The notes below the pieces were generated by a model, which saw only the letters and a program-made list of their open reading frames with translations, was not told where the DNA came from and ran no database searches. From positions 248,001-312,000 of the forward strand of contig NZ_CP039690.1 in NCBI RefSeq assembly GCF_005144885.1: a stretch of 64,000 nt of DNA, written 5' to 3'. Every line of letters starts with the position of its first letter. Position 1 is the first letter of the stretch. A program made the translations under genes and the position numbers. The stretch is from Phreatobacter stygius (GTDB lineage Bacteria; Pseudomonadota; Alphaproteobacteria; Rhizobiales; Phreatobacteraceae). Below, in pieces: positions 1-64,000 of this stretch.

Positions 1-1718
1 TCGCCGAGCGAGCGGCGCAGCAGCATGGACAGGTCCGACAGCACGTCGCCGAGCTGCACCACCTGCGGCCGCAGCGTCTGCTTGCGCGAGAAGGCCAGGA
101 GCTGGCGCACCAGGCTGGCCGCCCGGTTGGCGTTCTGCTTGATCTGGGTGATGTCGTTGAACGACGGATCGGCCGGCTTGTGGTTCATCAGCAGCAGGTC
201 GGCATGGCCGATGATCGCCTGCAGCACGTTGTTGAAGTCATGCGCCACGCCGCCGGCGAGCTGGCCGACCGCGTTCATCTTCTGCGACTGGGCGAACTGC
301 TCCTGCAATTGCCTGAGCTCGGTGGTCTCCACCGCATAGACGATCGCCGCCTCGCCCGGCTGGTCGGGATCGTCGACCGGAGCCACGAAAAAACGGGCGA
401 AACGGTTGGCATCGCCCTGTAGCGCGCCGTCGACCGGCACCAGGTCGCCACGCCCCTCGGCCGCCTCGCCGATCGCCTGCGACAGGCCCGGCCGGGAACT
501 GTCCTTGACCAGCGACAGGATCGACCGCGGCCCGACCTCGCCGGCCGGCAGCAATTCGGCCGACAGTCTGGCGAAGATCGGGTTGGACCGGCCGACATGG
601 CCCGCCTTGTCGACGGTCGAGATGCCCAGAGGCGAATTGTTGAAGAAGCGTGCGAAGCGCACCTCCGCGGCGCGCAGGCTGTCGCCGGTATCGCTGCCGC
701 GGCCGCGGTGGATCACCAGGGTGCGCGACGAACCGGCGGTGCCGTCGCCCGAGAAAGCCACCTTGTGCAGGAGCCGGACCGGCAGGGCCTCGCCGCCGCG
801 CTTCTTAAGGTCGAGATCGAATGTGGCGGTGCGCACCTCGCCCGGCGCCGGCGTCACCGTCCTGAGCAGGGCCGCGCCATCGGCCGCCAGGATATCGGCC
901 AGCGCCAGGCCGCCCGGCCCGACCTCGGCCAGATCATGATCGAGCCAGCCGGCAAGCGTGGCGTTCATATAGGCGATCTCGCCGTTCGGCTCCATCGAGA
1001 AGAAGCCGGCGGGCGCGTGATCGAGGAAATCGATGGCCTTCTGCAGGGTTTCGAAGGCGCTCTCGGCGTTTTGCCGGTCGCGGGTGATGTCCTCCACCGT
1101 CCAGACGGTCGCCTTGTTCATGCCGCGCGGCGCCGGCAGCCCGTCGCGGACCAGCGGGCGGACGCGCAGGCGGAACCAGCGGGCGCTCTCGGCGTCGGGC
1201 TGGCGCACCTCCTCCTGGTGGCGGCGGCCTTCGCGGGCCGCCTGCGACAGCCGGTAGATCGCCTCGGAAACATCCGGCGCGCTCGAGAAGGCGCGTTCGA
1301 CGCCGCGCACGTCATGCTCGCCGCTGGCGCCGGTCAGTTCCAGATAGCTCGGATTGGCGTAGAGCACCCGGCCGGACGGCTCGGTGACGACGGCCGCATC
1401 GGGCGTGCTGTCGACCATCGACTTGGTGAAATCGTTGCGGCTTTCCTCGGTCGCGAAACGCAGGATGCCGGCCGCATAAGCAAACAGCGCGAACACCCCG
1501 ACGACCGACAGCAGCGCCAGGAGACCGATGACATAGGGATAGGCATTCTCCCGTCCGATCGCCAGGAAGAACAGCGCGGCGCCGACCAGGACCAGCGCCA
1601 CGGCCAGTACCATCGTGGTCGAACCGGATCGATCGGCACGGTCGACCGCGCGCGGAACGGTCGCTTTCTGCGATGTGGTACCCGCCTTCGGGCGAGCACT
1701 CTTTTCGGCGATAGCCAT
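1..1718 (-). CDS. cckA: Sensor histidine kinase CckA, N-terminal part (cut by window edge)
   Basis: The gene is read from an ATG at 1718 to the left edge with no stop, so about 572 N-terminal residues are seen. Two membrane helices lie near residues 36-55 and 62-82. Three PAS-like segments follow (starting PDAAVVTEPSG, FLDHAPAGFF and FFNNSPLGIS). The H-box GGVAHDFNNVLQAIIGH comes next, with the phosphoacceptor His at about residue 493. The HDFNN form and the tandem PAS domains are typical of CckA, the hybrid kinase that feeds phosphate through ChpT to CtrA in Alphaproteobacteria. The ATPase and receiver domains would lie left of the window. It sits upstream of the flhB operon, and CtrA-like boxes occur before motility genes in this window. 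Another PAS hybrid kinase is possible but less likely. Confidence 0.85.
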   Translation of the reverse strand, partial: MAIAEKSARPKAGTTSQKATVPRAVDRADRSGSTTMVLAVALVLVGAALFFLAIGRENAYPYVIGLLALLSVVGVFALFAYAAGILRFATEESRNDFTKSMVDSTPDAAVVTEPSGRVLYANPSYLELTGASGEHDVRGVERAFSSAPDVSEAIYRLSQAAREGRRHQEEVRQPDAESARWFRLRVRPLVRDGLPAPRGMNKATVWTVEDITRDRQNAESAFETLQKAIDFLDHAPAGFFSMEPNGEIAYMNATLAGWLDHDLAEVGPGGLALADILAADGAALLRTVTPAPGEVRTATFDLDLKKRGGEALPVRLLHKVAFSGDGTAGSSRTLVIHRGRGSDTGDSLRAAEVRFARFFNNSPLGISTVDKAGHVGRSNPIFARLSAELLPAGEVGPRSILSLVKDSSRPGLSQAIGEAAEGRGDLVPVDGALQGDANRFARFFVAPVDDPDQPGEAAIVYAVETTELRQLQEQFAQSQKMNAVGQLAGGVAHDFNNVLQAIIGHADLLLMNHKPADPSFNDITQIKQNANRAASLVRQLLAFSRKQTLRPQVVQLGDVLSDLSMLLRRSLG

Positions 1719-2022
1719 GGCGTAACGTGCCGTTCTGGGAGCCAAGAGAGAGAATCCGGGCAAGCCCCTGATCTGAGCGTAGTGGTGCAGGTTCCCGGTC
1801 GAACTAGCAAGAGCACCGCGTCCAAACTTTGGCCGCGAACGCGGGGCGGGGCTGCAACCGCAAGCCTGTCGGGCCGCCGCCCGCGTTCCTATATCGGCGC
1901 TGTTGGCCTGTCGCGCCGGCGACGACTGGTATCGCCCCGGCGCTTGATTGCGCGAAAGGCGCCCGCCACGCGCCGCCATGGGCAGTGCCGATGTTTCGCC
2001 ACCCATCGCGACAGGGAACCGC
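1719..2022. other. Intergenic region between divergent cckA and LLM oxidoreductase
   Basis: About 300 bp without a convincing gene. It must hold the promoters for cckA (leftward) and the oxidoreductase (rightward), but I see no clear operator or promoter consensus in it. Open frames crossing it have no start signal and continue into neighbouring genes in the wrong frame. Confidence 0.5.
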
Positions 2023-3054
2023 ATGGCACCGCATCTCGAACTCGGGCTGGACACTTTCGGCGACGTCACCAGCGGCGCCGATGGCCGCCTCCTGCCGCAT
2101 GCCCAGGTCATCCGCAACGTCATTGAGGAAGCCGTGCTTGCCGATCGGCTGGGCGTCGACTTTTTCGGCGTCGGCGAGCATCACCGCGCCGACTTCGCCA
2201 TTTCAGCGCCCGAGGTCGTGCTGGCCGCGATCGCCGGACGCACCAGCCGGATCCGTCTCGGCTCGGCCGTGACCGTGCTCAGTTCCGATGACCCGATCCG
2301 GGTCTTTCAGCGCTTCGCGACGCTCGACGCGGCGGCGAGCGGCCGGGCCGAGGTCATTCTCGGGCGCGGTTCGTTCACCGAGTCCTTTCCCCTGTTCGGC
2401 TACGCGCTCGACCAATACGAGACGCTGTTCGAGGAAAAGCTCGACCTGTTCGCGGCGCTGATCAGCCAGGAGACCGTCACCTGGCAGGGCACCACTCGGC
2501 CCGCGCTGACCAACCAGCGGGTTTTCCCACCCGTTGAGGCCGGAACACTGAAAACCTGGATCGGCGTCGGCGGCAGTCCGGAATCGGTCATTCGCGCCGC
2601 CCGCTACGGCCTGCCTTTGATGCTTGCGATCATTGGCGGCGACCCCAAGCGGTTCAAACCCTATGTCGATCTCTACCACCGCGCGCTCAATCAACTCGAC
2701 ACGCCGGTCCAGCCGATCGGCGTCCATTCGCCGGGTTATGTCGCCGACACCGACGACCAGGCCCGCACCGAACTCTGGCCGAGCTACAAGCAGATGCGCG
2801 ACCGGATCGGCGCCGAGCGCGGCTGGCCGCCGATGGGCCAGGGCGAATTCGACCAGGAGGCCGATCAGGGGTCACTTTATGTCGGCTCGCCCGAGACCGT
2901 CGCGCGCAAGATCGCCGCCACCGCCAAGGCGCTCGGCATTGGGCGTTTCCAGCTCAAATACAGCGCCGGCCCGCTGCCGCATGACAAACTCATGCGCAGC
3001 ATCGAGCTCTATGGCAGCAAGGTGATGCCGCTGGTGCGCGACATGCTCGCTTGA
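2023..3054 (+). CDS. LLM-class flavin-dependent oxidoreductase
   Basis: A 343-residue protein of the bacterial luciferase-like TIM-barrel family, which uses reduced flavin to oxidise or oxygenate small organic substrates in the cytoplasm. Family features seen are the EHHRADFAISAPEVVLAA segment near residue 50, the GSAVTVLSSDDPIRVFQRF strand-helix near residue 80, and a C-terminal PETVARKIAATAKAL helix. The start at 2023 is chosen because AGGGA precedes it by about 7 bases; the frame is open further upstream without a good ribosome site. It is convergent with the racemase gene, with 3 bp between the stops. The substrate cannot be told from sequence. Confidence 0.82.
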   Translation: MAPHLELGLDTFGDVTSGADGRLLPHAQVIRNVIEEAVLADRLGVDFFGVGEHHRADFAISAPEVVLAAIAGRTSRIRLGSAVTVLSSDDPIRVFQRFATLDAAASGRAEVILGRGSFTESFPLFGYALDQYETLFEEKLDLFAALISQETVTWQGTTRPALTNQRVFPPVEAGTLKTWIGVGGSPESVIRAARYGLPLMLAIIGGDPKRFKPYVDLYHRALNQLDTPVQPIGVHSPGYVADTDDQARTELWPSYKQMRDRIGAERGWPPMGQGEFDQEADQGSLYVGSPETVARKIAATAKALGIGRFQLKYSAGPLPHDKLMRSIELYGSKVMPLVRDMLA

Positions 3055-3057
3055 GTG

Positions 3058-3771
3058 TTAGGCGGGCGGGCTTGCCAGGGCACGCTCGACCGCCGCTTCG
3101 GCATGGATGCCGGTGGTGTCGAACAGCGGCACGGCACTGTCTTCCGGTTTCACCAGCAGCATGATTTCGGTGCAGCCGAGGATCACCGCCTCGGCGCCGC
3201 GGCCGATCAGCCGCGCGATCACCGCCTTGTAAGCGGCGCGCGAGGCCGGCTCGACCCTGCCCTGCACCAGTTCCTCGTAGATGATCCGGTGGACGACGGC
3301 CCGGTCCTCCACGTCGGGCACCAGCACGTCGAGGCCGAAGCGCTCCGTGAGGCGGCCCTTGTAGAACGCCTGTTCCATGGTGAAGGCCGTGCCGAGCAGG
3401 CCGACCCGCGTGATGCCACGCGCCTTGATCCGCTCGGCGGTCGGATCGGCAATATGCAGAAGCGGTATGCCGACGGCGGCCGCGACCTCATCGGCCATCC
3501 GGTGCATGGTATTGGTGCAGATCAGGAAAAAGTCGGCGCCGCCGCGCTCCAGCCGTTGCGCGGCGTCGATCATCAGCGCCGCCGCATCGTCCCAGCGGCC
3601 GGCATGCTGCAGCGCCTCGATCTCACCGAAATCGAACGACCACATCAGGCAGCGCGCCGACCTGAGCCCGCCCAGCCGCTCGCGCACCGCCTGATTGATG
3701 ATGCGGTAATATTCGGCCGAGCTTTCCCAGCTCATGCCGCCGATCAGTCCGATGACGCCTTGTTGCGGCAC
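3058..3771 (-). CDS. Aspartate/glutamate racemase family protein
   Basis: A 237-residue protein of the Asp/Glu/hydantoin racemase family (YgeA-like), cytosolic enzymes that epimerise amino acids with two cysteines. Both expected cysteines are present: CTNTMH in the first half and GCTEI in the second. The N-terminal glycine motif GLIGGMSWESSAEYY is also clear. I place the start at the GTG at 3771 because AAGG lies 7 bases before it and the protein then begins just before the conserved motif. A longer frame to 3954 adds about 60 unconserved arginine- and histidine-rich residues. The substrate is unknown. Confidence 0.82.
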   Translation of the reverse strand: MPQQGVIGLIGGMSWESSAEYYRIINQAVRERLGGLRSARCLMWSFDFGEIEALQHAGRWDDAAALMIDAAQRLERGGADFFLICTNTMHRMADEVAAAVGIPLLHIADPTAERIKARGITRVGLLGTAFTMEQAFYKGRLTERFGLDVLVPDVEDRAVVHRIIYEELVQGRVEPASRAAYKAVIARLIGRGAEAVILGCTEIMLLVKPEDSAVPLFDTTGIHAEAAVERALASPPA

Positions 3772-3988
3772 GCGAAAGCCTTGTCTGCGATGTGATGGCC
3801 AAGCCGGGCGGTGATGCCCTTTGCCGATCGCTCCAGCATGGCCTGCCCGGCCCGGCCAAGGCAACGGCTGATGCTGTTGAGCGCCTAGCCTGCATTGGCC
3901 TTGAGCCGATAGGCATGTTCCTTGGGGTCGCAGGTGACACGGCGCCGATCTCAACGCCGCGCCGCCGTAGCGGCTGGCCCGCCTCGCC

Positions 3989-5059
3989 TCAGCGCAGCAT
4001 GCCCTTCAGCCGCATGACGTAGCCGATCACCTCGGCGACCGCCTTGTAGTGCTCTTCCGGCACCTCCTGGTCGATCTCGATTGTGGCGTGCAGGGCGCGC
4101 GCCAGCGGCGGGTTTTCGACGATGGGCACGTCGTGGGTCGTCGCCAGTTCGCGGATCTTCAAGGCGATCAGGTCGGCGCCCTTGGCGACGCAGACCGGTG
4201 CCGCCATGCCGGTCTCGTAGCGCAGCGCCACGGCGAAGTGGGTCGGGTTGGTGATCACGACCGTCGCCTTCGGCACATTGGCCATCATGCGCTTGCGCGA
4301 GCGCTCGCGGCGGATCTGCCGGAGCTTGCCCTTGATCTCGGGATTGCCGTCGGACTGCTTGAACTCGTCCTTCAGCTCCTGGAAGGTCATGCGCTGGCGC
4401 TGGTACCAGCTGCGGTACTGGTAGAAATAATCGCCCGCCGCCAGCACCGCCAGGATCGCCACCACGGCATAGAGCACGCTCAGCACGATCCTCAGCGTAT
4501 GCGGCAGCAGCGCCTCGACATCCATCCGCACCAGCGCGTCGATCATCTGGCGCTCGGGCCACAGCACGGCGAACATGACCGAGCCGACAATGGTGATCTT
4601 GGCGAGGCCCTTGAGGAAATTGACGAAGGCCTCCTTGCCGAAGATCCGCTTGAAGCCGGCCATCGGCGAGATCTTGGAAAATTTCGGCTTCAGGCTCTCG
4701 CCCGACAACACCAGCCGGTGCTGGATCACATTGCCGGCGATGCCGGCGAGGAACAGGCCGACGAGCGGCAGGCCAATGGCGGTGGCCACCGCCAGCGCCA
4801 TGGTGATGAGCAGGCGCATCAGCCCGGCCCGGTCGACCGTGACCAGGTCGGCATTGGCCATCAGGTTCTTCAGGGGATTGGCGAGATTGCCGGCAGAGCC
4901 GATGGCGGTGACGGCGACCATCAGGGTGGCCGCGAACAGCATGAACCAGGAGACCAGATCCTGGCTCTTCGCCACGTCGCCCTTCTGCAGGGCGTCGTCG
5001 AGCTTCTTCTGGGTCGGATCCTGTGTTTTCTGGTCCTTGTCGTCGTCGCCCTCAGCCAC
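3989..5059 (-). CDS. flhB: Flagellar export gate protein FlhB
   Basis: A 356-residue inner-membrane component of the flagellar type III export gate. The N-terminus DPTQKKLDDALQKGDVAKSQ is typical, four membrane segments follow, and the cytoplasmic domain holds the autocleavage motif NPTH with the Asn at residue 271. FlhB switches export from rod/hook to filament substrates after it cuts itself there. It is the last gene of the minus-strand operon flgB-flgC-fliE-fliQ-fliR-flhB and starts 3 bp after the fliR stop. Length is normal for the family. Confidence 0.97.
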   Translation of the reverse strand: MAEGDDDKDQKTQDPTQKKLDDALQKGDVAKSQDLVSWFMLFAATLMVAVTAIGSAGNLANPLKNLMANADLVTVDRAGLMRLLITMALAVATAIGLPLVGLFLAGIAGNVIQHRLVLSGESLKPKFSKISPMAGFKRIFGKEAFVNFLKGLAKITIVGSVMFAVLWPERQMIDALVRMDVEALLPHTLRIVLSVLYAVVAILAVLAAGDYFYQYRSWYQRQRMTFQELKDEFKQSDGNPEIKGKLRQIRRERSRKRMMANVPKATVVITNPTHFAVALRYETGMAAPVCVAKGADLIALKIRELATTHDVPIVENPPLARALHATIEIDQEVPEEHYKAVAEVIGYVMRLKGMLR

Positions 5060-5062
5060 CGC

Positions 5063-5830
5063 TCATCTCCGGTCGACCGCGAGTTCGTTGAGCAGGTTTT
5101 CCAGATGGCCGGTGTAGTGGACCATCATGACGCCAACCACCAGCATCAGGATGAGGAAACCGACGCCGATCGAGATCGGCATGCCGACGAAGAACACCTG
5201 CATCTGCGGCATCAGCTTGGACAGGACGCCGAGACCGATATTGAACACCAGCGAGAACACCAGGAATGGCGCGGAAAGCTGGATCGCCACCAGGAAGGCC
5301 TTCGACAGGACGCCGACCAGGAACAGCGCGGCATCGCCCGAGACCGGCAGCACGCCCGGCCGCAGCACGGTGAAACTGCTCGATATCGCCGCGATGACAA
5401 GGTGATGCAGGTCGGCGGCAAACACGATCGCCACACCGACCATGGTCAGGAAGGTGCCGATGACCGCGCCCTGCTGGCCCTGGGTCGGGTCGACTTGCAT
5501 GGCAAAGCCCAGCCCCATGGCATTGGCGATGACCACGCCGGCGGTCTGCAGGGCCGACACCGCGATGCGGCCGGCCATGCCGAGCGTGAAGCCGATGGCG
5601 AGTTCCTGGAACAGCAGCATGACCACCACTGCCGGGCGCGCCAGGTCGACGGCATAGAGCAGCCGGTGCAGCGGAAACAGGGTCATGGTCAGGAGCACGG
5701 CGACGCCGAGCCTGGCCCGCATCGGCATGGCCCGTTCGCCCAGCCCCGGCATTAGCATCATCATGGTGCCGACGCGCGCGAACATCAGGACGAAGATCAC
5801 CGCGAAGTCGGGTGCGAAAGAGAAGGTCAT
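5063..5830 (-). CDS. fliR: Flagellar export gate protein FliR
   Basis: A 255-residue polytopic membrane protein of the FliPQR export channel. It contains the family signature around MGLGFAMQVDPTQGQQGAVI and the C-terminal hydrophobic segments ending in MMVHYTGHLENLLNELAV. Length matches the usual 250-260. It lies between fliQ (55 bp upstream) and flhB (3 bp downstream) in one operon. No anomalies seen. Confidence 0.96.
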   Translation of the reverse strand: MTFSFAPDFAVIFVLMFARVGTMMMLMPGLGERAMPMRARLGVAVLLTMTLFPLHRLLYAVDLARPAVVVMLLFQELAIGFTLGMAGRIAVSALQTAGVVIANAMGLGFAMQVDPTQGQQGAVIGTFLTMVGVAIVFAADLHHLVIAAISSSFTVLRPGVLPVSGDAALFLVGVLSKAFLVAIQLSAPFLVFSLVFNIGLGVLSKLMPQMQVFFVGMPISIGVGFLILMLVVGVMMVHYTGHLENLLNELAVDRR

Positions 5831-5885
5831 CGGGTGAGCCTCCTCTTCAGCCGGTCCCCTCGATATCAGCGGGATCAGACCTGAT

Positions 5886-6152
5886 TCACCCGCCGCTGAC
5901 CACCTTGGCCATCACCCGCGTCATGCAGCCGGCCATCAGGTCGCCCATGAACGGCAGGGCCAGCAGCATGGTGGCGAAGATCGCGATGATCTTCGGCACG
6001 AAGACCAGCGTCTGCTCCTGGATCTGGGTCAGCGCCTGGACCAGCGAGACCGCGACGCCGACCACCAGGCCGACGATCATCAGCGGCGCCGAGACCAGGA
6101 TGACGGTGAGAATGCCGTCGCGCGCGACGTCGAGAATATCAGCGGGGGTCAT
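5886..6152 (-). CDS. fliQ: Flagellar export gate protein FliQ
   Basis: An 88-residue, two-helix membrane protein of the FliPQR channel. The conserved stretch LVQALTQIQEQTLVFVPKI is present, and length is exactly that of the family. It follows fliE with a 12 bp gap and precedes fliR, the usual alphaproteobacterial order. Confidence 0.96.
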   Translation of the reverse strand: MTPADILDVARDGILTVILVSAPLMIVGLVVGVAVSLVQALTQIQEQTLVFVPKIIAIFATMLLALPFMGDLMAGCMTRVMAKVVSGG

Positions 6153-6164
6153 TGTCGCGCGCCT

Positions 6165-6476
6165 TCAGATCTGCATCCGCATGATTTCGTCATAGGCCTG
6201 CACCACCTTGTCGCGCACCGAGACCAGCGCCTCGATCGCCACTTCGGTTTCCGACACGGCGGTGACCACGTCGATCAGGTCGGCCCGGCCGGCGGCCATC
6301 TGTTGCGAGCGCTGGTCGGTGGTGCGCGTCGTCTGGTCGAGATGCTGGATGGCCGAATTCAGCACGGCGCCGAAACCGCCGGTTCCGCCCTGGCCTGCCG
6401 GCCGCGGGCCACCGGCCGGCGAGAACAGCCGCGCGGCGCTGGCATAGGCATTGGCCGCGATCGAGGATGTCGACAT
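6165..6476 (-). CDS. fliE: Flagellar hook-basal body protein FliE
   Basis: A 103-residue protein that joins the MS ring to the rod. The C-terminal half, ETEVAIEALVSVRDKVVQAY followed by a helix ending in IMRMQ, is the FliE signature. I use the ATG at 6476, two bases after the flgC stop. A TTG at 6482 overlapping the flgC end would add two residues. The tight flgC-fliE spacing suggests translational coupling. Confidence 0.94.
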   Translation of the reverse strand: MSTSSIAANAYASAARLFSPAGGPRPAGQGGTGGFGAVLNSAIQHLDQTTRTTDQRSQQMAAGRADLIDVVTAVSETEVAIEALVSVRDKVVQAYDEIMRMQI

Positions 6477-6478
6477 GA

Positions 6479-6895
6479 TCAAGCTTTCAGAAGATCGATG
6501 GTGCGCTGCAGCATGCGGCGCGTCGAGGTGACGACGTTGAGATTGGCCTCGTAGCTGCGCTGGGCCTCGCGCATGTCCATCGCCTCGACCAGCGAGTTGA
6601 CGTTGGGAACCTTGACCATGCCGCGGGCGTCGGCGGCCGGATGGTTGGGGTCGAATCGGGTCTGAAACTCGCCCTGCGGCTGCCGGACCGGTCCGAGCTG
6701 GACGGTGGTCGCCTGCAATTCGCGGTCGAACGAGGTGCGGAATGTCGGCACCTTGCGCCGATAGGGATCGCCGCCGGCCGTGTCGGCGGTCGAATTGGCA
6801 TTGGCGATGTTTTCCGACACCACGCGCATGCGGCCGGCCTGGGCGCGCATGCCGCCAGTGGCGATGCGGATCGACCTGAGGAAATCCATGGACAT
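6479..6895 (-). CDS. flgC: Flagellar proximal rod protein FlgC
   Basis: A 138-residue rod protein with the N-terminal rod motif GMRAQAGRMRVVSENIANAN and the C-terminal helix MREAQRSYEANLNVVTSTRR, both shared by axial flagellar proteins. It is exported by the flagellar type III system and has no cleavable signal. The gene follows flgB by 113 bp and couples to fliE. Length is normal. Confidence 0.96.
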   Translation of the reverse strand: MSMDFLRSIRIATGGMRAQAGRMRVVSENIANANSTADTAGGDPYRRKVPTFRTSFDRELQATTVQLGPVRQPQGEFQTRFDPNHPAADARGMVKVPNVNSLVEAMDMREAQRSYEANLNVVTSTRRMLQRTIDLLKA

Positions 6896-7008
6896 CGATC
6901 AGTGCTCCCGAGGCATTTTCGTGCGCGGCGAAGACCGCTTCGCAACGGCCAAGACAATGCGGTGAAACAGGGATAAGCGAGCGGTTTCCGTCGTGACGGA
7001 GCCGCTTT

Positions 7009-7413
7009 CTAGCGTTTGCCGAGCGCCGTCCGGATCAGTCCGAGCGAGCGCTGGTAGAGGCCGGTGACGGCCTGGTAGTCCATCTGGTTCTGGGCGACCT
7101 TCAGCATCTCGTCTTCGAGGTTGACCCGGTTGCCGTCGGGCGTGGTGACCACGCCGGTGTCGCGCCGGACCTGGAATCGCGAACCGCCCTGGACCGAACC
7201 GGTGATATGGCGCTCGTTGGTGCGCAGCGTGCCGATGCCCGACCCGGCATTGCCCTGGACGAGCTCGTCGAAGCTCGGCGAGCGCAGGTCGCGCGCCCGG
7301 TAACCCGGCGTCTCCGCATTGGCGACATTTTCAGCGAGCAGCTTCTGGCGGTCCTGATGCCAGCGCATGCGATCTCTGAGCATGGAAAAGATCGGGATAT
7401 CGGCCGCCGCCAC
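7009..7413 (-). CDS. flgB: Flagellar proximal rod protein FlgB
   Basis: A 134-residue rod protein and the first gene of the minus-strand rod/export operon. The N-terminal LLAENVANAETPGYRARDL and the central GNRVNLEDEMLKVAQNQMDY segments are diagnostic. A perfect TTAA-N7-TTAA box lies 47 bp upstream of the start, so CtrA-type control of the operon is likely. The operon is divergent from fliO-fliP. Confidence 0.96.
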   Translation of the reverse strand: MAAADIPIFSMLRDRMRWHQDRQKLLAENVANAETPGYRARDLRSPSFDELVQGNAGSGIGTLRTNERHITGSVQGGSRFQVRRDTGVVTTPDGNRVNLEDEMLKVAQNQMDYQAVTGLYQRSLGLIRTALGKR

Positions 7414-7459
7414 GGGAATCTCCAGCCCTGTCGATGGGCAAAGAATGCCGAGTGCGTGG

Positions 7460-7474
7460 TTAACGACACGTTAA
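7460..7474 (-). promoter_or_regulatory. CtrA-like box TTAA-N7-TTAA before flgB
   Basis: The sequence TTAACGACACGTTAA is a perfect match to the TTAA-N7-TTAA binding pattern of the response regulator CtrA. It lies 47 bp upstream of the flgB start in the flgB/fliO divergent region. Binding is inferred from the pattern only. Confidence 0.6.
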
Positions 7475-7530
7475 GCGAAAGGCGCTATTAACTTTTGTCA
7501 CCGTGGATTAACCATCCGGTGAGGTCGAAG

Positions 7531-7547
7531 CCGGCAAGCCTTGCCGG
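7531..7547. promoter_or_regulatory. ftr-like palindrome between flgB and fliO
   Basis: A perfect 8-bp dyad CCGGCAAG-C-CTTGCCGG containing the shared core CGGCAA-N3-TTGCCG. The same core recurs before flgF, flgI, flgE and the fourth flagellin. It resembles FlbD-binding ftr sites of Caulobacter. No convincing sigma54 promoter was found near this copy. Confidence 0.5.
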
Positions 7548-7618
7548 GCTCGTTAACCTCAACATAGACTTAACGGGCCTGATTGCGCCCGCCGCCGGCA
7601 TGCATGGGATCGGTTCTG

Positions 7619-8926
7619 ATGAATTTCATATCCAATCTTCTCGGTCCCAATGCGCCGCTCGCGGCGACGTTCATAGTCGCCTTCGCTGTGGTCCTGGTGC
7701 TGATCGGGCTGATGACCTGGGTGATCCGGCTGATCCGCGGCCGGGGCCTTGGCATCGGATCGTCGGCGCGCGGCCGCCAGCCGCGCCTCGCGGTGCTCGA
7801 CTATGCCGATGTCGACGCCCGCCGGAAGCTGGTGCTGATCCGGCGCGACAATGTCGAACACCTGATCCTGCTCGGCGGACCGACCGACGTGGTGATCGAG
7901 AACAATATCGTGCGCGGCGTGCCGGTGCAGGCGAGCGCGCTGCGCGAGGCCGCCGCGGCACCGGTCAACGAACTGCCGCTGCCGCTGCCACCAGGCGAGG
8001 CGCCGTCGCGGCTCACCATGCGCGAGGCTGCCCGCCAGGCCGCCGGCGAGCCGCCGGCGCCGCCGCGGCCGGTCAATCTCGACAATCCGGCGCCGCCGCC
8101 AAGGCCTGAAGCAAGGCCCGAGCCCAGGCCTGAGGCAAGGCCGGAGCCAAGACCCGAGCCAAGACCGGAACCAAGGCCCGAACCGAGACCGGCGCCGCCG
8201 GTCGCGCAGCCCGCCCCGGCGCCCGTACCGGCACCGGCGATCCAGCCGAGCCGGGTCGAAACGACCCGGGTCGAGCCGAGCCGCGTCGAACCATCAAGGC
8301 TCGAGCCGGCTCGCCCGGCACCGCCGCCCCCGCCGCGGCCCGAACCGGCCCGGATGGAACCGCCGAGAGCGGCGTCCCCGGTTGCCGCCGCGGCACAGCC
8401 GATCGCGACGCCGCCGCTGCCGCTCAGACCCGCCAATGTCCAGCGGACCGACGCGCCGGCGACGCCCCCGGCCTCGGTCGCGACGCCAACCATCAAGGCA
8501 CCGCCCACGCCTCCTGCCCCGCCGGCCAGACCGTCGGCCGCACCGCCGGACGACATTGCCGCGCGCCTGGAAGCAGCGCTGCGCAAACCGATCGTGCCGA
8601 CCTCGGTCATGGCGCAGCGGCCAAACGAACAACGGCCGACCGAGCCGCGTGCGGCCGACCAGCGGCCGGCCGAAGCCCGTCCGGCCGAACCGAAATTGGC
8701 CAACGCGGCTGGCGCGGCGCCGCCGCAACCCGCGGCACCGTCGCGCGCCTCGACGCCTCCAGCCTCGGCTCCGGCTCCGGCTCCGGCAGCTGCCCCGGCG
8801 CAGGCACCGGCTCCGGCAAGCACGCCGCCCAAGGCACTCACGGCGTCGGAGAAATCGGTCTTCGACAGCCTGGAAGAGGAAATGGCGGCGCTGCTCGGCC
8901 GCGGTCCGGCGCCACCCAAGACCTGA
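7619..8926 (+). CDS. fliO: FliO-type flagellar export protein with long Pro/Arg/Ala-rich tail
   Basis: A 435-residue protein. Residues 1-110 look like FliO: a short N-terminus, one membrane helix (LAATFIVAFAVVLVLIGLM), then a small cytoplasmic domain with LVLIRRDNVEHLILLGGPTDVVIE. FliO helps assemble the FliP ring. Ordinary FliO is about 100-150 residues; here some 300 residues of low-complexity Pro, Ala and Arg follow, including PEPRPEAR repeats. A short conserved-looking end, SVFDSLEEEMAALLGR, closes it. The start at 7619 follows a GGGATCGG element. It precedes fliP by 112 bp, as expected for fliO. Confidence 0.75.
   Translation: MNFISNLLGPNAPLAATFIVAFAVVLVLIGLMTWVIRLIRGRGLGIGSSARGRQPRLAVLDYADVDARRKLVLIRRDNVEHLILLGGPTDVVIENNIVRGVPVQASALREAAAAPVNELPLPLPPGEAPSRLTMREAARQAAGEPPAPPRPVNLDNPAPPPRPEARPEPRPEARPEPRPEPRPEPRPEPRPAPPVAQPAPAPVPAPAIQPSRVETTRVEPSRVEPSRLEPARPAPPPPPRPEPARMEPPRAASPVAAAAQPIATPPLPLRPANVQRTDAPATPPASVATPTIKAPPTPPAPPARPSAAPPDDIAARLEAALRKPIVPTSVMAQRPNEQRPTEPRAADQRPAEARPAEPKLANAAGAAPPQPAAPSRASTPPASAPAPAPAAAPAQAPAPASTPPKALTASEKSVFDSLEEEMAALLGRGPAPPKT
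8098..8190 (+). repeat. PEPRPEAR-type codon repeat inside fliO
   Basis: About 90 bp of imperfect 6- and 12-bp direct repeats encode alternating Pro-Glu-Pro-Arg and Pro-Glu-Ala-Arg. The stretch lies in the disordered tail of the FliO protein and is in frame throughout, so length changes would not break the gene. Confidence 0.8.
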
Positions 8927-9038
8927 CGCCGACAGGATTGAATCCGGTAAAACCGGCCGCGCGCGACCGAACCCGGCGCGAGACCCGTCGCAGCACCTGT
9001 TAAGCTCACGCCAACGATTCGCGTGGGCGCGGGAAGCG

Positions 9039-9839
9039 ATGCAGCCTCAATCGACAGCACAGACCCCGGGCACGGCGCGCCGCATCGGCGTGCCGAAGTC
9101 CGTTGTGCTCACCTCCCTGGTGTCCTTGCTGGCCCTTGGCCTCGTCGTGCTGGCCGCCCGCACCGCCCAGGCCCAGGACGTCTCGATCAATCTCGGCCAG
9201 GGCGCCGGCGTCAACGAACGGGTCATCCAGCTGATCGGGCTGATCACCGTCCTGTCGGTGGCCCCCTCGATCCTGATCATGGTGACCAGCTTCGTGCGCA
9301 TCTCGGTGGTGCTGTCGCTGCTGCGCACCGCCATCGGCACCCAGACCGCGCCGCCCAATGCGGTGATCGTCGGCCTGTCCCTGTTTCTCACCGGCTTCGT
9401 CATGGCGCCGGTGTTCCAGCAGAGCTACGACACCGGCCTGAAACCCCTGATGGACAACCAGATCGAGATCCGCCAGGCGTTCGAGCGCGGCTCCGCGCCG
9501 TTTCGCGAGTTCATGCTGAAACATGTCCGCGAGAAGGACCTGGCGCTGTTCCAGGAACTGTCCAACGAGCCGGTGCCGGCGACGCCCCAGGAGGTGTCGT
9601 TTCGCGTGCTGGTGCCGTCCTTCATGATTTCCGAACTCCGCCGCGCCTTCGAGATCGCCTTCCTGCTGTTCGTGCCCTTCCTGGTGATCGATCTCGTCGT
9701 CGCCTCGGTGCTGATGTCCATGGGCATGATGATGCTGCCGCCGGTGACCGTCTCGCTGCCGTTCAAGCTGATCTTTTTCGTGCTGGTCGACGGCTGGAAC
9801 CTGGTCGCCGGCAGCCTCGTCCGCAGCTTCGGGACTTAG
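9039..9839 (+). CDS. fliP: Flagellar export gate protein FliP
   Basis: A 266-residue membrane protein of the FliPQR core. It has a cleavable-looking N-terminal signal ending in AARTAQAQD, as FliP often does. Characteristic segments follow: SFVRISVVLSLLRTAIGTQ, a periplasmic loop, FMISELRRAFEIAFLLFVPF and MGMMMLPPVTVSLPFKLIFF. The start at 9039 is preceded by GGGAAG. It follows fliO on the same strand, divergent from flgB. Nothing unusual apart from separation from fliQ and fliR, which is common here. Confidence 0.95.
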   Translation: MQPQSTAQTPGTARRIGVPKSVVLTSLVSLLALGLVVLAARTAQAQDVSINLGQGAGVNERVIQLIGLITVLSVAPSILIMVTSFVRISVVLSLLRTAIGTQTAPPNAVIVGLSLFLTGFVMAPVFQQSYDTGLKPLMDNQIEIRQAFERGSAPFREFMLKHVREKDLALFQELSNEPVPATPQEVSFRVLVPSFMISELRRAFEIAFLLFVPFLVIDLVVASVLMSMGMMMLPPVTVSLPFKLIFFVLVDGWNLVAGSLVRSFGT

Positions 9840-9876
9840 CGGCGCTTCGGGTAGCGTCCGGCAGAAGCATCAATGA

Positions 9877-10261
9877 ATCAACCCGCTCCCGAACGGGCTA
9901 CGACATTCACACATCTCCAGAACATGCGGCCTTTCAATGCCTTGCACGGGGCTCAGTCGTCCTTCGAGGCTCGCGCAAGGGCGCTCGCACCTCCAGCGCA
10001 AAAGCGAGCTTTTGCGCGGGGATCAGGGGGTGTGGTGTATTGCGTTGATGTTGCAGGTGAAAATCGGACGGCGACGCGCGCGCCAGGCGCCGCCCTTGAT
10101 GCCAAACCCTACGCTCCTCATCCCGACGCAAAAGCTTCGCTTTTGCGTGGAGGTGCGAGCTCTTGCGAGCCTCGAAGGACGGCTTTCCCGTCGTGCAAGG
10201 CATTGGAAATACTGCCGTTTCGAGATGTGCGAATGCAGTAGCCCATTGGGAGAGGGTTGAT
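9877..10261. repeat. 385-bp imperfect palindromic intergenic element
   Basis: The whole stretch between fliP and the next gene is one long imperfect inverted repeat centred near 10069. Matching landmarks occur at both ends and inward: ATCAACCC, the CATTCACACATCT/CATTCGCACATCT pair, CAATGCCTTGCACG, TCCTTCGAGGCTCGC, CTCGCACCTCCA and CGCAAAAGC...GCTTTTGCG. Tracts like CTTCGAGGCTCGC are common in dispersed palindromic repeats of Bradyrhizobium-like genomes. No credible protein is encoded; open frames here are by-products of the palindrome. Confidence 0.8.
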
Positions 10262-10333
10262 CGCCCGCTCCACGCCCGGCCTCAAAAGCCCCGCGCCATC
10301 AAGGCTCTCGCCACATCCCCTTAAATCAAATCG

Positions 10334-10810
10334 TCAGGATGTCCTGGGCTCGCTGCGGCAGACCGGACCGCCGGTCCGGCTGAGCACGTCCTGGTAGGGG
10401 AAGGTCCGGCGCATCAGCTGCAGGCGATCGCCAGGCTCGCCGACCAGCGACAGGGTCAGCGTACCCTGTGGCATCAGCCGGTAGACATGGCCGCGCACCG
10501 CATGCCGGTCGGCGCCGATGCGCCGGTCGAAGTGACCGGTGACCTGTCTGCCGAACGGCCCGGAATCGGGCGTGCCCGGGCTGGCGCTGAGCCGCATGGC
10601 GAGGTCGCCGCAGGTCGAGCCCGGTCCGACCCGGATGCCGCACCAGCCCTCGCCGCAGCGGGTCAGGTCCACGACGAAGCCATATTTGCCGCTGGACCAG
10701 CGTCCGGCCAGCTCTTCCGAGGCCGCCGGCTCGGTCCAGGGCGCAGTCCTGGCCGGCTCGGCGCGGGCAATGGTAAGCTGCAGCATGAGCGCGCCAGCGA
10801 CCGCCCCCAT
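10334..10810 (-). CDS. Secreted small protein, DUF2147-like
   Basis: A protein of about 158 residues with an N-terminal signal (MGAVAGALMLQLTIARAEPA) and a mature part with ELAGRWSSGKYGFVVDLTRCGEGWCGIRV, which resembles the GxW...CG pattern of DUF2147-type periplasmic proteins. Function is unknown. The start is uncertain: an ATG at 10879 adds 23 residues, but its codon overlaps the start codon of the divergent gene in the tetranucleotide CATG. I prefer 10810, which puts the start directly at the hydrophobic signal. Confidence 0.6.
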   Translation of the reverse strand: MGAVAGALMLQLTIARAEPARTAPWTEPAASEELAGRWSSGKYGFVVDLTRCGEGWCGIRVGPGSTCGDLAMRLSASPGTPDSGPFGRQVTGHFDRRIGADRHAVRGHVYRLMPQGTLTLSLVGEPGDRLQLMRRTFPYQDVLSRTGGPVCRSEPRTS

Positions 10811-10877
10811 TGCCGCGGCGACCCCGCCCCTGAGCCTGCCGGTCGATGGATCGAAAGCCCGGGCGCCAGCGCGCTTC

Positions 10878-11495
10878 ATGGTCAAGCGGATCGTCCTCGC
10901 GGTCATTGTCGCTGTCCTCGTTCTACCGCTCGGCGCGGTCGCTGTCATGACCGCCGCCGGCTGGCTGGCGCTGCCGTATGAACTGGCCGTGGTGGACGAG
11001 CGGCTGCCCGGCCTGTTCCGTTTGCATATGGCCGCCGCCGCGGCCGCTCTCGTCCTGGTGCCGGTCGCCCTGCTCGTCCGCCGCCGGCCGGCCCTTCACC
11101 GGATCGTCGGCCGCGCGGCCGGCATCGCCATCCTGATCGCCGGCACCTCCGCCATACCGGTGGCGCTGTCCGGTCTCGCCTCGGCCATGGCGGTGGCCGG
11201 TTTCATCGCCCAGGCGGTGACCTGGCTGGTCCTCATGTCGCTTGGCTTTGTCGCGATCCGCCGGCGCCGGGTTCACTGGCATGCCCGCGCGATGGTCGCC
11301 GTGGCCGCGGTCACCTCGGCGGCGATCTGGCTGCGGCCGGCCATGGTGCTGGTGCGCGAGGTGCTGATGCCCCACGCCGACTGGTCCTTCGATACGGCTT
11401 ATGCGGTCGTCGTCTGGGCGTCCTGGCTGCTGCCGCTCACCGCGGTCGCGGCGGTCATGGGCCTTGGCCGCTGGCCCGGTCGAGCCCGGATCTAG
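10878..11495 (+). CDS. DUF2306-like membrane protein
   Basis: A 205-residue integral membrane protein with about six hydrophobic segments. The pattern of LHRIVGRAAGIAILIA after the third helix and HWHARAMVAVAAVTSAAIW before the fifth resembles DUF2306, whose members carry conserved His and Arg residues at helix ends. The role is unknown. It is convergent with the TPR gene, and the two stop codons overlap in the tetranucleotide CTAG at 11492-11495, leaving no room for a terminator. Confidence 0.7.
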   Translation: MVKRIVLAVIVAVLVLPLGAVAVMTAAGWLALPYELAVVDERLPGLFRLHMAAAAAALVLVPVALLVRRRPALHRIVGRAAGIAILIAGTSAIPVALSGLASAMAVAGFIAQAVTWLVLMSLGFVAIRRRRVHWHARAMVAVAAVTSAAIWLRPAMVLVREVLMPHADWSFDTAYAVVVWASWLLPLTAVAAVMGLGRWPGRARI

Positions 11496-14400
11496 CCCTG
11501 GCGCGGTGCCCGGTTGGCCTCCGCCGACCCGGGCGCGGGGGTTCCCGGACGGCGCTGCTGGCCCGGCGCTTCCGACGGATAGCGCTCGCGGTAGTTCTGC
11601 AGGAAGGCATCGAGCGTATCGCGGTCGGCGATCGACCGGGCGATCTCGCGATATTCGACGCCGCGCGCCTCGATTGGCGCGGTCACCACGTCGAAGGCGC
11701 GGGCATCGACCGTGGCGGTCATCAGCGGCCGCCAGCGGCCACGCAGCCGGTCGAGGCCGAGCGTCTCGTCGCTCAGCGCATAACCGATGGCTGCGCGCAA
11801 CAGATGCCGGCGCTCGTCGTCGTTGAGCGCCGCGCCGCCGGTGCGCCGGGCCGAGACCCATTTCTCGCTCTGTTCGGCGGATTCGCGATAGCGCTGCGCC
11901 GACCACAGGATGTCGGCGCGCAGCATTTCCGATTCCAGGCTCTTGACTTCGCCGAGCAGCTCGAGCGCCTGGTCCGGCCGGCCGGCATCGGCGAGCGCAC
12001 GCGCCTCCAGGAGATAGCGCTGCACCCGCAGCTCCTCGGGCAGGTCGGCAAGCCGGGTGGTCCGCAGCGCCTGCAGGGCGGCGGCGGGCTTGCGGTTCAT
12101 CAGATGCACCACGGCAAGGCGCGCGGCGACCTGCGAGCGCGCCGCGCCGGTCAGCCGCCGGTCGACCTGGTGCTGCAGCAGGGAAGCGGCCTGGTCGAGC
12201 AGGTCCATATTGGCCAGGCGATCGGCCAGCCGCCGGATGATCTCGTCGCCGCGGCGGCCCTGGGGCGTCATGTCGCGGAAGTCGTAATAGAGCGCCAGCG
12301 CGTCCACCGGCTTCATCGCATCGGCGTTGCCGTCGAGGAACAGCGCTTCGAAATGGCGCGCCACATCGTCCTGCATGCCGCGCACCGATTCCGACCGCGG
12401 GAACACCCGCATGGCGTTGCGCATGGTCGAGAAGGCGTCGCGGAACCGCCCCTGCTCGGCATAGAGCTTGGCCAGCAACGCCAGCGTGCGCGCCTCGACA
12501 TCGTCGCCACGCCAGGCGTAGCTCATCACTTCCAGCTCTTCGGTGGTCGCCTTGCCGTCGATCTCGCCGAGCCGGTAGCGCAGCGCCAGTTGCCGCTGGT
12601 CGGCATCCGCCCTGACCGGTTCGTCGGGCCCGCGGCCGGCGCGCGCATAGGCGCCCAGCGCCTCGCGCTCCTGACCCTGGGCCTCGGCGACCCGGCCGCG
12701 CAGCAGCGCGAATTGCTGTTCGGCGGAAGCGGGAACGCCGAGCTCCTGCAATTCGTCGAGACGCCTCGCCGCCCGGTCGACCGCGCCGGTATCGAGCGCC
12801 GCCCCGATGGCGCCGGTCAGGATGTTGCGGGCGAACGGTGCCGGCAAGGTGCCGACCGGCGTCTCCGCGGCCTCGAAGGCTTCATGGGCTTCACGCGCGC
12901 GGCCGTCGAGCGCCAGTGCCGTCGCTCGCCAGGACGCGATGTCGGGCGAGGCCGAGATCGCCGGATGAGCCAGGTCGCGCAAGGCATCGGCCGGCCGGTG
13001 CAGCATCACCGAGACGACGCCGCGCAGGCCCTGAATCGAGCCGTCCTCGGCCACCCGGCGATCCTGGCGCAGGATCGTCTCGAGCACCGCGCGGGCTTCC
13101 GGCCAGCGCTGCTGGGCCATGTAGAAACGCACCAGATCGAGCCGTCGCGGCGTGCGCTGGGTGTCGTGCACGCTGGCCGCCGCGGTGACCAGGTCGGCCT
13201 CGCGCTCGCGGAATGGCGCCTTTTCGTCGAGCGCCCACAATTCCAGATCGAAGGCGATGGCGCGCGGCCGCCGGACCGAGCGGATCGGCGGCTGCGGCCG
13301 GGCATTCTCGGCGGTCAGGACCAGGCCGCGGGGCCGGCCGACCGTGACGCGGTCGCCCTCGATAGTCACCGCCAGGTCGTCGGCCAGCGGCTGGAACACC
13401 AGGCCGTGGCTGCCGGCCAGCGCATTGAATTCGACCATCTCGTGGTTGCGCAGGAACGAGCGCGCCGGCCCCGAGCCGGTGACCACGATGAGCTGGTCGC
13501 CGGCCAGCGGATCGCTCAGCCGGTGCACCGAGCCGGCGCCGGCGAATTCAGCCGATGCGATCAGCCGGTCGCCGGTGCCGGTCGCCCGCAGCAGCGCCAC
13601 CGGGCGGGGCGGCTCCAGCACGGCGTCGGCCAGCGTCACGATCCAGGCGGCGCCGTCGCGGCCGGTCGAGGCCAGGCTCTGCTTGTCGAGGCCAATGCGG
13701 ATCGCCGTGCCGCCGCGCGAGCGCGAGGCATCGACCGAGGTGAAGGCGCCGATGGCGTCGGCCTGCAGGCCGGCAAGGTCGATCTGCTCGCGCGCATCGA
13801 ACACCAGCCACAGCGTATCGCCGCGCTGGAACACCGCGCCCGGCGTTTCCTGATTGAACGGCACGAGGATGCGAATGGTGCCGCCGGCCCGGCGGGCCTG
13901 CAGCATGACCGGTCCGGTGCGGGCGGGAGCCGCGGCGGCCGGCGGCGCGACCGGGCGGGCCGGAGCGGCCGGTTCGGCGGCGAGCGGCGGCACCGGCGCG
14001 GTCTCGACGCCGGCCGGCGCCGGCGCCGGAATGACCTCGGCGACGACAGGCGGGCGAACCTCGTTGCGGCCTGTCGCCAATCGCGGCGCCGGCGCGGCCG
14101 GATCCAGGATCGGGATCGGCAGGCCCGACGGCGTCGACAGGCCGCTGCCCGGCAGGTTGGTCACCGCGGCCCCGGCCGGCGGGCGCTGGTCGTTGCGCGC
14201 CACCGGCACGGCGCCGGCGCCGGCGCGCGGATCACGCATGCTGACATCGACCACATAGGTCCCCTCCTCGCGGAAGGCCCTGACGTCGGCATCGGGCGAA
14301 ACGGTCATGCGGATGACCAGTTCGTCGTTATTGGTGGTCGCCTCGATGTCGGAGACGAAATGCGGCAGGCCCTCGCGGGTCTGGCGCAGGTCGGAGGTGA

Positions 14401-15124
14401 AGGGCTTGCCGACCTTCAGGCTCAGCCGGTCGCCGGCGCGATCCAGCGCCACCCCGACCGGCTCGGGCAAGGTCAGCACGAAACGGGTGAAGGTCGGGTG
14501 ATTGCCGACCCGGACGATCACCGGCGGCATGACCCGCGCGGCGCGCTGGGTCTCGGCGAGCTGTGCCCGCCGCTCGGCGTCGCGGGCCCGGCGGGTCAGG
14601 TCTTCGACCACCTCGGCCGGCAAGGCCGGCGGCGGTCCGCGCCAGCTGTCGGGCAGCATGTCGACGAACAGCCGCTCGCCCGCTTCCATCGAATTGACCG
14701 TGACGCGCTGATCGAGCGCGAAGCGCAGCGACCGACCGTCGGGATCGCGCCGCACCGCCGTGACATAGCCGGCAAGCCGGCTGGACAGCGCGCCGGTCTG
14801 CACCGCGACCGGCCGGCTGAAGGTGACGATCAGCACGCCGCCGCTGACCTTGACCTCGGCCGGCACCTGCTGATTGAAACCGAAGACGATACGGGCGAAG
14901 CCATTGGCGACGGTGGCCGAAATGTCGGCCCGGGCGGCAAGCGCCGGCGTCGCGGGTTGCGAGGTCTGGGGCGATGAGGTCTGGGCCGGCGCAGTCTGGG
15001 CCTGGGCCTGGGCCGGCCGCAGCGCCGGCTGAACGAGGCCGAGGCCGAGCGCACAAAAGCCGGCCAGGGCGGTTGTTACACCACCCCTCGCCCAGCCCCC
15101 GATGCACTCCGCGTTCCCATCCAT
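11492..15124 (-). CDS. Large secreted TPR protein of the flagellar operon
   Basis: A 1210-residue protein with an N-terminal signal (TTALAGFCALGLGLVQ, cleavage after the Ala-rich PAQAQAQT). Residues about 65-160 resemble an AMIN-like beta domain (ANGFARIVFGFNQQVPAEVK), and a similar segment recurs near 280-440. The second half consists of helical TPR-like repeats with Ala-rich helices (for example RFRDAFSTMRNAMRVFPRSE). It is probably periplasmic. It is the last gene after fliL-fliM-DUF6468-motE-like, the order seen in related Rhizobiales. A motor or envelope-anchoring role is likely but unproven. MotC-like function is an alternative guess. Confidence 0.8.
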   Translation of the reverse strand: MDGNAECIGGWARGGVTTALAGFCALGLGLVQPALRPAQAQAQTAPAQTSSPQTSQPATPALAARADISATVANGFARIVFGFNQQVPAEVKVSGGVLIVTFSRPVAVQTGALSSRLAGYVTAVRRDPDGRSLRFALDQRVTVNSMEAGERLFVDMLPDSWRGPPPALPAEVVEDLTRRARDAERRAQLAETQRAARVMPPVIVRVGNHPTFTRFVLTLPEPVGVALDRAGDRLSLKVGKPFTSDLRQTREGLPHFVSDIEATTNNDELVIRMTVSPDADVRAFREEGTYVVDVSMRDPRAGAGAVPVARNDQRPPAGAAVTNLPGSGLSTPSGLPIPILDPAAPAPRLATGRNEVRPPVVAEVIPAPAPAGVETAPVPPLAAEPAAPARPVAPPAAAAPARTGPVMLQARRAGGTIRILVPFNQETPGAVFQRGDTLWLVFDAREQIDLAGLQADAIGAFTSVDASRSRGGTAIRIGLDKQSLASTGRDGAAWIVTLADAVLEPPRPVALLRATGTGDRLIASAEFAGAGSVHRLSDPLAGDQLIVVTGSGPARSFLRNHEMVEFNALAGSHGLVFQPLADDLAVTIEGDRVTVGRPRGLVLTAENARPQPPIRSVRRPRAIAFDLELWALDEKAPFREREADLVTAAASVHDTQRTPRRLDLVRFYMAQQRWPEARAVLETILRQDRRVAEDGSIQGLRGVVSVMLHRPADALRDLAHPAISASPDIASWRATALALDGRAREAHEAFEAAETPVGTLPAPFARNILTGAIGAALDTGAVDRAARRLDELQELGVPASAEQQFALLRGRVAEAQGQEREALGAYARAGRGPDEPVRADADQRQLALRYRLGEIDGKATTEELEVMSYAWRGDDVEARTLALLAKLYAEQGRFRDAFSTMRNAMRVFPRSESVRGMQDDVARHFEALFLDGNADAMKPVDALALYYDFRDMTPQGRRGDEIIRRLADRLANMDLLDQAASLLQHQVDRRLTGAARSQVAARLAVVHLMNRKPAAALQALRTTRLADLPEELRVQRYLLEARALADAGRPDQALELLGEVKSLESEMLRADILWSAQRYRESAEQSEKWVSARRTGGAALNDDERRHLLRAAIGYALSDETLGLDRLRGRWRPLMTATVDARAFDVVTAPIEARGVEYREIARSIADRDTLDAFLQNYRERYPSEAPGQQRRPGTPAPGSAEANRAPRQG

Positions 15125-15251
15125 GGGTTCGCTACTCGCTACGCTTCGCCAGCCACACGACCCCGGCGTCCGGCTACTTCGTGCGACCGGTCGAGCGCAT
15201 CATCGCTTTTTGGCTGTTAACAGGCCGTTTCGCCAATCGCCGATAAATCGG

Positions 15252-15989
15252 TCAGCGCGTTGGCCGGCCTTCGATTTTCGGCAATTCGCTGGCTGGCACC
15301 TGGCGTGGATCGGCGGCGGCGGTCTGGCCGGGCCGGCGGGCGAGCTCGATGGTCAGCCGCTGGGCCGGGGCCGCCTGCATCTGGGCCAGGATGTCGGCAA
15401 GCTTCGGCGGCCGCATGGCGCGCGCCACCTCGACCATGACGGTCAGCTCGAGCGTATCGAAGATCCGCGCCGCGTCCTTGGCCCGCATGGTCTCGTACAT
15501 GCTGACGAAACCGCGGAAACGCTGCTGTTCGGCCTCGTCCCGGCGCTGCTCCAGGCCGGCGATGCGGCTCTCCAGCTCCTTCAGCTCGTTGGCGCGCTGC
15601 TCCAGCCGGCGTTCGGCGGCGCGGACCAGGCTTTCCCGCATGTCGAGCTCGCGCTGGCGGCCGTCCAGCTCCTGGCGGCGTTCCTGCAGGCGTTCGAGGA
15701 TCGCCCGCTCGGAGGCCGACACCTGCGGCGGCTGCGGCAAGGCGAGATTGGTCGGCTGATGTTGCTGCGGCGGCGGAACCGGCGCCGGGCTCGGCTGCGG
15801 CGCCGGCACCGCACCGGTCACCAGCATGCTGTCGGGCCCTGGGATCGCCCCCAGACCCGGACCGTCCTGGGCGCGCACGAGCCGTGGCCCCGACGGGCCG
15901 GCATCGCCGCTGATCAGCCCCACCGCCTTGAGGAACAGGAGGCTGCCTATGGCAACGGTGACGATCGGCAGGAGGCGCAATTGCTTCAT
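15252..15989 (-). CDS. MotE-like protein with MgtE N-terminal-type domain
   Basis: A 245-residue protein with one N-terminal membrane anchor (MKQLRLLPIVTVAIGSLLFL). A Pro-rich linker follows, then a long coiled coil (ERLQERRQELDGRQRELDMR onwards), and a C-terminal helical domain with MRAKDAARIFDTLE, the MgtE intracellular N-domain pattern. Related proteins (MotE) act as periplasmic chaperones for motor protein MotC in Rhizobium. The start at 15989 puts the signal at the N-terminus; the frame runs further upstream without one. It lies between the DUF6468 gene and the TPR gene. Confidence 0.8.
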   Translation of the reverse strand: MKQLRLLPIVTVAIGSLLFLKAVGLISGDAGPSGPRLVRAQDGPGLGAIPGPDSMLVTGAVPAPQPSPAPVPPPQQHQPTNLALPQPPQVSASERAILERLQERRQELDGRQRELDMRESLVRAAERRLEQRANELKELESRIAGLEQRRDEAEQQRFRGFVSMYETMRAKDAARIFDTLELTVMVEVARAMRPPKLADILAQMQAAPAQRLTIELARRPGQTAAADPRQVPASELPKIEGRPTR

Positions 15990-15999
15990 CTCGAGAGCC

Positions 16000-16494
16000 T
16001 CACGCCGCCCGGGTGCCGACGCGGGCCGCGAAGGCATTGGCCGCGGCCAGTGTCGATGCCGCGCTGGCATGCCCGGGGATCGTGCCCGGCTCGCGCCCAC
16101 CGACCATCGCCGGCACCACCGGCTCGACCCGGGGGGCGTTGTCGCGCACGACCGCCGCGGTGCGCGCCGCCGCGGTGATCCGCGCGACCCGCTCGACCAC
16201 CTCCTGGCCGGACTTCACCTCGCGCTCGATCTCGGCGACGAAACGTTCGGCGGTGCGCAGCCTTTCGCCGAGCGTGCTGTCGCATTCGCGCACGGTCAGC
16301 TTGAGCCCCTGGATGGCGCGCTCGGCGATCTCGGTCGCGGTGATCAGTTCGGCAATGGTCGCCTTCAGCGATTGTTCGTCCGAGCGCAGGCGCAACAGCC
16401 GCTTGTTGAGCAGGACACAGTAGCCGATGGTCACCGCCAGCAGGCCGGACACCATCAGTTCGACGATCAGCGAAACGACGAAGCTGGACATCAT
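16000..16494 (-). CDS. DUF6468-like flagellar operon protein
   Basis: A 164-residue protein with one N-terminal membrane helix (FVVSLIVELMVSGLLAVTIG) and a long helical region with conserved-looking LNKRLLRLRSDEQSLKATIA. It matches the small anchored protein usually placed after fliM in Rhizobiales, known only as DUF6468. The ATG at 16494 overlaps the fliM stop (ATGA type), so translation is coupled. The function is unknown but the position argues for the motor or basal body. Confidence 0.75.
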   Translation of the reverse strand: MMSSFVVSLIVELMVSGLLAVTIGYCVLLNKRLLRLRSDEQSLKATIAELITATEIAERAIQGLKLTVRECDSTLGERLRTAERFVAEIEREVKSGQEVVERVARITAAARTAAVVRDNAPRVEPVVPAMVGGREPGTIPGHASAASTLAAANAFAARVGTRAA

Positions 16495-17648
16495 AGCTCC
16501 TGGCCCCCCGAAGTAATCTGCTGGAACTGCGTCAAGGTCGTCTTGGCGCGCCGCAGCGGCCGCTGCACGCGCACCGCCACCCGGTCGCCGACCCGGCCCA
16601 TGCGCCCCTCGGTCAAGATCTGGTCGCCGCAGCGGACCTTGACCAGCGCATCCGGTTTCATGTCGAGCACCAGGGTGTCGCCGACCTTCAGGTTCATCAA
16701 CTGGCGCAGCGGCAGGTCGGCCTCGTAGAGCACCGCTTCGACCGCGGTCCGGGCCTGGAAGATCTCGGTCGACAAATGGCCTTCCCAGACCGGATCGCGG
16801 CCGAGCTTCTCGCCGACGAAGGTCTGCATCAGCCGGTCGCGGATCGGCTCGATGGTGGCATAGGGCAGCAGGATCTCGACCGAGCCGCCGCGCTCCTCCA
16901 TGTCGATGCGCAGGCGCACCAGGATGGCGGCATTGTTCGGCCGGGAGATCGCCGCGAAACGCGGATTGGTCTCGAGCCGGTCGATGCGGAAATTGACCGG
17001 CGAGATCGGCCGGAACGCGACCTCGGCGTCGGCCAGGATGACCTCGACCATGCGCTTGACCAGGCCCATCTCGATGGTCGTGTAGGGCCGGCCCTCGACG
17101 CGGATCGCCGTGACCCCGCGGCGGCCGCCGAGCAGCACGTCGATGATCGAATAGATCAGGCTGGAATCGATGGTGGCAATGCCGAAATTGTCCCATTCCT
17201 CGGCCTTGAAGATGGTCAGGATGGCCGGCAGCGGGATCGAGTTCAGGTAGTCGGCAAAACGCACCGCGTGAATACGGTCGAGCGAGACTTCGACATTGTC
17301 GGAGGTGAAGTTGCGCAGCGATGTCGTGAGCAGCCGCACCAGGCGGTCGAACACGATGTCGAGCATCGGCAGGCGCTCGTAGGCGACCATGGCCGAGTCG
17401 ATGATGGCGCGGATGCCGCCATTGTCGGTGAGCGCCAGGTCCTCGACCGAGAAGCCGAGGAGGTTGTCGATCTCCTCCTGATTGAGGATGCGCTCGGCGC
17501 CGCCCTTGGCGGCACCGGCATGGGCAACGCCGTCTTCGCCGAGCGTCGCCCAGTCTTCGGCCGCATCCGTGCCGGTGGCGCCCTGCTCTTCGAGCGCCAT
17601 GCCCCATTCGGCGGCAAGGGCGTCCTGGTCGATGTCGTTGGCGGCCAT
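16491..17648 (-). CDS. fliM: Flagellar motor switch protein FliM
   Basis: A 385-residue C-ring protein. It has an N-terminal segment with LNQEEIDNLLGF (the CheY-binding EIDALL-type motif), a CheC-like middle domain, and a C-terminal SpoA domain (RQLMNLKVGDTLVLDMKP). The acidic extension of about 55 residues before the CheY-binding motif is longer than in enterics. It follows fliL with a 9 bp gap and overlaps the DUF6468 gene. Confidence 0.96.
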   Translation of the reverse strand: MAANDIDQDALAAEWGMALEEQGATGTDAAEDWATLGEDGVAHAGAAKGGAERILNQEEIDNLLGFSVEDLALTDNGGIRAIIDSAMVAYERLPMLDIVFDRLVRLLTTSLRNFTSDNVEVSLDRIHAVRFADYLNSIPLPAILTIFKAEEWDNFGIATIDSSLIYSIIDVLLGGRRGVTAIRVEGRPYTTIEMGLVKRMVEVILADAEVAFRPISPVNFRIDRLETNPRFAAISRPNNAAILVRLRIDMEERGGSVEILLPYATIEPIRDRLMQTFVGEKLGRDPVWEGHLSTEIFQARTAVEAVLYEADLPLRQLMNLKVGDTLVLDMKPDALVKVRCGDQILTEGRMGRVGDRVAVRVQRPLRRAKTTLTQFQQITSGGQEL

Positions 17649-17657
17649 GTTAGCGTT

Positions 17658-18161
17658 TCACTGGACGATGATTTCGCGGAACAGGACGGCGTTCACGCGG
17701 GCCGGATGGACTGCGGTATTGACCCTGCGGGTCAGTTCGTCGCGCAGGCGGAAAATGCCCGCCGACCCCTCGATATCCGAAGGCCTGACCTCACGCAGAT
17801 AGAGCTGGAAGGCATCGATGACCCGCGGCATGACCGGCTTGATCTGGTCGGCGGTCTTGGCGTCGGCGACCTCGAGCGCCACCCGGACGCGCAGATATTG
17901 CGCGCGGTCCTGGCCGACCGACAGGTTGACGGTCATTTCCGGCAGGTCGAGGAAGGTCACCGGCGTCGGGGCTTGCGACAGCTCGGCATTGCGCGCCTCG
18001 GCGCGCGGCTTCATGACGAAATACCAGCCGCCGCCGCCGGCGATGACCAGTGCCGCCGCGCCGGCGATCAGCATGATCTTCTTCTTCGAGCCGCCGGCCG
18101 CGGCCTCGCCCTCGTCGCCGTCTTCGACGGCGGCATCGGCCTTTTTCGGTTTCATTGCCAT
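17658..18161 (-). CDS. fliL: Flagellar basal body-associated protein FliL
   Basis: A 167-residue single-pass membrane protein that supports the stator around the basal body. A basic N-terminus is followed by a helix at about residues 31-52, then the periplasmic domain with FLDLPEMTVNLSVGQDRAQY and the C-terminal VNAVLFREIIVQ. First gene of the operon fliL-fliM-DUF6468-motE-like-TPR. The upstream region is shared with flgF and contains a CtrA-like box and an ftr-like palindrome. Confidence 0.94.
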   Translation of the reverse strand: MAMKPKKADAAVEDGDEGEAAAGGSKKKIMLIAGAAALVIAGGGGWYFVMKPRAEARNAELSQAPTPVTFLDLPEMTVNLSVGQDRAQYLRVRVALEVADAKTADQIKPVMPRVIDAFQLYLREVRPSDIEGSAGIFRLRDELTRRVNTAVHPARVNAVLFREIIVQ

Positions 18162-18208
18162 GACTTGCGCCCGCCAGACTCACTTCCTGGACGATGTCGT
18201 CGTAATGG

Positions 18209-18223
18209 TTAACGGGACGTTTA
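18209..18223. promoter_or_regulatory. Degenerate CtrA-like box between fliL and flgF
   Basis: TTAA-CGGGACG-TTTA matches the TTAA-N7-TTAA pattern with one mismatch and is followed by a further GTTAAC at 18229. It lies 48 bp upstream of fliL, in the same relative position as the perfect box before flgB. Confidence 0.4.
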
Positions 18224-18237
18224 TTTTCGTTAACGGG

Positions 18238-18252
18238 CGGCAAGATTTGCCG
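18238..18252 (+). promoter_or_regulatory. ftr-like palindrome upstream of flgF
   Basis: CGGCAA-GAT-TTGCCG, a 6-bp dyad with 3-bp spacer, 98 bp (centre to GG) upstream of the sigma54-type promoter of flgF. FlbD binds comparable sites about 100 bp upstream of sigma54 promoters in Caulobacter. Confidence 0.6.
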
Positions 18253-18341
18253 GGTCGTTCGGGCCGCTCCGGCGCTTTCTGCCGGGCTCATGGTTACCCA
18301 AATATCACGATAAGTGGTTGATATTGCTTGAACAGGCCAGT

Positions 18342-18358
18342 TGGCACGGCTCCTGCGA
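18342..18358 (+). promoter_or_regulatory. Sigma54 -24/-12 promoter of flgF
   Basis: TGGCACG-GCTC-CTGCGA matches the sigma54 consensus TGGCACG-N4-TTGCA with GG at 18343 and GC exactly 10 bases later. It lies 125 bp upstream of the flgF start. Transcription would begin near 18368. Confidence 0.7.
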
Positions 18359-18482
18359 AGGCTGTGATGGGCGCCGAGCCGTTTGGGAGAACGGCTTCAA
18401 GCGCCCGATCTGGGGAGCAGCCCGCACGTCAAAGCCTTGGGAGAGGCGATGAACGCGCCGGCCAAAATCTGGGACTGGCCCG

Positions 18483-19262
18483 ATGGAGAATATCTCTCTC
18501 GTCGGCCTCTCGCGGCAGGTCGCCCTGCAGCGGGAGCTGGACGTCATTGCCAATAATCTCGCGAACTTGAACACCACCGGGTTCAAGGGCGACGAGGTCG
18601 TGTTCCAGGAGTTCATCTCACCGACCGCCCGCGACGACACCTTTCAGCGCGGCGCCGACCGGCGGATGTCGTTCGTCTGGGACCGCGCCACCGCGACCAA
18701 TCTCGGCCAGGGACCAATGGAGTCGACCGGCAATTCGCTGGATGTCGGGCTCGGCGGACGCGGTTATTTCGTCGTCCAGACCCCGGACGGCGAGCGCTAC
18801 ACCCGCAACGGCTCGTTCGAGATCAACGCCCAGGGCCAGCTGGTCACCAAGCAGGGCTACCAGGTGCTCGGCGACAACGGCCCGATCGCCTTCGACCAGT
18901 CCGATACCGGCATCACGATCACCCGCGACGGCACGATCAGCGTGATCGGCAACAACGCCACCAACCAGCCGGCCGGCCAGCGCGGCCGGTTGCGCGTGGT
19001 CGACGGCAATACGCCGCGCGCCATGGAAAAGGCCGGCGACAACCTGTTCACGCTCAGGGGCGGCGCCCAGGTCGCCAACCTGCCGCCGGCCAATGTCGAC
19101 CTGCGCCAGGGCTATATCGAAAAGTCCAACGTCACCCCGGTGCTCGAAATGTCCCGGATGATCGAGGTGACGCGCGCCTATACCGCGCTCGCCTCCAGCA
19201 TCGAGCGCCACGACCAACTCCGCCGCGATGCGATCCGCTCGCTCGGCAACCCGACAAGCTGA
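18483..19262 (+). CDS. flgF: Flagellar basal-body rod protein FlgF
   Basis: A 259-residue proximal rod protein. The N-terminal rod motif LDVIANNLANLNTTGFKGDE, the central GYFVVQTPDGERYTRNGSFE and the C-terminal helix VLEMSRMIEVTRAYTALASS are all present. First gene of flgF-flgG-flgA-flgH, with a sigma54-type promoter and an ftr-like site upstream, an arrangement also known for Caulobacter flgF. Confidence 0.96.
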   Translation: MENISLVGLSRQVALQRELDVIANNLANLNTTGFKGDEVVFQEFISPTARDDTFQRGADRRMSFVWDRATATNLGQGPMESTGNSLDVGLGGRGYFVVQTPDGERYTRNGSFEINAQGQLVTKQGYQVLGDNGPIAFDQSDTGITITRDGTISVIGNNATNQPAGQRGRLRVVDGNTPRAMEKAGDNLFTLRGGAQVANLPPANVDLRQGYIEKSNVTPVLEMSRMIEVTRAYTALASSIERHDQLRRDAIRSLGNPTS

Positions 19263-19274
19263 GGAGCCTGACCC

Positions 19275-20063
19275 ATGCGCGCCCTCCACACCGCCGCCAC
19301 CGGCATGATGGCCCAGGAGCTCACCGTCCAGGTGATCTCCAACAATATCGCGAACATGCGGACCACCGGCTTCAAGCGCCAGCGGGCCGAGTTCCAGGAC
19401 ATGCTCTACGACCAGCAGCGCCGCGCCGGCATGCAGAACTCGCAGCAGGGCAATGTGCTGCCGGTCGGCATCGCCATCGGCTCCGGCGTCAAGCCGGCCG
19501 CGACCTCGCGGGTGATGAGCCAGGGCAATATCCTGCCGACCGAGAAAGACTACGACGTCGCCATCCGCGGCGAAGGCTATTTCCGCGTCCAATTGCCCGA
19601 CGGCCGCACCGCCTATACCCGCGACGGCTCGTTCGAGCTCAACGACCAGGGCCAATTGGTCACCGTCGACGGCAATCTGGTCGATCCCGGCATCACCATC
19701 CCGACCACCGCCCGCGGCGTCACCATCAATCCCTCGGGCACCGTCCAGGTGACCTTGCAGAACCAGGTGGCGCCGCAGACGGTCGGCACCATCCAGCTGT
19801 CGCGCTTCGTCAACAAGGCCGGCCTGGAATCGATCGGCGACAACCTGTTCCTGGAAACCGCCGCCTCCGGCCAGCCGACCACCACGGCACCCAATGTCGA
19901 CGGCATGGGCTCGCTCCTGCAGAAGAACCTCGAACAGTCGAACGTCACGGCGGTCTCCGAGATCTCCGACCTGATCGCCGCCCAGCGCGCTTATGAAATG
20001 AACGCCCGCATCATCTCGGCCGCCGACCAGATGCTGCAATCGACCTCGCAGATCATGCGGTGA
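19275..20063 (+). CDS. flgG: Flagellar distal rod protein FlgG
   Basis: A 262-residue rod protein of normal length. It begins MRALHTAATGMMAQELTVQV, has the rod motif SNNIANMRTTGFKRQRAEFQ, and ends with the helix LIAAQRAYEMNARIISAADQ. It starts 12 bp after flgF. Confidence 0.97.
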   Translation: MRALHTAATGMMAQELTVQVISNNIANMRTTGFKRQRAEFQDMLYDQQRRAGMQNSQQGNVLPVGIAIGSGVKPAATSRVMSQGNILPTEKDYDVAIRGEGYFRVQLPDGRTAYTRDGSFELNDQGQLVTVDGNLVDPGITIPTTARGVTINPSGTVQVTLQNQVAPQTVGTIQLSRFVNKAGLESIGDNLFLETAASGQPTTTAPNVDGMGSLLQKNLEQSNVTAVSEISDLIAAQRAYEMNARIISAADQMLQSTSQIMR

Positions 20064-20070
20064 GGTGGTC

Positions 20071-21105
20071 ATGAAAATCGCGCACCTGTCGATCCCCCTG
20101 ATCCTCGGCCTGATCGGCCCGGTCGCGGCGCTCGCCGAAGCGCCGCCGACGCTCAGAGCCAGTGTCACCATCACGAGCGAGCTCGTCCGGCTCGGCGATC
20201 TCGTCGACAATGCCGGCCGGTTCAGCGACGTCGCGGTGTTCCGTTCGCCCGACATGGGCCATACCGGCTCGGTGCCGGCCTGGCGCATCCTGGATGCCGC
20301 CAAGCGCATGGGGCTTGCCCGCATCGAGACCGGCGACCAGACCGACGTCTCGGTCACCCGCGCCGCCCGCGTCGTGCCGCTCGCCGACATGGAGGAGCGC
20401 ATCGCCGCGGCCATTGCCCGCTCGCTCGGCATTGGCGATTCCGCCCGCATCGCCGTCACCTTCGACCGCGGCATCCGGCCGATCGCGGTGGAGCCCAATG
20501 TCCGCGGCGAGCTCTCGGTGGCGCGCATCGATCACGATCCGCGCACCGGCCGTTTCGAAGCGCTGCTCGGCGTCCATGGCTCGGCGCTGGCCGAACGCGG
20601 CGGCGGCTTCCGGGTCACCGGCCAGGCCGCCGAACTCGTCGAATATGTCGTGCCGGCCCGCGCCATCGGGCGCGGCGAGGTGATCAAGACCACCGACCTC
20701 ACGGTCGAGCGGCGGCCGCGCAACGAGCTGAACGGCGTGCCGGGCGATGCCATTTCCAGCCTCACCCAGGCGGTTGGCCAGGCGGCGCGGCGGCCGTTGC
20801 AGGCCGAGCGCCCGTTCCGCGCCACCGACCTGATGAAACCCGAAATCGTCGAGCGCAACGGCAATGTCCTGATCATCTACGAGGTTGCCGGCCTGTCGCT
20901 GACCATTCGCGGCAAGGCCATGGAGGCCGGCGCCGAAGGCGACATCGTCCAGGTCCAGAATCTGGCCACCCGCAAGACCATGCAGGCGACCGTTTCGGGG
21001 CTCAACCGGGTCACCGTCGTCCAGCGGCCGTCGATCACCACGCTCTCGGCCGCCACGCCCAGCCAGCCCAGCGTCCCCACCCAGCCACGCACGTCCACCC
21101 AGTGA
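20071..21105 (+). CDS. flgA: Flagellar P-ring assembly chaperone FlgA
   Basis: A 344-residue periplasmic protein with a signal peptide (IPLILGLIGPVAALAEA) and the C-terminal SAF-type FlgA domain (ARAIGRGEVIKTTDL, then VQVQNLATRKTMQATVSG). It helps FlgI assemble the P ring. Longer than enteric FlgA (about 220), as usual in Alphaproteobacteria. The ATG at 20071 has GAGG before it; a GTG at 20065 is an alternative. It overlaps the possible flgH GTG start. Confidence 0.93.
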   Translation: MKIAHLSIPLILGLIGPVAALAEAPPTLRASVTITSELVRLGDLVDNAGRFSDVAVFRSPDMGHTGSVPAWRILDAAKRMGLARIETGDQTDVSVTRAARVVPLADMEERIAAAIARSLGIGDSARIAVTFDRGIRPIAVEPNVRGELSVARIDHDPRTGRFEALLGVHGSALAERGGGFRVTGQAAELVEYVVPARAIGRGEVIKTTDLTVERRPRNELNGVPGDAISSLTQAVGQAARRPLQAERPFRATDLMKPEIVERNGNVLIIYEVAGLSLTIRGKAMEAGAEGDIVQVQNLATRKTMQATVSGLNRVTVVQRPSITTLSAATPSQPSVPTQPRTSTQ

Positions 21106-21131
21106 TGACCGCGTTCGCGCCAGGATCAGCC

Positions 21132-21896
21132 ATGCGTACCGCTCAACTCCGTACCGCTCAACTCCGCACCGCCCGCCTCGCGCTCGCCGCCGCGGCCGCC
21201 CTATCGACCGCCGCCTGCGGCGCGCCGGACCGGCTGCGCAATATCGGCCAGCAGCCGGCGCTCTCGGCGATCAGCAATCCGCAGACCCAGTCGGGCTACC
21301 GGCCGGTCTCCATGCCCATGCCGGAGCCGGTACCGGTCTCGCACAATCCCAACTCGCTCTGGCGCAACGGCTCGCGCGCCTTCTTCCGCGACCAGCGCGC
21401 CCAGCGGGTCGGCGACATCATGACCATCAAGGTCAAGATCACCGACCAGGCCAACCTGTCGAACGAGACCAACCGGACCCGCGCCAATACCGAAGGTTTC
21501 GGCGCGGCCAACATGTTCGGCCTGGAAAACGGCATCCGCCGCGGCGGCGCCGATCCGGCCAACCTCCTGACCCTCAACAGCCAGAGCGGCAGCGACGGCA
21601 AGGGCACCATCAACCGCTCCGAGCAACTCGTCACCAATGTCGCGGCGGTGGTCACCCAGATCCTGCCCAACGGCAACCTGGTGCTGGAAGGCAAGCAGGA
21701 GATCCGGGTCAATTTCGAGGTGCGCGAACTGATCGTCGCCGGCATCGTCCGGCCCGAGGACATCGAAAGCGACAACACCATCGATTCCGCCAAGATCGCC
21801 CATGCCCGCATCGGTTATGGCGGCCGCGGCCAGATCACCGATGTCCAGCAGCCGCGCTACGGTCAGCAGGCGCTCGACGTCCTCCTGCCCTGGTGA
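21132..21896 (+). CDS. flgH: Flagellar L-ring lipoprotein FlgH
   Basis: A 254-residue outer-membrane lipoprotein forming the L ring. The lipobox is ALSTAAC; the mature protein has ALYRNGSRAFF-like SLWRNGSRAFFRDQRAQRVG and the C-terminal GRGQITDVQQPRYGQQALDV. I choose the ATG at 21132, preceded by AGGA, rather than GTG 21102 or ATG 21105, which add about 10 residues and overlap the flgA stop. The signal region carries a short in-frame repeat RTAQL-RTAQL-RTARL. Confidence 0.94.
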   Translation: MRTAQLRTAQLRTARLALAAAAALSTAACGAPDRLRNIGQQPALSAISNPQTQSGYRPVSMPMPEPVPVSHNPNSLWRNGSRAFFRDQRAQRVGDIMTIKVKITDQANLSNETNRTRANTEGFGAANMFGLENGIRRGGADPANLLTLNSQSGSDGKGTINRSEQLVTNVAAVVTQILPNGNLVLEGKQEIRVNFEVRELIVAGIVRPEDIESDNTIDSAKIAHARIGYGGRGQITDVQQPRYGQQALDVLLPW

Positions 21897-22011
21897 GGAT
21901 CGAGCGCCCGCACAGGTCCATCTGATCCGCCTTTTCCCAGCCGTCCCGCTCCCCAGGCGTCACGGCAACTCCCCAAGCCGTCCCCGCTCCCCAGGCGATA
22001 CGGCCAACCGG

Positions 22012-22050
22012 CGCCGCCCGTGCTCCCACACGGGCGGCGTTCGATTTTTC
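22012..22050 (+). terminator. Rho-independent terminator after flgH
   Basis: An 11-bp perfect stem CGCCGCCCGTG / CACGGGCGGCG with a 6-base loop is followed by TTCGATTTTTC. It lies 116 bp after the flgH stop and should end the flgF-flgG-flgA-flgH transcript. Confidence 0.8.
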
Positions 22051-22139
22051 ATGCTTGGCCGAACGCTCACCGGTTTGTGAAATGCCTGTCACCGCCGAGC
22101 GACTAGGCTCCGGCTCCAATTCCATCCAGGGAGGCGACA

Positions 22140-23126
22140 ATGACCATCACCGACGGCATGCCAAGCTTCGATCGCCGCGGCTTTTTGAAGGCCGCGGGCA
22201 CCGGCCTCGTGACACTTGCCGCCGGCCCGGCGCTGGCCCGCGCGCCGCTCGCCGGCACGCAGGTTCCCGGCCTCTACCGGATGAAGGTCGGCACCATCGA
22301 GGTGACCGCGATCCTCGACGGCCATCTCGACCTGCCGCAGGCGCTGTTCCCCAAGGCGACCGATGGCGAAACCGGCCCGCTGCTCGACCGTGCCGCCTTG
22401 CCGCGCGCACCGCATGTCAACTCGCCGGTCAACACCTACCTCATCAACACCGGCGACCGGCTGGTGATGATCGACACCGGCACGGCCACCGCCATGGGGC
22501 CAACCCTCGGCCTGATGCCGAAAAACCTCGCGGCCTCGGGGGTGACGCCGGACCAGGTCGATGTCGTGCTGGTGACCCATATGCATCCCGATCACGTCAA
22601 CGGCCTGATCACGCCTGACGGCAAGCCGTTCTTCCCCAATGCCGAAGTGGTGGTGGCCGGCGCCGAATATGGCTTCTGGACCGACCAGGCGATCATGAGC
22701 CAGGCCCCGAAGGACGTGCAGGCCTTCTTCCAGATGGCCCAGGCCGCGGTGAAACCTTATGCCGACAGCAATCGCCTGCGCCGGATCAGCGCCGACGGCG
22801 AGGTGGTGCCCGGCATCACCGCGGTGGCGGCCCCCGGCCACACGCCCGGCCATACCGGCTACCGCATTGCCTCGGGCAACCAGCAATTACTGGTCTGGGG
22901 CGACATCGTCCATGCCGCGGCGTTCCAGTTCGCCAAGCCGGACTGGTCGATCGCCTTCGACAGCGACCAGAACACCGCGGCTGCCTCGCGCAAGCGGATG
23001 TTCGACATGACCGCCACCGACCGCATCACGGTGGCCGGCATGCACCTGCCCTTCCCCGGCATCGGCAATGTCGTGCGCGACGGCGACGCCTATCGTTTCG
23101 TGCCGGTCTCCTGGCGGCCGATCTGA
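22140..23126 (+). CDS. Exported MBL-fold metallo-hydrolase (Tat signal)
   Basis: A 328-residue metallo-beta-lactamase-fold hydrolase. The N-terminus FDRRGFLKAAG is a twin-arginine signal, so the enzyme is likely exported folded to the periplasm. Metal ligands are visible: VTHMHPDHVNG (HxHxDH), a later GHTPGHTGY His, and the WGDIVHAA Asp. The family includes lactonases and other hydrolases, and the substrate is not evident. A good GGGAGG precedes the start. It stands alone after the flg operon terminator. Confidence 0.85.
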   Translation: MTITDGMPSFDRRGFLKAAGTGLVTLAAGPALARAPLAGTQVPGLYRMKVGTIEVTAILDGHLDLPQALFPKATDGETGPLLDRAALPRAPHVNSPVNTYLINTGDRLVMIDTGTATAMGPTLGLMPKNLAASGVTPDQVDVVLVTHMHPDHVNGLITPDGKPFFPNAEVVVAGAEYGFWTDQAIMSQAPKDVQAFFQMAQAAVKPYADSNRLRRISADGEVVPGITAVAAPGHTPGHTGYRIASGNQQLLVWGDIVHAAAFQFAKPDWSIAFDSDQNTAAASRKRMFDMTATDRITVAGMHLPFPGIGNVVRDGDAYRFVPVSWRPI

Positions 23127-23189
23127 ACGCAGGCCGGCAACCTTGCGGTCCCGGCGGCCCCGCCGGGACATCGGGTCCTGCCGTGCCGC

Positions 23190-23204
23190 GTAACGACTCG
23201 TTAA
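23190..23204 (+). promoter_or_regulatory. CtrA-like box before hypothetical gene at 23253
   Basis: GTAA-CGACTCG-TTAA is one base from TTAA-N7-TTAA and its flanks resemble the perfect box at 7460 (CGACACGTTAAGC versus CGACTCGTTAAGC). It lies 48 bp upstream of the start at 23253. Confidence 0.45.
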
Positions 23205-23252
23205 GCATGACGGTTCCTAATGCGCCGGCGACAATGACCCGAGGAATGCCTG

Positions 23253-23984
23253 ATGACGACGATCGGCACCGGTATTGCTCAAGGTGATGATCTGCTCTCG
23301 ATGCTCGCAACCGGTCGCGGCGCACGAACCCCGGCAGCGGCAGCACAATCGAAGGCGTCGGCCGTCGAGACCATCAACGGCGCGGGCGGCAAGCCGGCGC
23401 CCGCCGTCGTCGTCGAGATGTCCGGCCGCGCCAAGGCGTTGCTGGCGAAGAGCCAGGCCGACCAGATCGTCGCCGACCGGCTGGCGAGCCAGGTCGCGGC
23501 GACACGGGAGGGCAAGGCGGCGAACCCGGCGCGCGCGCCCGTCACCGATGATGCCGCGCGCCTGTTCGATGCCGCCTCGGCTCGCCCGGCCACCGAAGCA
23601 AGCGGCGCGACGCCGTGGCAGGCTGGCGCGCCTTATGGCGACCCGACCAGGTCGGACGCGCAATTCCTGGAGGCGAGCGGCCTCAACAGCTCCTTGAAGG
23701 GTCTCGCCGATCTCTATGAGCAAAAGGGCTTTCCGGCGGAATCCATGCAAGCGCTGCGACGGGCGGTCGACAGCGGCACGCTGAAGATCCAGAAGGCCGC
23801 CGACGTCGCCGACCTCAATTTCCGGTCGCAGCACAGCTTCACGCCGAGCGCGGTCGGTGGCGGTTACGACGTCTGGGGCACCACGTCGCAGAACCCGACC
23901 GGCGCCACCAAGGACGCCATCGACCAGGGCCGGGCGATCGCCATGTGGACCGCCGATCGCGGCGACATCTATATCAGCTGGTGA
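23253..23984 (+). CDS. Hypothetical protein, possibly motility or cell-cycle linked
   Basis: A 243-residue protein that I do not recognise. There is no signal peptide or membrane helix. Residues 1-110 are Ala-rich and probably disordered, with a short helix MSGRAKALLAKSQADQIVAD. The C-terminal half is more structured (SLKGLADLYEQKGFPAESMQ, then HSFTPSAVGGGYDVWGTTS). GAGGA precedes the ATG. A CtrA-like box 48 bp upstream and the flanking flagellar genes suggest coregulation with motility or the cell cycle, but this is an inference. Confidence 0.7.
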   Translation: MTTIGTGIAQGDDLLSMLATGRGARTPAAAAQSKASAVETINGAGGKPAPAVVVEMSGRAKALLAKSQADQIVADRLASQVAATREGKAANPARAPVTDDAARLFDAASARPATEASGATPWQAGAPYGDPTRSDAQFLEASGLNSSLKGLADLYEQKGFPAESMQALRRAVDSGTLKIQKAADVADLNFRSQHSFTPSAVGGGYDVWGTTSQNPTGATKDAIDQGRAIAMWTADRGDIYISW

Positions 23985-24046
23985 GGCCGGGCGCGGTGAT
24001 CTGAGCCGGCTGCCCGGCCGCTGCGGTTGGGCGCAACCGGACCAGC

Positions 24047-25114
24047 TCAGCCGGCCAGCAGGTCGTGACAGTGGAGATCGTCGACCGCGAGGTGGATGCG
24101 CTCGAGATTGTTCCACCAGATCACCGGCGGGATCTTGCTCGCGTGCTGCCAGATCGGCGTGGTGACCTGCCAGAGCACCGACAGGCGGTAATCATCCTGC
24201 AGCGCGCGCCGGTCATAGCCCTGCACGCCGCGCGTCGTCAGCTCGTCGTGAAAACAGTCCAGCAGGTGATGTTCGAGCCTTTGCCTGAGCTCGGGATACC
24301 AATGGACCGCCATCATATAGGCGAGGTCATCCGAGCCGACATCGACCCGCCAGCTGTCCCAGTCGAACAGCCGGGCATCGTCGAGCCCGCCGGCCCGTGC
24401 CAGGAAGCAGTTCCAGACATGCGCGTCGCCCTGAACGATCGTCATGTGGCGACGCGTCTGATAGCGGGCCATCAGGCGCGGCCCGGCCGCCAGCAATCGC
24501 TCATAGAGCGCGCGCCGCTCGGCCGAAAGCCGGTCGCCGAGATCGTCGGCGAAGCGCGCGAACCGCTCCGCCAGGCGCTGCATCGCCTGATCGATGGCGC
24601 CGGCGTCGTCCCAGGCGCCCACACTTGCGCCCAAACGCGGATCGTCCCACCACGCGGCCTGGAAGTGCGCCCGCGTCCGGACAATGCGCTCGCATTGCCC
24701 TGATGTCGGGGGCAGCGGCCACTGCGTCGCGGCGATATGGGTCTCGGTCAGGTCCTCGAGCAGGAGGTGCCACGCGCCGCTGTCCGGGTCCGCATGAGCA
24801 TCGAAGCAACGCGGCACCAGGCCCGCGGGCGTCGCCGGCGCGACCGCCTGGTAGAACGCGACCTCCTGCCGGCCGCCGGGCCATGGACCGCCGGGGCGGT
24901 CGATGAGACCGGCCTTCAGGATGAGCGAGCCGGGCGCGCCGGCCTCCGCTGCCTCATAGGTCAGGCGCAACTGGAAAATATGCGAAAGGATGGTTGCGAA
25001 GGATCGTTCGACCACGACATCGGCGACCCGGCCCTTGCCCAGCACGCCGGATCGGCGCAGCGCTTCGGTCAGCTGTTCGGCCTCGGCGGCTTTGGGTAAC
25101 GCGTGCGTCGTCAT
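24047..25114 (-). CDS. Aminoglycoside phosphotransferase-like kinase
   Basis: A 355-residue small-molecule kinase of the protein-kinase-like APH/DUF1679 group. The catalytic loop is IVQGDAHVWNCFL, a QGD variant of the Brenner HGD-x4-N motif. The metal-binding segment is LFDWDSWRVD. ATP-site residues are less clear (SLILKAG). Substrates in this group include aminoglycosides, choline and carnitine-like compounds, and none is indicated here. The gene is alone between convergent and unrelated neighbours. Confidence 0.78.
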   Translation of the reverse strand: MTTHALPKAAEAEQLTEALRRSGVLGKGRVADVVVERSFATILSHIFQLRLTYEAAEAGAPGSLILKAGLIDRPGGPWPGGRQEVAFYQAVAPATPAGLVPRCFDAHADPDSGAWHLLLEDLTETHIAATQWPLPPTSGQCERIVRTRAHFQAAWWDDPRLGASVGAWDDAGAIDQAMQRLAERFARFADDLGDRLSAERRALYERLLAAGPRLMARYQTRRHMTIVQGDAHVWNCFLARAGGLDDARLFDWDSWRVDVGSDDLAYMMAVHWYPELRQRLEHHLLDCFHDELTTRGVQGYDRRALQDDYRLSVLWQVTTPIWQHASKIPPVIWWNNLERIHLAVDDLHCHDLLAG

Positions 25115-25203
25115 GCCGGACCGCCTTGACAGCCAGCGCTCATCCTAACGCACCGCGTAACGAGCGCAAACGCGGGATGGCAGCAGGCTGTCCCGGCCCG
25201 GGC

Positions 25204-26757
25204 CTAGCTCTCGGCCGCCTCGCCGTGGACATCCTTCAAGATGACGTCATGGGCGCCACCCTCGCGGATGCTCACCGCGGAGGCCACCGTCAGCCGGGCG
25301 CGCTGGTAGAACTCGCGCAAGCTGAGCGCGCCGCAATTGCACAGGGTTGACCTGATCTTGGCGAGGCTCGCCTCGAGATTGTCGCGGAGCTTGCCGGCAT
25401 AGGGCACGTAGCTGTCGACGCCCTCCTCGAACATCAGCTTCTTTTTCCGGGCCAGGTCATCGCCGCTGCCATGGTCATAGCGTTGCCAGTTGCGCGCGCG
25501 ATTGCTGCCCTCGCCCCAATATTCCTTCATGAACTGGTTGTTGATCTGCACCTTGCGGCCGGGCGCCTCGTCGAAACGCGCGAAGTAGCGGCCGAGCATG
25601 ACGAAATCGGCGCCCATCGCGAGCGCCAGGGTGATGTGATAGTCCTGGCTGATGCCGCCGTCGGAACAGACCGGCACATAGATGCCGGTCTTGCGGAAAT
25701 AGTCGTCGCGCGCCTTGGCCACTTCGATCACCGCCGAGGCCTGGCCGCGGCCAATGCCCTTCTGCTCGCGCGTGATGCAGATCGAGCCGCCGCCGATGCC
25801 GACCTTGACGAAGTCGGCCCCGGCCTCGGCGAGATAGAGGAACCCCTCGCGGTCGACGACATTGCCGGCGCCGACATAACCCTGACCCGGATAGCTCGAC
25901 TTGATGAAGGCGATCGCGTCCGCCTGCCATTCCGAATAGCCGTCGGACGAATCGATGCACAGCACGTCGGCGCCGGCCGCCAGCAGGGCTGGAACCCGGT
26001 CCCGATAGTCGCGCGTGTTGATGCCGGCGCCGACGATCAGCCGCTTGTCCCGGTCGACATTTTCCAGCGGGTGTTCCTTGTGGGCGTCGTAGTCCTTGCG
26101 GAAGATCAGGTAGCGCAGGCGCTGCTCCGCATCGACCACCGGCAGGCAATTGACCTTGTGTTTCCAGATCAGGTCGTTGGCCGCCGGCAGGTCGATGCCG
26201 ATCTCGGCGCAATGGATGGCGGCGCGCGGCGTCATGATCTCGGTGACCGGCGTCGTCGGCGCGGTCTTGCCGCGGCGATAGTCGCGGCTGGTGATGATGC
26301 CGGCCAGCTTGCCGGTGGCCGTGCCGTCCTCGGTGATGGCGATGGTCGAATGGCCGGTCCGCTCGGTCAGCGCCACCACATCGGCAAAGGTCGCCTGCGG
26401 GTCCAGGTTTGAATCGCTGACCACGAACCCGGCCTTGTAGTTCTTCACGCGGCCGACCATGGCCACCTGGTCTTCGATGGCCTGGGAGCCGAACACGAAG
26501 GACAGGCCGCCGCAGCGCGCCAGCGCGATCGACAGCTCGTCGCCCGAGACCGACTGCATGAGCGCGCTGGTCACCGGAACATTGATCGTCAGCGGGGAGA
26601 GGCTGGCCTCGGGCAGGCCGCCGCCGGGGTCGGCCTTGAAGCGCACCACCGGCGCCAGCAGGCTCACCCGTTCGGGCAAGCAATCCCTGGCTGTCAGGTT
26701 CGGGATGAGCAGATATTCGCCGAAGGTCCGGCTCGGATGGTCGTATATATATGCCAT
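25204..26757 (-). CDS. guaB: IMP dehydrogenase, divergent (GSICITRE) type
   Basis: A 517-residue TIM-barrel enzyme with two CBS domains inserted at about residues 110-225. It oxidises IMP to XMP, the first step to GMP. The catalytic cysteine lies in [20 protein letters not shown], where most bacterial IMPDHs have GSICTTR. The C-terminal part [20 protein letters not shown] is complete, and the mobile-flap region follows. From memory this active-site form resembles kinetoplastid-type IMPDHs. A promoter of its own is likely, since no gene is close upstream on this strand. It may be a second IMPDH besides a standard guaB elsewhere. GMP reductase is an alternative, but the CBS domains argue for IMPDH. 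Confidence 0.85.
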
Positions 26758-26807
26758 GTCGTCGAATATTGTGCCGCCGGTGGCATGTCAATCGCCGTCC
26801 GGCGCGG

Positions 26808-27452
26808 TCAGCGCGACATCAGCAGGCGAACCCCGGCCAGGCCGAAAAACAGCGCGAGCGTGCCCTCGATCCCCCGGCGCGCCCGTTGGTACAGGCGGAC
26901 CATCGGCCGGGTCGAGAAGGCAAGCGCATAGCCGCCGAACACCACGATGCCGAGCAGCGCGCAGCCGCCGACGATCATCGGCAAGGTGCTGGACGGCGCG
27001 TCCGGTTTCAGGCCGAGCGACATGATGGCGATCCAGGCCAGCACGGCTTTCGGATTGCTGAGATGCATCAGCAGGCCGCGCCGGTAGAGCCGGCCGAAAT
27101 CGGGCCGCCCGGCCGCCGGCTCGGCAACGGCCGCCGGCTTCGACGCCGAAAACGCGGCGCGCGCCGATTTCCACCCGAGATAGATCAGATAGAGGCCGCC
27201 GGCGATCTTGATGGCGGTCAGGGCATTGGCATAGCTCGCCAGGATCGCCGAGATGCCGGTCGCGGCGAGCCCCGCCCAGAATATCGAGCCCGAGATGACG
27301 CCGGCCGCCAGCACCAGTGCCGGCACGCGCCCGCGGCTCATCGCCACCCCCATGATCGCCATGTTGCTCGGCCCCGGGCTGGCGGTCGCGATCACATAGG
27401 CCGCATAGACCAGCGCGATCTGTTGGACCTGCTCCATCGTGATGCTCGCCAT
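26808..27452 (-). CDS. LysE family amino acid exporter
   Basis: A 214-residue inner-membrane protein with six hydrophobic segments. The RhtB/LysE signature is clear: YVIATASPGPSNMAIMGVAM at the N-terminus, LYLIYLGWKSARAA in the middle and LLMHLSNPKAVLAWIAIMSL after it. It exports amino acids or derivatives. AAGGAG precedes the ATG. It follows the RidA gene on the same strand by about 100 bp, so a shared transcript for amine/amino acid detoxification is possible. Confidence 0.88.
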   Translation of the reverse strand: MASITMEQVQQIALVYAAYVIATASPGPSNMAIMGVAMSRGRVPALVLAAGVISGSIFWAGLAATGISAILASYANALTAIKIAGGLYLIYLGWKSARAAFSASKPAAVAEPAAGRPDFGRLYRRGLLMHLSNPKAVLAWIAIMSLGLKPDAPSSTLPMIVGGCALLGIVVFGGYALAFSTRPMVRLYQRARRGIEGTLALFFGLAGVRLLMSR

Positions 27453-27552
27453 TCTCGGGGTCTCCTTGCCGGCGTGACAGTGCGTGAGACCGGCACGCCA
27501 AGCCCATCATGCCGCGAGGCCGCCGCCCGGCGCCAGCCGGGCCCGCCCGATA

Positions 27553-28035
27553 TCAGCCATGCCGCGGGAGCGGCGCGAAGGCGACCGTCTTGATCTCCAC
27601 CAGGCCGCCATCCGGGTTCAGGTCGGCCACCGCCAGTTCCACCGCGACGGGATAGGGGCTTGAGAAGAATTCGTCGCGCACGCCGGCAATGGCCGCCAAT
27701 TGCCCTGCCTTGTCGAGCGCCAGCCGGCCGCTGCCGAAGACGTGGAACATCTGCAGCTCGATGACGTCGGCCATCACCGCGTCGCAGGCGGCGAGCAGGT
27801 TTTCGATCTGCCGGAACACCTGGCGCAGCTCGTCGCGGAAGGCTTGCCCGCTCATTGGCGCCGGCTGCCGGTTGCAGGCGACGATGCCCGAGAGATAGAC
27901 GAAGTCGCCGACACGGCGGGCCGGCGCATAATGAAACTGGTCGACATCGGCCTGCAGATCGGCCGGCACGACGACCTTGCCGGTCGCCGTCGCGATGTGA
28001 CGCATCGCCTGTGTCGTCTGATTGTCCATTGCCAT
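27553..28035 (-). CDS. RidA (YjgF/UK114) family protein
   Basis: A 160-residue protein of the Rid family, which deaminates reactive enamine/imine intermediates or degrades related compounds in the cytoplasm. Family segments seen are GDFVYLSGIVACNR, a central QIENLLAACDAVMADVIELQ and the C-terminal SPYPVAVELAVADLNPDG. The canonical RidA arginine near the end is not obvious, so this may be a Rid subgroup with another activity. The ATG at 28035 has AAAGG before it; a TTG at 28050 adds five residues. A 15-bp perfect inverted repeat lies 58 bp upstream. Confidence 0.82.
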   Translation of the reverse strand: MAMDNQTTQAMRHIATATGKVVVPADLQADVDQFHYAPARRVGDFVYLSGIVACNRQPAPMSGQAFRDELRQVFRQIENLLAACDAVMADVIELQMFHVFGSGRLALDKAGQLAAIAGVRDEFFSSPYPVAVELAVADLNPDGGLVEIKTVAFAPLPRHG

Positions 28036-28092
28036 GACCTTTGATCCCAACCGTCGCGCAGCCGGCCGGTCACCCTTGACCGGACCGCCCTG

Positions 28093-28130
28093 CGCTCCAT
28101 TTATGTAGCCAAAATTACATAAATGGAGCG
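28093..28130. promoter_or_regulatory. Perfect 15-bp inverted repeat, probable operator of the ridA-like gene
   Basis: CGCTCCATTTATGTA and its exact complement TACATAAATGGAGCG are separated by 8 bp. The AT-rich core (TTATGTA...TACATAA) suits a GntR- or MarR-type operator. It lies 58 bp upstream of the RidA gene and 52 bp downstream of the clpP stop. There is no T tract, so a terminator is less likely. Confidence 0.6.
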
Positions 28131-28181
28131 ATGAAGGAATTCAAGCGCCTGACCGTGCCGATGAGGCGGCCGTCACGGACG

Positions 28182-28808
28182 TCACCTGGCGCTGGCGCCG
28201 AGCGCCTCGGCCTCGTCGCGCGAGGCGATGACCGTGTCGACCAGCCCCCAGGCCTTGGCCTCCTCGGCGCTCATGAAATGGTCGCGGTCGAGGGTCTTTT
28301 CGACCTCCTCGTAGGAGCGCCCGCAATGGCGGGCATAGAGGCTGGTGACCCGCTTCTTGGTCTGCAGCATCTCCTCGGCATGGATCAGGATGTCGGAGGC
28401 CTGGCCCTGATAGCCGCCGAGCGGCTGGTGGACGTGCAGGCTGGCATTGGGCAGGGCGGCGCGATGGCCGGGCTCGCCGGCCATCAGCAGGAACGACCCC
28501 ATCGAGCGGGCCGTGCCCATGCACAGCGTCGCCACCGGGCTCTTGATGAACTGCATGGTGTCGTAGATCGCCAGGCCGCTGGTGATCACCCCGCCGGGCG
28601 AGTTGATATACATCGAGATCGGCTTTTTCGGGTTTTCCGATTCCAGGAACAGCAATTGCGCGCAGATCAGCGCCGCCATGCCGTCCTGCACCTCGCCGTT
28701 CAGGAAGACGATGCGTTCGCGCAGCAGGCGCGAATAGATGTCGAACGACCTCTCGCCGCGGCTGGACTGCTCGACGACCATCGGGACAAGCTGCATCATG
28801 TCGCGCAT
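28182..28808 (-). CDS. clpP: ATP-dependent Clp protease proteolytic subunit (ClpP paralogue)
   Basis: A 208-residue serine peptidase that forms the ClpP barrel and works with ClpX or ClpA. The catalytic triad is intact: Ser in [14 protein letters not shown], His in [12 protein letters not shown], Asp in [14 protein letters not shown]. The region before the Ser (GTARSMG) differs from the usual GQAASMG and suggests a secondary paralogue. The gene is not next to clpX, tig or lon. Start at 28808 (MRDMMQLVP); the frame runs upstream through the next gene without a better start. Confidence 0.88.
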
Positions 28809-28849
28809 GGCGAACCACTCCTCGATCGAACTGAAAGACTGAAACGGCG

Positions 28850-29254
28850 TCAGGCGGCGCGCAGCATCAGCGGCGTGTTGCTGTTCGCCGCGCCGGCGGG
28901 CGCCAAGGCCTGGACCGGCACCCCGACCACATGGACGATGCCGAGCGTCGTGCCGCCTGCCGCGTTGGCGTCGAGCCGGAAGGTCACGACACTGTCGGGC
29001 AGCCCGCCGCCGGCCTCGCGCCAGCGGTAGCGGATCCACTGGCCGGGCTCGCAATCCAGCACGTCGAGGCGGACCGCCGGCGGCCGCTGCGTCGCCTCCG
29101 TCCCGGGCCTCGGCCCGGCCGGCCGCGCCGGCAGCCAGCGCTCGACCAGTTCCGGCACGGTCAGCGCCCGCCAGACCTTGGCGAGCGGCGCCTCCAGCTC
29201 GACTTCGAAGCTCAGCGCGGCCGGGTCTTCATGCGTCTCGCTCGGCTGCTTCAT
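28850..29254 (-). CDS. SRPBCC (AHSA1-like) domain protein
   Basis: A 134-residue protein of the START/Bet v1-like SRPBCC fold. It has the typical opening [20 protein letters not shown] followed by LVERWL, and a GQWIRYRW strand. Such small proteins bind hydrophobic ligands and are often paired with ArsR regulators. The ATG overlaps the stop of the ArsR gene by 4 bp (ATGA), so the two are translated together. The ligand is unknown. Confidence 0.82.
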
Positions 29255-29565
29255 TGGTCCATTTCCTTCAGAAGCTGTTTCAGCGCCTCGACGCGCTCCG
29301 GCCAGAAGGCGCGGTAGCGCTGGAGCCATTCGAACATCTGCGCCAACCCGTCCGGATTGACCCGGTAATTGACATGGCGACCCTGGCGCCGCTCGACCAC
29401 CAGGCCGGCCTGGCGCAGCACGCCCAGATGTTGCGACATCGCCGGCTGGGATATGCCGGAGCCGGCGCGCAATTCGGTGGCGTTTTTTTCGCCGTCGGCC
29501 AGCCGCTCGAAAACCGCGCGGCGGGTCGGGTCGGCAAGCGCTCGGAAGATCTCGGCATCGGACAT
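29251..29565 (-). CDS. ArsR-family winged-helix regulator
   Basis: A 104-residue winged-helix protein. The N-terminus IFRALADPTRRAVFERLADG and recognition helix GISQPAMSQHLGVLRQAG are typical of the ArsR/SmtB group that pairs with SRPBCC proteins. No cysteine metal-binding motif is visible, so it is probably not a metal sensor. It is the first gene of a two-gene operon with the SRPBCC gene and likely controls its own promoter, though I could not pick out an operator in the 281 bp upstream. Confidence 0.88.
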   Translation of the reverse strand: MSDAEIFRALADPTRRAVFERLADGEKNATELRAGSGISQPAMSQHLGVLRQAGLVVERRQGRHVNYRVNPDGLAQMFEWLQRYRAFWPERVEALKQLLKEMDQ

Positions 29566-29846
29566 GCCAATACATAGGCACAGACTTATGTGATTCACAA
29601 GCCCGCGACAGGCCGGGCGAAATGGGGGCGCCATCCAGCCCGTTCTCGACACAATCGTGGAGCCTGATGGGATTGCCATGCGGCCGCCGGACGCGGCATC
29701 ATGACGGGCACGTGACTTTTCGGCGCAAGGGGGATGCAAACACCCGGATCGACTCTATATTGTAGAAGGGCAGATATTCGGCTCGTGTACGGCGGTTTAC
29801 CTGCTCCGTATCGCTGTGGAATGCCTTTGAAGTGATGGAGGTCTAG

Positions 29847-30212
29847 ATGAAATTAGACGATATCGATCGCGTCATCTTGGTCAAAAGCGCAGACGTCGAG
29901 CTCGGAAGCGCCCTGCCCCAACACGTACGCGAATCCATCACTCGTGTTGCCCGCAAATACTTCGGAGAGTTGACCGCGGCTTCGGTCTATTTCAGCCATG
30001 AAGGCCCGTCCATCCGCAGCACATTCAACGTGCAGATGGGTTCGCTCAAGATGATCTCGGCCTCGAGCCTGGCGCCGGACTGCTACCAGGCCTTCGACAT
30101 GGCGCTCGACAAGGCGGCGAAGCAGTTGCGCCGCAAGAAGCGCGAGCTTCGGGACACCCGGCCCGGCCGGCCGAACAAGCTGACGATCCCCTTCGAAAAC
30201 CCCCGGATCTGA
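29847..30212 (+). CDS. Ribosome hibernation factor, HPF/RaiA family (short form)
   Basis: A 121-residue protein of the RaiA/HPF fold (beta-alpha-beta-beta-beta-alpha), which binds the 30S decoding region and blocks translation in slow growth. The final helix ALDKAAKQLRRKKRELRD, rich in Lys and Arg, and the preceding CYQAFDMAL are characteristic. There is no C-terminal dimerisation domain, so it is not the long HPF common in Alphaproteobacteria. It may be an accessory copy. GGAGG precedes the ATG. The upstream region is relatively AT-rich (CTATATTGTAGAAG near 29753). Confidence 0.75.
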   Translation: MKLDDIDRVILVKSADVELGSALPQHVRESITRVARKYFGELTAASVYFSHEGPSIRSTFNVQMGSLKMISASSLAPDCYQAFDMALDKAAKQLRRKKRELRDTRPGRPNKLTIPFENPRI

Positions 30213-30265
30213 GCCGGCGGCGCGAGGCGCCGGGCTTGATCAAGCCGCCTCGATCATGCGGTTGT

Positions 30266-30291
30266 GGATGCCCTTTTCCAAAAGGGCATCC
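30266..30291. repeat. Short perfect palindrome after the hibernation factor gene
   Basis: GGATGCCCTTTT and AAAAGGGCATCC flank two bases, giving an 11- to 12-bp stem 54 bp downstream of the stop at 30212. No T run follows, so it may be a transcript-end hairpin or processing site rather than a classical terminator. Confidence 0.55.
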
Positions 30292-30318
30292 CGGTGCGTT
30301 CCGCGCGGGCCGGCAACC

Positions 30319-30507
30319 ATGTCCGTGTCCATCTTCAATCGTCATGCCGCTTTCGCATGCTGCCTCGTCTTCGCGATCGCCTCGATCCCGCTCCTGAAGG
30401 TCTGGATCTGGCTCTGGCCGTTGACGCGGATCGCCATCCCGCTGCCCCTCATCGGGTTTGCGATCTCTGGCAGCCTGACCATGCGGGGCTGCGCAACTGC
30501 CCAGTGA
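30319..30507 (+). CDS. Possible small membrane protein
   Basis: A frame of 62 residues with one or two hydrophobic stretches (AAFACCLVFAIASIPLLKVW and IAIPLPLIGFAISGSL). I do not recognise it and the ribosome site is weak. It sits in the 470-bp space between the hibernation factor and bioR, which otherwise holds the palindrome at 30266 and the BioR operator. It may not be real. Confidence 0.3.
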   Translation: MSVSIFNRHAAFACCLVFAIASIPLLKVWIWLWPLTRIAIPLPLIGFAISGSLTMRGCATAQ

Positions 30508-30670
30508 TTGGCCCTATCCGCCACGCTCATCGCGCCGCCATCGGCGCCAGACGCGCACCCAGGCCACGCAAGCAAGGCGGCTCCGTCGGCAGCCACTGAG
30601 ATCCGCGCGCCGTCGCCAACGCCGCTTCCGCCGCGGGCTCGCGCCGGCTCGACAGAGCTCTCCGGAAAAA

Positions 30671-30680
30671 TTATCTATAA
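30671..30680 (+). promoter_or_regulatory. BioR operator upstream of bioR
   Basis: TTATCTATAA is the BioR-type operator (TTATMKATAA) known from alphaproteobacterial biotin genes. It ends 3 bp before the bioR ATG, so BioR probably represses itself by blocking transcription or initiation there. Confidence 0.85.
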
Positions 30681-30683
30681 TCC

Positions 30684-31352
30684 ATGCCCAAGGACAAAGA
30701 CGAGACCATCGCCCTTCGCATCAGCCGGACTTTGGCCGAGCGCATCATCTCAGGCCTGCTGGAACCCGGCGCCCGCCTGCGCCAGGACCATGTCGCCGAG
30801 GAGTTCGGCGCCAGCCATGTGCCGGTGCGCGAGGCCTTCCGCCGCCTCGAGGCGCAGGGGCTCGCCGTCAGCGAGCCGCGGCGTGGCGTCAGGGTGGCGA
30901 GCTTCGACCTCGGCGAGGTCAGGGAGGTTGCCGAAATGCGGGCGGCGCTCGAGGTGCTGGCGCTCCGCCATGCCGCGCCGCACCTGACATCGGCCATTCT
31001 CGACCGCGCCGAGGAGGCCACCCGCGCCGGCGACAAGTCCCGCGACGTCCGCTCCTGGGAAGAGGCCAATCGCAGCTTCCACCGGTTGATTCTGGCACCT
31101 TGCGGCATGCCGCGCCTGCTCGCCGCCATTGACGACCTGCACGCCGCCAGCGCCCGTTTCCTGTTCGCCACCTGGCGCTCCGACTGGGAGGTCAGGACCG
31201 ATCACGACCACCGGGCGATCCTGGTCGCCCTGCGCCAGGGCCAGATCGAGGCGGCCACCGCCGTGCTCGCCCGCCACGTCCAGTGGATCGGCCAGAAACC
31301 GGTCACCTCGGCCTCCGGCACGACCCGCAACGGCTTCGCCATTGTCGGCTGA
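30684..31352 (+). CDS. bioR: GntR-family biotin regulator BioR
   Basis: A 222-residue regulator with an N-terminal winged helix (GASHVPVREAFRRLEAQG) and an all-helical FCD ligand domain (MRAALEVLALRHAAPHL onwards). Several GntR subfamilies look alike. The identification as BioR rests on two TTATCTATAA-type operators, one at its own start and one upstream of bioY-bioB, plus the adjacent biotin genes. BioR represses biotin synthesis and uptake in Alphaproteobacteria that lack a DNA-binding BirA. Confidence 0.9.
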   Translation: MPKDKDETIALRISRTLAERIISGLLEPGARLRQDHVAEEFGASHVPVREAFRRLEAQGLAVSEPRRGVRVASFDLGEVREVAEMRAALEVLALRHAAPHLTSAILDRAEEATRAGDKSRDVRSWEEANRSFHRLILAPCGMPRLLAAIDDLHAASARFLFATWRSDWEVRTDHDHRAILVALRQGQIEAATAVLARHVQWIGQKPVTSASGTTRNGFAIVG

Positions 31353-31425
31353 GCCGCCCTCATCCCAATGATAGAGTTGCCCTGTCATAGATTATGAGGA
31401 TTAGTTTAGAGATACAGAATCGAAA

Positions 31426-31435
31426 TTATAGATAA
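31426..31435 (+). promoter_or_regulatory. BioR operator upstream of bioY-bioB
   Basis: TTATAGATAA, the reverse complement orientation of the BioR-type site, lies 30 bp upstream of the bioY ATG, inside an AT-rich stretch (31390-31440) unlike the surrounding GC-rich DNA and likely to be the promoter. Confidence 0.85.
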
Positions 31436-31465
31436 TTTTGATCCTGTCCCTCTGAAGGAGCTCTC

Positions 31466-32044
31466 ATGACCAGCCCATCCCTGATGCTCGGCGCCCGCCA
31501 GCGCCTGCCCGCGGCCTTGCGCTTCGGGCTTGTCACCGTGGCCGGCGTCGCCCTGATGACGCTCAGCGCCAAGGTCCAGATCCCGTTCTGGCCGGTGCCG
31601 ATGACCCTCCACACGCTCGCCGTCATGGCCTTCGCCGTGGCCTTCGGCCCGCGCCAGGCCACCGCGATCTTTGTGGCCTACCTGGCGGCCGGCGCCAGCG
31701 GCCTGCCGGTCTTTTCCGGCTCGCCGGCCCGTGGCGTCGGGTTAACCTATATGGCCGGCCCAACCGGCGGCTATCTCCTCGGCTATTTGCTGGCGACCCC
31801 GTTGGTCGGCGTCCTGGCGGCCGGCCGCGCCACCCTCGGGCGGATCGGCGCCATGCTGGCCGGCCTGGCGCTGGTCTATGGCTGCGGCCTTGCCTGGCTC
31901 GCCCTGTCGGTGCCCGCGGGTCGCCTGCTGGCGCTCGGCCTCAGTCCGTTCATCCTGGGCGACCTCGTCAAGATCGGCATCGTCGCGGCCGCCGCGCCGC
32001 TGGTCATCAGGCTTGCCGGCCGCTTTGCGCAGGTGCGGTCATGA
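31466..32044 (+). CDS. bioY: Biotin transporter substrate-binding component BioY
   Basis: A 192-residue, six-helix membrane protein, the S component that binds biotin in an ECF-type transporter or transports alone. Family marks are [20 protein letters not shown] near residue 35 and [20 protein letters not shown] near residue 95. GAAGGAG precedes the ATG. The gene overlaps bioB by 4 bp (ATGA), and the BioR site lies upstream. Genes for the ECF ATPases BioM/BioN are not in the window. Confidence 0.95.
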
Positions 32045-33072
32045 CCGCGGCCGACGGCACCAGCCGCCAAGACTCCACGACTCGTCACGACTGGACCACC
32101 GACGAAATCCTCGCCCTGCACGAGCTGCCGCTGCTCGAACTGGTCGGCCGCGCCAATGCGGTGCATCGCCGGCACCACGACCCGAACGCCGTGCAGCGCG
32201 CCAGCCTGCTCAGCATCAAGACCGGCGGCTGTCCGGAGGATTGCGCCTATTGCCCGCAATCGGCGTTTCACCGCGAGGTCGAGCTGAGCCGCGACCGCCT
32301 GATGGACCCGGACAGCGTCGTCGCGTTGGCCGCCACCGCCAAGGCCGCCGGCGCCGAGCGGTTCTGCATGGGCGCGGCCTGGCGCCAGGTGCGCGACGGC
32401 CGCGAGTTCGACGCCGTGCTTGCCATGGTCAGGGGCGTGCGGGCGCTCGGCATGGAAGCCTGCGTCACGCTCGGCATGCTGCAGCCGCACCAGGCCCGCC
32501 GGCTCGCCGAGGCCGGCCTCACCGCCTATAACCACAACCTCGACACCAGCCCGGAATATTACCCGAGCATCATCACCACCCGGACCTATGAGGATCGGCT
32601 GAAGACGCTCGCAACCGTCCGGGCGGAGGGCATCGCGCTCTGCTGCGGTGGCATTATCGGCATGGGCGAGACGGCGCGCGACCGGGCCTCCATGCTGCAG
32701 GTCCTGGCCGGCTTCGCGCCGCACCCCGAAAGCGTGCCGATCAACGCCCTGGTGCCGGTGCCGGGCACGCCGCTCGGCAAGCGCCGGCGCATCGACCCGC
32801 TCGAACTGGTGCGCATGGTGGCGACCGCCCGGCTGACCATGCCGCGGTCGATCGTGCGGCTGTCGGCCGGGCGCGCCAATCTCAACCGCGAAGCGCAGAT
32901 CCTGTGCTTCGTCGCCGGCGCCAATTCGATGTTCTACGGCGAGACGCTGCTGATCACGCCCAATGCCGATACCGGCGAGGACGCGGCGCTGCTGCAGGCC
33001 CTCGGCGCCAGGCCCGGCGGCGACGGCGCTCGCCCTGCCCCGCCGGCCCATGCCGAAGCCCGCGCCGGCTGA
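32041..33072 (+). CDS. bioB: Biotin synthase BioB
   Basis: A 343-residue radical SAM enzyme that inserts sulfur into dethiobiotin, the last step of biotin synthesis. The 4Fe-4S ligands are in [16 protein letters not shown] (CxxxCxxC). Other blocks are present: [15 protein letters not shown], and [11 protein letters not shown]-like [11 protein letters not shown]. Arg of the 2Fe-2S site lies in [10 protein letters not shown]. The rest of the biotin pathway (bioF, bioA, bioD) is not in the window. Coupled to bioY by overlap. Confidence 0.97.
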
Positions 33073-33116
33073 ACCGCGCGGGTATGAGATGCAAGATGTT
33101 GCGGAACGAAAAAATG

Positions 33117-33148
33117 AAGCCCTTCCGGCCGCCTGGCCGGAAGGGCTT
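33117..33148. terminator. Bidirectional terminator between bioB and dksA
   Basis: A perfect 14-bp stem AAGCCCTTCCGGCC / GGCCGGAAGGGCTT with loop GCCT lies between the convergent bioB and dksA genes. A run of A's precedes it on the plus strand (33108-33114), which gives U's for the minus-strand transcript. Confidence 0.85.
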
Positions 33149-33157
33149 GGTTATCGG

Positions 33158-33574
33158 TTATTCGTCGCGGTAGACCCGCTCGCGCCGTTCGTGGCGTTCC
33201 TGCGCTTCCAGCGACAGGGTCGCGATCGGCCGGGCTTCCAGCCGCTTCAGCGAGATCGGTTCGCCGGTCTCCTCGCAGAAGCCGTAGGTGTTGTCGTCGA
33301 TCCGGGAGATCGCCGCGTCGATCTTGGCGATCAGCTTGCGCTGCCGGTCGCGCGCCCTGAGTTCGATCGCCCGGTCGGTTTCCGAGGAAGCACGATCGGC
33401 GATGTCAGGGTGATTCTGGTTTTCGTCCTGCAGGTTTTGAAGCGTTTCCTTGGCTTCGCGCAGGATGTCGTCTTTCCATGCCAGGAGCTTTTTGCGGAAA
33501 TATTCGCGTTGCCGTTCGTTCATGAACGGCTCCGTATCCGTGGGGCGGTAATCCGCTTCCAACACCAAAGTCAT
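33158..33574 (-). CDS. dksA: RNA polymerase-binding transcription factor DksA
   Basis: A 138-residue coiled-coil secondary-channel factor that works with ppGpp to reprogram transcription. The N-terminal part (FMNERQREYFRKKLLAWKDD), the coiled coil, and the C-terminal zinc-finger region FCEETGEPISLKRLEA are clear. Only one of the four zinc cysteines remains, the usual state in many alphaproteobacterial DksA proteins. Start at 33574 (MTLVLEAD); the frame continues upstream without support. It shares the terminator at 33117 with bioB. Confidence 0.95.
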   Translation of the reverse strand: MTLVLEADYRPTDTEPFMNERQREYFRKKLLAWKDDILREAKETLQNLQDENQNHPDIADRASSETDRAIELRARDRQRKLIAKIDAAISRIDDNTYGFCEETGEPISLKRLEARPIATLSLEAQERHERRERVYRDE

Positions 33575-33750
33575 CAACGAACCCCTCAATGAATCGCGAC
33601 TATTAGACGCGTTTCGGGGCGCCTCATAGCATTGGCCCAGGGGGCAGACAACCGCAAAACCGGTCATCGAACCGTCACGCCCCGGCGTGGTTCACAAGCG
33701 CGGTTGATATATCGGGGATTTTCCGGGTCCGGATATCGATCCATTGACCC

Positions 33751-34191
33751 TCAGGATACGGCCCGCGCCGCCTCACGCTTGGCGATCTCGACCTGGGCCC
33801 TCAGGTCGATCTCGGCGAGCACGCCGTCGAGCCCGTCATCGCCCGAAGCCTCGAGTTTCGCCGCGGTCAGGCCGCGCAGCTTCAGGAGCACCGCCGGCAT
33901 CGGCTCGCCGGACAGGAGCGCCAGCTTCAGGTCGTCGAGCAGGCCGAGCGCATCATGGCCGCGCTTCATCGCCCGCCGGCGTTTCTCGCGCCGGTCGTCG
34001 GGCATCATGCCCTGCACGGCAAGCAAGGTCTCGAGCCCGGCTGCGGCCATGCCCGGCCGCGCGGCCTCGGCCCGCGGCGTGTCGCTTTTCGCGCCGCCTG
34101 GCAGTTCGAATGCGGATCGGGGACGATCGGTACGCGCGGCAACCTGCGTCGACTGGACAGCGCCCAGCGGCGGCGTCGTCGGGATGCGCAT
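33751..34191 (-). CDS. fliX: Flagellar assembly regulator FliX
   Basis: A 146-residue protein. In Caulobacter FliX couples basal body assembly to activation of FlbD, the sigma54 activator of class III genes. The helical C-terminal part LDDLKLALLSGEPMPAVLLK and DLRAQVEIAKREAARA match the family. Start at 34191 has GGGGGAG before it; the longer frame to 34335 has no such site. It is divergent from flgI, and its upstream region carries a perfect TTAA-N7-TTAA box and an ftr-like palindrome. Confidence 0.88.
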   Translation of the reverse strand: MRIPTTPPLGAVQSTQVAARTDRPRSAFELPGGAKSDTPRAEAARPGMAAAGLETLLAVQGMMPDDRREKRRRAMKRGHDALGLLDDLKLALLSGEPMPAVLLKLRGLTAAKLEASGDDGLDGVLAEIDLRAQVEIAKREAARAVS

Positions 34192-34268
34192 CTTCTCCCC
34201 CCCAGAGACGAGCTCTTCACGAAGAGGCAACACCTCTTTCGATGTCGTTAAGAAAAGCCGATTTGCGG

Positions 34269-34283
34269 TTAAGAGGTCGTTAA
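34269..34283 (-). promoter_or_regulatory. CtrA-like box TTAA-N7-TTAA before fliX
   Basis: TTAAGAGGTCGTTAA is a perfect match, 78 bp upstream of the fliX start, with a further TTAA half-site at 34249. In Caulobacter fliX is also a CtrA target. Confidence 0.6.
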
Positions 34284-34287
34284 TGCC

Positions 34288-34302
34288 CGGCAAAAGCTGC
34301 CG
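34288..34302 (+). promoter_or_regulatory. ftr-like palindrome upstream of flgI
   Basis: CGGCAA-AAG-CTGCCG, extended to CCCGGCA...TGCCGGG, lies 5 bp beyond the CtrA-like box and 94 bp upstream (centre to GG) of the flgI sigma54-type promoter. Confidence 0.6.
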
Positions 34303-34387
34303 GGCGGCAGCCACGACCAGCCTCACCCGCTTCACTCACGAATGAAATAGCGGCGCGTTTCCAATGACATAAATCCAATATCGGATT

Positions 34388-34404
34388 TGGCACGCGACGT
34401 GCGA
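34388..34404 (+). promoter_or_regulatory. Sigma54 -24/-12 promoter of flgI
   Basis: TGGCACG-CGAC-GTGCGA fits the sigma54 pattern with GG at 34389 and GC after exactly 10 bases. The flgI ATG lies 32 bp downstream. Confidence 0.65.
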
Positions 34405-34435
34405 GGGACGCGCCAAGAGGCCCCGAGGTCACCCC

Positions 34436-35539
34436 ATGTTCCGCCGTTTCGTCGTCGCCGTGATGCTGATTGCCGCCGCCGCGATGCCGGCGAGCGCCAA
34501 TACCTCGCGGATCAAGGACCTGGTCGACGTCGAGGGCATCCGGGAAAACCAGCTGATCGGTTACGGCCTGGTGGTTGGCCTGAACGGCACCGGCGACACG
34601 CTGAACAACTCGCCCTTCACCCGCCAGTCGATCCAGTCGATGATGGAGCGGCTCGGCGTCAACACCCGCGGCATGAACCTGCGCACCGCCAATGTCGCGG
34701 CCGTCATGGTCACCGCCAACCTGCCGCCCTTCTCCACCCAGGGCACCCGCATCGACGTCAAGGTCTCCGCCATGGGCGATGCCCGTTCGCTGCAGGGCGG
34801 CGAATTGCTGGTCACGCCGCTGGTCGGCGCCGATGGCGAGGTCTATGCGGTCGGCCAGGGCGCGGTGGCGATCTCCGGTTTCCAGGCCGAAGGCCAGGCG
34901 GCCCGCGTCACCCGCGGCGTGCCGACCGTCGGGCGCGTCTCCAACGGCGCCATCGTCGAGCGCGAAGTGACCTTTGCGATCAACCGCATGGCCTCGATCC
35001 GCCTGGCGCTGCGCAATCCCGACCTCACCACCGCCCGCCGCATCGCCGCCGCGATCAATGATTTCATCGGCGCGCCGACCGCCGAGCCGACCGATCCAGG
35101 CACCATCAACCTGAAGGTGCCGGCGCGGTTCGAGGGCAATATCGTCGCGCTGCTGACCGAGATCGAGCAATTGCGCGTGCAGCCCGACCAGGTCGCCAAG
35201 GTGGTGATCGACGAAGCCTCCGGCATCATCGTCATGGGCAAGGACGTGCGCGTCTCGACCGTCGCGGTGGCCCAGGGCAACCTGACCGTGACCATTTCCG
35301 AACGCCCCCAGGTGAGCCAGCCCAATCCGCTGGCCCGCGGCCGCACCGTGGTCACCCCGCAGACCCAGATCCAGGCCCAGGAGGACGGCCGCGGCCTCGC
35401 TGTCGTCTCCGAGGGCGTGTCGCTGCAGGAACTGGTCGACGGACTGAATGCGCTGGGCATCGGCCCGCGCGACCTGATCGCCATTCTCCAGGCGATCAAA
35501 TCGGCCGGCGCCCTGCAGGCCGAGATCGAGGTGCACTGA
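34436..35539 (+). CDS. flgI: Flagellar P-ring protein FlgI
   Basis: A 367-residue periplasmic ring protein with a cleaved signal (VVAVMLIAAAAMPASA). Typical blocks are SRIKDLVDVEGIRENQLIGY, GLVVGLNGTGD and MVTANLPPF. Normal length. A sigma54-type promoter lies just upstream. It overlaps the next gene by one base (TGATG), so the rod-binding protein is translationally coupled. Confidence 0.97.
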   Translation: MFRRFVVAVMLIAAAAMPASANTSRIKDLVDVEGIRENQLIGYGLVVGLNGTGDTLNNSPFTRQSIQSMMERLGVNTRGMNLRTANVAAVMVTANLPPFSTQGTRIDVKVSAMGDARSLQGGELLVTPLVGADGEVYAVGQGAVAISGFQAEGQAARVTRGVPTVGRVSNGAIVEREVTFAINRMASIRLALRNPDLTTARRIAAAINDFIGAPTAEPTDPGTINLKVPARFEGNIVALLTEIEQLRVQPDQVAKVVIDEASGIIVMGKDVRVSTVAVAQGNLTVTISERPQVSQPNPLARGRTVVTPQTQIQAQEDGRGLAVVSEGVSLQELVDGLNALGIGPRDLIAILQAIKSAGALQAEIEVH

Positions 35540-35874
35540 TGCGCAGCTACACCCCCGCCCCCGCCGCCATCAGCCCGGTGACGCCGGCCGCCGCCCGCGT
35601 GCCCGGCTCCCGCGAGGCCAAGGCCTGGAACAACGCCCAGAACTTCGAGCAGGTCTTCCTCAACACCATGCTCGGCCAGATGTTCAACGGGCTCGGCGGC
35701 GAAGCGCCGCTCGGCGGCAAGGAGAGCGAGCCCTGGCGCGGCATGCTGCTCGACGAATATTCGCGCTCGATCACCGCCCAGGGCGGCATCGGCCTTGCCC
35801 CCAACATCTACCGCGAACTGATCGGCGCGCAGGAAGCGGCCCCTCGCCGCCTGCCGCCCGTGCCGAGATCCTGA
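35539..35874 (+). CDS. flgJ: Rod-binding protein (FlgJ N-terminal type)
   Basis: A 111-residue protein with the rod-binding domain of FlgJ: NNAQNFEQVFLNTMLGQMF, then SEPWRGMLLDEYSRSI and GGIGLAPNIYREL. It lacks the muramidase domain of enteric FlgJ, like CheL/FlgJ of Alphaproteobacteria, so another enzyme must open the peptidoglycan. It is a rod cap or scaffold. Start overlaps the flgI stop. Confidence 0.88.
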   Translation: MRSYTPAPAAISPVTPAAARVPGSREAKAWNNAQNFEQVFLNTMLGQMFNGLGGEAPLGGKESEPWRGMLLDEYSRSITAQGGIGLAPNIYRELIGAQEAAPRRLPPVPRS

Positions 35875-35921
35875 ACCAAAAGCCTGAACCCAACGCCTGA
35901 ACCCAACGTCTGAACCCTGGG
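35870..35921 (+). repeat. Four 13-bp direct repeats after flgJ
   Basis: Four tandem copies of a 13-bp unit (CCTGAACCCAACG, middle two identical, outer two degenerate) start inside the flgJ stop region. Each copy contains TGA; the first supplies the gene's stop codon. Confidence 0.8.
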
Positions 35922-35957
35922 GCAGAAACCCCTAGGACAACACGAGAACCCCACAGC

Positions 35958-36437
35958 ATGTCAGCCGCCATCGCCCCGAAAGCCATTGCCGTCCTGACCA
36001 CGCGCGCCGAAGCCGTGGCGCTGATCCAGCGCCTGGAAAAGACCATTGCCGAACTGAACAGCCTGCTCGCCGAAGAGACCGCGCTGGTTCGCGACGCCAA
36101 GGTCGGCCGCGCAGCCCCGGTCGCCGCCGCCAAGAGCGAGCTGTCGCGCCGCTACATGGCCGAGCTCGACTGCCTGAAGGCCAATGCCGCCTTCGTCCGC
36201 CACGCGGCCTCGGACCATATCGGCAAGCTGCAGGCCGACAATGACGCCCTGCAACAGGCGCTCGAGATCAATCTGGCCGTGCTCGCCACCGCCCATGCCG
36301 TCGCCGAAGGCATCATTCGCACGGTCGCCACCGCGGTCGAGGCCAAACGGGCGCCGTCGGGTTATGGCGCCAATGGCAAGGCGGCCGGCCAGCGGCCGCG
36401 CGCCGGCGCGCCGCTGACCGTATCGCGCCAGCTCTGA
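35958..36437 (+). CDS. FlgN-like flagellar chaperone
   Basis: A 159-residue helical protein. The N-terminal helix AVALIQRLEKTIAELNSLLA with EETALVRDAKVG matches the FlgN pattern, in which a chaperone keeps FlgK and FlgL soluble until export. The C-terminal 35 residues are basic and Gly-rich. Position after flgI-flgJ supports a flagellar role; the specific partner is inferred. Confidence 0.62.
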   Translation: MSAAIAPKAIAVLTTRAEAVALIQRLEKTIAELNSLLAEETALVRDAKVGRAAPVAAAKSELSRRYMAELDCLKANAAFVRHAASDHIGKLQADNDALQQALEINLAVLATAHAVAEGIIRTVATAVEAKRAPSGYGANGKAAGQRPRAGAPLTVSRQL

Positions 36438-36610
36438 GCCGTCACGCCAGCGACATCGCCCCGGGCCATAAGAGGTCGGCACGCAGCACCGGCGCAACCG
36501 CCCCTGCAAGGTTAAAGAAACCGGCCGATTTCCGGGACAATTTGACGAAAGATATCGGCAATCTTTACTATACAAGCTTACCTGGGATTCAGCGGCATGC
36601 GCTAAGTTCC

Positions 36611-36648
36611 CCCAACGGAAGCACCAATTCTGGCGCCTTCCGTTAGGG
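36611..36648 (+). promoter_or_regulatory. Leader hairpin at the ribosome site of the flaG-like gene
   Basis: AACGGAAG (36614-36621) pairs perfectly with CTTCCGTT (36637-36644), and flanking CCC / GGG extend the stem around one bulge. The right arm runs into the AGGGAG ribosome site before the ATG at 36659, so folding could lower translation. Confidence 0.5.
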
Positions 36649-36658
36649 AGTACCGGCC

Positions 36659-37105
36659 ATGGACATCGGGTCCTCACGGCCGGCCGTCGGATCGGTTTAC
36701 GTCGGGCGGCCGGAAACGGCTCTGTATCGCGAAGCGGTGCGGACCGAGCTGCCGCATGGCCAGCGCGTGGCCCAGCCGGTATCGACCGGCGCCACCGCCG
36801 GTGCCAATGACCGCCGCCCGGGCGACGGCGCGGCGCGCGACGAACGGACGCTGGCCGACCGCAAGGCGCGCATGCAGCGCATCGCCGACAGTATCCGCGA
36901 ATCCCTGCAGAACCGCATCGACAAGGACGACGACGCCGGCACGCTGGTCTATCGCACCGTCGATACCGACACCGGCAAGGTGATCAACCAATATCCCGAC
37001 GAGCTGATCCTCAAGCTGCGCGCCTATGCCCGCGAAATGCAGCGCAAGGACGAAGCCAAGCTCGCCGGCGCCAACGAGCACGCCCGGGTCGAAAAGGTCG
37101 CGTGA
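36659..37105 (+). CDS. FlaG-like flagellar protein
   Basis: A 148-residue protein whose C-terminal half (LVYRTVDTDTGKVINQYPDE followed by a helix LILKLRAYAREM) resembles FlaG, a small filament- or cap-associated protein. The N-terminal half is unconserved and polar. It has no signal sequence. The gene stands between the flgN-like gene and the flagellin array. A leader hairpin overlaps its ribosome site. Confidence 0.65.
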   Translation: MDIGSSRPAVGSVYVGRPETALYREAVRTELPHGQRVAQPVSTGATAGANDRRPGDGAARDERTLADRKARMQRIADSIRESLQNRIDKDDDAGTLVYRTVDTDTGKVINQYPDELILKLRAYAREMQRKDEAKLAGANEHARVEKVA

Positions 37106-37188
37106 GGCGGGGACGCCATTGTGGACCATCGGTTTGTTGAGTTGATCGGCGATCCGCCACGCCCCAAGCGCCGCACAGGAACCCCGAT

Positions 37189-37348
37189 GTCATCCCCGGC
37201 CGAGCGAAGCGAGGGGAAGGGGATCCAGGGGTTGCAGGGCTTATCCCTCGACGCTGCGAGATCGCCTCAACGACTTGCGCTGAAAGCTCGGCCTTTTGGC
37301 CCCTGGACCCCCTTCCCGCCCTCGCTCCGCTCGGGCGCCGGGGGTGAC
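37189..37348. repeat. Inverted-repeat element, family 1, copy A
   Basis: Two arms of about 45 bp face each other across about 70 bp. Left arm has GTCATCCCCGGCCGAGCGAAG and AAGGGGATCCAGG; right arm has CCTGGACCCCCTTCC and CGCCGGGGGTGAC. It fills the 310 bp between the flaG-like gene and the convergent first flagellin. Two closer copies occur at 52833 and 55888. Arms here are less perfect than in those. Confidence 0.8.
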
Positions 37349-37416
37349 GTAGAGAACGTCCCGGCCATCGATTGAGCCGGTTCGCCGCCGCCAAAATCTC
37401 ACACCTCGCCCAAACC

Positions 37417-38850
37417 TTACTTCAGGAACTGCAGCACGGCCTGATCGGCCTGCGAGGCGAACGACAGCGAGGTGGTCTGCAGCGACTGGCGGGTGTTGAG
37501 CGCGAGCAGGTTGGCGCCTTCCTCATTGGTGTCGGCGAGCGTCAGGTTGTCGGCGCCGACCTGCAGCGTGTTGATCATCTGCTTGGTGAAATCCTTGCGG
37601 TTCTGCACCGAGGAGAGCTGGCTGCCGAAGGACGACGAGATCGAGCGGATCGCGGCCAGCGCGTCCTTGATGATGTCGAGCTTGGCGTCGAGCACCGCGT
37701 CGGTGTCGAATTCCGGCGCGGTCACCGCATCGGTCTTCAGGAAGGCGTTGTCGATCGCGGTGGCCATGCCGGCCTTGTCGCGGGCTTGGACATTGATGAA
37801 GCTGGTGCCGGTCTCGTTCAGGGTCAGCTTCAAGTTGTCGCCGCGCAACAGGTTGACGCCGTTGAACGAGGCGTCGTCGCCGAATTTGGTGATCTGGTCG
37901 CGCAGCTCGTTGAACTGGCGGGCAAGCGAGGTGCGCACGCTGTTGCCGGCGATCTTGGCCGAGCTCGCCGAACCGTCGATCCTGCCGCCGGTGACACCTT
38001 TGACGTCCATTTCCTGGGTCGAGATATTCTGCAGGCGCAGCCGGCCGTTGTCGTTCGAGGCGGTGACCTTGCCGGTCAGCCCGAGCGTGGCGTTGATCGC
38101 GCTGACCAGCTGGTCGACGGATTTCGGGGCGTAGCTGGTGACCGGCGCTGCACCGAACACCGCCGCGGCCGTGCCGTTGACGTTGCCGGTGCTGTCGGCA
38201 ACCGTCGCCGCCGTGCCGCTCGCGTCGGTCAGCGCGATCCGGCCGCCGACATTGGCCGCCACCGTGCTGCCGAAGGCCGCATTGATCTTGCCGATCTGAG
38301 CGGTGATGTCGTCGCCATTGGCGAGCGTCACCGTCTTGGTCACCGTGCCGATGGTCACGTCGATGTCGCCGGCGGTCGGCGCGGTCACCGCGGCGCTGGC
38401 ATTGCCGGTGCGCACCAGGCTCTGCAGCTTGACGTCGATACCGGTCGTGCCGATCGCGCCGCCCGACAAGGTCAGGTTCTTGGCAGCCGCCGTGCCGATG
38501 AGGCCGGCGTCGACGTCATAGGACTGGCTCTGGAACGACTTGTCCTGGCGCGCCTGATTGAGGGTCGACTGCATCGACTGCAGCGCCGTGGTGATCGAGG
38601 TCAGGCCGTTATTCGCGGCCTGGATCGTCTGGATGCCATTGGCCATGCCGTCGAGCAGGTTCGACAGGTCGCTGGCGCGCGACGAGAGCGACGAAGCGGT
38701 GAAAAAATTGGTCGGGCTTTCGAGCGCCGAATTGACCTTCTTGCCGGTCGACAGGCGGGTCTGGACGACGTTCTTGAGCTCGGCGGTGCTCTGCAGGTTG
38801 AGCAGGTTCGAGCGGACGCCGGCGGAAAGCGTAATGCTGGTAGCCATCAT
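37417..38850 (-). CDS. fliC: Flagellin, tandem copy 1
   Basis: A 477-residue filament subunit. The N-terminal D0/D1 part (SAGVRSNLLNLQSTAELKNV, LLDGMANGIQTIQAANNGL) and C-terminal part (NTLQVGADNLTLADTNEEGA, FASQADQAVLQFLK) are nearly identical to the two upstream copies. The middle (residues about 130-270) differs. It ends in FLK where the others end in FLR. AAGGG precedes the start. Leader hairpin and CtrA-like box lie upstream. Confidence 0.95.
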   Translation of the reverse strand: MMATSITLSAGVRSNLLNLQSTAELKNVVQTRLSTGKKVNSALESPTNFFTASSLSSRASDLSNLLDGMANGIQTIQAANNGLTSITTALQSMQSTLNQARQDKSFQSQSYDVDAGLIGTAAAKNLTLSGGAIGTTGIDVKLQSLVRTGNASAAVTAPTAGDIDVTIGTVTKTVTLANGDDITAQIGKINAAFGSTVAANVGGRIALTDASGTAATVADSTGNVNGTAAAVFGAAPVTSYAPKSVDQLVSAINATLGLTGKVTASNDNGRLRLQNISTQEMDVKGVTGGRIDGSASSAKIAGNSVRTSLARQFNELRDQITKFGDDASFNGVNLLRGDNLKLTLNETGTSFINVQARDKAGMATAIDNAFLKTDAVTAPEFDTDAVLDAKLDIIKDALAAIRSISSSFGSQLSSVQNRKDFTKQMINTLQVGADNLTLADTNEEGANLLALNTRQSLQTTSLSFASQADQAVLQFLK

Positions 38851-38874
38851 GTTTTCCCTTCATGGGATAGCGGT

Positions 38875-38892
38875 GCTCTCTTTCTTGAGAGC
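38875..38892 (-). promoter_or_regulatory. Leader hairpin of flagellin copy 1
   Basis: In the transcript GCUCUC-AAGAAA-GAGAGC forms a 6-bp stem ending 24 nt before the start codon. The same hairpin occurs at the same distance in the other two tandem flagellins. Confidence 0.65.
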
Positions 38893-38916
38893 GATGGCCA
38901 CGTTACCGATGGGCTC

Positions 38917-38931
38917 CTAATGAGGCGTTAA
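38917..38931 (-). promoter_or_regulatory. CtrA-like box of flagellin copy 1
   Basis: On the minus strand TTAA-CGCCTCA-TTAG, 67-81 bp upstream of the start codon. The box and spacing are shared with copies 2 and 3. Confidence 0.5.
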
Positions 38932-39002
38932 CCACGACGCCTTTTTCAACGCGCTGCGCGGCGCGCTTGATAAGGGTTCAAGCGCGGCCGGACATCGGCT
39001 CA

Positions 39003-39029
39003 AGAAACGGCGGCGCCGAAGCGCCGTCG
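39003..39029 (-). terminator. Terminator of flagellin copy 2
   Basis: On the minus strand a 9-bp GC stem (one G-T pair) with a TTCG loop, followed by TTTCTTG. It is a weaker version of the terminator after copy 3. Confidence 0.65.
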
Positions 39030-39058
39030 TCGGACGTCTCCGTCAGGCCCTCAAGGGC

Positions 39059-40573
39059 CTAGCGGAGGAACTGAAGGACTGCCTGGTCCGCCTGCGAGGC
39101 AAACGACAGTGAAGTGGTCTGCAGCGACTGGCGGGTGTTGAGCGCCAGAAGGTTCGCACCTTCCTCGTTGGTGTCGGCGAGCGTCAGGTTGTCGGAACCA
39201 ACCTGCAGTGTGTTGATCATGTTCTTGGTGAAGTCCTTGCGGTTCTGCACCGAGGACAGCTGGCTGCCCAGCGACGACGAGACCGAGCGGATCGAGGACA
39301 GCGCGTCCTTGATGATGTCGAGCTTGCCGTCGATCGCGCTGTCGCTGTCCAGATCCTTGGCCACCGTCGTGTCCACCTTCAGGAAGGTGTTGTCGACGGA
39401 CGCGGCGTTGCCCGCCTTGTCCTTGGTCTGGACGTTGATGAAGCTGGTGCCGGTTTCGTTCAGGTTCAGCTTCAGGTTGTCGCCGCGCAGCAGATTGACA
39501 CCGTTAAAGGAGGCGTCGTCGCCGAACTTGGTGAGCTGGTCACGCAGGTCGTTGAACTGCTTGGAGAGCGAGGTACGGACGCTGTTGCCGGCAACCGTGC
39601 TGGTCGAGCCGACAACGCCGTCGACCTTGCCGCCACCGGCGCCCTTGGTGGTCAGATCCTGGGTCGACAGGTTCTGGACACGCAGCTTGCCGTTGTCGTT
39701 GGAGGCAACCACCTTGCCGGTCAGCGCTGTGGTGCCGTTGATCGACGTCACCAATTGATCAACCGTCTTCACCGCACCTGTGCTTGCGACGACACCGTTG
39801 GTCGACGCGCGGTTGCCCGGGGCGAAGCCAGCGTTCGTCAACGTTGGCGGGCTGCCGGCAAGCGTGATGTTGTTGCCGGAGGCGCTGGTGAAAATGACCT
39901 GGCCGCTGGAACCATCGGCGCTAATGCCGGCCGCGCCGCCGGAAGCCGCGCCGAGAGCGGTGTTGATCCGGCCGGCGACGGTCGCGGCATCGTCGGCCGC
40001 AAGAAGCGTCACGTTTACCGCGGCACCGCCGTTGAGGCCGTTGGCCGAAATCGTGAACGATCCCGCGCCACCGGGGCCAATGGTTCCCAACATCCCCGAG
40101 CCGGTCAGCGTGGCCGGCGTTGCGGCAACATTTGCGGTGTTCAGAGCGATATCGACACCGGCCCCGCCGGCCGGTCCGATCGAACCGCCCGAGAGGTTCA
40201 GGTTCTTCACCGCGGCCGTGCCGATCGCGGTTGCGTCGATCTCGTAGGACTGGGTCTGGAACGACTTGTCCTGGCGCGCCTGGTTCAGCGTCGACTGCAT
40301 CGATTGCAGCGTCGTGGTGATCGAGGTCAGGCCGTTATTGGCCGCCTGAATCGTCTGGATGCCGTTGGCCATGCCGTCGAGCAGGTTCGACAGGTCGCTG
40401 GCGCGCGACGAGAGCGACGAGGCGGTGAAAAAATTCGAGGGATTGTCGAGCGCCGAATTGACCTTCTTGCCGGTCGACAGGCGCGTCTGCGTGACGTTCT
40501 TCAGGTCCGCGGTGCTCTGCAGGTTGAGCAGGTTCGAGCGGACGCCAGACGAAAGCGTGATATTCGAGGCCAC
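39059..40573 (-). CDS. fliC: Flagellin, tandem copy 2
   Basis: A 504-residue flagellin. Ends are almost identical to copy 3 (SSGVRSNLLNLQSTADLKNV; FASQADQAVLQFLR). The variable middle (residues about 150-290) is Gly/Ala-rich with AGGAGVDIALNTANVAATPA. It starts with GTG at 40573 (GTG-GCC-TCG), preceded by AAGGG. Single-gene transcript likely: promoter box, leader hairpin and terminator of its own. Confidence 0.95.
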   Translation of the reverse strand: MASNITLSSGVRSNLLNLQSTADLKNVTQTRLSTGKKVNSALDNPSNFFTASSLSSRASDLSNLLDGMANGIQTIQAANNGLTSITTTLQSMQSTLNQARQDKSFQTQSYEIDATAIGTAAVKNLNLSGGSIGPAGGAGVDIALNTANVAATPATLTGSGMLGTIGPGGAGSFTISANGLNGGAAVNVTLLAADDAATVAGRINTALGAASGGAAGISADGSSGQVIFTSASGNNITLAGSPPTLTNAGFAPGNRASTNGVVASTGAVKTVDQLVTSINGTTALTGKVVASNDNGKLRVQNLSTQDLTTKGAGGGKVDGVVGSTSTVAGNSVRTSLSKQFNDLRDQLTKFGDDASFNGVNLLRGDNLKLNLNETGTSFINVQTKDKAGNAASVDNTFLKVDTTVAKDLDSDSAIDGKLDIIKDALSSIRSVSSSLGSQLSSVQNRKDFTKNMINTLQVGSDNLTLADTNEEGANLLALNTRQSLQTTSLSFASQADQAVLQFLR

Positions 40574-40597
40574 TTCATTTCCCTTCGTGGGACGGCA

Positions 40598-40613
40598 CTC
40601 TCGTTCTCGAGAG
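40598..40613 (-). promoter_or_regulatory. Leader hairpin of flagellin copy 2
   Basis: CTCTC-GAGAAC-GAGAG in the transcript, extended by a G-U pair (GCUCUC...GAGAGU) where the other copies have G-C. The G-U change keeps the stem, which hints at selection on RNA structure. 24 nt before the GTG. Confidence 0.65.
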
Positions 40614-40638
40614 CTTTCGATTTATTGCAGATGAACTT

Positions 40639-40653
40639 CTAAGACTGCGTTAA
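40639..40653 (-). promoter_or_regulatory. CtrA-like box of flagellin copy 2
   Basis: On the minus strand TTAA-CGCAGTC-TTAG, 66-80 bp upstream of the start. Conserved beyond the box: GTTAACGC..TC.TTAGAA also occurs in copy 3. Confidence 0.5.
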
Positions 40654-40715
40654 TACTGACGCTGCGGAAGGTTGCCGCGCAAAATAACCGCAAGCGCGAG
40701 GCACTCTTCTTGACG

Positions 40716-40748
40716 CCAAAAAGAAACGGCGGCGCCGAAGCGCCGCCG
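40716..40748 (-). terminator. Terminator of flagellin copy 3
   Basis: On the minus strand CGGCGGCGC-TTCG-GCGCCGCCG is a perfect 9-bp stem followed by TTTCTTTTT, a strong rho-independent terminator 31 bp after the stop. Confidence 0.85.
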
Positions 40749-40778
40749 CTGGAGGTCTCCCGTCAAGCCCTAGAGGAC

Positions 40779-42317
40779 TTAGCGGAGGAACTGGAGAACC
40801 GCCTGGTCCGCCTGCGAGGCGAAGGACAGCGAGGTGGTCTGCAGCGACTGGCGGGTGTTGAGCGCCAGAAGGTTCGCGCCTTCCTCGTTGGTGTCGGCGA
40901 GCGTCAGGTTGTCGGAACCGACCTGCAGCGTGTTGATCATCTGCTTGGTGAAGTCCTTGCGGTTCTGCACCGAAGACAGCTGGCTGCCGAGAGACGAGGA
41001 GACCGAACGGATCGAGGACAGGGCGTCCTTGATCACGTCGAGCTTGCCGTCGATCGTCGAGTCGCTGTCGAGGTCGGCGGCAACGGTGGAGTCCACCTTC
41101 AGGAAGGTGTTGTCGACCGAGGTCGCATTGCCCGTCTTGTCCTTGGTCTGGACGTTGATGAAGCTGGTGCCGGTTTCGTTCAGGTTCAGCTTCAGGTTGT
41201 CGCCGCGCAGCAGGTTGACGCCGTTGAAGGAAGCGTCGTCGCCGAACTTGGTGAGCTGGTCACGCAGGTCGTTGAACTGCTTGGACAGCGAGGTACGCAC
41301 GCTGTTGCCGGCGACCGTGCTGGTCGAACCGACAACGCCGTCGACCTTGCCGCCACCGGCACCCTTGGTGGTCAGATCCTGGGTCGACAGGTTCTGGATA
41401 CGCAGCTTGCCGTTGTCGTTGGAAGCGACCACCTTGCCGGTGAGCGCGGTCGTGCCGTTGATGGCGGTAACAAGTTGATCGACGGTCTTCACGGCACCCG
41501 GCGCAACCGCGGCCGCGCCGTTGTTCGTGCCGTTGCTGATGCCCGTCGCGGTCGCACCGGAGGTGGTAGCAGCGTAGCCCGAAACCGTGACGTTGGCGGC
41601 CGCACCAGTGGCCGCGCTGGTGAACACGATCTGGCCGCCGGAAACGGATGCTGTAACCGACGTGTTCGAAGCGGCGGTCAACTCGGTGTTGATGGCCGTT
41701 GCGAAGTTCGCCAGCGAACCCACACCGGCGGCACCACCAGCGGTATTAAGTTTAGCCGCGTTGATCGAGATCGCGGTGCCGTTCAGCGTGAAGGCGACGG
41801 AGTCGCCACCGCCGCTCAGGTCGACGTTGGCCGTGGCGCCGGCGCCAGTGCGAACGGCGGCGGTAGCGGCACTGCCAGCACCGGTCGTGTTCAACGCGAT
41901 ATCGACACCTGCGCCGCCAGCCGGCCCGATCGAACCGCCCGACAGGTTGAGGTTCTTGACCGTCGCGGTGCCGATCGCGGTTGCGTCGATCTCGTAGGAC
42001 TGGGTCTGGAACGACTTGTCCTGACGAGCCTGGTTGAGGGTCGACTGCATCGACTGCAGGGTGGTGGTGATCGAGGACAGGCCGTTATTGGCCGCCTGGA
42101 TCGTCTGGATGCCGTTCGCCATGCCGTCGAGCAGGTTCGACAGATCGCTGGCACGCGACGACAGCGACGAAGCCGTGAAGAAGTTGGACGGATTGTCGAG
42201 AGCGGAGTTGACCTTCTTGCCGGTCGAGAGGCGCGTCTGGGTGATGTTCTTCAGGTCCGCGGTGTTCTGCAGGTTGAGCAGGTTCGAGCGGACGCCAGAC
42301 GAAAGCGTAATAGCCAT
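40779..42317 (-). CDS. fliC: Flagellin, tandem copy 3
   Basis: A 512-residue flagellin, first in the transcription direction of the array. N- and C-terminal thirds are nearly the same as copy 2, while the central domain carries a longer insert (TAAVRTGAGATANVDLSGGG). The ATG at 42317 (MAITLSS) follows GAGGG at good spacing; the frame also runs five codons further to 42332. Own promoter box, leader hairpin and terminator. Confidence 0.95.
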   Translation of the reverse strand: MAITLSSGVRSNLLNLQNTADLKNITQTRLSTGKKVNSALDNPSNFFTASSLSSRASDLSNLLDGMANGIQTIQAANNGLSSITTTLQSMQSTLNQARQDKSFQTQSYEIDATAIGTATVKNLNLSGGSIGPAGGAGVDIALNTTGAGSAATAAVRTGAGATANVDLSGGGDSVAFTLNGTAISINAAKLNTAGGAAGVGSLANFATAINTELTAASNTSVTASVSGGQIVFTSAATGAAANVTVSGYAATTSGATATGISNGTNNGAAAVAPGAVKTVDQLVTAINGTTALTGKVVASNDNGKLRIQNLSTQDLTTKGAGGGKVDGVVGSTSTVAGNSVRTSLSKQFNDLRDQLTKFGDDASFNGVNLLRGDNLKLNLNETGTSFINVQTKDKTGNATSVDNTFLKVDSTVAADLDSDSTIDGKLDVIKDALSSIRSVSSSLGSQLSSVQNRKDFTKQMINTLQVGSDNLTLADTNEEGANLLALNTRQSLQTTSLSFASQADQAVLQFLR

Positions 42318-42342
42318 AGTGATTCCCTCCATGGGATCGAAA

Positions 42343-42362
42343 TGCTCTCGTTCTTGAGAGCA
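42343..42362 (-). promoter_or_regulatory. Leader hairpin of flagellin copy 3
   Basis: TGCTCTC-AAGAAC-GAGAGCA in the transcript, a 7-bp perfect stem ending 26 nt before the start codon. Confidence 0.65.
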
Positions 42363-42385
42363 TCCGTTTTATCGGCGGCGGATTT

Positions 42386-42400
42386 CTAAGACCGCGTTAA
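42386..42400 (-). promoter_or_regulatory. CtrA-like box of flagellin copy 3
   Basis: On the minus strand TTAA-CGCGGTC-TTAG, 69-83 bp upstream of the start, with a further GTTAAC at 42409. Confidence 0.5.
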
Positions 42401-42531
42401 TCCGCATGGTTAACGAAACATGTTTGAAAGCAGCGGGATGGCCGGATGGAACCGCTTGGACCCTGGCCGAACCGGGCCTCTCGAACCGACCTCTTAAGGA
42501 AAATCACACGCCCGCGCGCGGAACCATTGCG

Positions 42532-42546
42532 CTAACCTTCGCTTAA
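42532..42546 (+). promoter_or_regulatory. CtrA-like box before hypothetical gene at 42601
   Basis: CTAA-CCTTCGC-TTAA, the same TTAA-N7-TTAG form as in the flagellins read from the other strand, 55 bp upstream of the start at 42601. Confidence 0.45.
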
Positions 42547-42600
42547 GCCCGACGGCATTAGGGTCTTTCCTCGGCGCGCCGAAAAAGGATGGTCCTTGCC

Positions 42601-43017
42601 ATGGCCGTGATCGGATCGAGCGGTTTCTACGATCTCTCGCCCTACCAGCAGTCGCAGGTCTGGAGCTCGAAGCGTGCTTCGGCGATCAGCGATTCCATGG
42701 GCGCGACCAGTCAGTTGATGAACTCGCTGAACGGCCAGGCGAATTCGGTGGCTTCCGTGCTCGCCGGCGCGGGCGGCGGCGGTTCGCTCAATGCCATTCT
42801 CGGCGGCTCGACCGATACGACGGCCTCGATGAACGCCAATGCGCTGTTCGGCGGCGGAATGGGCGGCTCGCCTGAAGAGGCACTGCAGAACGCCGCCAAT
42901 GGCGGCAAGAGCGACGACGCCATTGCCCAGGAAAACTATGTCGCCGGGGTCATCAAGCGCCGGCAGGCCAAGGAAGCCGAAGCCAAGGCCGGCGCCAAGG
43001 TCAACATGATCGCCTGA
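42601..43017 (+). CDS. Hypothetical protein of the flagellin locus
   Basis: A 138-residue protein that I do not recognise. The N-terminus SSGFYDLSPYQQSQVWSSKR and helix SAISDSMGATSQLMNSLNGQ are followed by a Gly/Ala/Asn-rich middle and a charged C-terminal helix (ENYVAGVIKRRQAKEAEAKA). There is no signal sequence. The polar ends around a low-complexity centre resemble exported flagellar accessory proteins. It is divergent from flagellin copy 3 and has a CtrA-like box upstream. ATG 42601 is preferred to 42589, which has no room for a ribosome site. Confidence 0.7.
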   Translation: MAVIGSSGFYDLSPYQQSQVWSSKRASAISDSMGATSQLMNSLNGQANSVASVLAGAGGGGSLNAILGGSTDTTASMNANALFGGGMGGSPEEALQNAANGGKSDDAIAQENYVAGVIKRRQAKEAEAKAGAKVNMIA

Positions 43018-43074
43018 GGCGATTGCCGGTCGCGGGCCGGCCGACAGCCACCCCGAGAAAAAGCTCAACTGAAA

Positions 43075-43238
43075 CAACCCTCTCCCAGAGGGAGAGGGTG
43101 GCGCCGTCAGGCGCCGGGTGAGGGGTCGTCCATGTCCGGACAGGGCGGCACGTAGCGCGCGCGTTGGCCTCAGTTCTCCACGCTTACGCCCCTCACCCGC
43201 CGGCTCCGCCGGCACCCTCTCCCAATGGGAGAGGGTTG
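43075..43238. repeat. Inverted-repeat element, family 2
   Basis: Two 50-bp arms begin and end with CAACCCTCTCCC / GGGAGAGGGTTG. Each end also folds on itself (CCCTCTCCC-AGA-GGGAGAGGG and CCCTCTCCC-AAT-GGGAGAGGG). Inner matches are GGCGCCGGGTGAGGGG and CCCCTCACCCGCCGG. It lies in the 475-bp gap before the fourth flagellin; the rest of that gap holds an ftr-like site. Confidence 0.8.
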
Positions 43239-43308
43239 GTTCGGCGGCGCTTCGGCCTGCCGCGCGCTTCAGGGCCGACACTCCACTCACCCCTCCTTCC
43301 TTGCCGCC

Positions 43309-43323
43309 CGGCAAATCCTGCCG
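43309..43323 (+). promoter_or_regulatory. ftr-like palindrome upstream of flagellin 4
   Basis: CGGCAA-ATC-CTGCCG, 170 bp upstream of the start at 43493. No GG-N10-GC promoter with a good -24 element was found at the expected 90-100 bp downstream, so its target is unsettled. Confidence 0.5.
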
Positions 43324-43492
43324 GTTAACTATTGCCGTGTCGCAGCAGTCACAGGCCGCCAACTTAAGCCCTTCAATTCCCGATGTTTTTTCGCCGAAAC
43401 GGCCAGCATTAACTTTTGAGTAAGATTAACGGGTAAGAGTGCTCCGTGGATGGCGCGCGATAGATTCGCCGCACCGCGACCGGGGGCATCTC

Positions 43493-44740
43493 ATGAGCGA
43501 CATCGTTCTATCGAAAGGCATTCGCAGCAACCTGCTGTCGCTGATCGATACCGCTGGCCTCCGCGACCAGACGCAGAACCGCCTGTCCACCGGCAAGCGC
43601 GTCAACACCGCGCTCGACAATCCCGGCAATTATTTCTCGGCGAGCCAGCTCAACGGCCGCGCCGCCGATATCACCAACCTGCTCGACGGCATCGGCAACG
43701 CGGTGCAGACCCTGCAGGCCGCCGATAACGGCATCCGTTCGATCATCAAGGTGGTCGAGAACGCCCAGGCCATCGCCCGCCAGGCGCAAGGGTCGGCCTC
43801 GACGCAAGCCCGCCTCAACGGCGTGACGCCGAAGCTCGCCGGTGTGCCGACCGCCCTGACCGCCCAGACCAGCCTCTCCTCCTACGGCTTCACGGTCGGC
43901 GACACGATCACCCTGTCCACCGGCACCACGGTCAATGCCACCACGCTGACCATTGCCGCCGGCATGACGGTCGGCGATCTCGTCAACGCCATCAACAACA
44001 ACACCAGCGCGGCTGCGGCCACCGGCGCCGGCGTCCTGATCGGCACCGGGACCGGCGCCGATGCGCGGGCTTCGCTCACCCCCGACGGTCGCCTGCTGAT
44101 GGAAGCGACCGGCGTCCAGCCGCTGCAGATCACGGTGACGCCATCGGGCACCTCCACTGCCCCGGCAGTGGCCGCGGCGCTCGCCGGCATCGGCTTCGAC
44201 GCGACCAATTCGAGCCAGCCGGCGGGCAAGGCCAACCAGACCCGCACCGACATTTCCGTGCAGTTCGGCGAGCTGCGCCGCCAGATCGACCAGCTGGCCA
44301 AGGATGCCGGTTATAACGGCGTCAACCTGCTCAATGCCGACACGCTGCAGGCAATGTTCAATGAGAAGCAGTCGTCGTCGCTGACCATCACCGGCGCGCG
44401 CATTTCCACCGACCGCGATCTCGCCATCAAGCCGGCCTCGAACAATTTCCAGACCGACAAGGACATCAACGATGCCCTCGCCGACCTGACCTTTGCGATG
44501 AACAAGCTGAGGGCCCAGTCGAGCGCCTTCGGCTCCAACCTGGCACTGGTGCAGATCCGCCAGAAGTTCACCCAGGAAATGGCCAATACGCTGAAGACCG
44601 GCGCCGACAACCTGACGCTCGCCGACATGAACGAGGAAGGCGCCAACATGCTGGCGCTGCAGACCCGCCAGCAATTGTCGACCCAGGCCCTGTCGCTGGC
44701 CAACCAGGCCGACCAGGGCGTGCTGAGACTGTTCAGCTAA
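43493..44740 (+). CDS. Divergent flagellin (fourth copy)
   Basis: A 415-residue flagellin-family protein. D0/D1 ends are recognisable (LSKGIRSNLLSLIDTAGLRD; LLDGIGNAVQTLQAADNGIR; NLTLADMNEEGANMLALQTR) but clearly diverged from the three tandem copies, and the middle is short. It lies on the opposite strand with an ftr-like site upstream and its own terminator, and lacks the leader hairpin of the others. It may be a minor or hook-proximal flagellin under different control. Confidence 0.92.
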   Translation: MSDIVLSKGIRSNLLSLIDTAGLRDQTQNRLSTGKRVNTALDNPGNYFSASQLNGRAADITNLLDGIGNAVQTLQAADNGIRSIIKVVENAQAIARQAQGSASTQARLNGVTPKLAGVPTALTAQTSLSSYGFTVGDTITLSTGTTVNATTLTIAAGMTVGDLVNAINNNTSAAAATGAGVLIGTGTGADARASLTPDGRLLMEATGVQPLQITVTPSGTSTAPAVAAALAGIGFDATNSSQPAGKANQTRTDISVQFGELRRQIDQLAKDAGYNGVNLLNADTLQAMFNEKQSSSLTITGARISTDRDLAIKPASNNFQTDKDINDALADLTFAMNKLRAQSSAFGSNLALVQIRQKFTQEMANTLKTGADNLTLADMNEEGANMLALQTRQQLSTQALSLANQADQGVLRLFS

Positions 44741-44768
44741 AGGTACCCTTTCTTCCAGCCGGCCGAAT

Positions 44769-44799
44769 GGCGGGGACCTCCCCGCCTTTTCGCTTTTTC
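44769..44799 (+). terminator. Terminator after flagellin 4
   Basis: GGCGGGG-ACCT-CCCCGCC, a perfect 7-bp stem, followed by TTTTCGCTTTTT, 28 bp after the stop codon. Confidence 0.85.
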
Positions 44800-44904
44800 A
44801 GGCGCCGTTCACCGCGTCGGGCGGGCATCGGCGCAGCGCGCCCCGTCGCCGTCGCGCATGTGATAAGCTCTTGCCTTGTTCCGAATCGCACACGGAGAGG
44901 CCGG

Positions 44905-45318
44905 ATGGCGCTCAAGGTGGAATTGAAAGCTGGCGAGAAATTCATTCTCGGCGACAGCGTCATCACCAACGACGATCAACGCACGCGCCTGACCATCGAG
45001 GGCGAGGCGCCGATCCTGCGCGAAAAAGACGTGATGACCATGGAGACGGCGGATACGCCGTGCAAGAAGATCTACCTGGTCGTCCAGCTGATGTACCTGT
45101 CGCGCGACCCGATCAAGCATCACGAGATGTATTTCGAGATGGTCAACGACGTGCTGGAAGCAGCGCCTTCAACGCGTCCATACATTACCGAAATCAACAA
45201 TCACATATTAACCGGTTCCCTCTACAAGGCTCTAAAGGCCACCAAGGGTCTGATCGAGTACGAAGGGGCACTGCTGGGTCATGCATCACGGAGCAGCGGC
45301 GTACGCGTCGACGGCTAG
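44905..45318 (+). CDS. flbT: Flagellin mRNA regulator FlbT
   Basis: A 137-residue protein. FlbT binds the 5' leader of flagellin mRNA in Caulobacter and controls its stability and translation. Family blocks are MALKVELKAGEKFILGDSVI and MYLSRDPIKHHEMYFEMVND. GGAGAGG precedes the ATG. It comes before flaF, whereas flaF-flbT is the more familiar order, and the two genes overlap by 38 bp in different frames. Its likely targets, the tandem flagellins with a conserved leader hairpin, lie 2-7 kb away. Confidence 0.93.
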   Translation: MALKVELKAGEKFILGDSVITNDDQRTRLTIEGEAPILREKDVMTMETADTPCKKIYLVVQLMYLSRDPIKHHEMYFEMVNDVLEAAPSTRPYITEINNHILTGSLYKALKATKGLIEYEGALLGHASRSSGVRVDG

Positions 45319-45652
45319 AATCACCGCGACGGCCAACCCGCGCGAACTGGAAGCAAGCCTCCTTCTGAAGGCCGCTGCCCGCATCCAGACGCTGAAGGAC
45401 CAGTGGCCCGGCGCCAATGGCGAGCTGAGCCAGGCGCTGAATTATAATCGCAAGCTGTGGACCGTGCTGACCACCTCGGCGACCAAGGCGGACAATCCCC
45501 TGCCGCTGCCGATCAAGAACAACATCGCCAATCTCGGCATGTTCATCTTCAGCCGCAGCCTGGATATCGAGATCGAACCGGCGCCCGAGAAGCTCGCCGT
45601 GCTGGTGTCGATCAACCGCAACCTGGCGGCGGGGCTATCGGGACGGGGGTGA
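45281..45652 (+). CDS. flaF: Flagellin biosynthesis regulator FlaF
   Basis: A 123-residue protein with the FlaF pattern AAAYASTARITATANPRELE, LLLKAAARIQTLKD, and NNIANLGMFIFSRSLDIEIE. FlaF works opposite to FlbT and promotes flagellin synthesis or secretion. The start lies inside flbT, because the conserved N-terminus itself is in the overlap. No separate promoter is seen. Confidence 0.92.
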   Translation: MHHGAAAYASTARITATANPRELEASLLLKAAARIQTLKDQWPGANGELSQALNYNRKLWTVLTTSATKADNPLPLPIKNNIANLGMFIFSRSLDIEIEPAPEKLAVLVSINRNLAAGLSGRG

Positions 45653-45673
45653 GAGAAGGTGCGCCCTCAACTG

Positions 45674-45696
45674 ACCCTCTCCCAAAGGGAGAGGGT
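45674..45696. terminator. Hairpin between convergent flaF and flgL (family 2 end sequence)
   Basis: ACCCTCTCCC-AAA-GGGAGAGGGT is a perfect 10-bp stem 22 bp after flaF and 44 bp after flgL on the other strand. It equals a single end of the family 2 element at 43075. It has no long T tract, so terminator function is only probable. Confidence 0.55.
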
Positions 45697-45739
45697 TAGT
45701 TTGGTGGCGCGCGGCCCCATTCGCCACTCGCCACTCGCC

Positions 45740-47323
45740 TCAGAGATAATTGACCAGGGTCAGCTTCGACAGCATCGAGCTGGTCTGGTAGCTCGCCTGC
45801 ATCATGGTCTGCAGCGCCACGATCTGGGCGGCGAGTTCCTCATTGTTGACCCCGGTCACATCGCTCAGCAGCCCGGTCAGCATGGCGTCGGTTTCCTTGT
45901 GCCGCGCCTTGGCCGCGTCGGCATTGGAATTGGCCGAGGCGATCTCGATCTGGATCGAGGTGACGGTCTGCGCCGCGCCCTGGCCCGACAGCCCACTGGC
46001 GACCCGGCTGGCCAGCGCCTGGTAGCGCTCTTTCGCCAGCGTGTCGTCGTTCTGGAAGGTCACCGCGCTCGCCACCGCGAGATTCTGGATGGTCGCGCGC
46101 AGGGCCTCCTCGTCGGCGCGCGCGCCATAGGTCACCGACACCGCGGTATCGACCTGGGCCGCCGCGGTCGCCCTGGGATCCCCGGAGATCCGGTCGCCCT
46201 GATACCAGCGCAGTGTGCGGTTCTCGGCGTTGGCGGGCGTGTCGAAGGCGACCGCATCGGCCATGGTGCCGGAGACGCCCGGCACCAGCCGCTTGGCGAC
46301 GCCCGGTTGCACCGCCGGCGGGCCGGCCAGGACCGCGGCATTGGTCTCGCCCTTGAAAAAATCCTCGCCGGCCTCCGTTGCGGAAGCCGCGGCGAGGCCG
46401 GTCGAGACCAGCTTGGCCAGGCCATCGCCCAGCGCGCCGCGCATATTGGCGAGCGTCTCGGTCTGGGTCGCGCCAATGCGGAACTGGCCGGGGCCGACCG
46501 TCGGGCTGTCGGCGGCGACCGCCGTCAGGGTGATCCGCTCGGTCGAGCCGTCGGGCAGCTTGAAGCCGATGGTCAGGTTCTCGCCGGCCTTGGCGGTGCC
46601 GGCGCCGGTGGCGATCGACAGCGAGGCCGGCGGTCCTGCCGTCATGGTCGCGGTGGCGCCGCCGACCGCGCCGGTGACATTGTCGAGCTTCAGCCCGAAG
46701 GCATGGGCGCCGTCCTCGGCAAGCGTGATCGGGCTCGCCGCGGCGCCCGACAGGGTCAGCCGGCCGGTGGCGCCGGCGTCGCGCTCGGGCGAGGCCGCCG
46801 ACGAGCCGAGATCAGCCTGCATGCGCTCGAGCAGGGCCTGCTTGAAGCCGTCCTTGGTGCCTTGTCCGGCCATGATCGCGGCGCTGTCGAGCACCGGCGG
46901 CGTGCCGGTCTGGCGGCCGCCGAACAGGTAGCGCCCGCCATCGTCGCTGTTGAGCATGCCGATGACCGCATCCAGGCTGTTGCTCGCCGCCAATTGCCCG
47001 ACGGTGCGGCCCGAGGCGAGCGTGAAGTCGATCGAGGTCAGCGAGGTCTTGGTGCTGGCGACCGTCTTCTGCACGCCGCTCAGCGCGGTATCCATGATCT
47101 TGATGCGGGTCTGCACCAGCGAGATGTTCTGCTGGTAGGACGCGACCTGGCTGCGCGAGCCCTGGAAGCTCAGAGCCAGCGAACGGTCGAGCCCGAGGCC
47201 GGCATAGGTCTCCGACTTCTTGCCCGAGCCGAGCTGGCGCTGCAGCTCGGCAAGCTGGTTCTTCATCTGCAGGAAATCGGTCCCGCCGAAGCCCGGAATG
47301 ATGCCGGAAGTGCGGATGGCCAT
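45740..47323 (-). CDS. flgL: Hook-filament junction protein FlgL
   Basis: A 527-residue flagellin-like junction protein. The N-terminal coiled coil (FLQMKNQLAELQRQLGSGKK) and C-terminal helix (YQTSSMLSKLTLVNYL) fit FlgL. It is longer than the 300-350 residues of many FlgL proteins because of a large middle region (about residues 180-400). It follows flgK with 9 bp between, in the operon flgE-flgK-flgL. A flagellin identity is unlikely given this context. Confidence 0.88.
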   Translation of the reverse strand: MAIRTSGIIPGFGGTDFLQMKNQLAELQRQLGSGKKSETYAGLGLDRSLALSFQGSRSQVASYQQNISLVQTRIKIMDTALSGVQKTVASTKTSLTSIDFTLASGRTVGQLAASNSLDAVIGMLNSDDGGRYLFGGRQTGTPPVLDSAAIMAGQGTKDGFKQALLERMQADLGSSAASPERDAGATGRLTLSGAAASPITLAEDGAHAFGLKLDNVTGAVGGATATMTAGPPASLSIATGAGTAKAGENLTIGFKLPDGSTERITLTAVAADSPTVGPGQFRIGATQTETLANMRGALGDGLAKLVSTGLAAASATEAGEDFFKGETNAAVLAGPPAVQPGVAKRLVPGVSGTMADAVAFDTPANAENRTLRWYQGDRISGDPRATAAAQVDTAVSVTYGARADEEALRATIQNLAVASAVTFQNDDTLAKERYQALASRVASGLSGQGAAQTVTSIQIEIASANSNADAAKARHKETDAMLTGLLSDVTGVNNEELAAQIVALQTMMQASYQTSSMLSKLTLVNYL

Positions 47324-47332
47324 GGTCGGTCC

Positions 47333-49234
47333 TCACATCTGCCGGAGAATGTCGAACATCTCCTTGACCGCCGACATGACGCGCGCATTGGCGCCATAGG
47401 CGGTCTGGAGCTGGATCAGCATCGACATCTCGGTATCGATATTGACGGCGGAGCTGGCGTCGTAGCGGGCCTGCAACTGGCTGATCACCACCTGCTGGCC
47501 TTCGTTGAGCTGCTTGGCGACCGCCGCCTCGTTGCTCTGGGTCGAAATGACGTTGCGGGTATAGGACAGGAGCGAGCCCTGGAACGGCGTCCCGGCCGAG
47601 CCGATGCCGGCCTCGGGTGAGAAATAGCGGGTGGCGCTGTTCAGCGCGTTGCTCAGGAAGTTCGGCCGCGTCGCGTCCGAATCCTGGGTCCGGGGGCTGG
47701 TCTGCATCACCACCAGGCCGCTCGGATCGGCCTTCAGCGCGGCATTGATGTCGATCCGGCCGGCAAGCCCGGTGATCTGCGACCCCGAGGCGGTGATCCG
47801 GTCGGTATAGAGCCCGCCGGGCGCGGTATTGTCGATGAAGAACGGCAAGGCGGGCGCGCCGCCATTGATCGACTGGGCGGTGACATTGGCCTTGGCCTGG
47901 CCGACCGAGGCGCCGCCGGCGACCGTCGGGTCGGCCAGCACGCGCAGATTGCCGCCCGACACCGACACCGCGAAGGCGCCCGCCGGCGCGCCGGCGCCGG
48001 CCGCCCAGCTGTCGATCGCCGCCTGCATCTGGCTGGCGTGGCCGGCGGCCGAATTGCCGGTCAGCCGGAACACCTTGTCGTTCGGATCGGCCGACATGCC
48101 GTCGGTGATCGGCACCGCGGCGTCGTCGACCCGCTTGAAGGTGAATTTCTGCTTCACCCCGTTGACGGTGGCTTCCACCGTCACGGTGTCGCCATCCGAC
48201 AGGCCGGGCCCGAGCGGCGTGTCGAAACCGGTGGTCGGGCCCGGGCCCGGAACGGTCACCGCGCTGGAGCTCGACGAGGTTCCGAGCGCCTGGGCCAGGC
48301 CGCCGGCGATCTGGTCGAGCTGGTCCTGGGCCGCCACCAGCGACTTGTCGCGCAGTTCCAGGAGCGCGCCGATCTTGCCGGACTTGAACACGCCCTGGGC
48401 GACCAGGTCGACGGTCGAGCCGCCGATCGCCGCGGTAATGGTGCCGACCGAGCGCTTGGCCGGATCCGGATCATATTGATTGGCCGGGCCGATCAGGCCG
48501 CGGGCGTCGAAATTCAGGGTCGGCGACGTGCCGCTGAGCAGCACGAAGCCGTTGCCGCCATAAAGCTGCACGCCGTCGCTGGAATCATAGGCCACACGCA
48601 CGTCGACATATTGCGAGATCTGGTCGACCAGGTCGTCGCGCCGGTCCAGGAGCCCGGCGCGCGAGGCGTCCGAGGTGCTGGTGGTGCGCAAGGTCTCGTT
48701 CATCGACTGCAGGTCGCCGAGCAGCCCGTTGAGCGCCTTGGTCGCGTCCGCCAGGCCCTGTTCGGCATCCTGGCGCATGCCCTGGATGGTGCTGCTGAGC
48801 GACCGCAGCGACTGGGTCAGCACGGTCGCCGAATTGATCACGCCGGCGCGCGCGGTGGCGCTTTCCGGCGAGGTCTGCAGGGTCTGGAACGCGGTGGAGA
48901 AATTGTTCATCACCGTGTCGAGCGCGCGCGCCGAACCCGGCGCGCCGAAGGCCTGGTCGAGCCGGCCCATGAAATTCGCCCGGGTCGAGGCGTAATAGCC
49001 GTTCGACCGTTCGGAGATCAGCTGGCGCTGGACGAAGGCGTCGAATTCACGCCGGACGCTGCCGGCCTCGACCCCGCCGATGCCGGTGCCCGACAGCATC
49101 GAGATCGGGTCGATGGTCTTGCGGGTATAGGTCGAGTTTCCGGCATTGGCGATATTGGCGCCGGTCAGGCTCATCGCGGTCGAGGTGAACCGCAATCCGG
49201 ACAACGCGTTGTTGAGGGCACTCGACAGGGCCAT
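47333..49234 (-). CDS. flgK: Hook-filament junction protein FlgK
   Basis: A 633-residue junction protein. The N-terminus ALNNALSGLRFTSTAMSLTG with ANIANAGNSTYTRKTI and the C-terminal LIQLQTAYGANARVMSAVKE are typical axial helices. A long middle region with Ala/Gly-rich domains lies between. It starts 39 bp after flgE. Confidence 0.94.
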   Translation of the reverse strand: MALSSALNNALSGLRFTSTAMSLTGANIANAGNSTYTRKTIDPISMLSGTGIGGVEAGSVRREFDAFVQRQLISERSNGYYASTRANFMGRLDQAFGAPGSARALDTVMNNFSTAFQTLQTSPESATARAGVINSATVLTQSLRSLSSTIQGMRQDAEQGLADATKALNGLLGDLQSMNETLRTTSTSDASRAGLLDRRDDLVDQISQYVDVRVAYDSSDGVQLYGGNGFVLLSGTSPTLNFDARGLIGPANQYDPDPAKRSVGTITAAIGGSTVDLVAQGVFKSGKIGALLELRDKSLVAAQDQLDQIAGGLAQALGTSSSSSAVTVPGPGPTTGFDTPLGPGLSDGDTVTVEATVNGVKQKFTFKRVDDAAVPITDGMSADPNDKVFRLTGNSAAGHASQMQAAIDSWAAGAGAPAGAFAVSVSGGNLRVLADPTVAGGASVGQAKANVTAQSINGGAPALPFFIDNTAPGGLYTDRITASGSQITGLAGRIDINAALKADPSGLVVMQTSPRTQDSDATRPNFLSNALNSATRYFSPEAGIGSAGTPFQGSLLSYTRNVISTQSNEAAVAKQLNEGQQVVISQLQARYDASSAVNIDTEMSMLIQLQTAYGANARVMSAVKEMFDILRQM

Positions 49235-49273
49235 GTCCCGTCACTCCTTGACGCCAGATATCAAGATCCGCGT

Positions 49274-50638
49274 TCAGCGGATCATGTTGATGGTTTCCTG
49301 GAGCATCGCGTTCGCCGTGGTGACGATGCGCGTGTTCGAGGCATAGGCCTGCTGCGTCACGATCAGCTTGGTGAACTCCTCGGAGATATCGACATTCGAG
49401 CCCTCGAGGCTGTTCGACGAGATCTTGCCGCCGCCGCCAAGAATGGGTGAGCCGGATTCGGCGGTCTCGCCGAAGGCGCCGCCATCCATGCGCTTCAGGC
49501 TGTTCTCGCCCTGGAAGGTGGCAAGCGGGATCTGGAACAGGTCGAGCGCCTGGCCATTGGTGTAGTTGCCGCGCACCCGGCCGGTATCGGTGATCGTCAC
49601 ATTGGCGAGCTTACCGGCCGAATAGCCGTTCTGGTCGATCGTGGTGACCAGCACCGAGCCGTCGGTGCGGGCATACTGGGAGATGCCGTTGCTGCCGATG
49701 TCGAGTTTGACATTGCCGACATTGACGCCGTTGACGGTCAGGTTCGAGATCGTCGGGCTGGTCGTCGGCGCGGTCATCTGACCGGTGCCATTAAAGGTGA
49801 AATCACTGCCGATGCGGGTCCAGGCCTCGGTGCCGGCACCGGAATTCGACTGGTAATAGGCGTTCCAGGTCGCCTCGACCGCCGGCGGACCGGCCGAAGC
49901 ATTGGCGGTCTTGGTCCAGCGCACCTGGACGTTGACCGGATTGCCGAGCGGGTCGTAGGCGGTGATCGAACCGCCGGAAACCGAGGACGCGACAAATTTC
50001 GCGGCGTCGCCCGGAACACTGCCATAGCTCGCCGCGCCAGCGGTCAGCGTCGGGTCGATCAGTTCGCTCCCCGCCACGGAGGCCTGGTAGCGGGCGGTGG
50101 CCGGCACCGAGGGCAGGCTCGCGCGGTAATTGATCGCCGAGGTCGACTTGGCCGGGATCACGTCATTGGTGATCTGGATCGCGGTCGGCGAGCTGCCCGA
50201 CGGGTTGCCGGTGGTCGGGTCGAGTTTCAGGCCGCGCAGGTAATAACCGGCGCCGTTGACCATGTAGCCATTGGCATCGACGGTGAAATCGCCGCGCCGG
50301 GTGTAATAATTAACATTGGAGAACACCGGCTGGTTGTCGAGCGAACCGGTCGACTGCTGGACGATGAAATAGCCGCTGCCATTGATCGCCAGGTTGGTAT
50401 TCACTCCGCTCGCCTGGACCTGGCCTTGGATCGTGTTGGTGGCGCGCGACTGCGCGGTCACCGAGCCGGCCAGTTCGCGCTTCGGCGCGCCGTCGGGGAT
50501 CAGGTCGACAAAACTGGTATCGATCCGTTTGAAGCCCGAGGTCTGCGAATTGGCGATATTGCCGGAGATATTCTCGAGCGCGTAGGACTGCGCGGCGAGA
50601 CCGCTGACCGCCGTGGTCATCGCACCGAAGATACCCAT
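49274..50638 (-). CDS. flgE: Flagellar hook protein FlgE
   Basis: A 454-residue hook subunit. Begins MGIFGAMTTAVSGLAAQSYA, with ENISGNIANSQTSGFKRIDT, and ends LIVTQQAYASNTRIVTTANA. The start at 50638 has GGAGG 7 bases upstream; the longer frame to 50659 does not. It leads flgE-flgK-flgL. A sigma54-type promoter and two ftr-like palindromes lie upstream, a late (hook) class arrangement. Confidence 0.96.
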   Translation of the reverse strand: MGIFGAMTTAVSGLAAQSYALENISGNIANSQTSGFKRIDTSFVDLIPDGAPKRELAGSVTAQSRATNTIQGQVQASGVNTNLAINGSGYFIVQQSTGSLDNQPVFSNVNYYTRRGDFTVDANGYMVNGAGYYLRGLKLDPTTGNPSGSSPTAIQITNDVIPAKSTSAINYRASLPSVPATARYQASVAGSELIDPTLTAGAASYGSVPGDAAKFVASSVSGGSITAYDPLGNPVNVQVRWTKTANASAGPPAVEATWNAYYQSNSGAGTEAWTRIGSDFTFNGTGQMTAPTTSPTISNLTVNGVNVGNVKLDIGSNGISQYARTDGSVLVTTIDQNGYSAGKLANVTITDTGRVRGNYTNGQALDLFQIPLATFQGENSLKRMDGGAFGETAESGSPILGGGGKISSNSLEGSNVDISEEFTKLIVTQQAYASNTRIVTTANAMLQETINMIR

Positions 50639-50709
50639 GACATTCCTCCCCCGGGCCAAACGGCCGATACCCTGCCGCGCTGCACTTGCATCGCTGTCGG
50701 CCCTGGCTC

Positions 50710-50725
50710 TGCAGCGGCCATGCCA
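50710..50725 (-). promoter_or_regulatory. Sigma54 -24/-12 promoter of flgE
   Basis: On the minus strand TGGCATG-GCCG-CTGCA matches the sigma54 consensus at all but two positions, with GG-N10-GC spacing. It lies 72 bp upstream of the flgE ATG. Confidence 0.7.
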
Positions 50726-50786
50726 AGGCAGGTGCGAGAGATTTCAATGTCTTAGCTGGTTAACCGGAGGTTGATTTGAGCCCGCC

Positions 50787-50822
50787 CGGCAAGATCGGTT
50801 GCCGGTCCGGCAAATTCTGCCG
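50787..50822 (-). promoter_or_regulatory. Paired ftr-like palindromes upstream of flgE
   Basis: CGGCAA-ATT-CTGCCG at 50808-50822 has the standard 3-bp spacer and its centre is 91 bp from the GG of the flgE promoter. A second dyad CGGCAA-N6-TTGCCG at 50787-50804 has a wider spacer. FlbD sites in Caulobacter often occur in pairs. Confidence 0.6.
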
Positions 50823-50903
50823 GGTGCTTGCGGCTGCAGGCCTCGCCCCCTACCCTGCCGGCCTGAAGCAGATTGACGCTGATTTTGGTTTCAAGGAGCA
50901 TCC

Positions 50904-51752
50904 ATGACGTCCCGGCGTTTCGAGGGCACCAGCGACTATGTCGCGACCGACGATCTGAAGGTGGCGGTCAATGCCGCGATCACGCTCGAGCGTCCGCTCT
51001 TGGTGAAGGGCGAGCCTGGCACCGGCAAGACCGTGCTCGCCATCGAGATCGCCAAGGCGATCGGCGCGCCGCTGATCGAATGGCATGTCAAGTCGACCAC
51101 CAAGGCCCAGCAGGGCCTCTACGAATATGACGCGGTGTCCAGGCTGCGCGACAGCCAGCTCGGCGACGAGCGGGTCAAGGACATCGCCAACTACATCCGG
51201 CGCGGCAAATTGTGGGAAGGCTTCACCGCCGACGTCCGGCCGGTGCTGCTGATCGACGAGATCGACAAGGCCGATATCGAATTCCCCAACGACCTCCTGC
51301 AGGAGCTCGATCGGATGGAATTCTTCGTCTACGAGACCGGCGAGACGGTGAAGGCGGCGCAGCGGCCGGTGGTGATCATCACCTCCAACAACGAGAAGGA
51401 ACTGCCGGACGCCTTCCTGCGCCGCTGCTTCTTCCACTACATCAAGTTCCCCGATGCCGAGACCATGGCGCGCATCGTCGATGTCCATTTCCCCGGCATC
51501 AAGCAGAAGCTGGTGTCCGAGGCGCTGCGCATCTTCTACGAGGTGCGCGACGTGCCCGGCCTGAAGAAGAAGCCCTCGACCTCCGAGCTGCTCGACTGGC
51601 TGAAGCTGCTGATGGTCGAGGACATGAGCCCGGAAACCCTGCGCGAGAAGGATCCGCGCAAGTCGATCCCGCCGCTCCATGGCGCGCTGTTGAAGAACGA
51701 ACAGGACGTGCATCTGTTCGAGCGCCTGGCCTTCCTCGCCAGGAGAGGCTGA
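50904..51752 (+). CDS. MoxR-type AAA+ ATPase
   Basis: A 282-residue AAA+ ATPase. Walker A is GEPGTGKT near residue 36, Walker B VLLIDEIDKAD, sensor region VIITSNNEKELPDAFLRRC. MoxR ATPases act with von Willebrand A proteins as chaperones for metal cofactor insertion or envelope processes. A CoxE-like vWA gene lies 2.9 kb downstream on the same strand. AAGGAG precedes the ATG. The stop overlaps the next gene by one base (TGATG). Confidence 0.9.
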   Translation: MTSRRFEGTSDYVATDDLKVAVNAAITLERPLLVKGEPGTGKTVLAIEIAKAIGAPLIEWHVKSTTKAQQGLYEYDAVSRLRDSQLGDERVKDIANYIRRGKLWEGFTADVRPVLLIDEIDKADIEFPNDLLQELDRMEFFVYETGETVKAAQRPVVIITSNNEKELPDAFLRRCFFHYIKFPDAETMARIVDVHFPGIKQKLVSEALRIFYEVRDVPGLKKKPSTSELLDWLKLLMVEDMSPETLREKDPRKSIPPLHGALLKNEQDVHLFERLAFLARRG

Positions 51753-52303
51753 TGCAGGGGCTGGTGCGGCCTGCCCTCGTCGCGGCAATCCTCGGTCTCG
51801 CCGGCTGTGCGCAGCTGGCGACCGAGGCGACCCCGCCGGGCCCGCAGCCGCCCGCCTCGCCCTGGGCGATCGAACGTCAGGTCGCCCGCTGCCGGCTGAC
51901 CCAGTCCGGCGGCACCCAGTCGAGCCAGGCCGGCGGTGGCGGCCTGTTCATCGGCGGCTCGGTCACCGCCATCAGCCGCACCGTGACGCCCGAAACCGAG
52001 GGTTGCCCGGCGATCCTGGCGCTCACCGACGAAGATGTCGGTGAGATCCGCACCCTCGTCCAGGCCACCGGCGCCAGCAGCCGCGGCCTCGACACCAATT
52101 GGCGTAGCCGCACCGGGCTTCGCCGCGACATGACCTTGTCGGTCTATCCGGAAACCGGCGGCAACCGCGCCTGCCGGATCGTCTCGGCCACGCTTGTTGT
52201 GTTCGACGGTCCGGTCGCAGCCTTTGTCGGCGCGCCGCCGCCGGTGACGCTCGACGAACAGCGGCTCTGCCGGGCGCCATCGGGGGCCTGGGAGCCGCTC
52301 TGA
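51752..52303 (+). CDS. Hypothetical lipoprotein
   Basis: A 183-residue protein with a lipoprotein signal (VAAILGLAGC lipobox LAGC). The mature part has a Gly-rich loop (QAGGGGLFIGGSVT) and four cysteines, possibly disulfide-bonded in the periplasm. I do not recognise the family. It is translationally coupled to the MoxR gene by a one-base overlap and has AGGAGAGG upstream, so it probably belongs to the same transcript. Confidence 0.7.
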   Translation: MQGLVRPALVAAILGLAGCAQLATEATPPGPQPPASPWAIERQVARCRLTQSGGTQSSQAGGGGLFIGGSVTAISRTVTPETEGCPAILALTDEDVGEIRTLVQATGASSRGLDTNWRSRTGLRRDMTLSVYPETGGNRACRIVSATLVVFDGPVAAFVGAPPPVTLDEQRLCRAPSGAWEPL

Positions 52304-52384
52304 TCGTTTGAGTGTTTCGTCCGGCCGCGGAGGCCGGCGCCCGGCGACATGCCGCGGAAACAGACCCCCGGCACCATGCCGGGC

Positions 52385-52522
52385 ATGAACACGATCACAC
52401 TCGGCGTTACCTTGATCACCACCGGTCTCATTGGCCTCTTCGCCTATGTCGACAGCCGTGTCGATGTGGGCGCGGCGGCCAAGGATCGAACCGGCCAACG
52501 CGGCAAGCCCGGCGGACGCTGA
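52385..52522 (+). CDS. Small single-pass membrane protein (45 aa)
   Basis: A short frame, ATG at 52385 to TGA at 52522, encoding one hydrophobic segment (ITLGVTLITTGLIGLFAYVD) and a basic tail (KDRTGQRGKPGGR). The clean membrane-then-basic layout and its place among other small genes argue that it is real, but no clear ribosome site is seen. Function unknown. Confidence 0.45.
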   Translation: MNTITLGVTLITTGLIGLFAYVDSRVDVGAAAKDRTGQRGKPGGR

Positions 52523-52543
52523 GCCGCCGGCGAGGACAGCGCC

Positions 52544-52756
52544 ATGAGCTCGACCCTCGGCCTTGTCATTGCGGTCATCGGCGGCGGCGCGGCCCTGATG
52601 GCAGTGCTGTTCGGCCGCGCCAGCGGCGACACGTCGGACAGCGACGGCGCCTCGGCGAGCGCCGGCGGCAGCGACAGCAGTTCGTCCTCGTCCTCGTCCT
52701 CGTCCTCCGATGGCGGCGGCGGTGGTGACAGCGGCGGCGGCGGTGGCAGCGACTGA
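52544..52756 (+). CDS. Small protein with membrane helix and Ser/Gly tail
   Basis: A 70-residue protein: one N-terminal hydrophobic helix (LGLVIAVIGGGAALMAVLF), then a tail of Ser, Gly and Asp with an unbroken run of 11 serines. The serine run comes from a 6-bp TCCTCG repeat and could vary in length. It follows the 45-residue protein by 21 bp. Function unknown. Confidence 0.5.
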   Translation: MSSTLGLVIAVIGGGAALMAVLFGRASGDTSDSDGASASAGGSDSSSSSSSSSSSDGGGGGDSGGGGGSD

Positions 52757-52832
52757 GGCATAAGACCGCCCCACGGGCTCGCTGCGCCGCGCCGGAGCGA
52801 GCGAACGACACCAGACCAGACCCCGCTTGAAC

Positions 52833-52993
52833 CTCTACGTCACCCCCGGCGAGCGCAGCGAGGGAAGGGGGTCCAGGAGTTGCAAGGCGCTTCGCCGACC
52901 ACCGCGAAATCTCCCAAACACATGCGCTAAGGGTGCAGTCTGTTGGCTCCTGGACCCCCTTCCCTCGCTTCGCTCGCCGGGGGTGACGTAGAG
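52833..52993. repeat. Inverted-repeat element, family 1, copy B
   Basis: 47-bp arms with a single mismatch, from CTCTACGTCACCCCCGGCGA at the left to its complement ending GGGGGTGACGTAGAG at the right, around 67 unique bp. It lies between the small Ser-tail gene and the convergent gene at 53010. Confidence 0.9.
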
Positions 52994-53009
52994 GACCAGC
53001 CCCTCCCCC

Positions 53010-53678
53010 TCACCCCGCGCAGCGCGGCACCTTGTCCTGCCAATCCGCCGCGGCGATCGCAGCCCTGAGGTCGGTATCCTCGGTCAGGGTGATGAAGCTC
53101 TCCTCGCGCGCCGGCTTGAGAAAACTCGATATCCTGACCGGGCCGTCGGGGATCGCCGACCGGGCGCAGCCGCCCGCGACCCGGATCTCGACGCTGCCCC
53201 TGATGCGCGGACCGCTGGTCCTGGAGTCGCGTCCCAGCGCCTGGATCGCCGCCAGCCGTGGCACGTCGTTCGGGTCGACCCGCCAGACGCTGAGCGCGAA
53301 GCCCGGCCGGGCCTGGCCGGCGAGCCCGGCCCGTTCGGCCGGCGCCGTCGTTTCCACCAGCACGAAACGGTCGACCGTCTCGGGCCGGCCCTCGGCCCTG
53401 GTCTTGATGGACATCGTGGCGTCGCCCGGACGCAGCGCCAGCATGGCCGGCAGCCGCAAGCCGGCGCGCACCTCGTTGAAATCCATGGTCAGGAAATCGA
53501 GCCGCATCAGCCGCGGCAGGCTCGACACCGGCACGCCGAAACAGCCCGAGAGCCCCAGCGAAACGACCATCAGGACGAAGGCCCGCGACAGGCGCGGCAA
53601 CAACAGGCCCAAACCGCCGGACAGCGCCAGCGCCACGGCCAGCAGGATGGAGGTCGTCGACGCGGGCGGCACAAACAT
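53010..53678 (-). CDS. Hypothetical envelope protein
   Basis: A 222-residue protein with two N-terminal hydrophobic stretches (ILLAVALALSGGLGLLLP, then AFVLMVVSLGLSGC). The second ends in a lipobox-like LSGC, so a shorter lipoprotein starting at 53570 is an alternative. The rest (LDFLTMDFNEVRAGLRLPAM) is soluble and unrecognised. Divergent from the DUF2975 gene across an AT-rich 74 bp that probably holds both promoters. Confidence 0.6.
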   Translation of the reverse strand: MFVPPASTTSILLAVALALSGGLGLLLPRLSRAFVLMVVSLGLSGCFGVPVSSLPRLMRLDFLTMDFNEVRAGLRLPAMLALRPGDATMSIKTRAEGRPETVDRFVLVETTAPAERAGLAGQARPGFALSVWRVDPNDVPRLAAIQALGRDSRTSGPRIRGSVEIRVAGGCARSAIPDGPVRISSFLKPAREESFITLTEDTDLRAAIAAADWQDKVPRCAG

Positions 53679-53752
53679 GTTTCAATTCCAATTTGACGGC
53701 GATTAATTATCGTATTACAGAAATAAAATATCGAGTCAAACGGAGCCATTGC

Positions 53753-54328
53753 GTGACCCACATTGTCGACAACAGGAACATTGCCGGTCTCAGGGCCATC
53801 GCCGACCGGCGCGCGCGCTGGGCTCGCATCATGTCGGGAGCGACGCTTGTCTGCATGGCGATCGCGGTCGTCGGCTCGCTCTGGGTCTGGCTCGACCCTG
53901 AGCTCGTCAGGGGCATCCTGGCGCCCCATATTGGCCTCGCTGGCCACCCGGTCGCGGTCACCCCGGCGGTTCAGCTCGCCGGCATCGCGCTGTCGGCGCC
54001 GCCGCTCGCCCTGTTGATCTACCTGCTGCTGCAGGCACGCGCGGTGTTTTCCGGTTTCGCCACCGGCATCAGCTTCTCCGATCTGGTGGCCACCCGCGTC
54101 CGGCGCATCGGTTTGATCCTGGTGATCAAGGGCCTGCTCTCGCCGCTCTGGCGCGCCGCGGCCGGCGTGATCCTGACGCTCGCCAATCCGCAGGGACAGA
54201 AGGTGATCGCGATCACGATCGGGCTCGACGACATCCTCTGGGCGATCGTCGGTGGCCTGCTCGTCGCGATTGGCTGGACGCTCGGCGAGGCTGCCCGAAT
54301 CGCCGAGGAAAATGCGAGCTTCGTCTGA
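53753..54328 (+). CDS. DUF2975-like membrane protein
   Basis: A 191-residue protein with four hydrophobic segments, the layout of DUF2975. It is usually found with a small XRE regulator of the YozG type, as here, where the stop overlaps the next ATG by one base. GTG at 53753 follows CGGAG; the frame extends upstream into the AT-rich promoter region (53700-53735). Function unknown; possibly a toxin-like or stress membrane protein. Confidence 0.75.
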   Translation: MTHIVDNRNIAGLRAIADRRARWARIMSGATLVCMAIAVVGSLWVWLDPELVRGILAPHIGLAGHPVAVTPAVQLAGIALSAPPLALLIYLLLQARAVFSGFATGISFSDLVATRVRRIGLILVIKGLLSPLWRAAAGVILTLANPQGQKVIAITIGLDDILWAIVGGLLVAIGWTLGEAARIAEENASFV

Positions 54329-54567
54329 TGCCGATCCTGGTCAATCTCGATGTCATGCTGGCGCGCCGCAAGATGCGCTCGAAGGAACTCGCCACCCGGG
54401 TCGGCATTACCGAAGCCAATGTCTCGCTTCTGAAGTCCGGCAAGGTGAAGGGCATGCGTTTCGAGACGCTCGACGCGATCTGCGTCGCGCTCGACTGCCA
54501 GCCCGGCGACATCCTGGAATATGTCGCGCCCGACGACCCGCGCGCGGCGCTCGTCGGCAAGGACTAG
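54328..54567 (+). CDS. XRE/YozG-like helix-turn-helix regulator
   Basis: A 79-residue single-domain HTH protein: ELATRVGITEANVSLLKSGK is the recognition region and CVALDCQPGDILEYV the C-terminal dimer part. Such proteins accompany DUF2975 membrane proteins. One-base overlap with the upstream gene indicates translational coupling. Confidence 0.88.
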   Translation: MPILVNLDVMLARRKMRSKELATRVGITEANVSLLKSGKVKGMRFETLDAICVALDCQPGDILEYVAPDDPRAALVGKD

Positions 54568-54620
54568 CTCTAGCTTTCGACACGGGTGACGGCCGGCATT
54601 TCCATGCTTAAACTCGTGCC

Positions 54621-55796
54621 ATGTTCATCACCTTCTTCCACGACCTGAAAAAGGCCGGCGTGCCGGTCACCGTGCGGGAATATCTGACGCTGATGGAGGC
54701 GCTCGACGCCGATGTCATCGAGCGCTCGCCGGAGGATTTTTATTACCTGTCGCGCGCCACCCTGGTGAAGGACGAGCGCAATATCGACAAGTTCGACAAG
54801 GTGTTCGGCGCCACCTTCAAGGGGCTGGAAACGGTGGTCGAGGGGATCGAGGCCGAGATCCCCGAGGAATGGCTGCGCAAGCTCACCGAGAAGTTTCTGA
54901 CCGAGGAGGAAAAGAAACAGATCGAGGCGCTGGGCGGCTGGGACAAGCTGATGGAGACGCTGAAGCAGCGGCTCGCCGAACAGAAGGGCCGCCACCAGGG
55001 CGGCAACAAGTGGATCGGCACCGGCGGCACCTCGCCCTTCGGCGCCTATGGCTATAACCCGGAAGGCATTCGCATCGGCCAGGACGGCAACCGCAATTTC
55101 CGCGCGGTCAAGGTCTGGGACAAGCGCGAGTTCAAGGATTACGACGACACGGTCGAGCTCGGCACCCGCAACATCAAGATCGCGCTGCGCCGCCTGCGCA
55201 AATTCGCCCGCACCGGCTCGCCCGACGAGCTCGACCTCGACGGCACCATTCGCGAGACCGCCCGCCACGGCTTCCTCGACGTGCAGATGCGGCCCGAGCG
55301 GCGCAATTCCATCAAGGTGCTGATCTTCTTCGACGTCGGCGGCTCGATGGACTGGCACATCCAGCTCTGCGAGGAGCTGTTCTCGGCCGCCAAGGCCGAG
55401 TTCAAGCACATGGAATATTTCTACTTCCACAACTGCCTTTACGAGAAGGTCTGGAAGAAGAACTCCAGGCGCTTCGACGAGACCGTGCCGACCTGGGACG
55501 TGCTGCATAAATATGGCAACGACTACAAGGTGATCTTTGTCGGCGACGCCTCGATGAGCCCCTATGAGATCGCCCAGCCGGGCGGCTCGGTGGAACATTT
55601 CAACGAGGAGGCCGGGGTCACCTGGCTGAAGCGGATTTCCGCCGTCTATCCCTCGATGGTCTGGCTGAACCCGGTCCAGCAGAAGCACTGGGACTATACC
55701 CATTCGGTCGGCATGGTCCGCGACCTGATGGAGCAGCGCATGTTCCCGCTCACCCTCTCCGGCCTCGACAAGGCAATGAAGGAACTGGTGCGGTAG
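54621..55796 (+). CDS. von Willebrand A (CoxE-like) protein
   Basis: A 391-residue protein of the CoxE/YehP-type vWA group. The MIDAS-like motif is IFFDVGGSMDWHI (DVGGS in place of DxSxS), with a downstream FVGDASMSPYEI. These proteins work with MoxR ATPases; the MoxR gene at 50904 is on the same strand but separated by six small genes and an inverted-repeat element. Start at 54621 has a weak ribosome site. Confidence 0.85.
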   Translation: MFITFFHDLKKAGVPVTVREYLTLMEALDADVIERSPEDFYYLSRATLVKDERNIDKFDKVFGATFKGLETVVEGIEAEIPEEWLRKLTEKFLTEEEKKQIEALGGWDKLMETLKQRLAEQKGRHQGGNKWIGTGGTSPFGAYGYNPEGIRIGQDGNRNFRAVKVWDKREFKDYDDTVELGTRNIKIALRRLRKFARTGSPDELDLDGTIRETARHGFLDVQMRPERRNSIKVLIFFDVGGSMDWHIQLCEELFSAAKAEFKHMEYFYFHNCLYEKVWKKNSRRFDETVPTWDVLHKYGNDYKVIFVGDASMSPYEIAQPGGSVEHFNEEAGVTWLKRISAVYPSMVWLNPVQQKHWDYTHSVGMVRDLMEQRMFPLTLSGLDKAMKELVR

Positions 55797-55887
55797 GGCC
55801 ACGCGGAACGACGAGCGAAACAGGCCACCGGAAGTCGACACGACACTGACGTGCACACTCTCTGACCAGGCCATCCCACGGGCTTCT

Positions 55888-56040
55888 ACGTCACCCCCGG
55901 CGAGCGAAGCGAGGGAAGGGGGTCCAGGAGCTGCAGAGCTCCCACTCCAACGTCGCGAAATCACCGGAACGCATGCGCGGAGAGGGCGGATTGTCGACTC
56001 CTGGACCCCCTTCCCTCGCTTCGCTCGCCGGGGGTGACGT
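55888..56040. repeat. Inverted-repeat element, family 1, copy C
   Basis: 43-bp arms, ACGTCACCCCCGGCGAGCG ... GGGGGTCCAGGAG and its complement, around 67 bp. It fills the 350-bp gap after the vWA gene; otherwise I see nothing there. The arms match those of copy B, while the central parts differ. Confidence 0.9.
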
Positions 56041-56149
56041 CAGGGGTTCGCCCGCAATCTCCTTTCTGTCCTCTCCTTTGCCGGCCTTGAGCTCTCGCAC
56101 GACGACGAATACTGGACTCGGTCCCGCCCGCCCCCTAGACCCCAGACCC

Positions 56150-56764
56150 ATGACCGAGCCGATCGCCACAGCACCCGCCGATGCCCTCTGGCGTGACGCC
56201 AGGGGCCAGCCGTTCTTCCGCCACCGGCCGAAACTGGTCGGCGCCGAGATCACCTTCACGCTCGAGCCCGACGCGCTGGCCTGGAGCGACGGCAAGATCG
56301 AGGGCCGGCTGCCGCTGCACCAGATCGGCGAGGTGCGCATCGTCTATCGCCCGGCCAATCTCTACACGCGGCGGTTCCGGGTCGAGGTCAGCCAGCGGCT
56401 CGGCAAATCCGTCTGGTTCGCCAATCTCAGCTATCGCGGCCTGATGGAGGTCGAGACCAACGACGAGGCCTTCGCCGCCTTCGTGCGCGAACTGCTGCCG
56501 CGCATCGCCAAAGCCTCGCCCAAGGCGCGTTTCCTCGGCGGCGAGCCGGCCTGGCGCTACGGGCTGGTCGGCCTGTTCAGCCTGGTGCTCGCCGGCGCCG
56601 CCATCGTCGTCGGCATCGAGGCGGTCAAGACGCTGACCTGGGCACTCGCCGGCGCGGTGCTGGTGGTGGCCGGCTACATGGCCTGGCAGATGGCCCAATG
56701 GCTGATCCGCAACAAGCCCGTCACCATCGACCCACAGGATCCGCCGGCGGCCCTGCTGCCCTGA
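56150..56764 (+). CDS. Hypothetical membrane protein
   Basis: A 204-residue protein. Residues 20-125 form a soluble beta-rich domain (FTLEPDALAWSDGKIEGRLP, then VRIVYRPANLYTRRFRVE) that looks PH-like; two hydrophobic helices follow near 140-180. No specific family recognised. The start is the ATG at 56150. No operon partner. Confidence 0.65.
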   Translation: MTEPIATAPADALWRDARGQPFFRHRPKLVGAEITFTLEPDALAWSDGKIEGRLPLHQIGEVRIVYRPANLYTRRFRVEVSQRLGKSVWFANLSYRGLMEVETNDEAFAAFVRELLPRIAKASPKARFLGGEPAWRYGLVGLFSLVLAGAAIVVGIEAVKTLTWALAGAVLVVAGYMAWQMAQWLIRNKPVTIDPQDPPAALLP

Positions 56765-56953
56765 GGGGAAACAGGTGCCCACGCGGCCGGCCAGGAGCGT
56801 CCCGGAATTCCGCCAACTTGCCGCTGATGGTGACGTTCCGCGCGGCGACGGCGTGACCGCTGCGAGACACCGCCCCCCGCGGACGTGCCGGCGCGGCGGC
56901 CGGCGACCGCCTGACCACCGGACCAAGGAGCGGTCCGGCAGTCCGGCCGGGCG

Positions 56954-58141
56954 TCAGGCCGCTTGCGCGCGGCGCAGCGGTGGAAAGGCCAGGGCCAGCG
57001 CCACCGCGGCGAGGGCAACGAGGCCCGAGCCGACATAGAGCCAGCGATAGGCGTTGAAGGCATCGAAGATCCAGCCGCCGGCGAGCGGGCCGATCGCCAT
57101 GCCGAGGCTGGAGAGCATCGTCGCCGCGCCGAAAACCGCGCCCATGATCCGCTGGCCGAAATGGTCGCGGGCGAGCACCGCATAAAGCGGCATGACGCCG
57201 CCATAGGCCGTGCCGAAAATGACCGACAGCAGGTAGAAGCCGCTGAGCTGGCTGACGAAGACATAGGCCGCGATGGCCACCGCCTGGACCAGCAGGCCGG
57301 CGACCAGCACCTGCTTGACGCCGACCCTGTCGGCGAGAACGCCGAGCAGCAGGCGGCCGCCGAGGCCGGCCAGCCCCTCGAGGCTGTAGATGCTGACCGC
57401 CGCCATGGTCGAGATGCCGCAGAACATGGCATAACTCATGGTGTGGAAGATCGGCCCGGAATGGGCGGCGCAGCACAGGAAGAAGGTCGCGCCGAGCACC
57501 AGGAATTGCGGCGACTTCAATGCGTCGGCAAGCGACATGTCCGGCCCGGTATCGGGCGCCTCGGCTTCGCTGGCCGCCGGCGCGGGCGGCAGGCGGACCA
57601 GCAGGGCCGCCGGGATCAGCAGCACCCAGGCCATGACACCGATGGTCGCCATGGCGGTACGCCAGTCATAATGCGAGACCAGCCAGCCGGCGAGCGGCGA
57701 GATCGTCATCGGCGCCACGCCCATGCCCGCCGAAACGAGCGATACCGCGAGGCCTCGGCCGGTGTCGAACCAGGACGTCACCGTCGCGATCATCGGTGCG
57801 AAGAAGGCCCCGGCCGCAAGGCCGAGCACGACGCCGTAAGCGAACTGGAAGCCCAGGAGCGAGGTGGCCTGGCTTGCCAGCACCAGCCCGGCGCCGAGCA
57901 GGACCGCCCCGGCCAGCACCACGATCCTCGGGCCGTAGCGATCACTGGCCGCGCCCCAGCCGAAGCCGGCGACGCCCATGACCAGGAAGTCGATGGTCAT
58001 GGCGCCGGAAATGCCGGCACGGCCCCATCCGGTTTGCGCCGACATCGGCTCGAGAAACACGGCCAGCGAAAACATCGCGCCGATGGCGACACATGTCATC
58101 AAGGCGCCAGCGGCGACGATCACCCAACGATATGACGGCAC
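56954..58141 (-). CDS. Major facilitator superfamily transporter
   Basis: A 395-residue, 12-helix transporter. The N-terminal half begins YRWVIVAAGALMTCVAIGAM, and the loop 2-3 region has GWGAASDRYGPRIVVLAGA. The pattern resembles the monocarboxylate/oxalate-formate branch of MFS. Substrate unknown. The TetR gene lies 18 bp upstream on the same strand, so the transporter is probably its target within one operon. Confidence 0.88.
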   Translation of the reverse strand: MPSYRWVIVAAGALMTCVAIGAMFSLAVFLEPMSAQTGWGRAGISGAMTIDFLVMGVAGFGWGAASDRYGPRIVVLAGAVLLGAGLVLASQATSLLGFQFAYGVVLGLAAGAFFAPMIATVTSWFDTGRGLAVSLVSAGMGVAPMTISPLAGWLVSHYDWRTAMATIGVMAWVLLIPAALLVRLPPAPAASEAEAPDTGPDMSLADALKSPQFLVLGATFFLCCAAHSGPIFHTMSYAMFCGISTMAAVSIYSLEGLAGLGGRLLLGVLADRVGVKQVLVAGLLVQAVAIAAYVFVSQLSGFYLLSVIFGTAYGGVMPLYAVLARDHFGQRIMGAVFGAATMLSSLGMAIGPLAGGWIFDAFNAYRWLYVGSGLVALAAVALALAFPPLRRAQAA

Positions 58142-58159
58142 GATGCGGCTCCCCTGGAA

Positions 58160-58771
58160 CTAGGCTTGTTGCGGACCGCGGATCACCAGTTCGACATAGC
58201 GGGCCAGATGATCGATGCTGTCGCGCGCGGCCTGCGCCTGGCCCTGGGCCTTGGCCAGGATGAAGGCGCCCTGGATGACCGTCTGGATATGCAGGGCGAG
58301 GCTGAGGGCGGTCCACGACGCTTCGACGCGATGCTGCCGGATGGCGGCCTCAACCACCTCGGCGAGCACGGCCGAATGGTCGGTCATGCCGCGCGCGCAA
58401 GCGTCGCGCAGGTCGGGATGGGTGGCATAGGTCTCCTGGACGACCGTGCCGGCAAAGCAGGTCCAGTCGGCCAGTTCGCCGGTCATCAGGGCCTTGCGCA
58501 GCGCGAGATAGCCGAGCAGCCGCTCCAGCGGATCCGGCGCCGCGGCGAATTCCGCTGCCGCGAACAGCCCCTCCGCGCAAGTTCCCCAGGCCTCGGCGGC
58601 GGCCAGCGCCAGGTCGTCCTTGCTGGCGAAATGATGGAAGAAACTGCCCTTGGTGACACCTGCCGCGGCGCAGATGTCCTCGACCCGGGTGGCGTTGTAG
58701 CCCTTGGCGCGCACCACGTTCAGCGCCGCCGCGATCAACCTGGCTTTTGACGGATGCTGCTCTTGCGCCAT
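58160..58771 (-). CDS. TetR/AcrR-family regulator
   Basis: A 203-residue regulator with an N-terminal HTH (CAAAGVTKGSFFHHFASKDD) and a C-terminal ligand domain of the TetR_C type. Start at 58771 has GGAAG upstream. A palindrome at 58792 sits just upstream, and the MFS gene follows by 18 bp, suggesting that it represses both genes until a ligand binds. Confidence 0.9.
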   Translation of the reverse strand: MAQEQHPSKARLIAAALNVVRAKGYNATRVEDICAAAGVTKGSFFHHFASKDDLALAAAEAWGTCAEGLFAAAEFAAAPDPLERLLGYLALRKALMTGELADWTCFAGTVVQETYATHPDLRDACARGMTDHSAVLAEVVEAAIRQHRVEASWTALSLALHIQTVIQGAFILAKAQGQAQAARDSIDHLARYVELVIRGPQQA

Positions 58772-58791
58772 GATCGCTTCTTCCTCTCGGA

Positions 58792-58813
58792 CCATACCCA
58801 CCAGTTGGTATGG
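58792..58813. promoter_or_regulatory. Probable TetR operator
   Basis: CCATACC-N8-GGTATGG, a 7-bp dyad, 20 bp upstream of the TetR start codon. The size and spacing fit an operator for a TetR dimer. Confidence 0.6.
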
Positions 58814-58900
58814 AGTCAATTCGGCCACCGACCCGATCCAAGGGCCGTTTGCCTGTGGGCCTTGCGCCTGCCTGGCGTGATGAGCCGGGGACCCCGCGGG

Positions 58901-59440
58901 CTAGTCCGGCAAGGCCTCGAACAAGCCTTCGTAACGCGACACCAGCCCGTCGCCGTCAACCTCGACCACCGCCTCGAAACCCTTGAAAACGCCGAGATCG
59001 ACATAACACCAGCGGTCTGTCCCCAGCGCCTGGTAACGCTGCCTCGACGGCGTCACCGTCAGGCCGGGCGCCGCGACATAGGCCGTCGTCAGTTCGCCGG
59101 TGGCACCCGCCATCCGGCGGATCGCCAGGGTGTTGCAGAACGGCGTCGCCGACAGGTCGAGCTCGGCGCAGCCGTCAAGGTCGGGCCGTGCCGCGCCGTC
59201 GACCCGCCAGGCGGCAGCGCCCGCCCGCTCGATCGACAGCGAGCCGATGTCATCGGCCGCGAGGTCGAGATGCAGGCTGCGGGTCCGCCAGTCGCCGTCG
59301 AGTTGCCAGCGGTAATTCAGGCCGAAAGGCATCGCGCCGGCATGGACCAGCGAGGCTGTCACCAGCACCCCGTCGCTGGTCGGCCGCAGGCGGCAGACCT
59401 CCAGACCCGGCTCGTCGAGCCGGCGCCAGCGCCTGATCAT
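58901..59440 (-). CDS. Putative glycolipid-binding family protein (DUF1089)
   Basis: A 179-residue protein with the DUF1089 pattern: MIRRWRRLDEPGLEVCRLRP, YRWQLDGDWRTRSLHLDL, ELDLSATPFCNTLAIRRM and DLGVFKGFEAVVEVD. The fold is linked to lipid or glycolipid binding; the role in bacteria is not known. GGAGG precedes the ATG at 59440. The next gene upstream on this strand is the VOC gene, 30 bp away, so they may share a transcript. Confidence 0.82.
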   Translation of the reverse strand: MIRRWRRLDEPGLEVCRLRPTSDGVLVTASLVHAGAMPFGLNYRWQLDGDWRTRSLHLDLAADDIGSLSIERAGAAAWRVDGAARPDLDGCAELDLSATPFCNTLAIRRMAGATGELTTAYVAAPGLTVTPSRQRYQALGTDRWCYVDLGVFKGFEAVVEVDGDGLVSRYEGLFEALPD

Positions 59441-59470
59441 GTCGTCCTCCAAGTCACCCGTGGATGCCGC

Positions 59471-59932
59471 TCACCCGTGGATGCCGCGCCATTCCGACAA
59501 CATGACGCGGCCGAGATCGGGCCGCGGCGGCTCCGGCAGCAGCGCGATGAATTCCAGCGAATGTCCGTCGGGATCGGTGAAATAGACGCTCGCCGCGGGC
59601 ATCCACGCCAGCACCACCGGCTCGTCGATCAGCCGGTTGCCGCCGTCATGCGGCGTCAACCCCTTCGCCCTGAGCAAAGCCACCGATTTTTCGACATCGG
59701 CCAGGTCGACCGAAAAGGCGATGTGCAGCCGCATCGACAGCGGCGCCGAGCCGATCGACCAGAGCCCCAGCATGGCGGTGTCGGGCTTCGGCACCCAGAA
59801 GAAGGCGACGTTGCGCGCGTCAATGATGAAGGCCAGCGGCAGACCGAGGGTATCGCGGTAGAAGGCGATCGAGCGGTCGAGGTCGCTCACCGTCAGATGG
59901 GCTTCATAAAGGCTCTTGATCGGCACGATCAT
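59471..59932 (-). CDS. VOC-family (glyoxalase-like) protein
   Basis: A 153-residue protein of the vicinal oxygen chelate fold. The repeated pattern SLYEAHLTVSDLDRSIAFYR and DPDGHSLEFI is diagnostic; potential metal ligands are His and Glu residues in these (AHLTV, LEFI) and RLHIAFSV. Activity may be glyoxalase, dioxygenase or fosfomycin resistance-like; not decided. Confidence 0.85.
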   Translation of the reverse strand: MIVPIKSLYEAHLTVSDLDRSIAFYRDTLGLPLAFIIDARNVAFFWVPKPDTAMLGLWSIGSAPLSMRLHIAFSVDLADVEKSVALLRAKGLTPHDGGNRLIDEPVVLAWMPAASVYFTDPDGHSLEFIALLPEPPRPDLGRVMLSEWRGIHG

Positions 59933-60070
59933 GGGTCTTCACCGTCCCGGTCTCATGCGGCTCGGACGCGTCGACGGAACAGTGGCCCGGATAGCCATTG
60001 CGCACCTGCCGACGATCCGAGCATAGCCGGATCGGTTCGGCCGGCGAAGTCCACAGCCTGATGGTGAGGT

Positions 60071-60160
60071 TCAATCGCCGAGCATGGCCTGGAACGCCTG
60101 CCACGCTTCGCCGTGCAGTTCGAAGCCGATGCCCGGCGCCTCAAGCGGCGGCCCTGGCGC
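60071..60160 (-). pseudogene. Remnant of an enolase-superfamily C-terminus
   Basis: On the minus strand, immediately after the stop of the next small gene and in the same frame, 29 codons end at TGA 60071-60073. They read LEAPGIGFELHGEAWQAF followed by QAMLGD. PGIGFEL...EAW is the usual last segment of mandelate racemase/muconate lactonising enzymes. The rest of the gene is absent, so this is probably a deletion scar. Confidence 0.5.
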
Positions 60161-60391
60161 TCAGGACGCGCCGACCGCCGCGCCCAGCAGCAGCGCAGCC
60201 CCGGCCGCCAGAAGGGCAAAGCCCGGCCAGGTGGTTCCGTATGAACCGCCCCGCCGCGGCTCCAGCGTATCGCCGGCCCCTGCGGCACGTGACCGGCGCA
60301 ACGCGCTGAGCGGTCCCTGCCAGAGCACCTCGTACGCAAGATAAAGCACGCCACCGACGAACAGCAGCGCACCGAGCCAGATCAATGTCAT
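60161..60391 (-). CDS. Small two-helix membrane protein
   Basis: A 76-residue protein with two hydrophobic segments (LIWLGALLFVGGVLYLAYEV and WPGFALLAAGAALLLGAAVG) separated by a basic loop. GGAGG precedes the ATG at 60391. Unrecognised. Its stop codon abuts an enolase-superfamily remnant, so it may have survived a deletion between once-separate genes. Confidence 0.55.
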   Translation of the reverse strand: MTLIWLGALLFVGGVLYLAYEVLWQGPLSALRRSRAAGAGDTLEPRRGGSYGTTWPGFALLAAGAALLLGAAVGAS

Positions 60392-60712
60392 GATCGCCTC
60401 CTCCTGCAAGAGGGAACCGGCCGCACCAGATCGATCGATCAACACGCGAATTGTTCGCAAGTTCCGCGGCTTTGGCCCATTGGCCTTGAACGGCGCCCGG
60501 ACGCGCCCTGTCAGCCTCGGGACAGGTTCACGCGCGATCGGCACATCCGCCGCGATTCGGCCAGGTCCGCGATCGGAGCCTGCTCCGCCTGGCCGCCGCC
60601 CGATGGCGTCAATCCTGCTTCCCGCTCAGGTTGCGCCTGCCGCTTTGACAGGCCGTCCGGAATGGGCCTTTCATGAAACCGTCGATGCGCGTGGAATTGG
60701 AAGGACATTCCG
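60392..60712. other. Intergenic region without a recognised feature
   Basis: 320 bp between the divergent small membrane protein and the APC permease. I see no convincing gene, palindrome or promoter consensus beyond the AAGGA ribosome site before 60713. Confidence 0.4.
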
Positions 60713-62134
60713 ATGACCGACGTTTCTGCGAATGCCGCCGACCAGCCTCCGGTTGCGGTCGAGCCCAGCCTGCACAGGGTCATGGGCCCTTGGCTTCTCC
60801 TGCTCTTCATCGTCGGTGACATTCTCGGCACCGGCATCTATGCGCTGACCGGCCAGGTCGCCAAACAGGTCGGCGGCGTCGTCTGGCTGCCCTTCCTGGT
60901 GGCCTTCGTGGTCGCGGTCATCACCGCCTTCAGCTATCTCGAACTGGTCACCAAATATCCGAAGGCCGCCGGCGCCGCGCTCTATACCCACAAGGCCTTC
61001 GGCATCCACTTCATCACCTTCATCGTCGCCTTCGCGGTCATGTGTTCGGGCATCACCTCGGCCTCGACCGCCTCCCGGGCCTTTGCCGCCAACATGTCCA
61101 ATGCCTTCGGGCTCAACCTGACCACGGTCGGCGTTACGCTGGTCGGGCTGGCCTTCATGGCGGCCTGCGCGGCGGTCAATTTCCGCGGCGTCGGCGAAAG
61201 CGTGAAGGCCAATGTGGTGCTGACCTGCGTCGAGCTGACCGGCCTGTTGATCATCATCTTCATCGGCCTCTGGGCGATCAGCGCCGGACAGGGCGACGTA
61301 TCGCGCGTCATGCAGTTCAAGACCGGCGTCGACGGCAGCATGGTCTGGCCGGTCATCGCCGCCACGACGCTCGCCTTCTTCGCCATGGTCGGGTTCGAGG
61401 ACTCGGTCAACATGGCCGAGGAATGCAAGGATCCGACGCGCCATTTTCCGGTCGTGCTGCTCACCGGCCTGATCATCACCGGGGCGATCTATGTCCTGGT
61501 GTCGATCTCGGCGATCACCCTGGTGCCGCCCGAACAGCTCGGCGAGGGCGAAACGCCGCTCCTGAAGGTGGTCCAGGCCGGTGCGCCGAATTTCCCGCTC
61601 GGCATCTTCGGCTTCATCACCATGTTCGCGGTCGCCAACAGCGCCCTGATCAACATGCTGATGGCCAGCCGGCTGGTCTATGGCATGAGCCGCGAGCATG
61701 TCCTGCCGCCGCTGCTCGGCCGGGTCCATCCCAGCCGGCGCACGCCCTATGTGGCCATCGCCTTCACCACCCTGCTCGCCTTCGCGCTGATCACCTTCGT
61801 CGGCGAAGTGCCGGCGCTCGGCGGCACCACGGCGCTGCTGCTGCTTGCCGTCTTCACCGTCGTCAACATTGCCGTGCTGATCCTGCGCCGCGATCCGGTC
61901 GAGCATAAGCACTTCCGCTCACCGACCATCCTGCCGGTGCTCGGCGCCTTGTCCTGCGCCTTCCTGACCGGCCCCTGGACCGGCCGCGATCCCGTGCAGT
62001 ACCGCATCGCCGGCGTGTTGCTCGGCATCGGCATCGTGTTGTGGATCGTCACCGTCCTGGTCAACCGCGCCGCCGGCGTCAAACCGAGCGAACCGGACAT
62101 GGAAACGCTTGGCCGCGGCGGCCCGGTCAACTGA
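60713..62134 (+). CDS. APC-family amino acid permease
   Basis: A 473-residue, 12-helix transporter. The first helix contains LLLFIVGDILGTGIYALTGQ, the GxGI(Y) substrate loop of the amino acid-polyamine-organocation family. Other marks: AFSYLELVTKYPKAAGAALY and FFAMVGFEDSVNMAEECKDP. It probably imports amino acids; the exact one is unknown. A hairpin lies after its stop. Confidence 0.9.
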   Translation: MTDVSANAADQPPVAVEPSLHRVMGPWLLLLFIVGDILGTGIYALTGQVAKQVGGVVWLPFLVAFVVAVITAFSYLELVTKYPKAAGAALYTHKAFGIHFITFIVAFAVMCSGITSASTASRAFAANMSNAFGLNLTTVGVTLVGLAFMAACAAVNFRGVGESVKANVVLTCVELTGLLIIIFIGLWAISAGQGDVSRVMQFKTGVDGSMVWPVIAATTLAFFAMVGFEDSVNMAEECKDPTRHFPVVLLTGLIITGAIYVLVSISAITLVPPEQLGEGETPLLKVVQAGAPNFPLGIFGFITMFAVANSALINMLMASRLVYGMSREHVLPPLLGRVHPSRRTPYVAIAFTTLLAFALITFVGEVPALGGTTALLLLAVFTVVNIAVLILRRDPVEHKHFRSPTILPVLGALSCAFLTGPWTGRDPVQYRIAGVLLGIGIVLWIVTVLVNRAAGVKPSEPDMETLGRGGPVN

Positions 62135-62140
62135 CACCTC

Positions 62141-62168
62141 TGGCCCTCATGCTAGCGCATGAGGGCCA
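62141..62168. terminator. Hairpin between permease and USP genes
   Basis: TGGCCCTCATGC / GCATGAGGGCCA, a perfect 12-bp stem with TAGC loop, 7 bp after the permease stop and 30 bp after the USP stop on the other strand. It serves both convergent genes; no strong T tract. Confidence 0.6.
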
Positions 62169-62198
62169 CGGCACCCGCCTTCCGAACGCCTTCCGCCG

Positions 62199-62633
62199 CT
62201 ACGCCGCCTGGTCGCGAATGACCATCACCGAACAGGCGGCATGGCGCACCACATAGGTCGAGTTCGACCCGAGCAGATAGGTCGACAGACCCGGCCGGTG
62301 CGATGCCATGACGATCAGGTCGACATGGGTGGCGCGCGCCTCTTCCAGGATCTCGTGATAGGGCCGGCCGTGCCGGATCCGGACCTGGACCTGCTCGGCC
62401 GGCAGGCCGGTCTCGCGGGCGAGCCTGGTCAGCGCGTCCTGGGCCTCGCGGACCTGGTTCTCGCGAAAATCCGGCGGCAGATATTCGGCCGCCATGACGG
62501 GCGAATCCAGCACCACGGCGAGCAGCGTCAGCGTGCCGCCATTGGCCTTGACCATCGGCACCGCGGTGGCGATGGCCCGCGCCTCGAGGCCGGATTCGTT
62601 GACGTCGACAGGACAGAGCACAGTCTTGAACAT
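62199..62633 (-). CDS. Universal stress protein family
   Basis: A 144-residue UspA-like protein. It starts MFKTVLCPVDVNESGLEARA and has the nucleotide-binding end MASHRPGLSTYLLGSN with SVMVIR. The G-x2-G-x9-G pattern is only partly kept (GLSTYLLGSNS). AGGAG lies before the ATG at 62633. Cytoplasmic; function in stress survival is inferred from family. Confidence 0.88.
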   Translation of the reverse strand: MFKTVLCPVDVNESGLEARAIATAVPMVKANGGTLTLLAVVLDSPVMAAEYLPPDFRENQVREAQDALTRLARETGLPAEQVQVRIRHGRPYHEILEEARATHVDLIVMASHRPGLSTYLLGSNSTYVVRHAACSVMVIRDQAA

Positions 62634-62737
62634 CGAGGTCTCCTCGGTCTGACGGCCGGGCCCCGCGCCGGCAGGTTCTGCCCGCCGTGAGCCAAGCCCT
62701 TGATCAGCCACACCGTCGATCCAACCGTCGAGCCGCC

Positions 62738-63748
62738 TTATCGTTCCCGCTCGGCCTTGGTCGCCGAGAAGGTCAGCGCATCGCCGGCGAGATCGCGCAG
62801 ATCCGGCCGTGGCGATTGAATATAGGGCAAGGGCCGCGTCACGGCGATGGCCGTAACGCCAAGCCGCGCGGTCAACAGGCCGTTGAGCACGCCCTCGCCG
62901 AGCTTGGCCGAGAGTTTCGAGGCAAGGCCCGCGCCGAGGATCTGGTCGAGCACGGTATCGCCGGCCGCCATGCCGCCGGTCAGCGCCATATGGGTCATCA
63001 CATGGCGGGTCAGCTTGAACATGCCGAAGGTGCCGGGACGGCCGCCATAGAGTTCGGCGAGCCGGCGCACCAGCTGGATCGCCGAGCCGAACACCACGGC
63101 GAGGTCGACCGCCGCCCGCGGGCTGACCGCCGTGACGATCGAGACCCGCCGGGCGGCTTCCGCCACCAGCCGGATCGCCTCGCGATCGAGCGGCTCCAGC
63201 ACCTCGCGTTCGACGATCCTGAGCCGCTGCGGCCCGTCGATGATGCCGCCCAGAATGGCCTCGCCGAACAAGGCCCGGCCGCGCGCCGTGCGCGGGTTGG
63301 ACGACAGCGCCGCGATCAGGTCGTCGGCGACCACGGCGCAGGCCCGGTCGTCTTTCTCCGCCAGCGCCTTTTCGGCCCGCTCGCGCAGCCGGTCGAAACG
63401 GTTTAGCCGGCTGAGCGAAGCCAGTTCCCGGATCAGCAGGACGAGGCCGGCAAGCGCGAACAGCGCCACCGCCGCGACCCCGCCCCAGCCGAGCCAGGCG
63501 GCCCGTGCGAAGAGATCCTCGACCAGCCGCGACACCGCCAAGCCGAAGGCGAGCGACAAAAGGGCGCCGAGGCCGGTCCAGAACAGCTTGACCCAGCGGC
63601 TGGCCGGCGGCGGGGCTGCCGGCGGCGGCAGGATGGCCTCCACCGCCGGGCCGGAATGGTGAGGCACCGGCGCATCCGACGGCGCGGCGATCTCGACATC
63701 GGCCTGGTCCAGGCGGAAGGCCGCCGGCTTTTTCGGGGCGCCGCTCAT
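62738..63748 (-). CDS. YcjF-like membrane protein (TIGR01620/DUF697)
   Basis: A 336-residue protein with a disordered Pro-rich N-terminus, two membrane helices near residues 50-100 (KLFWTGLGALLSLAFGLAV and AAVALFALAGLVLLI), and the DUF697 C-terminal region with GGMAAGDTVLDQILGAGLAS. It is encoded right after ycjX with a 4-bp overlap (ATGA), the standard pair in Proteobacteria. Function unknown; linked to envelope or stress. Confidence 0.85.
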   Translation of the reverse strand: MSGAPKKPAAFRLDQADVEIAAPSDAPVPHHSGPAVEAILPPPAAPPPASRWVKLFWTGLGALLSLAFGLAVSRLVEDLFARAAWLGWGGVAAVALFALAGLVLLIRELASLSRLNRFDRLRERAEKALAEKDDRACAVVADDLIAALSSNPRTARGRALFGEAILGGIIDGPQRLRIVEREVLEPLDREAIRLVAEAARRVSIVTAVSPRAAVDLAVVFGSAIQLVRRLAELYGGRPGTFGMFKLTRHVMTHMALTGGMAAGDTVLDQILGAGLASKLSAKLGEGVLNGLLTARLGVTAIAVTRPLPYIQSPRPDLRDLAGDALTFSATKAERER

Positions 63749-64000
63749 GTCAGCCGGTCTCCGATCAGGAATTCCACCGCGCGGTCGAGGCGGATATGCG
63801 GCAGCGGCCGGAGCGGATCGGCCGGCGGTGGGCGGAACCGCACGAACCGGTAGTCCTCGCCGTCGAAGGCCGTCGGACCGGTGAACAGAGCAGCCGGATC
63901 GGCCGGCAGCTCGCCCGGAAACACCGCGATTTCGGACCGGCCGTCGAACGTCTCGTTGCCCGCGGTCTCGCCGGGCAAGGGCGTGCCGACGATACAGGCG
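63745..64000 (-). CDS. YcjX-like GTPase/ATPase, C-terminal part (cut by window edge)
   Basis: Only the last 84 or so codons are in the window; the frame is open to the right edge. The end has CIVGTPLPGETAGNETFDG, SEIAVFPGELP and DPLRPLPHIRLDRAVEFLIG, which fit the C-terminus of the YcjX P-loop protein family. The P loop lies outside. It overlaps the DUF697 gene by 4 bp. Confidence 0.8.
   Translation of the reverse strand, partial: ACIVGTPLPGETAGNETFDGRSEIAVFPGELPADPAALFTGPTAFDGEDYRFVRFRPPPADPLRPLPHIRLDRAVEFLIGDRLT

Follow-up and report, generated by a model that had tools for sequence, protein, structure and literature searches.

The present analysis points to a new lineage, that of Phreatobacter stygius, with an FlbD regulon like that of Caulobacter, and sequence evidence supports this reading well. 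The inverted repeat CGGCAA-N3-YTGCCG (hereafter the dyad) is nonspecific when bare, whereas the dyad plus a sigma54 promoter is specific in this genome. The model as a whole, in which the dyad would be the binding site from which FlbD activates later genes through looping and dampens early ones, is very probably correct. A preliminary description of the window, i.e., the whole stretch of 64,000 nucleotides analysed here (positions 248001-312000 of a single contig of 7,354,671 bases, 7.35 Mb, which was scanned in full), had proposed a Caulobacter-type FlbD hierarchy. The presence of FlbD, rpoN, FliX, CtrA, and the compound sites supports that proposal, with the qualification that two dyads lack a sigma54 promoter and that the main flagellins differ.

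The preliminary description had reported five exact copies of the dyad, all beside flagellar genes. A pattern scan recovered all five at the same coordinates, and by a simple gene caller all are intergenic; their neighbours, named by Pfam, are as follows. The copy at 7532-7546 lies between flgB (minus strand, 7009-7413; Flg_bb_rod match of 19.7 bits, slightly under the cut-off of 20.7) and an open reading frame (7583/7604-8926) preceding fliP (9039-9839); no family match was found for ORF 7583-8926 in Pfam or NCBIfam. The copy at 18238-18252 separates fliL (minus strand, 17658-18155) from flgF (plus strand, 18483-19262), an interval that also holds a weaker second dyad at 18270-18284. The copy at 34288-34302 stands between fliX (minus strand) and flgI (plus strand). 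The centre of the fourth, at 43309-43323, is 177 bp upstream of a flagellin-family gene (plus strand, 43493-44740) that precedes flbT and flaF. The fifth, at 50808-50822, is upstream of flgE (minus strand, 49274-50638), its other neighbour being an AAA ATPase gene. The wider second copy described there, CGGCAA-N6-TTGCCG, can be read from the sequence at 50787-50804; this inverted repeat with a 6-bp spacer adjoins the flgE dyad, and its role is uncertain. A copy resembling it is visible in the compound match of one other genome (G116).

The window (67% GC) holds seven strand matches of the exact dyad, against 0.06 ± 0.31 (maximum 2) in 100 dinucleotide shuffles. A weight matrix for the FlbD-type site, built from 56 distinct sites of named flgI loci, scored at least 7 at 13 places in the window, 7 of them intergenic, and at least 9 at 9 places compared with 4 in the reversed window. 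A further place, at 62669-62683 and with a score of 17.4, precedes a universal stress protein gene (minus strand, 62199-62633); its membership is uncertain.

The promoter distances of 98, 94, and 91 bp initially given for flgF, flgI, and flgE hold when measured from the dyad centre to the first G of the −24 GG. The corresponding sigma54-like promoters are at 18342-18357 (plus strand), 34388-34403 (plus strand), and 50710-50725 (minus strand). An FlbD-type site about 100 bp upstream of the sigma54 promoter of a later gene is thus present at three of the five dyads. Within 300 bp of the 7532 and 43309 dyads, no sigma54-like site with at least 9 of 12 matches was found, the best having 8. By themselves, sigma54-like sites are common in the window: 26 have at least 9 matches and 8 at least 10, and one, close to the flgI promoter, is at 34415 (minus strand). 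It is therefore their combination with the dyad that counts.

Whether hits of the motif concentrate upstream of flagellar genes genome-wide had been raised as a check in the preliminary description, and the answer differs between the bare motif and the pair. The exact motif occurs at 21 places (27 strand matches; reversed-pattern control, 16), of which 5 are in the window, 14 within predicted genes, and 2 elsewhere, namely in the fliI/ctrA interval and between genes with Gfo/Idh/MocA and solute-binding domains. Bare-motif counts were therefore rejected as proof of a regulon, most copies sitting within genes. The Poisson probability of at least 5 of 21 copies falling within 64 kb is 1.5e-6, for a motif first noticed in that same window. 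In contrast, the dyad followed after 78-108 bp by TGGCAY..GC occurs at only three places in the 7.35 Mb, before flgF, flgI, and flgE, with none in the control. Over 41 genomes (this one included), the dyad plus sigma54 compound gave 40 matches against 5 in the control and was present in 18 of the 41, gene assignment covering the three places of this genome.

The preliminary description had left flbD and rpoN to be sought in the genome. The former was found at about 1272955-1274334 on the minus strand (NCBIfam NF050807, 802.9 bits; cut-off, 750) and the latter once, by a single PF04552 match of 226.2 bits. The assignment of FliX to position 33751 was also borne out: fliX, encoding the FlbD partner, occupies 33751-34191 on the minus strand (PF10768, 102.6 bits; cut-off, 25; 3.1e-29), and the five NCBIfam FliX models that match it all score below their own cut-offs. 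By gene order and NCBIfam names, flbD is the last gene of the operon fliF-fliG-fliH-fliN-flbD; the Caulobacter fliF operon, too, ends with flbD. The order fliF-fliG-fliN-flbD recurred in 20 of 20 genomes of the class picked from 56 with FlbD, fliH being detected in 18. FlbD carries GAFTGA. Its receiver domain falls slightly below the Pfam cut-off (29.6 versus 30.2 bits) and begins LLIVGT where typical receivers bear an acidic pair, which fits control by FliX rather than by phosphorylation. Control of FlbD through FliX rather than phosphorylation is described in the relevant passages of PMC3096577 and likewise PMC7064773; a passage of PMC6180460 has FlbD phosphorylated by an unknown kinase.

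The dyad is conserved upstream of flgI. The FlgI of this genome is 98% identical to that of a Hyphomicrobiales MAG and 88-93% identical to those of seven others, of which five bear the title Phreatobacter, one is Proteobacteria isolate PHREA1, and one is Rhizobiales; Bosea follows at 78%. Among 80 named flgI loci, many of them close kin (many Bosea, Methylobacterium, and Phreatobacter), 79 had at least 250 bp upstream and were used; 73 of these carried a dyad with at most two mismatches. Spacers of 0-10 other than 3 gave 3 to 13 loci instead of 73, and 298 permuted half-sites gave a mean of 3.1 and a maximum of 29. Each of the 73 dyads has a sigma54-like partner site 50-140 bp away, the distances being 91-94 (15 loci), 102-106 (53), 112 (2), 116, 85, and 61 bp.

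In a class sample of 114 Alphaproteobacteria, about one per family, FlgI was found in 69 genomes, and 65 were left after four short partial matches were dropped; 58 of these had FliX and 56 matched the FlbD model (E up to 1e-110). They yielded 60 flgI upstream regions from 59 genomes, this genome and five with split matches being excluded, and a dyad was called at a matrix score of at least 10. It was present in 33 of 49 genomes with an FlbD match of at least 500 bits versus none of five with neither such an FlbD nor FliX (Fisher p 0.006). It was also present in all four genomes with FliX in which no FlbD was found (best FlbD-model match at most 342 bits), which are drafts. G031, with FliX and an FlbD match of 470 bits, had no dyad before flgI at this threshold, and G049, a draft with FliX and an FlbD-model match of 329 bits, is outside the dyad counts. 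Of the 16 FlbD genomes with no dyad at the threshold, 11 have a region GC below 50%, and the region of one (G040) is only 309 bases long. The weight matrix is itself GC-rich: among the 49, the dyad was called in 29 of 33 regions with at least 55% GC versus 2 of 13 below 50%.

The distance between dyad and sigma54 promoter is helically phased across the class, tending to shift by whole turns, and this was replicated in a second sample. The first class sample gave 33 distances (59-139 bp) with clusters near 60, 71, 82, 103, and 113-118. The second gave 31 distances from 57 regions, drawn from among the matches listed for 231 FlgI genomes of 387 genomes of the class; 56 of the regions are from new genera, plus one more, and many belong to families already sampled. 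At a fixed period of 10.5 bp, the observed phasing was equalled in 357 of 20000 jittered sets for the first sample, 7 for the second, and 0 for both, a cruder run on the first sample having given 6 of 5000. The best-fitting periods among those tried were 10.75-11.5, i.e., nearer 11 than 10.5. A strict 10.5-bp rule was rejected, as the flgF spacing of 98, which falls between the main modes, and several others misfit.

CtrA boxes clearly neighbour the dyad. In the window, the CtrA-type box TTAAGAGGTCGTTAA at 34269-34283 is 19 bp, centre to centre, from the 34288 dyad on the fliX side. CtrA-box-like repeats flank the 7532 dyad at 7460-7474 (no mismatch) and 7559-7573 (one mismatch), and one-mismatch boxes occur at 18209-18223 near the 18238 dyad and at 43409-43423. 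The last stands where one would look for a sigma54 promoter, 100 bp from the 43309 dyad; the interval is 99-100 bp in six near relatives selected for possession of the dyad. In 68 of the 79 named loci, TTAA-N7-TTAA (at most one mismatch) was found within 60 bp of the dyad, always at an offset of −18 to −21 (−20 in 46 loci) on the side facing away from flgI. None of the named loci matched any of four other AT motifs, and a TTAA box with a spacer of 6 instead of 7 gave 60, because the right half-site is often GTAAA. A second compound site of the genus, by position that of fliL/flgF, has its CtrA box at −29 or −30 in eight loci.

Of the dyad-bearing regions, 17 of 37 in the first class sample and 16 of 35 in the second held a box, with 17 boxes in each sample, and all except one of the 34 were on the side away from flgI. 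Their offsets were −20 (2), −27 to −31 (15), −40/−41 (2), −47 to −56 (9), −61/−62 (4), −77, and +82. Phasing of these offsets was equalled in 9 of 20000 sets in the first sample, 1313 in the second, and 3 for both combined; phasing of the boxes with the dyad is possible rather than established. An exact compound (TTAA-N7-TTAA, 0-30 bp, dyad) sought in the 387 genomes was discarded as too rare and poorly phased: it occurred in 9 genomes (control, 1) at offsets of 17, 19, 27 (three of one family), 30 (two), and 45 (two). Individual genomes show tandem dyads with a separation of 19-21 bp; these are not claimed given the aggregate profile, in which offsets of 18 (10), 19 (3), and −13 (4) appeared in 75 named loci and none reached 3 in 37 class regions.

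Two further sites concern early genes outside the window. The fliF operon has a weight-matrix site (score, 15.5) 54 bp before the fliF start codon, adjoining TTAACTCCCTGGTAA, a CtrA-like repeat read from the sequence; 14 of the 20 class genomes picked from 56 with FlbD have a site scoring at least 9 within 400 bp of fliF. By its place, this site may be called ftr4-like. An exact dyad at genome position 883327 lies between fliI (TIGR03498, 656 bits; cut-off, 587) and ctrA (NF045991, 423.7 bits; cut-off, 350). A dyad occupies this interval in all 11 genomes of the genus in which fliI was found (this one included; the twelfth gave no fliI match), 92-154 bp from fliI. It was seen in none of nine other loci with an adjacent ctrA, and among three further fliI loci without ctrA, one had a matrix match of 9.0. 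As the dyad is about 600 bp from ctrA, regulation of ctrA from this site is a conjecture.

The flagellin genes are arranged differently. None of the three main flagellin genes has a dyad or a sigma54-like site (at least 9 matches) upstream, and each has a CtrA-like box 66-69 bp before its start. The fourth flagellin-family gene (43493) has the dyad, and no sigma54 site was found for it. Within 250 bp of 93 flagellin-like starts in the named loci, a CtrA-like box was found at 68, a dyad at 8, and a sigma54-like site at 1. In Caulobacter, by comparison, the six flagellin genes are described as RpoN-dependent in the pertinent part of PMC3930126, whereas the main flagellin genes here have a CtrA-like box in place of dyad and sigma54 promoter.

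From the observed sites, genes, conservation, and spacing, we infer FlbD as the binder, together with activation, repression, and looping. FlbD, an NtrC-family activator gated by FliX, would bind the dyad. At flgF, flgI, and flgE, FlbD placed 91-98 bp upstream would contact sigma54 RNA polymerase by looping, a mode of action that predicts phased dyad-sigma54 distances. FlbD would turn on the rod, ring, and hook genes after completion of the early basal body. At early promoters (fliF operon, fliX, fliL-fliM, flgB/fliP, and fliI), FlbD probably dampens expression, its own operon included, since the early-promoter dyads lie near CtrA-box-like repeats or TTAA half-sites. Where one site stands between an early and a later operon, as at fliX/flgI and fliL/flgF, it could serve as a two-way switch.

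The dyad might instead be bound by another sigma54 activator of the genome, which encodes seven strong Sigma54_activat matches, FlbD included, the others presumably being NtrC-, NtrX-, or TacA-like. The four FliX-positive genomes that carry the dyad without a detected FlbD would suit such a binder. However, the compound sites of this genome are all at flagellar genes, dyad presence tracks FlbD/FliX, the L028 protein lacks GAFTGA, and the NtrC consensus is unlike the dyad; we consider another activator improbable. An origin of the dyads as GC-rich palindromes arising by chance, or as hairpins of the terminator type, is scarcely credible: the 14 of 21 exact copies within predicted genes and the 67% GC of the window are what chance might give, whereas the shuffles, the spacer and permuted half-site controls, and the recurrence across families speak against it.

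With FlbD as the binder of the dyad, the CtrA boxes beside it may well be functionless neighbours, their spacing fixed by descent among packed divergent promoters, a reading that we regard as a serious contender though short of probable. The named loci are close kin, phasing in the second sample is weak (with no gap above 3 between −47 and −56), and the exact compounds include offsets of 17, 27, and 45 bp, all of which favour it; yet offsets near 20, 30, and 61-62 recur across families, the boxes fall almost without exception away from flgI, and the combined phasing is rarely equalled. Alternatively, and about as plausibly, dyad, sigma54 promoter, and CtrA box could form a composite FlbD-CtrA element in helical register, kept across Alphaproteobacteria while its distances drift by whole turns. 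Such an element would imply direct interplay of CtrA and FlbD at the early-to-middle switch, and the Phreatobacter circuit would additionally be closed through fliI/ctrA.

As in the FlbD/FliX/ftr system of Caulobacter crescentus, flbD closes the fliF operon, FliX is present, sigma54 promoters lie about 100 bp from FlbD-type sites, the targets are rod, ring, and hook genes, and a site resembling ftr4 in its place stands at fliF. The likeness to the Caulobacter ftr sites is drawn here from placement, spacing, and gene context, and unlike in C. crescentus, there is an extra site between fliI and ctrA. PMC3930126 and PMC3096577 describe Caulobacter FlbD as an activator of later genes and as a repressor of fliF acting via ftr4. 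According to the relevant text of PMC6180460, CtrA sites lie between divergent early flagellar operons in Rhodobacter sphaeroides fla2, and Caulobacter flgB and fliO share one CtrA site. Our CtrA-type boxes between divergent early flagellar operons resemble the fla2 arrangement. In contrast to the Rhodobacteraceae shown in PMC6180460, from which FlbD is stated to be absent, the boxes here stand beside FlbD-type dyads.

For FlbD outside Caulobacter, the dyad offers a model of the binding site that can be tested, and through it a flagellar assembly checkpoint could be traced in non-coding DNA across a bacterial class. The most interesting part of the result is the dyad-sigma54 spacing rule; spacing in whole helical turns, for the sigma54 promoter and perhaps also for the CtrA box, can be tested with reporter constructs. 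The genus-specific fliI-ctrA site could tie flagellum assembly back to a cell-cycle regulator. A search of titles and abstracts found nothing on phased CtrA-FlbD elements or on flagellar regulation in Phreatobacter, which is weak evidence of novelty, FlbD binding sites having been mapped in Caulobacter by Fumeaux et al. (as cited in PMC12421884). Within the Hyphomicrobiales, FlbD and FliX occur together in Bradyrhizobium diazoefficiens as they do here. The FlbD-FliX pair of that species was reportedly studied by Dardis et al. in 2021. Five loci titled Bradyrhizobium carry the dyad plus sigma54 module at 104-106 bp.

All three main flagellin genes carry a CtrA-like box (a TTAA-N7-TTAA-type repeat with at most one mismatch, here CTAA-N7-TTAA on the + strand at 38917-38931, 40639-40653 and 42386-42400) located 66-69 bp ahead of the start, and scans of the window detected neither an FlbD element nor a sigma54 element before any of them. 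The occurrence of this box without the other two elements suggests that the filament genes could be under direct CtrA control. Upstream of the flagellin-family gene, the predicted FlbD dyad and a CtrA-like box are separated by 99-100 bp (43309-43423), both here in the window and in a further six relatives that were chosen because the dyad was present; no sigma54 promoter for this region was found in the window.

Elsewhere on the genome's single contig (G000:C1), a second FlbD-matrix site (score 17.0; L033:16758, about 1278757) was located ~96 bp before flhA, which is divergent from the fliF operon. Besides, two adjacent NtrC-family genes (at loci L022 and L028) reside at about 6.666-6.670 Mb. 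The NtrC-family protein of L028 is devoid of GAFTGA, and NtrX-like proteins generally lack this motif as well.

Between the flgB dyad and fliP lies an ORF of 447 aa (7583-8926), for which Pfam and NCBIfam searches gave no match; fliO would be expected at this position. Another FlbD-matrix dyad (62669-62683; score 17.4) is present a short distance upstream of the gene for a universal stress protein (62199-62633, - strand), and the window scan revealed no sigma54-like site of at least 9 matches (out of 12) within 200 bp of it. A DUF697 gene lies beside this dyad.
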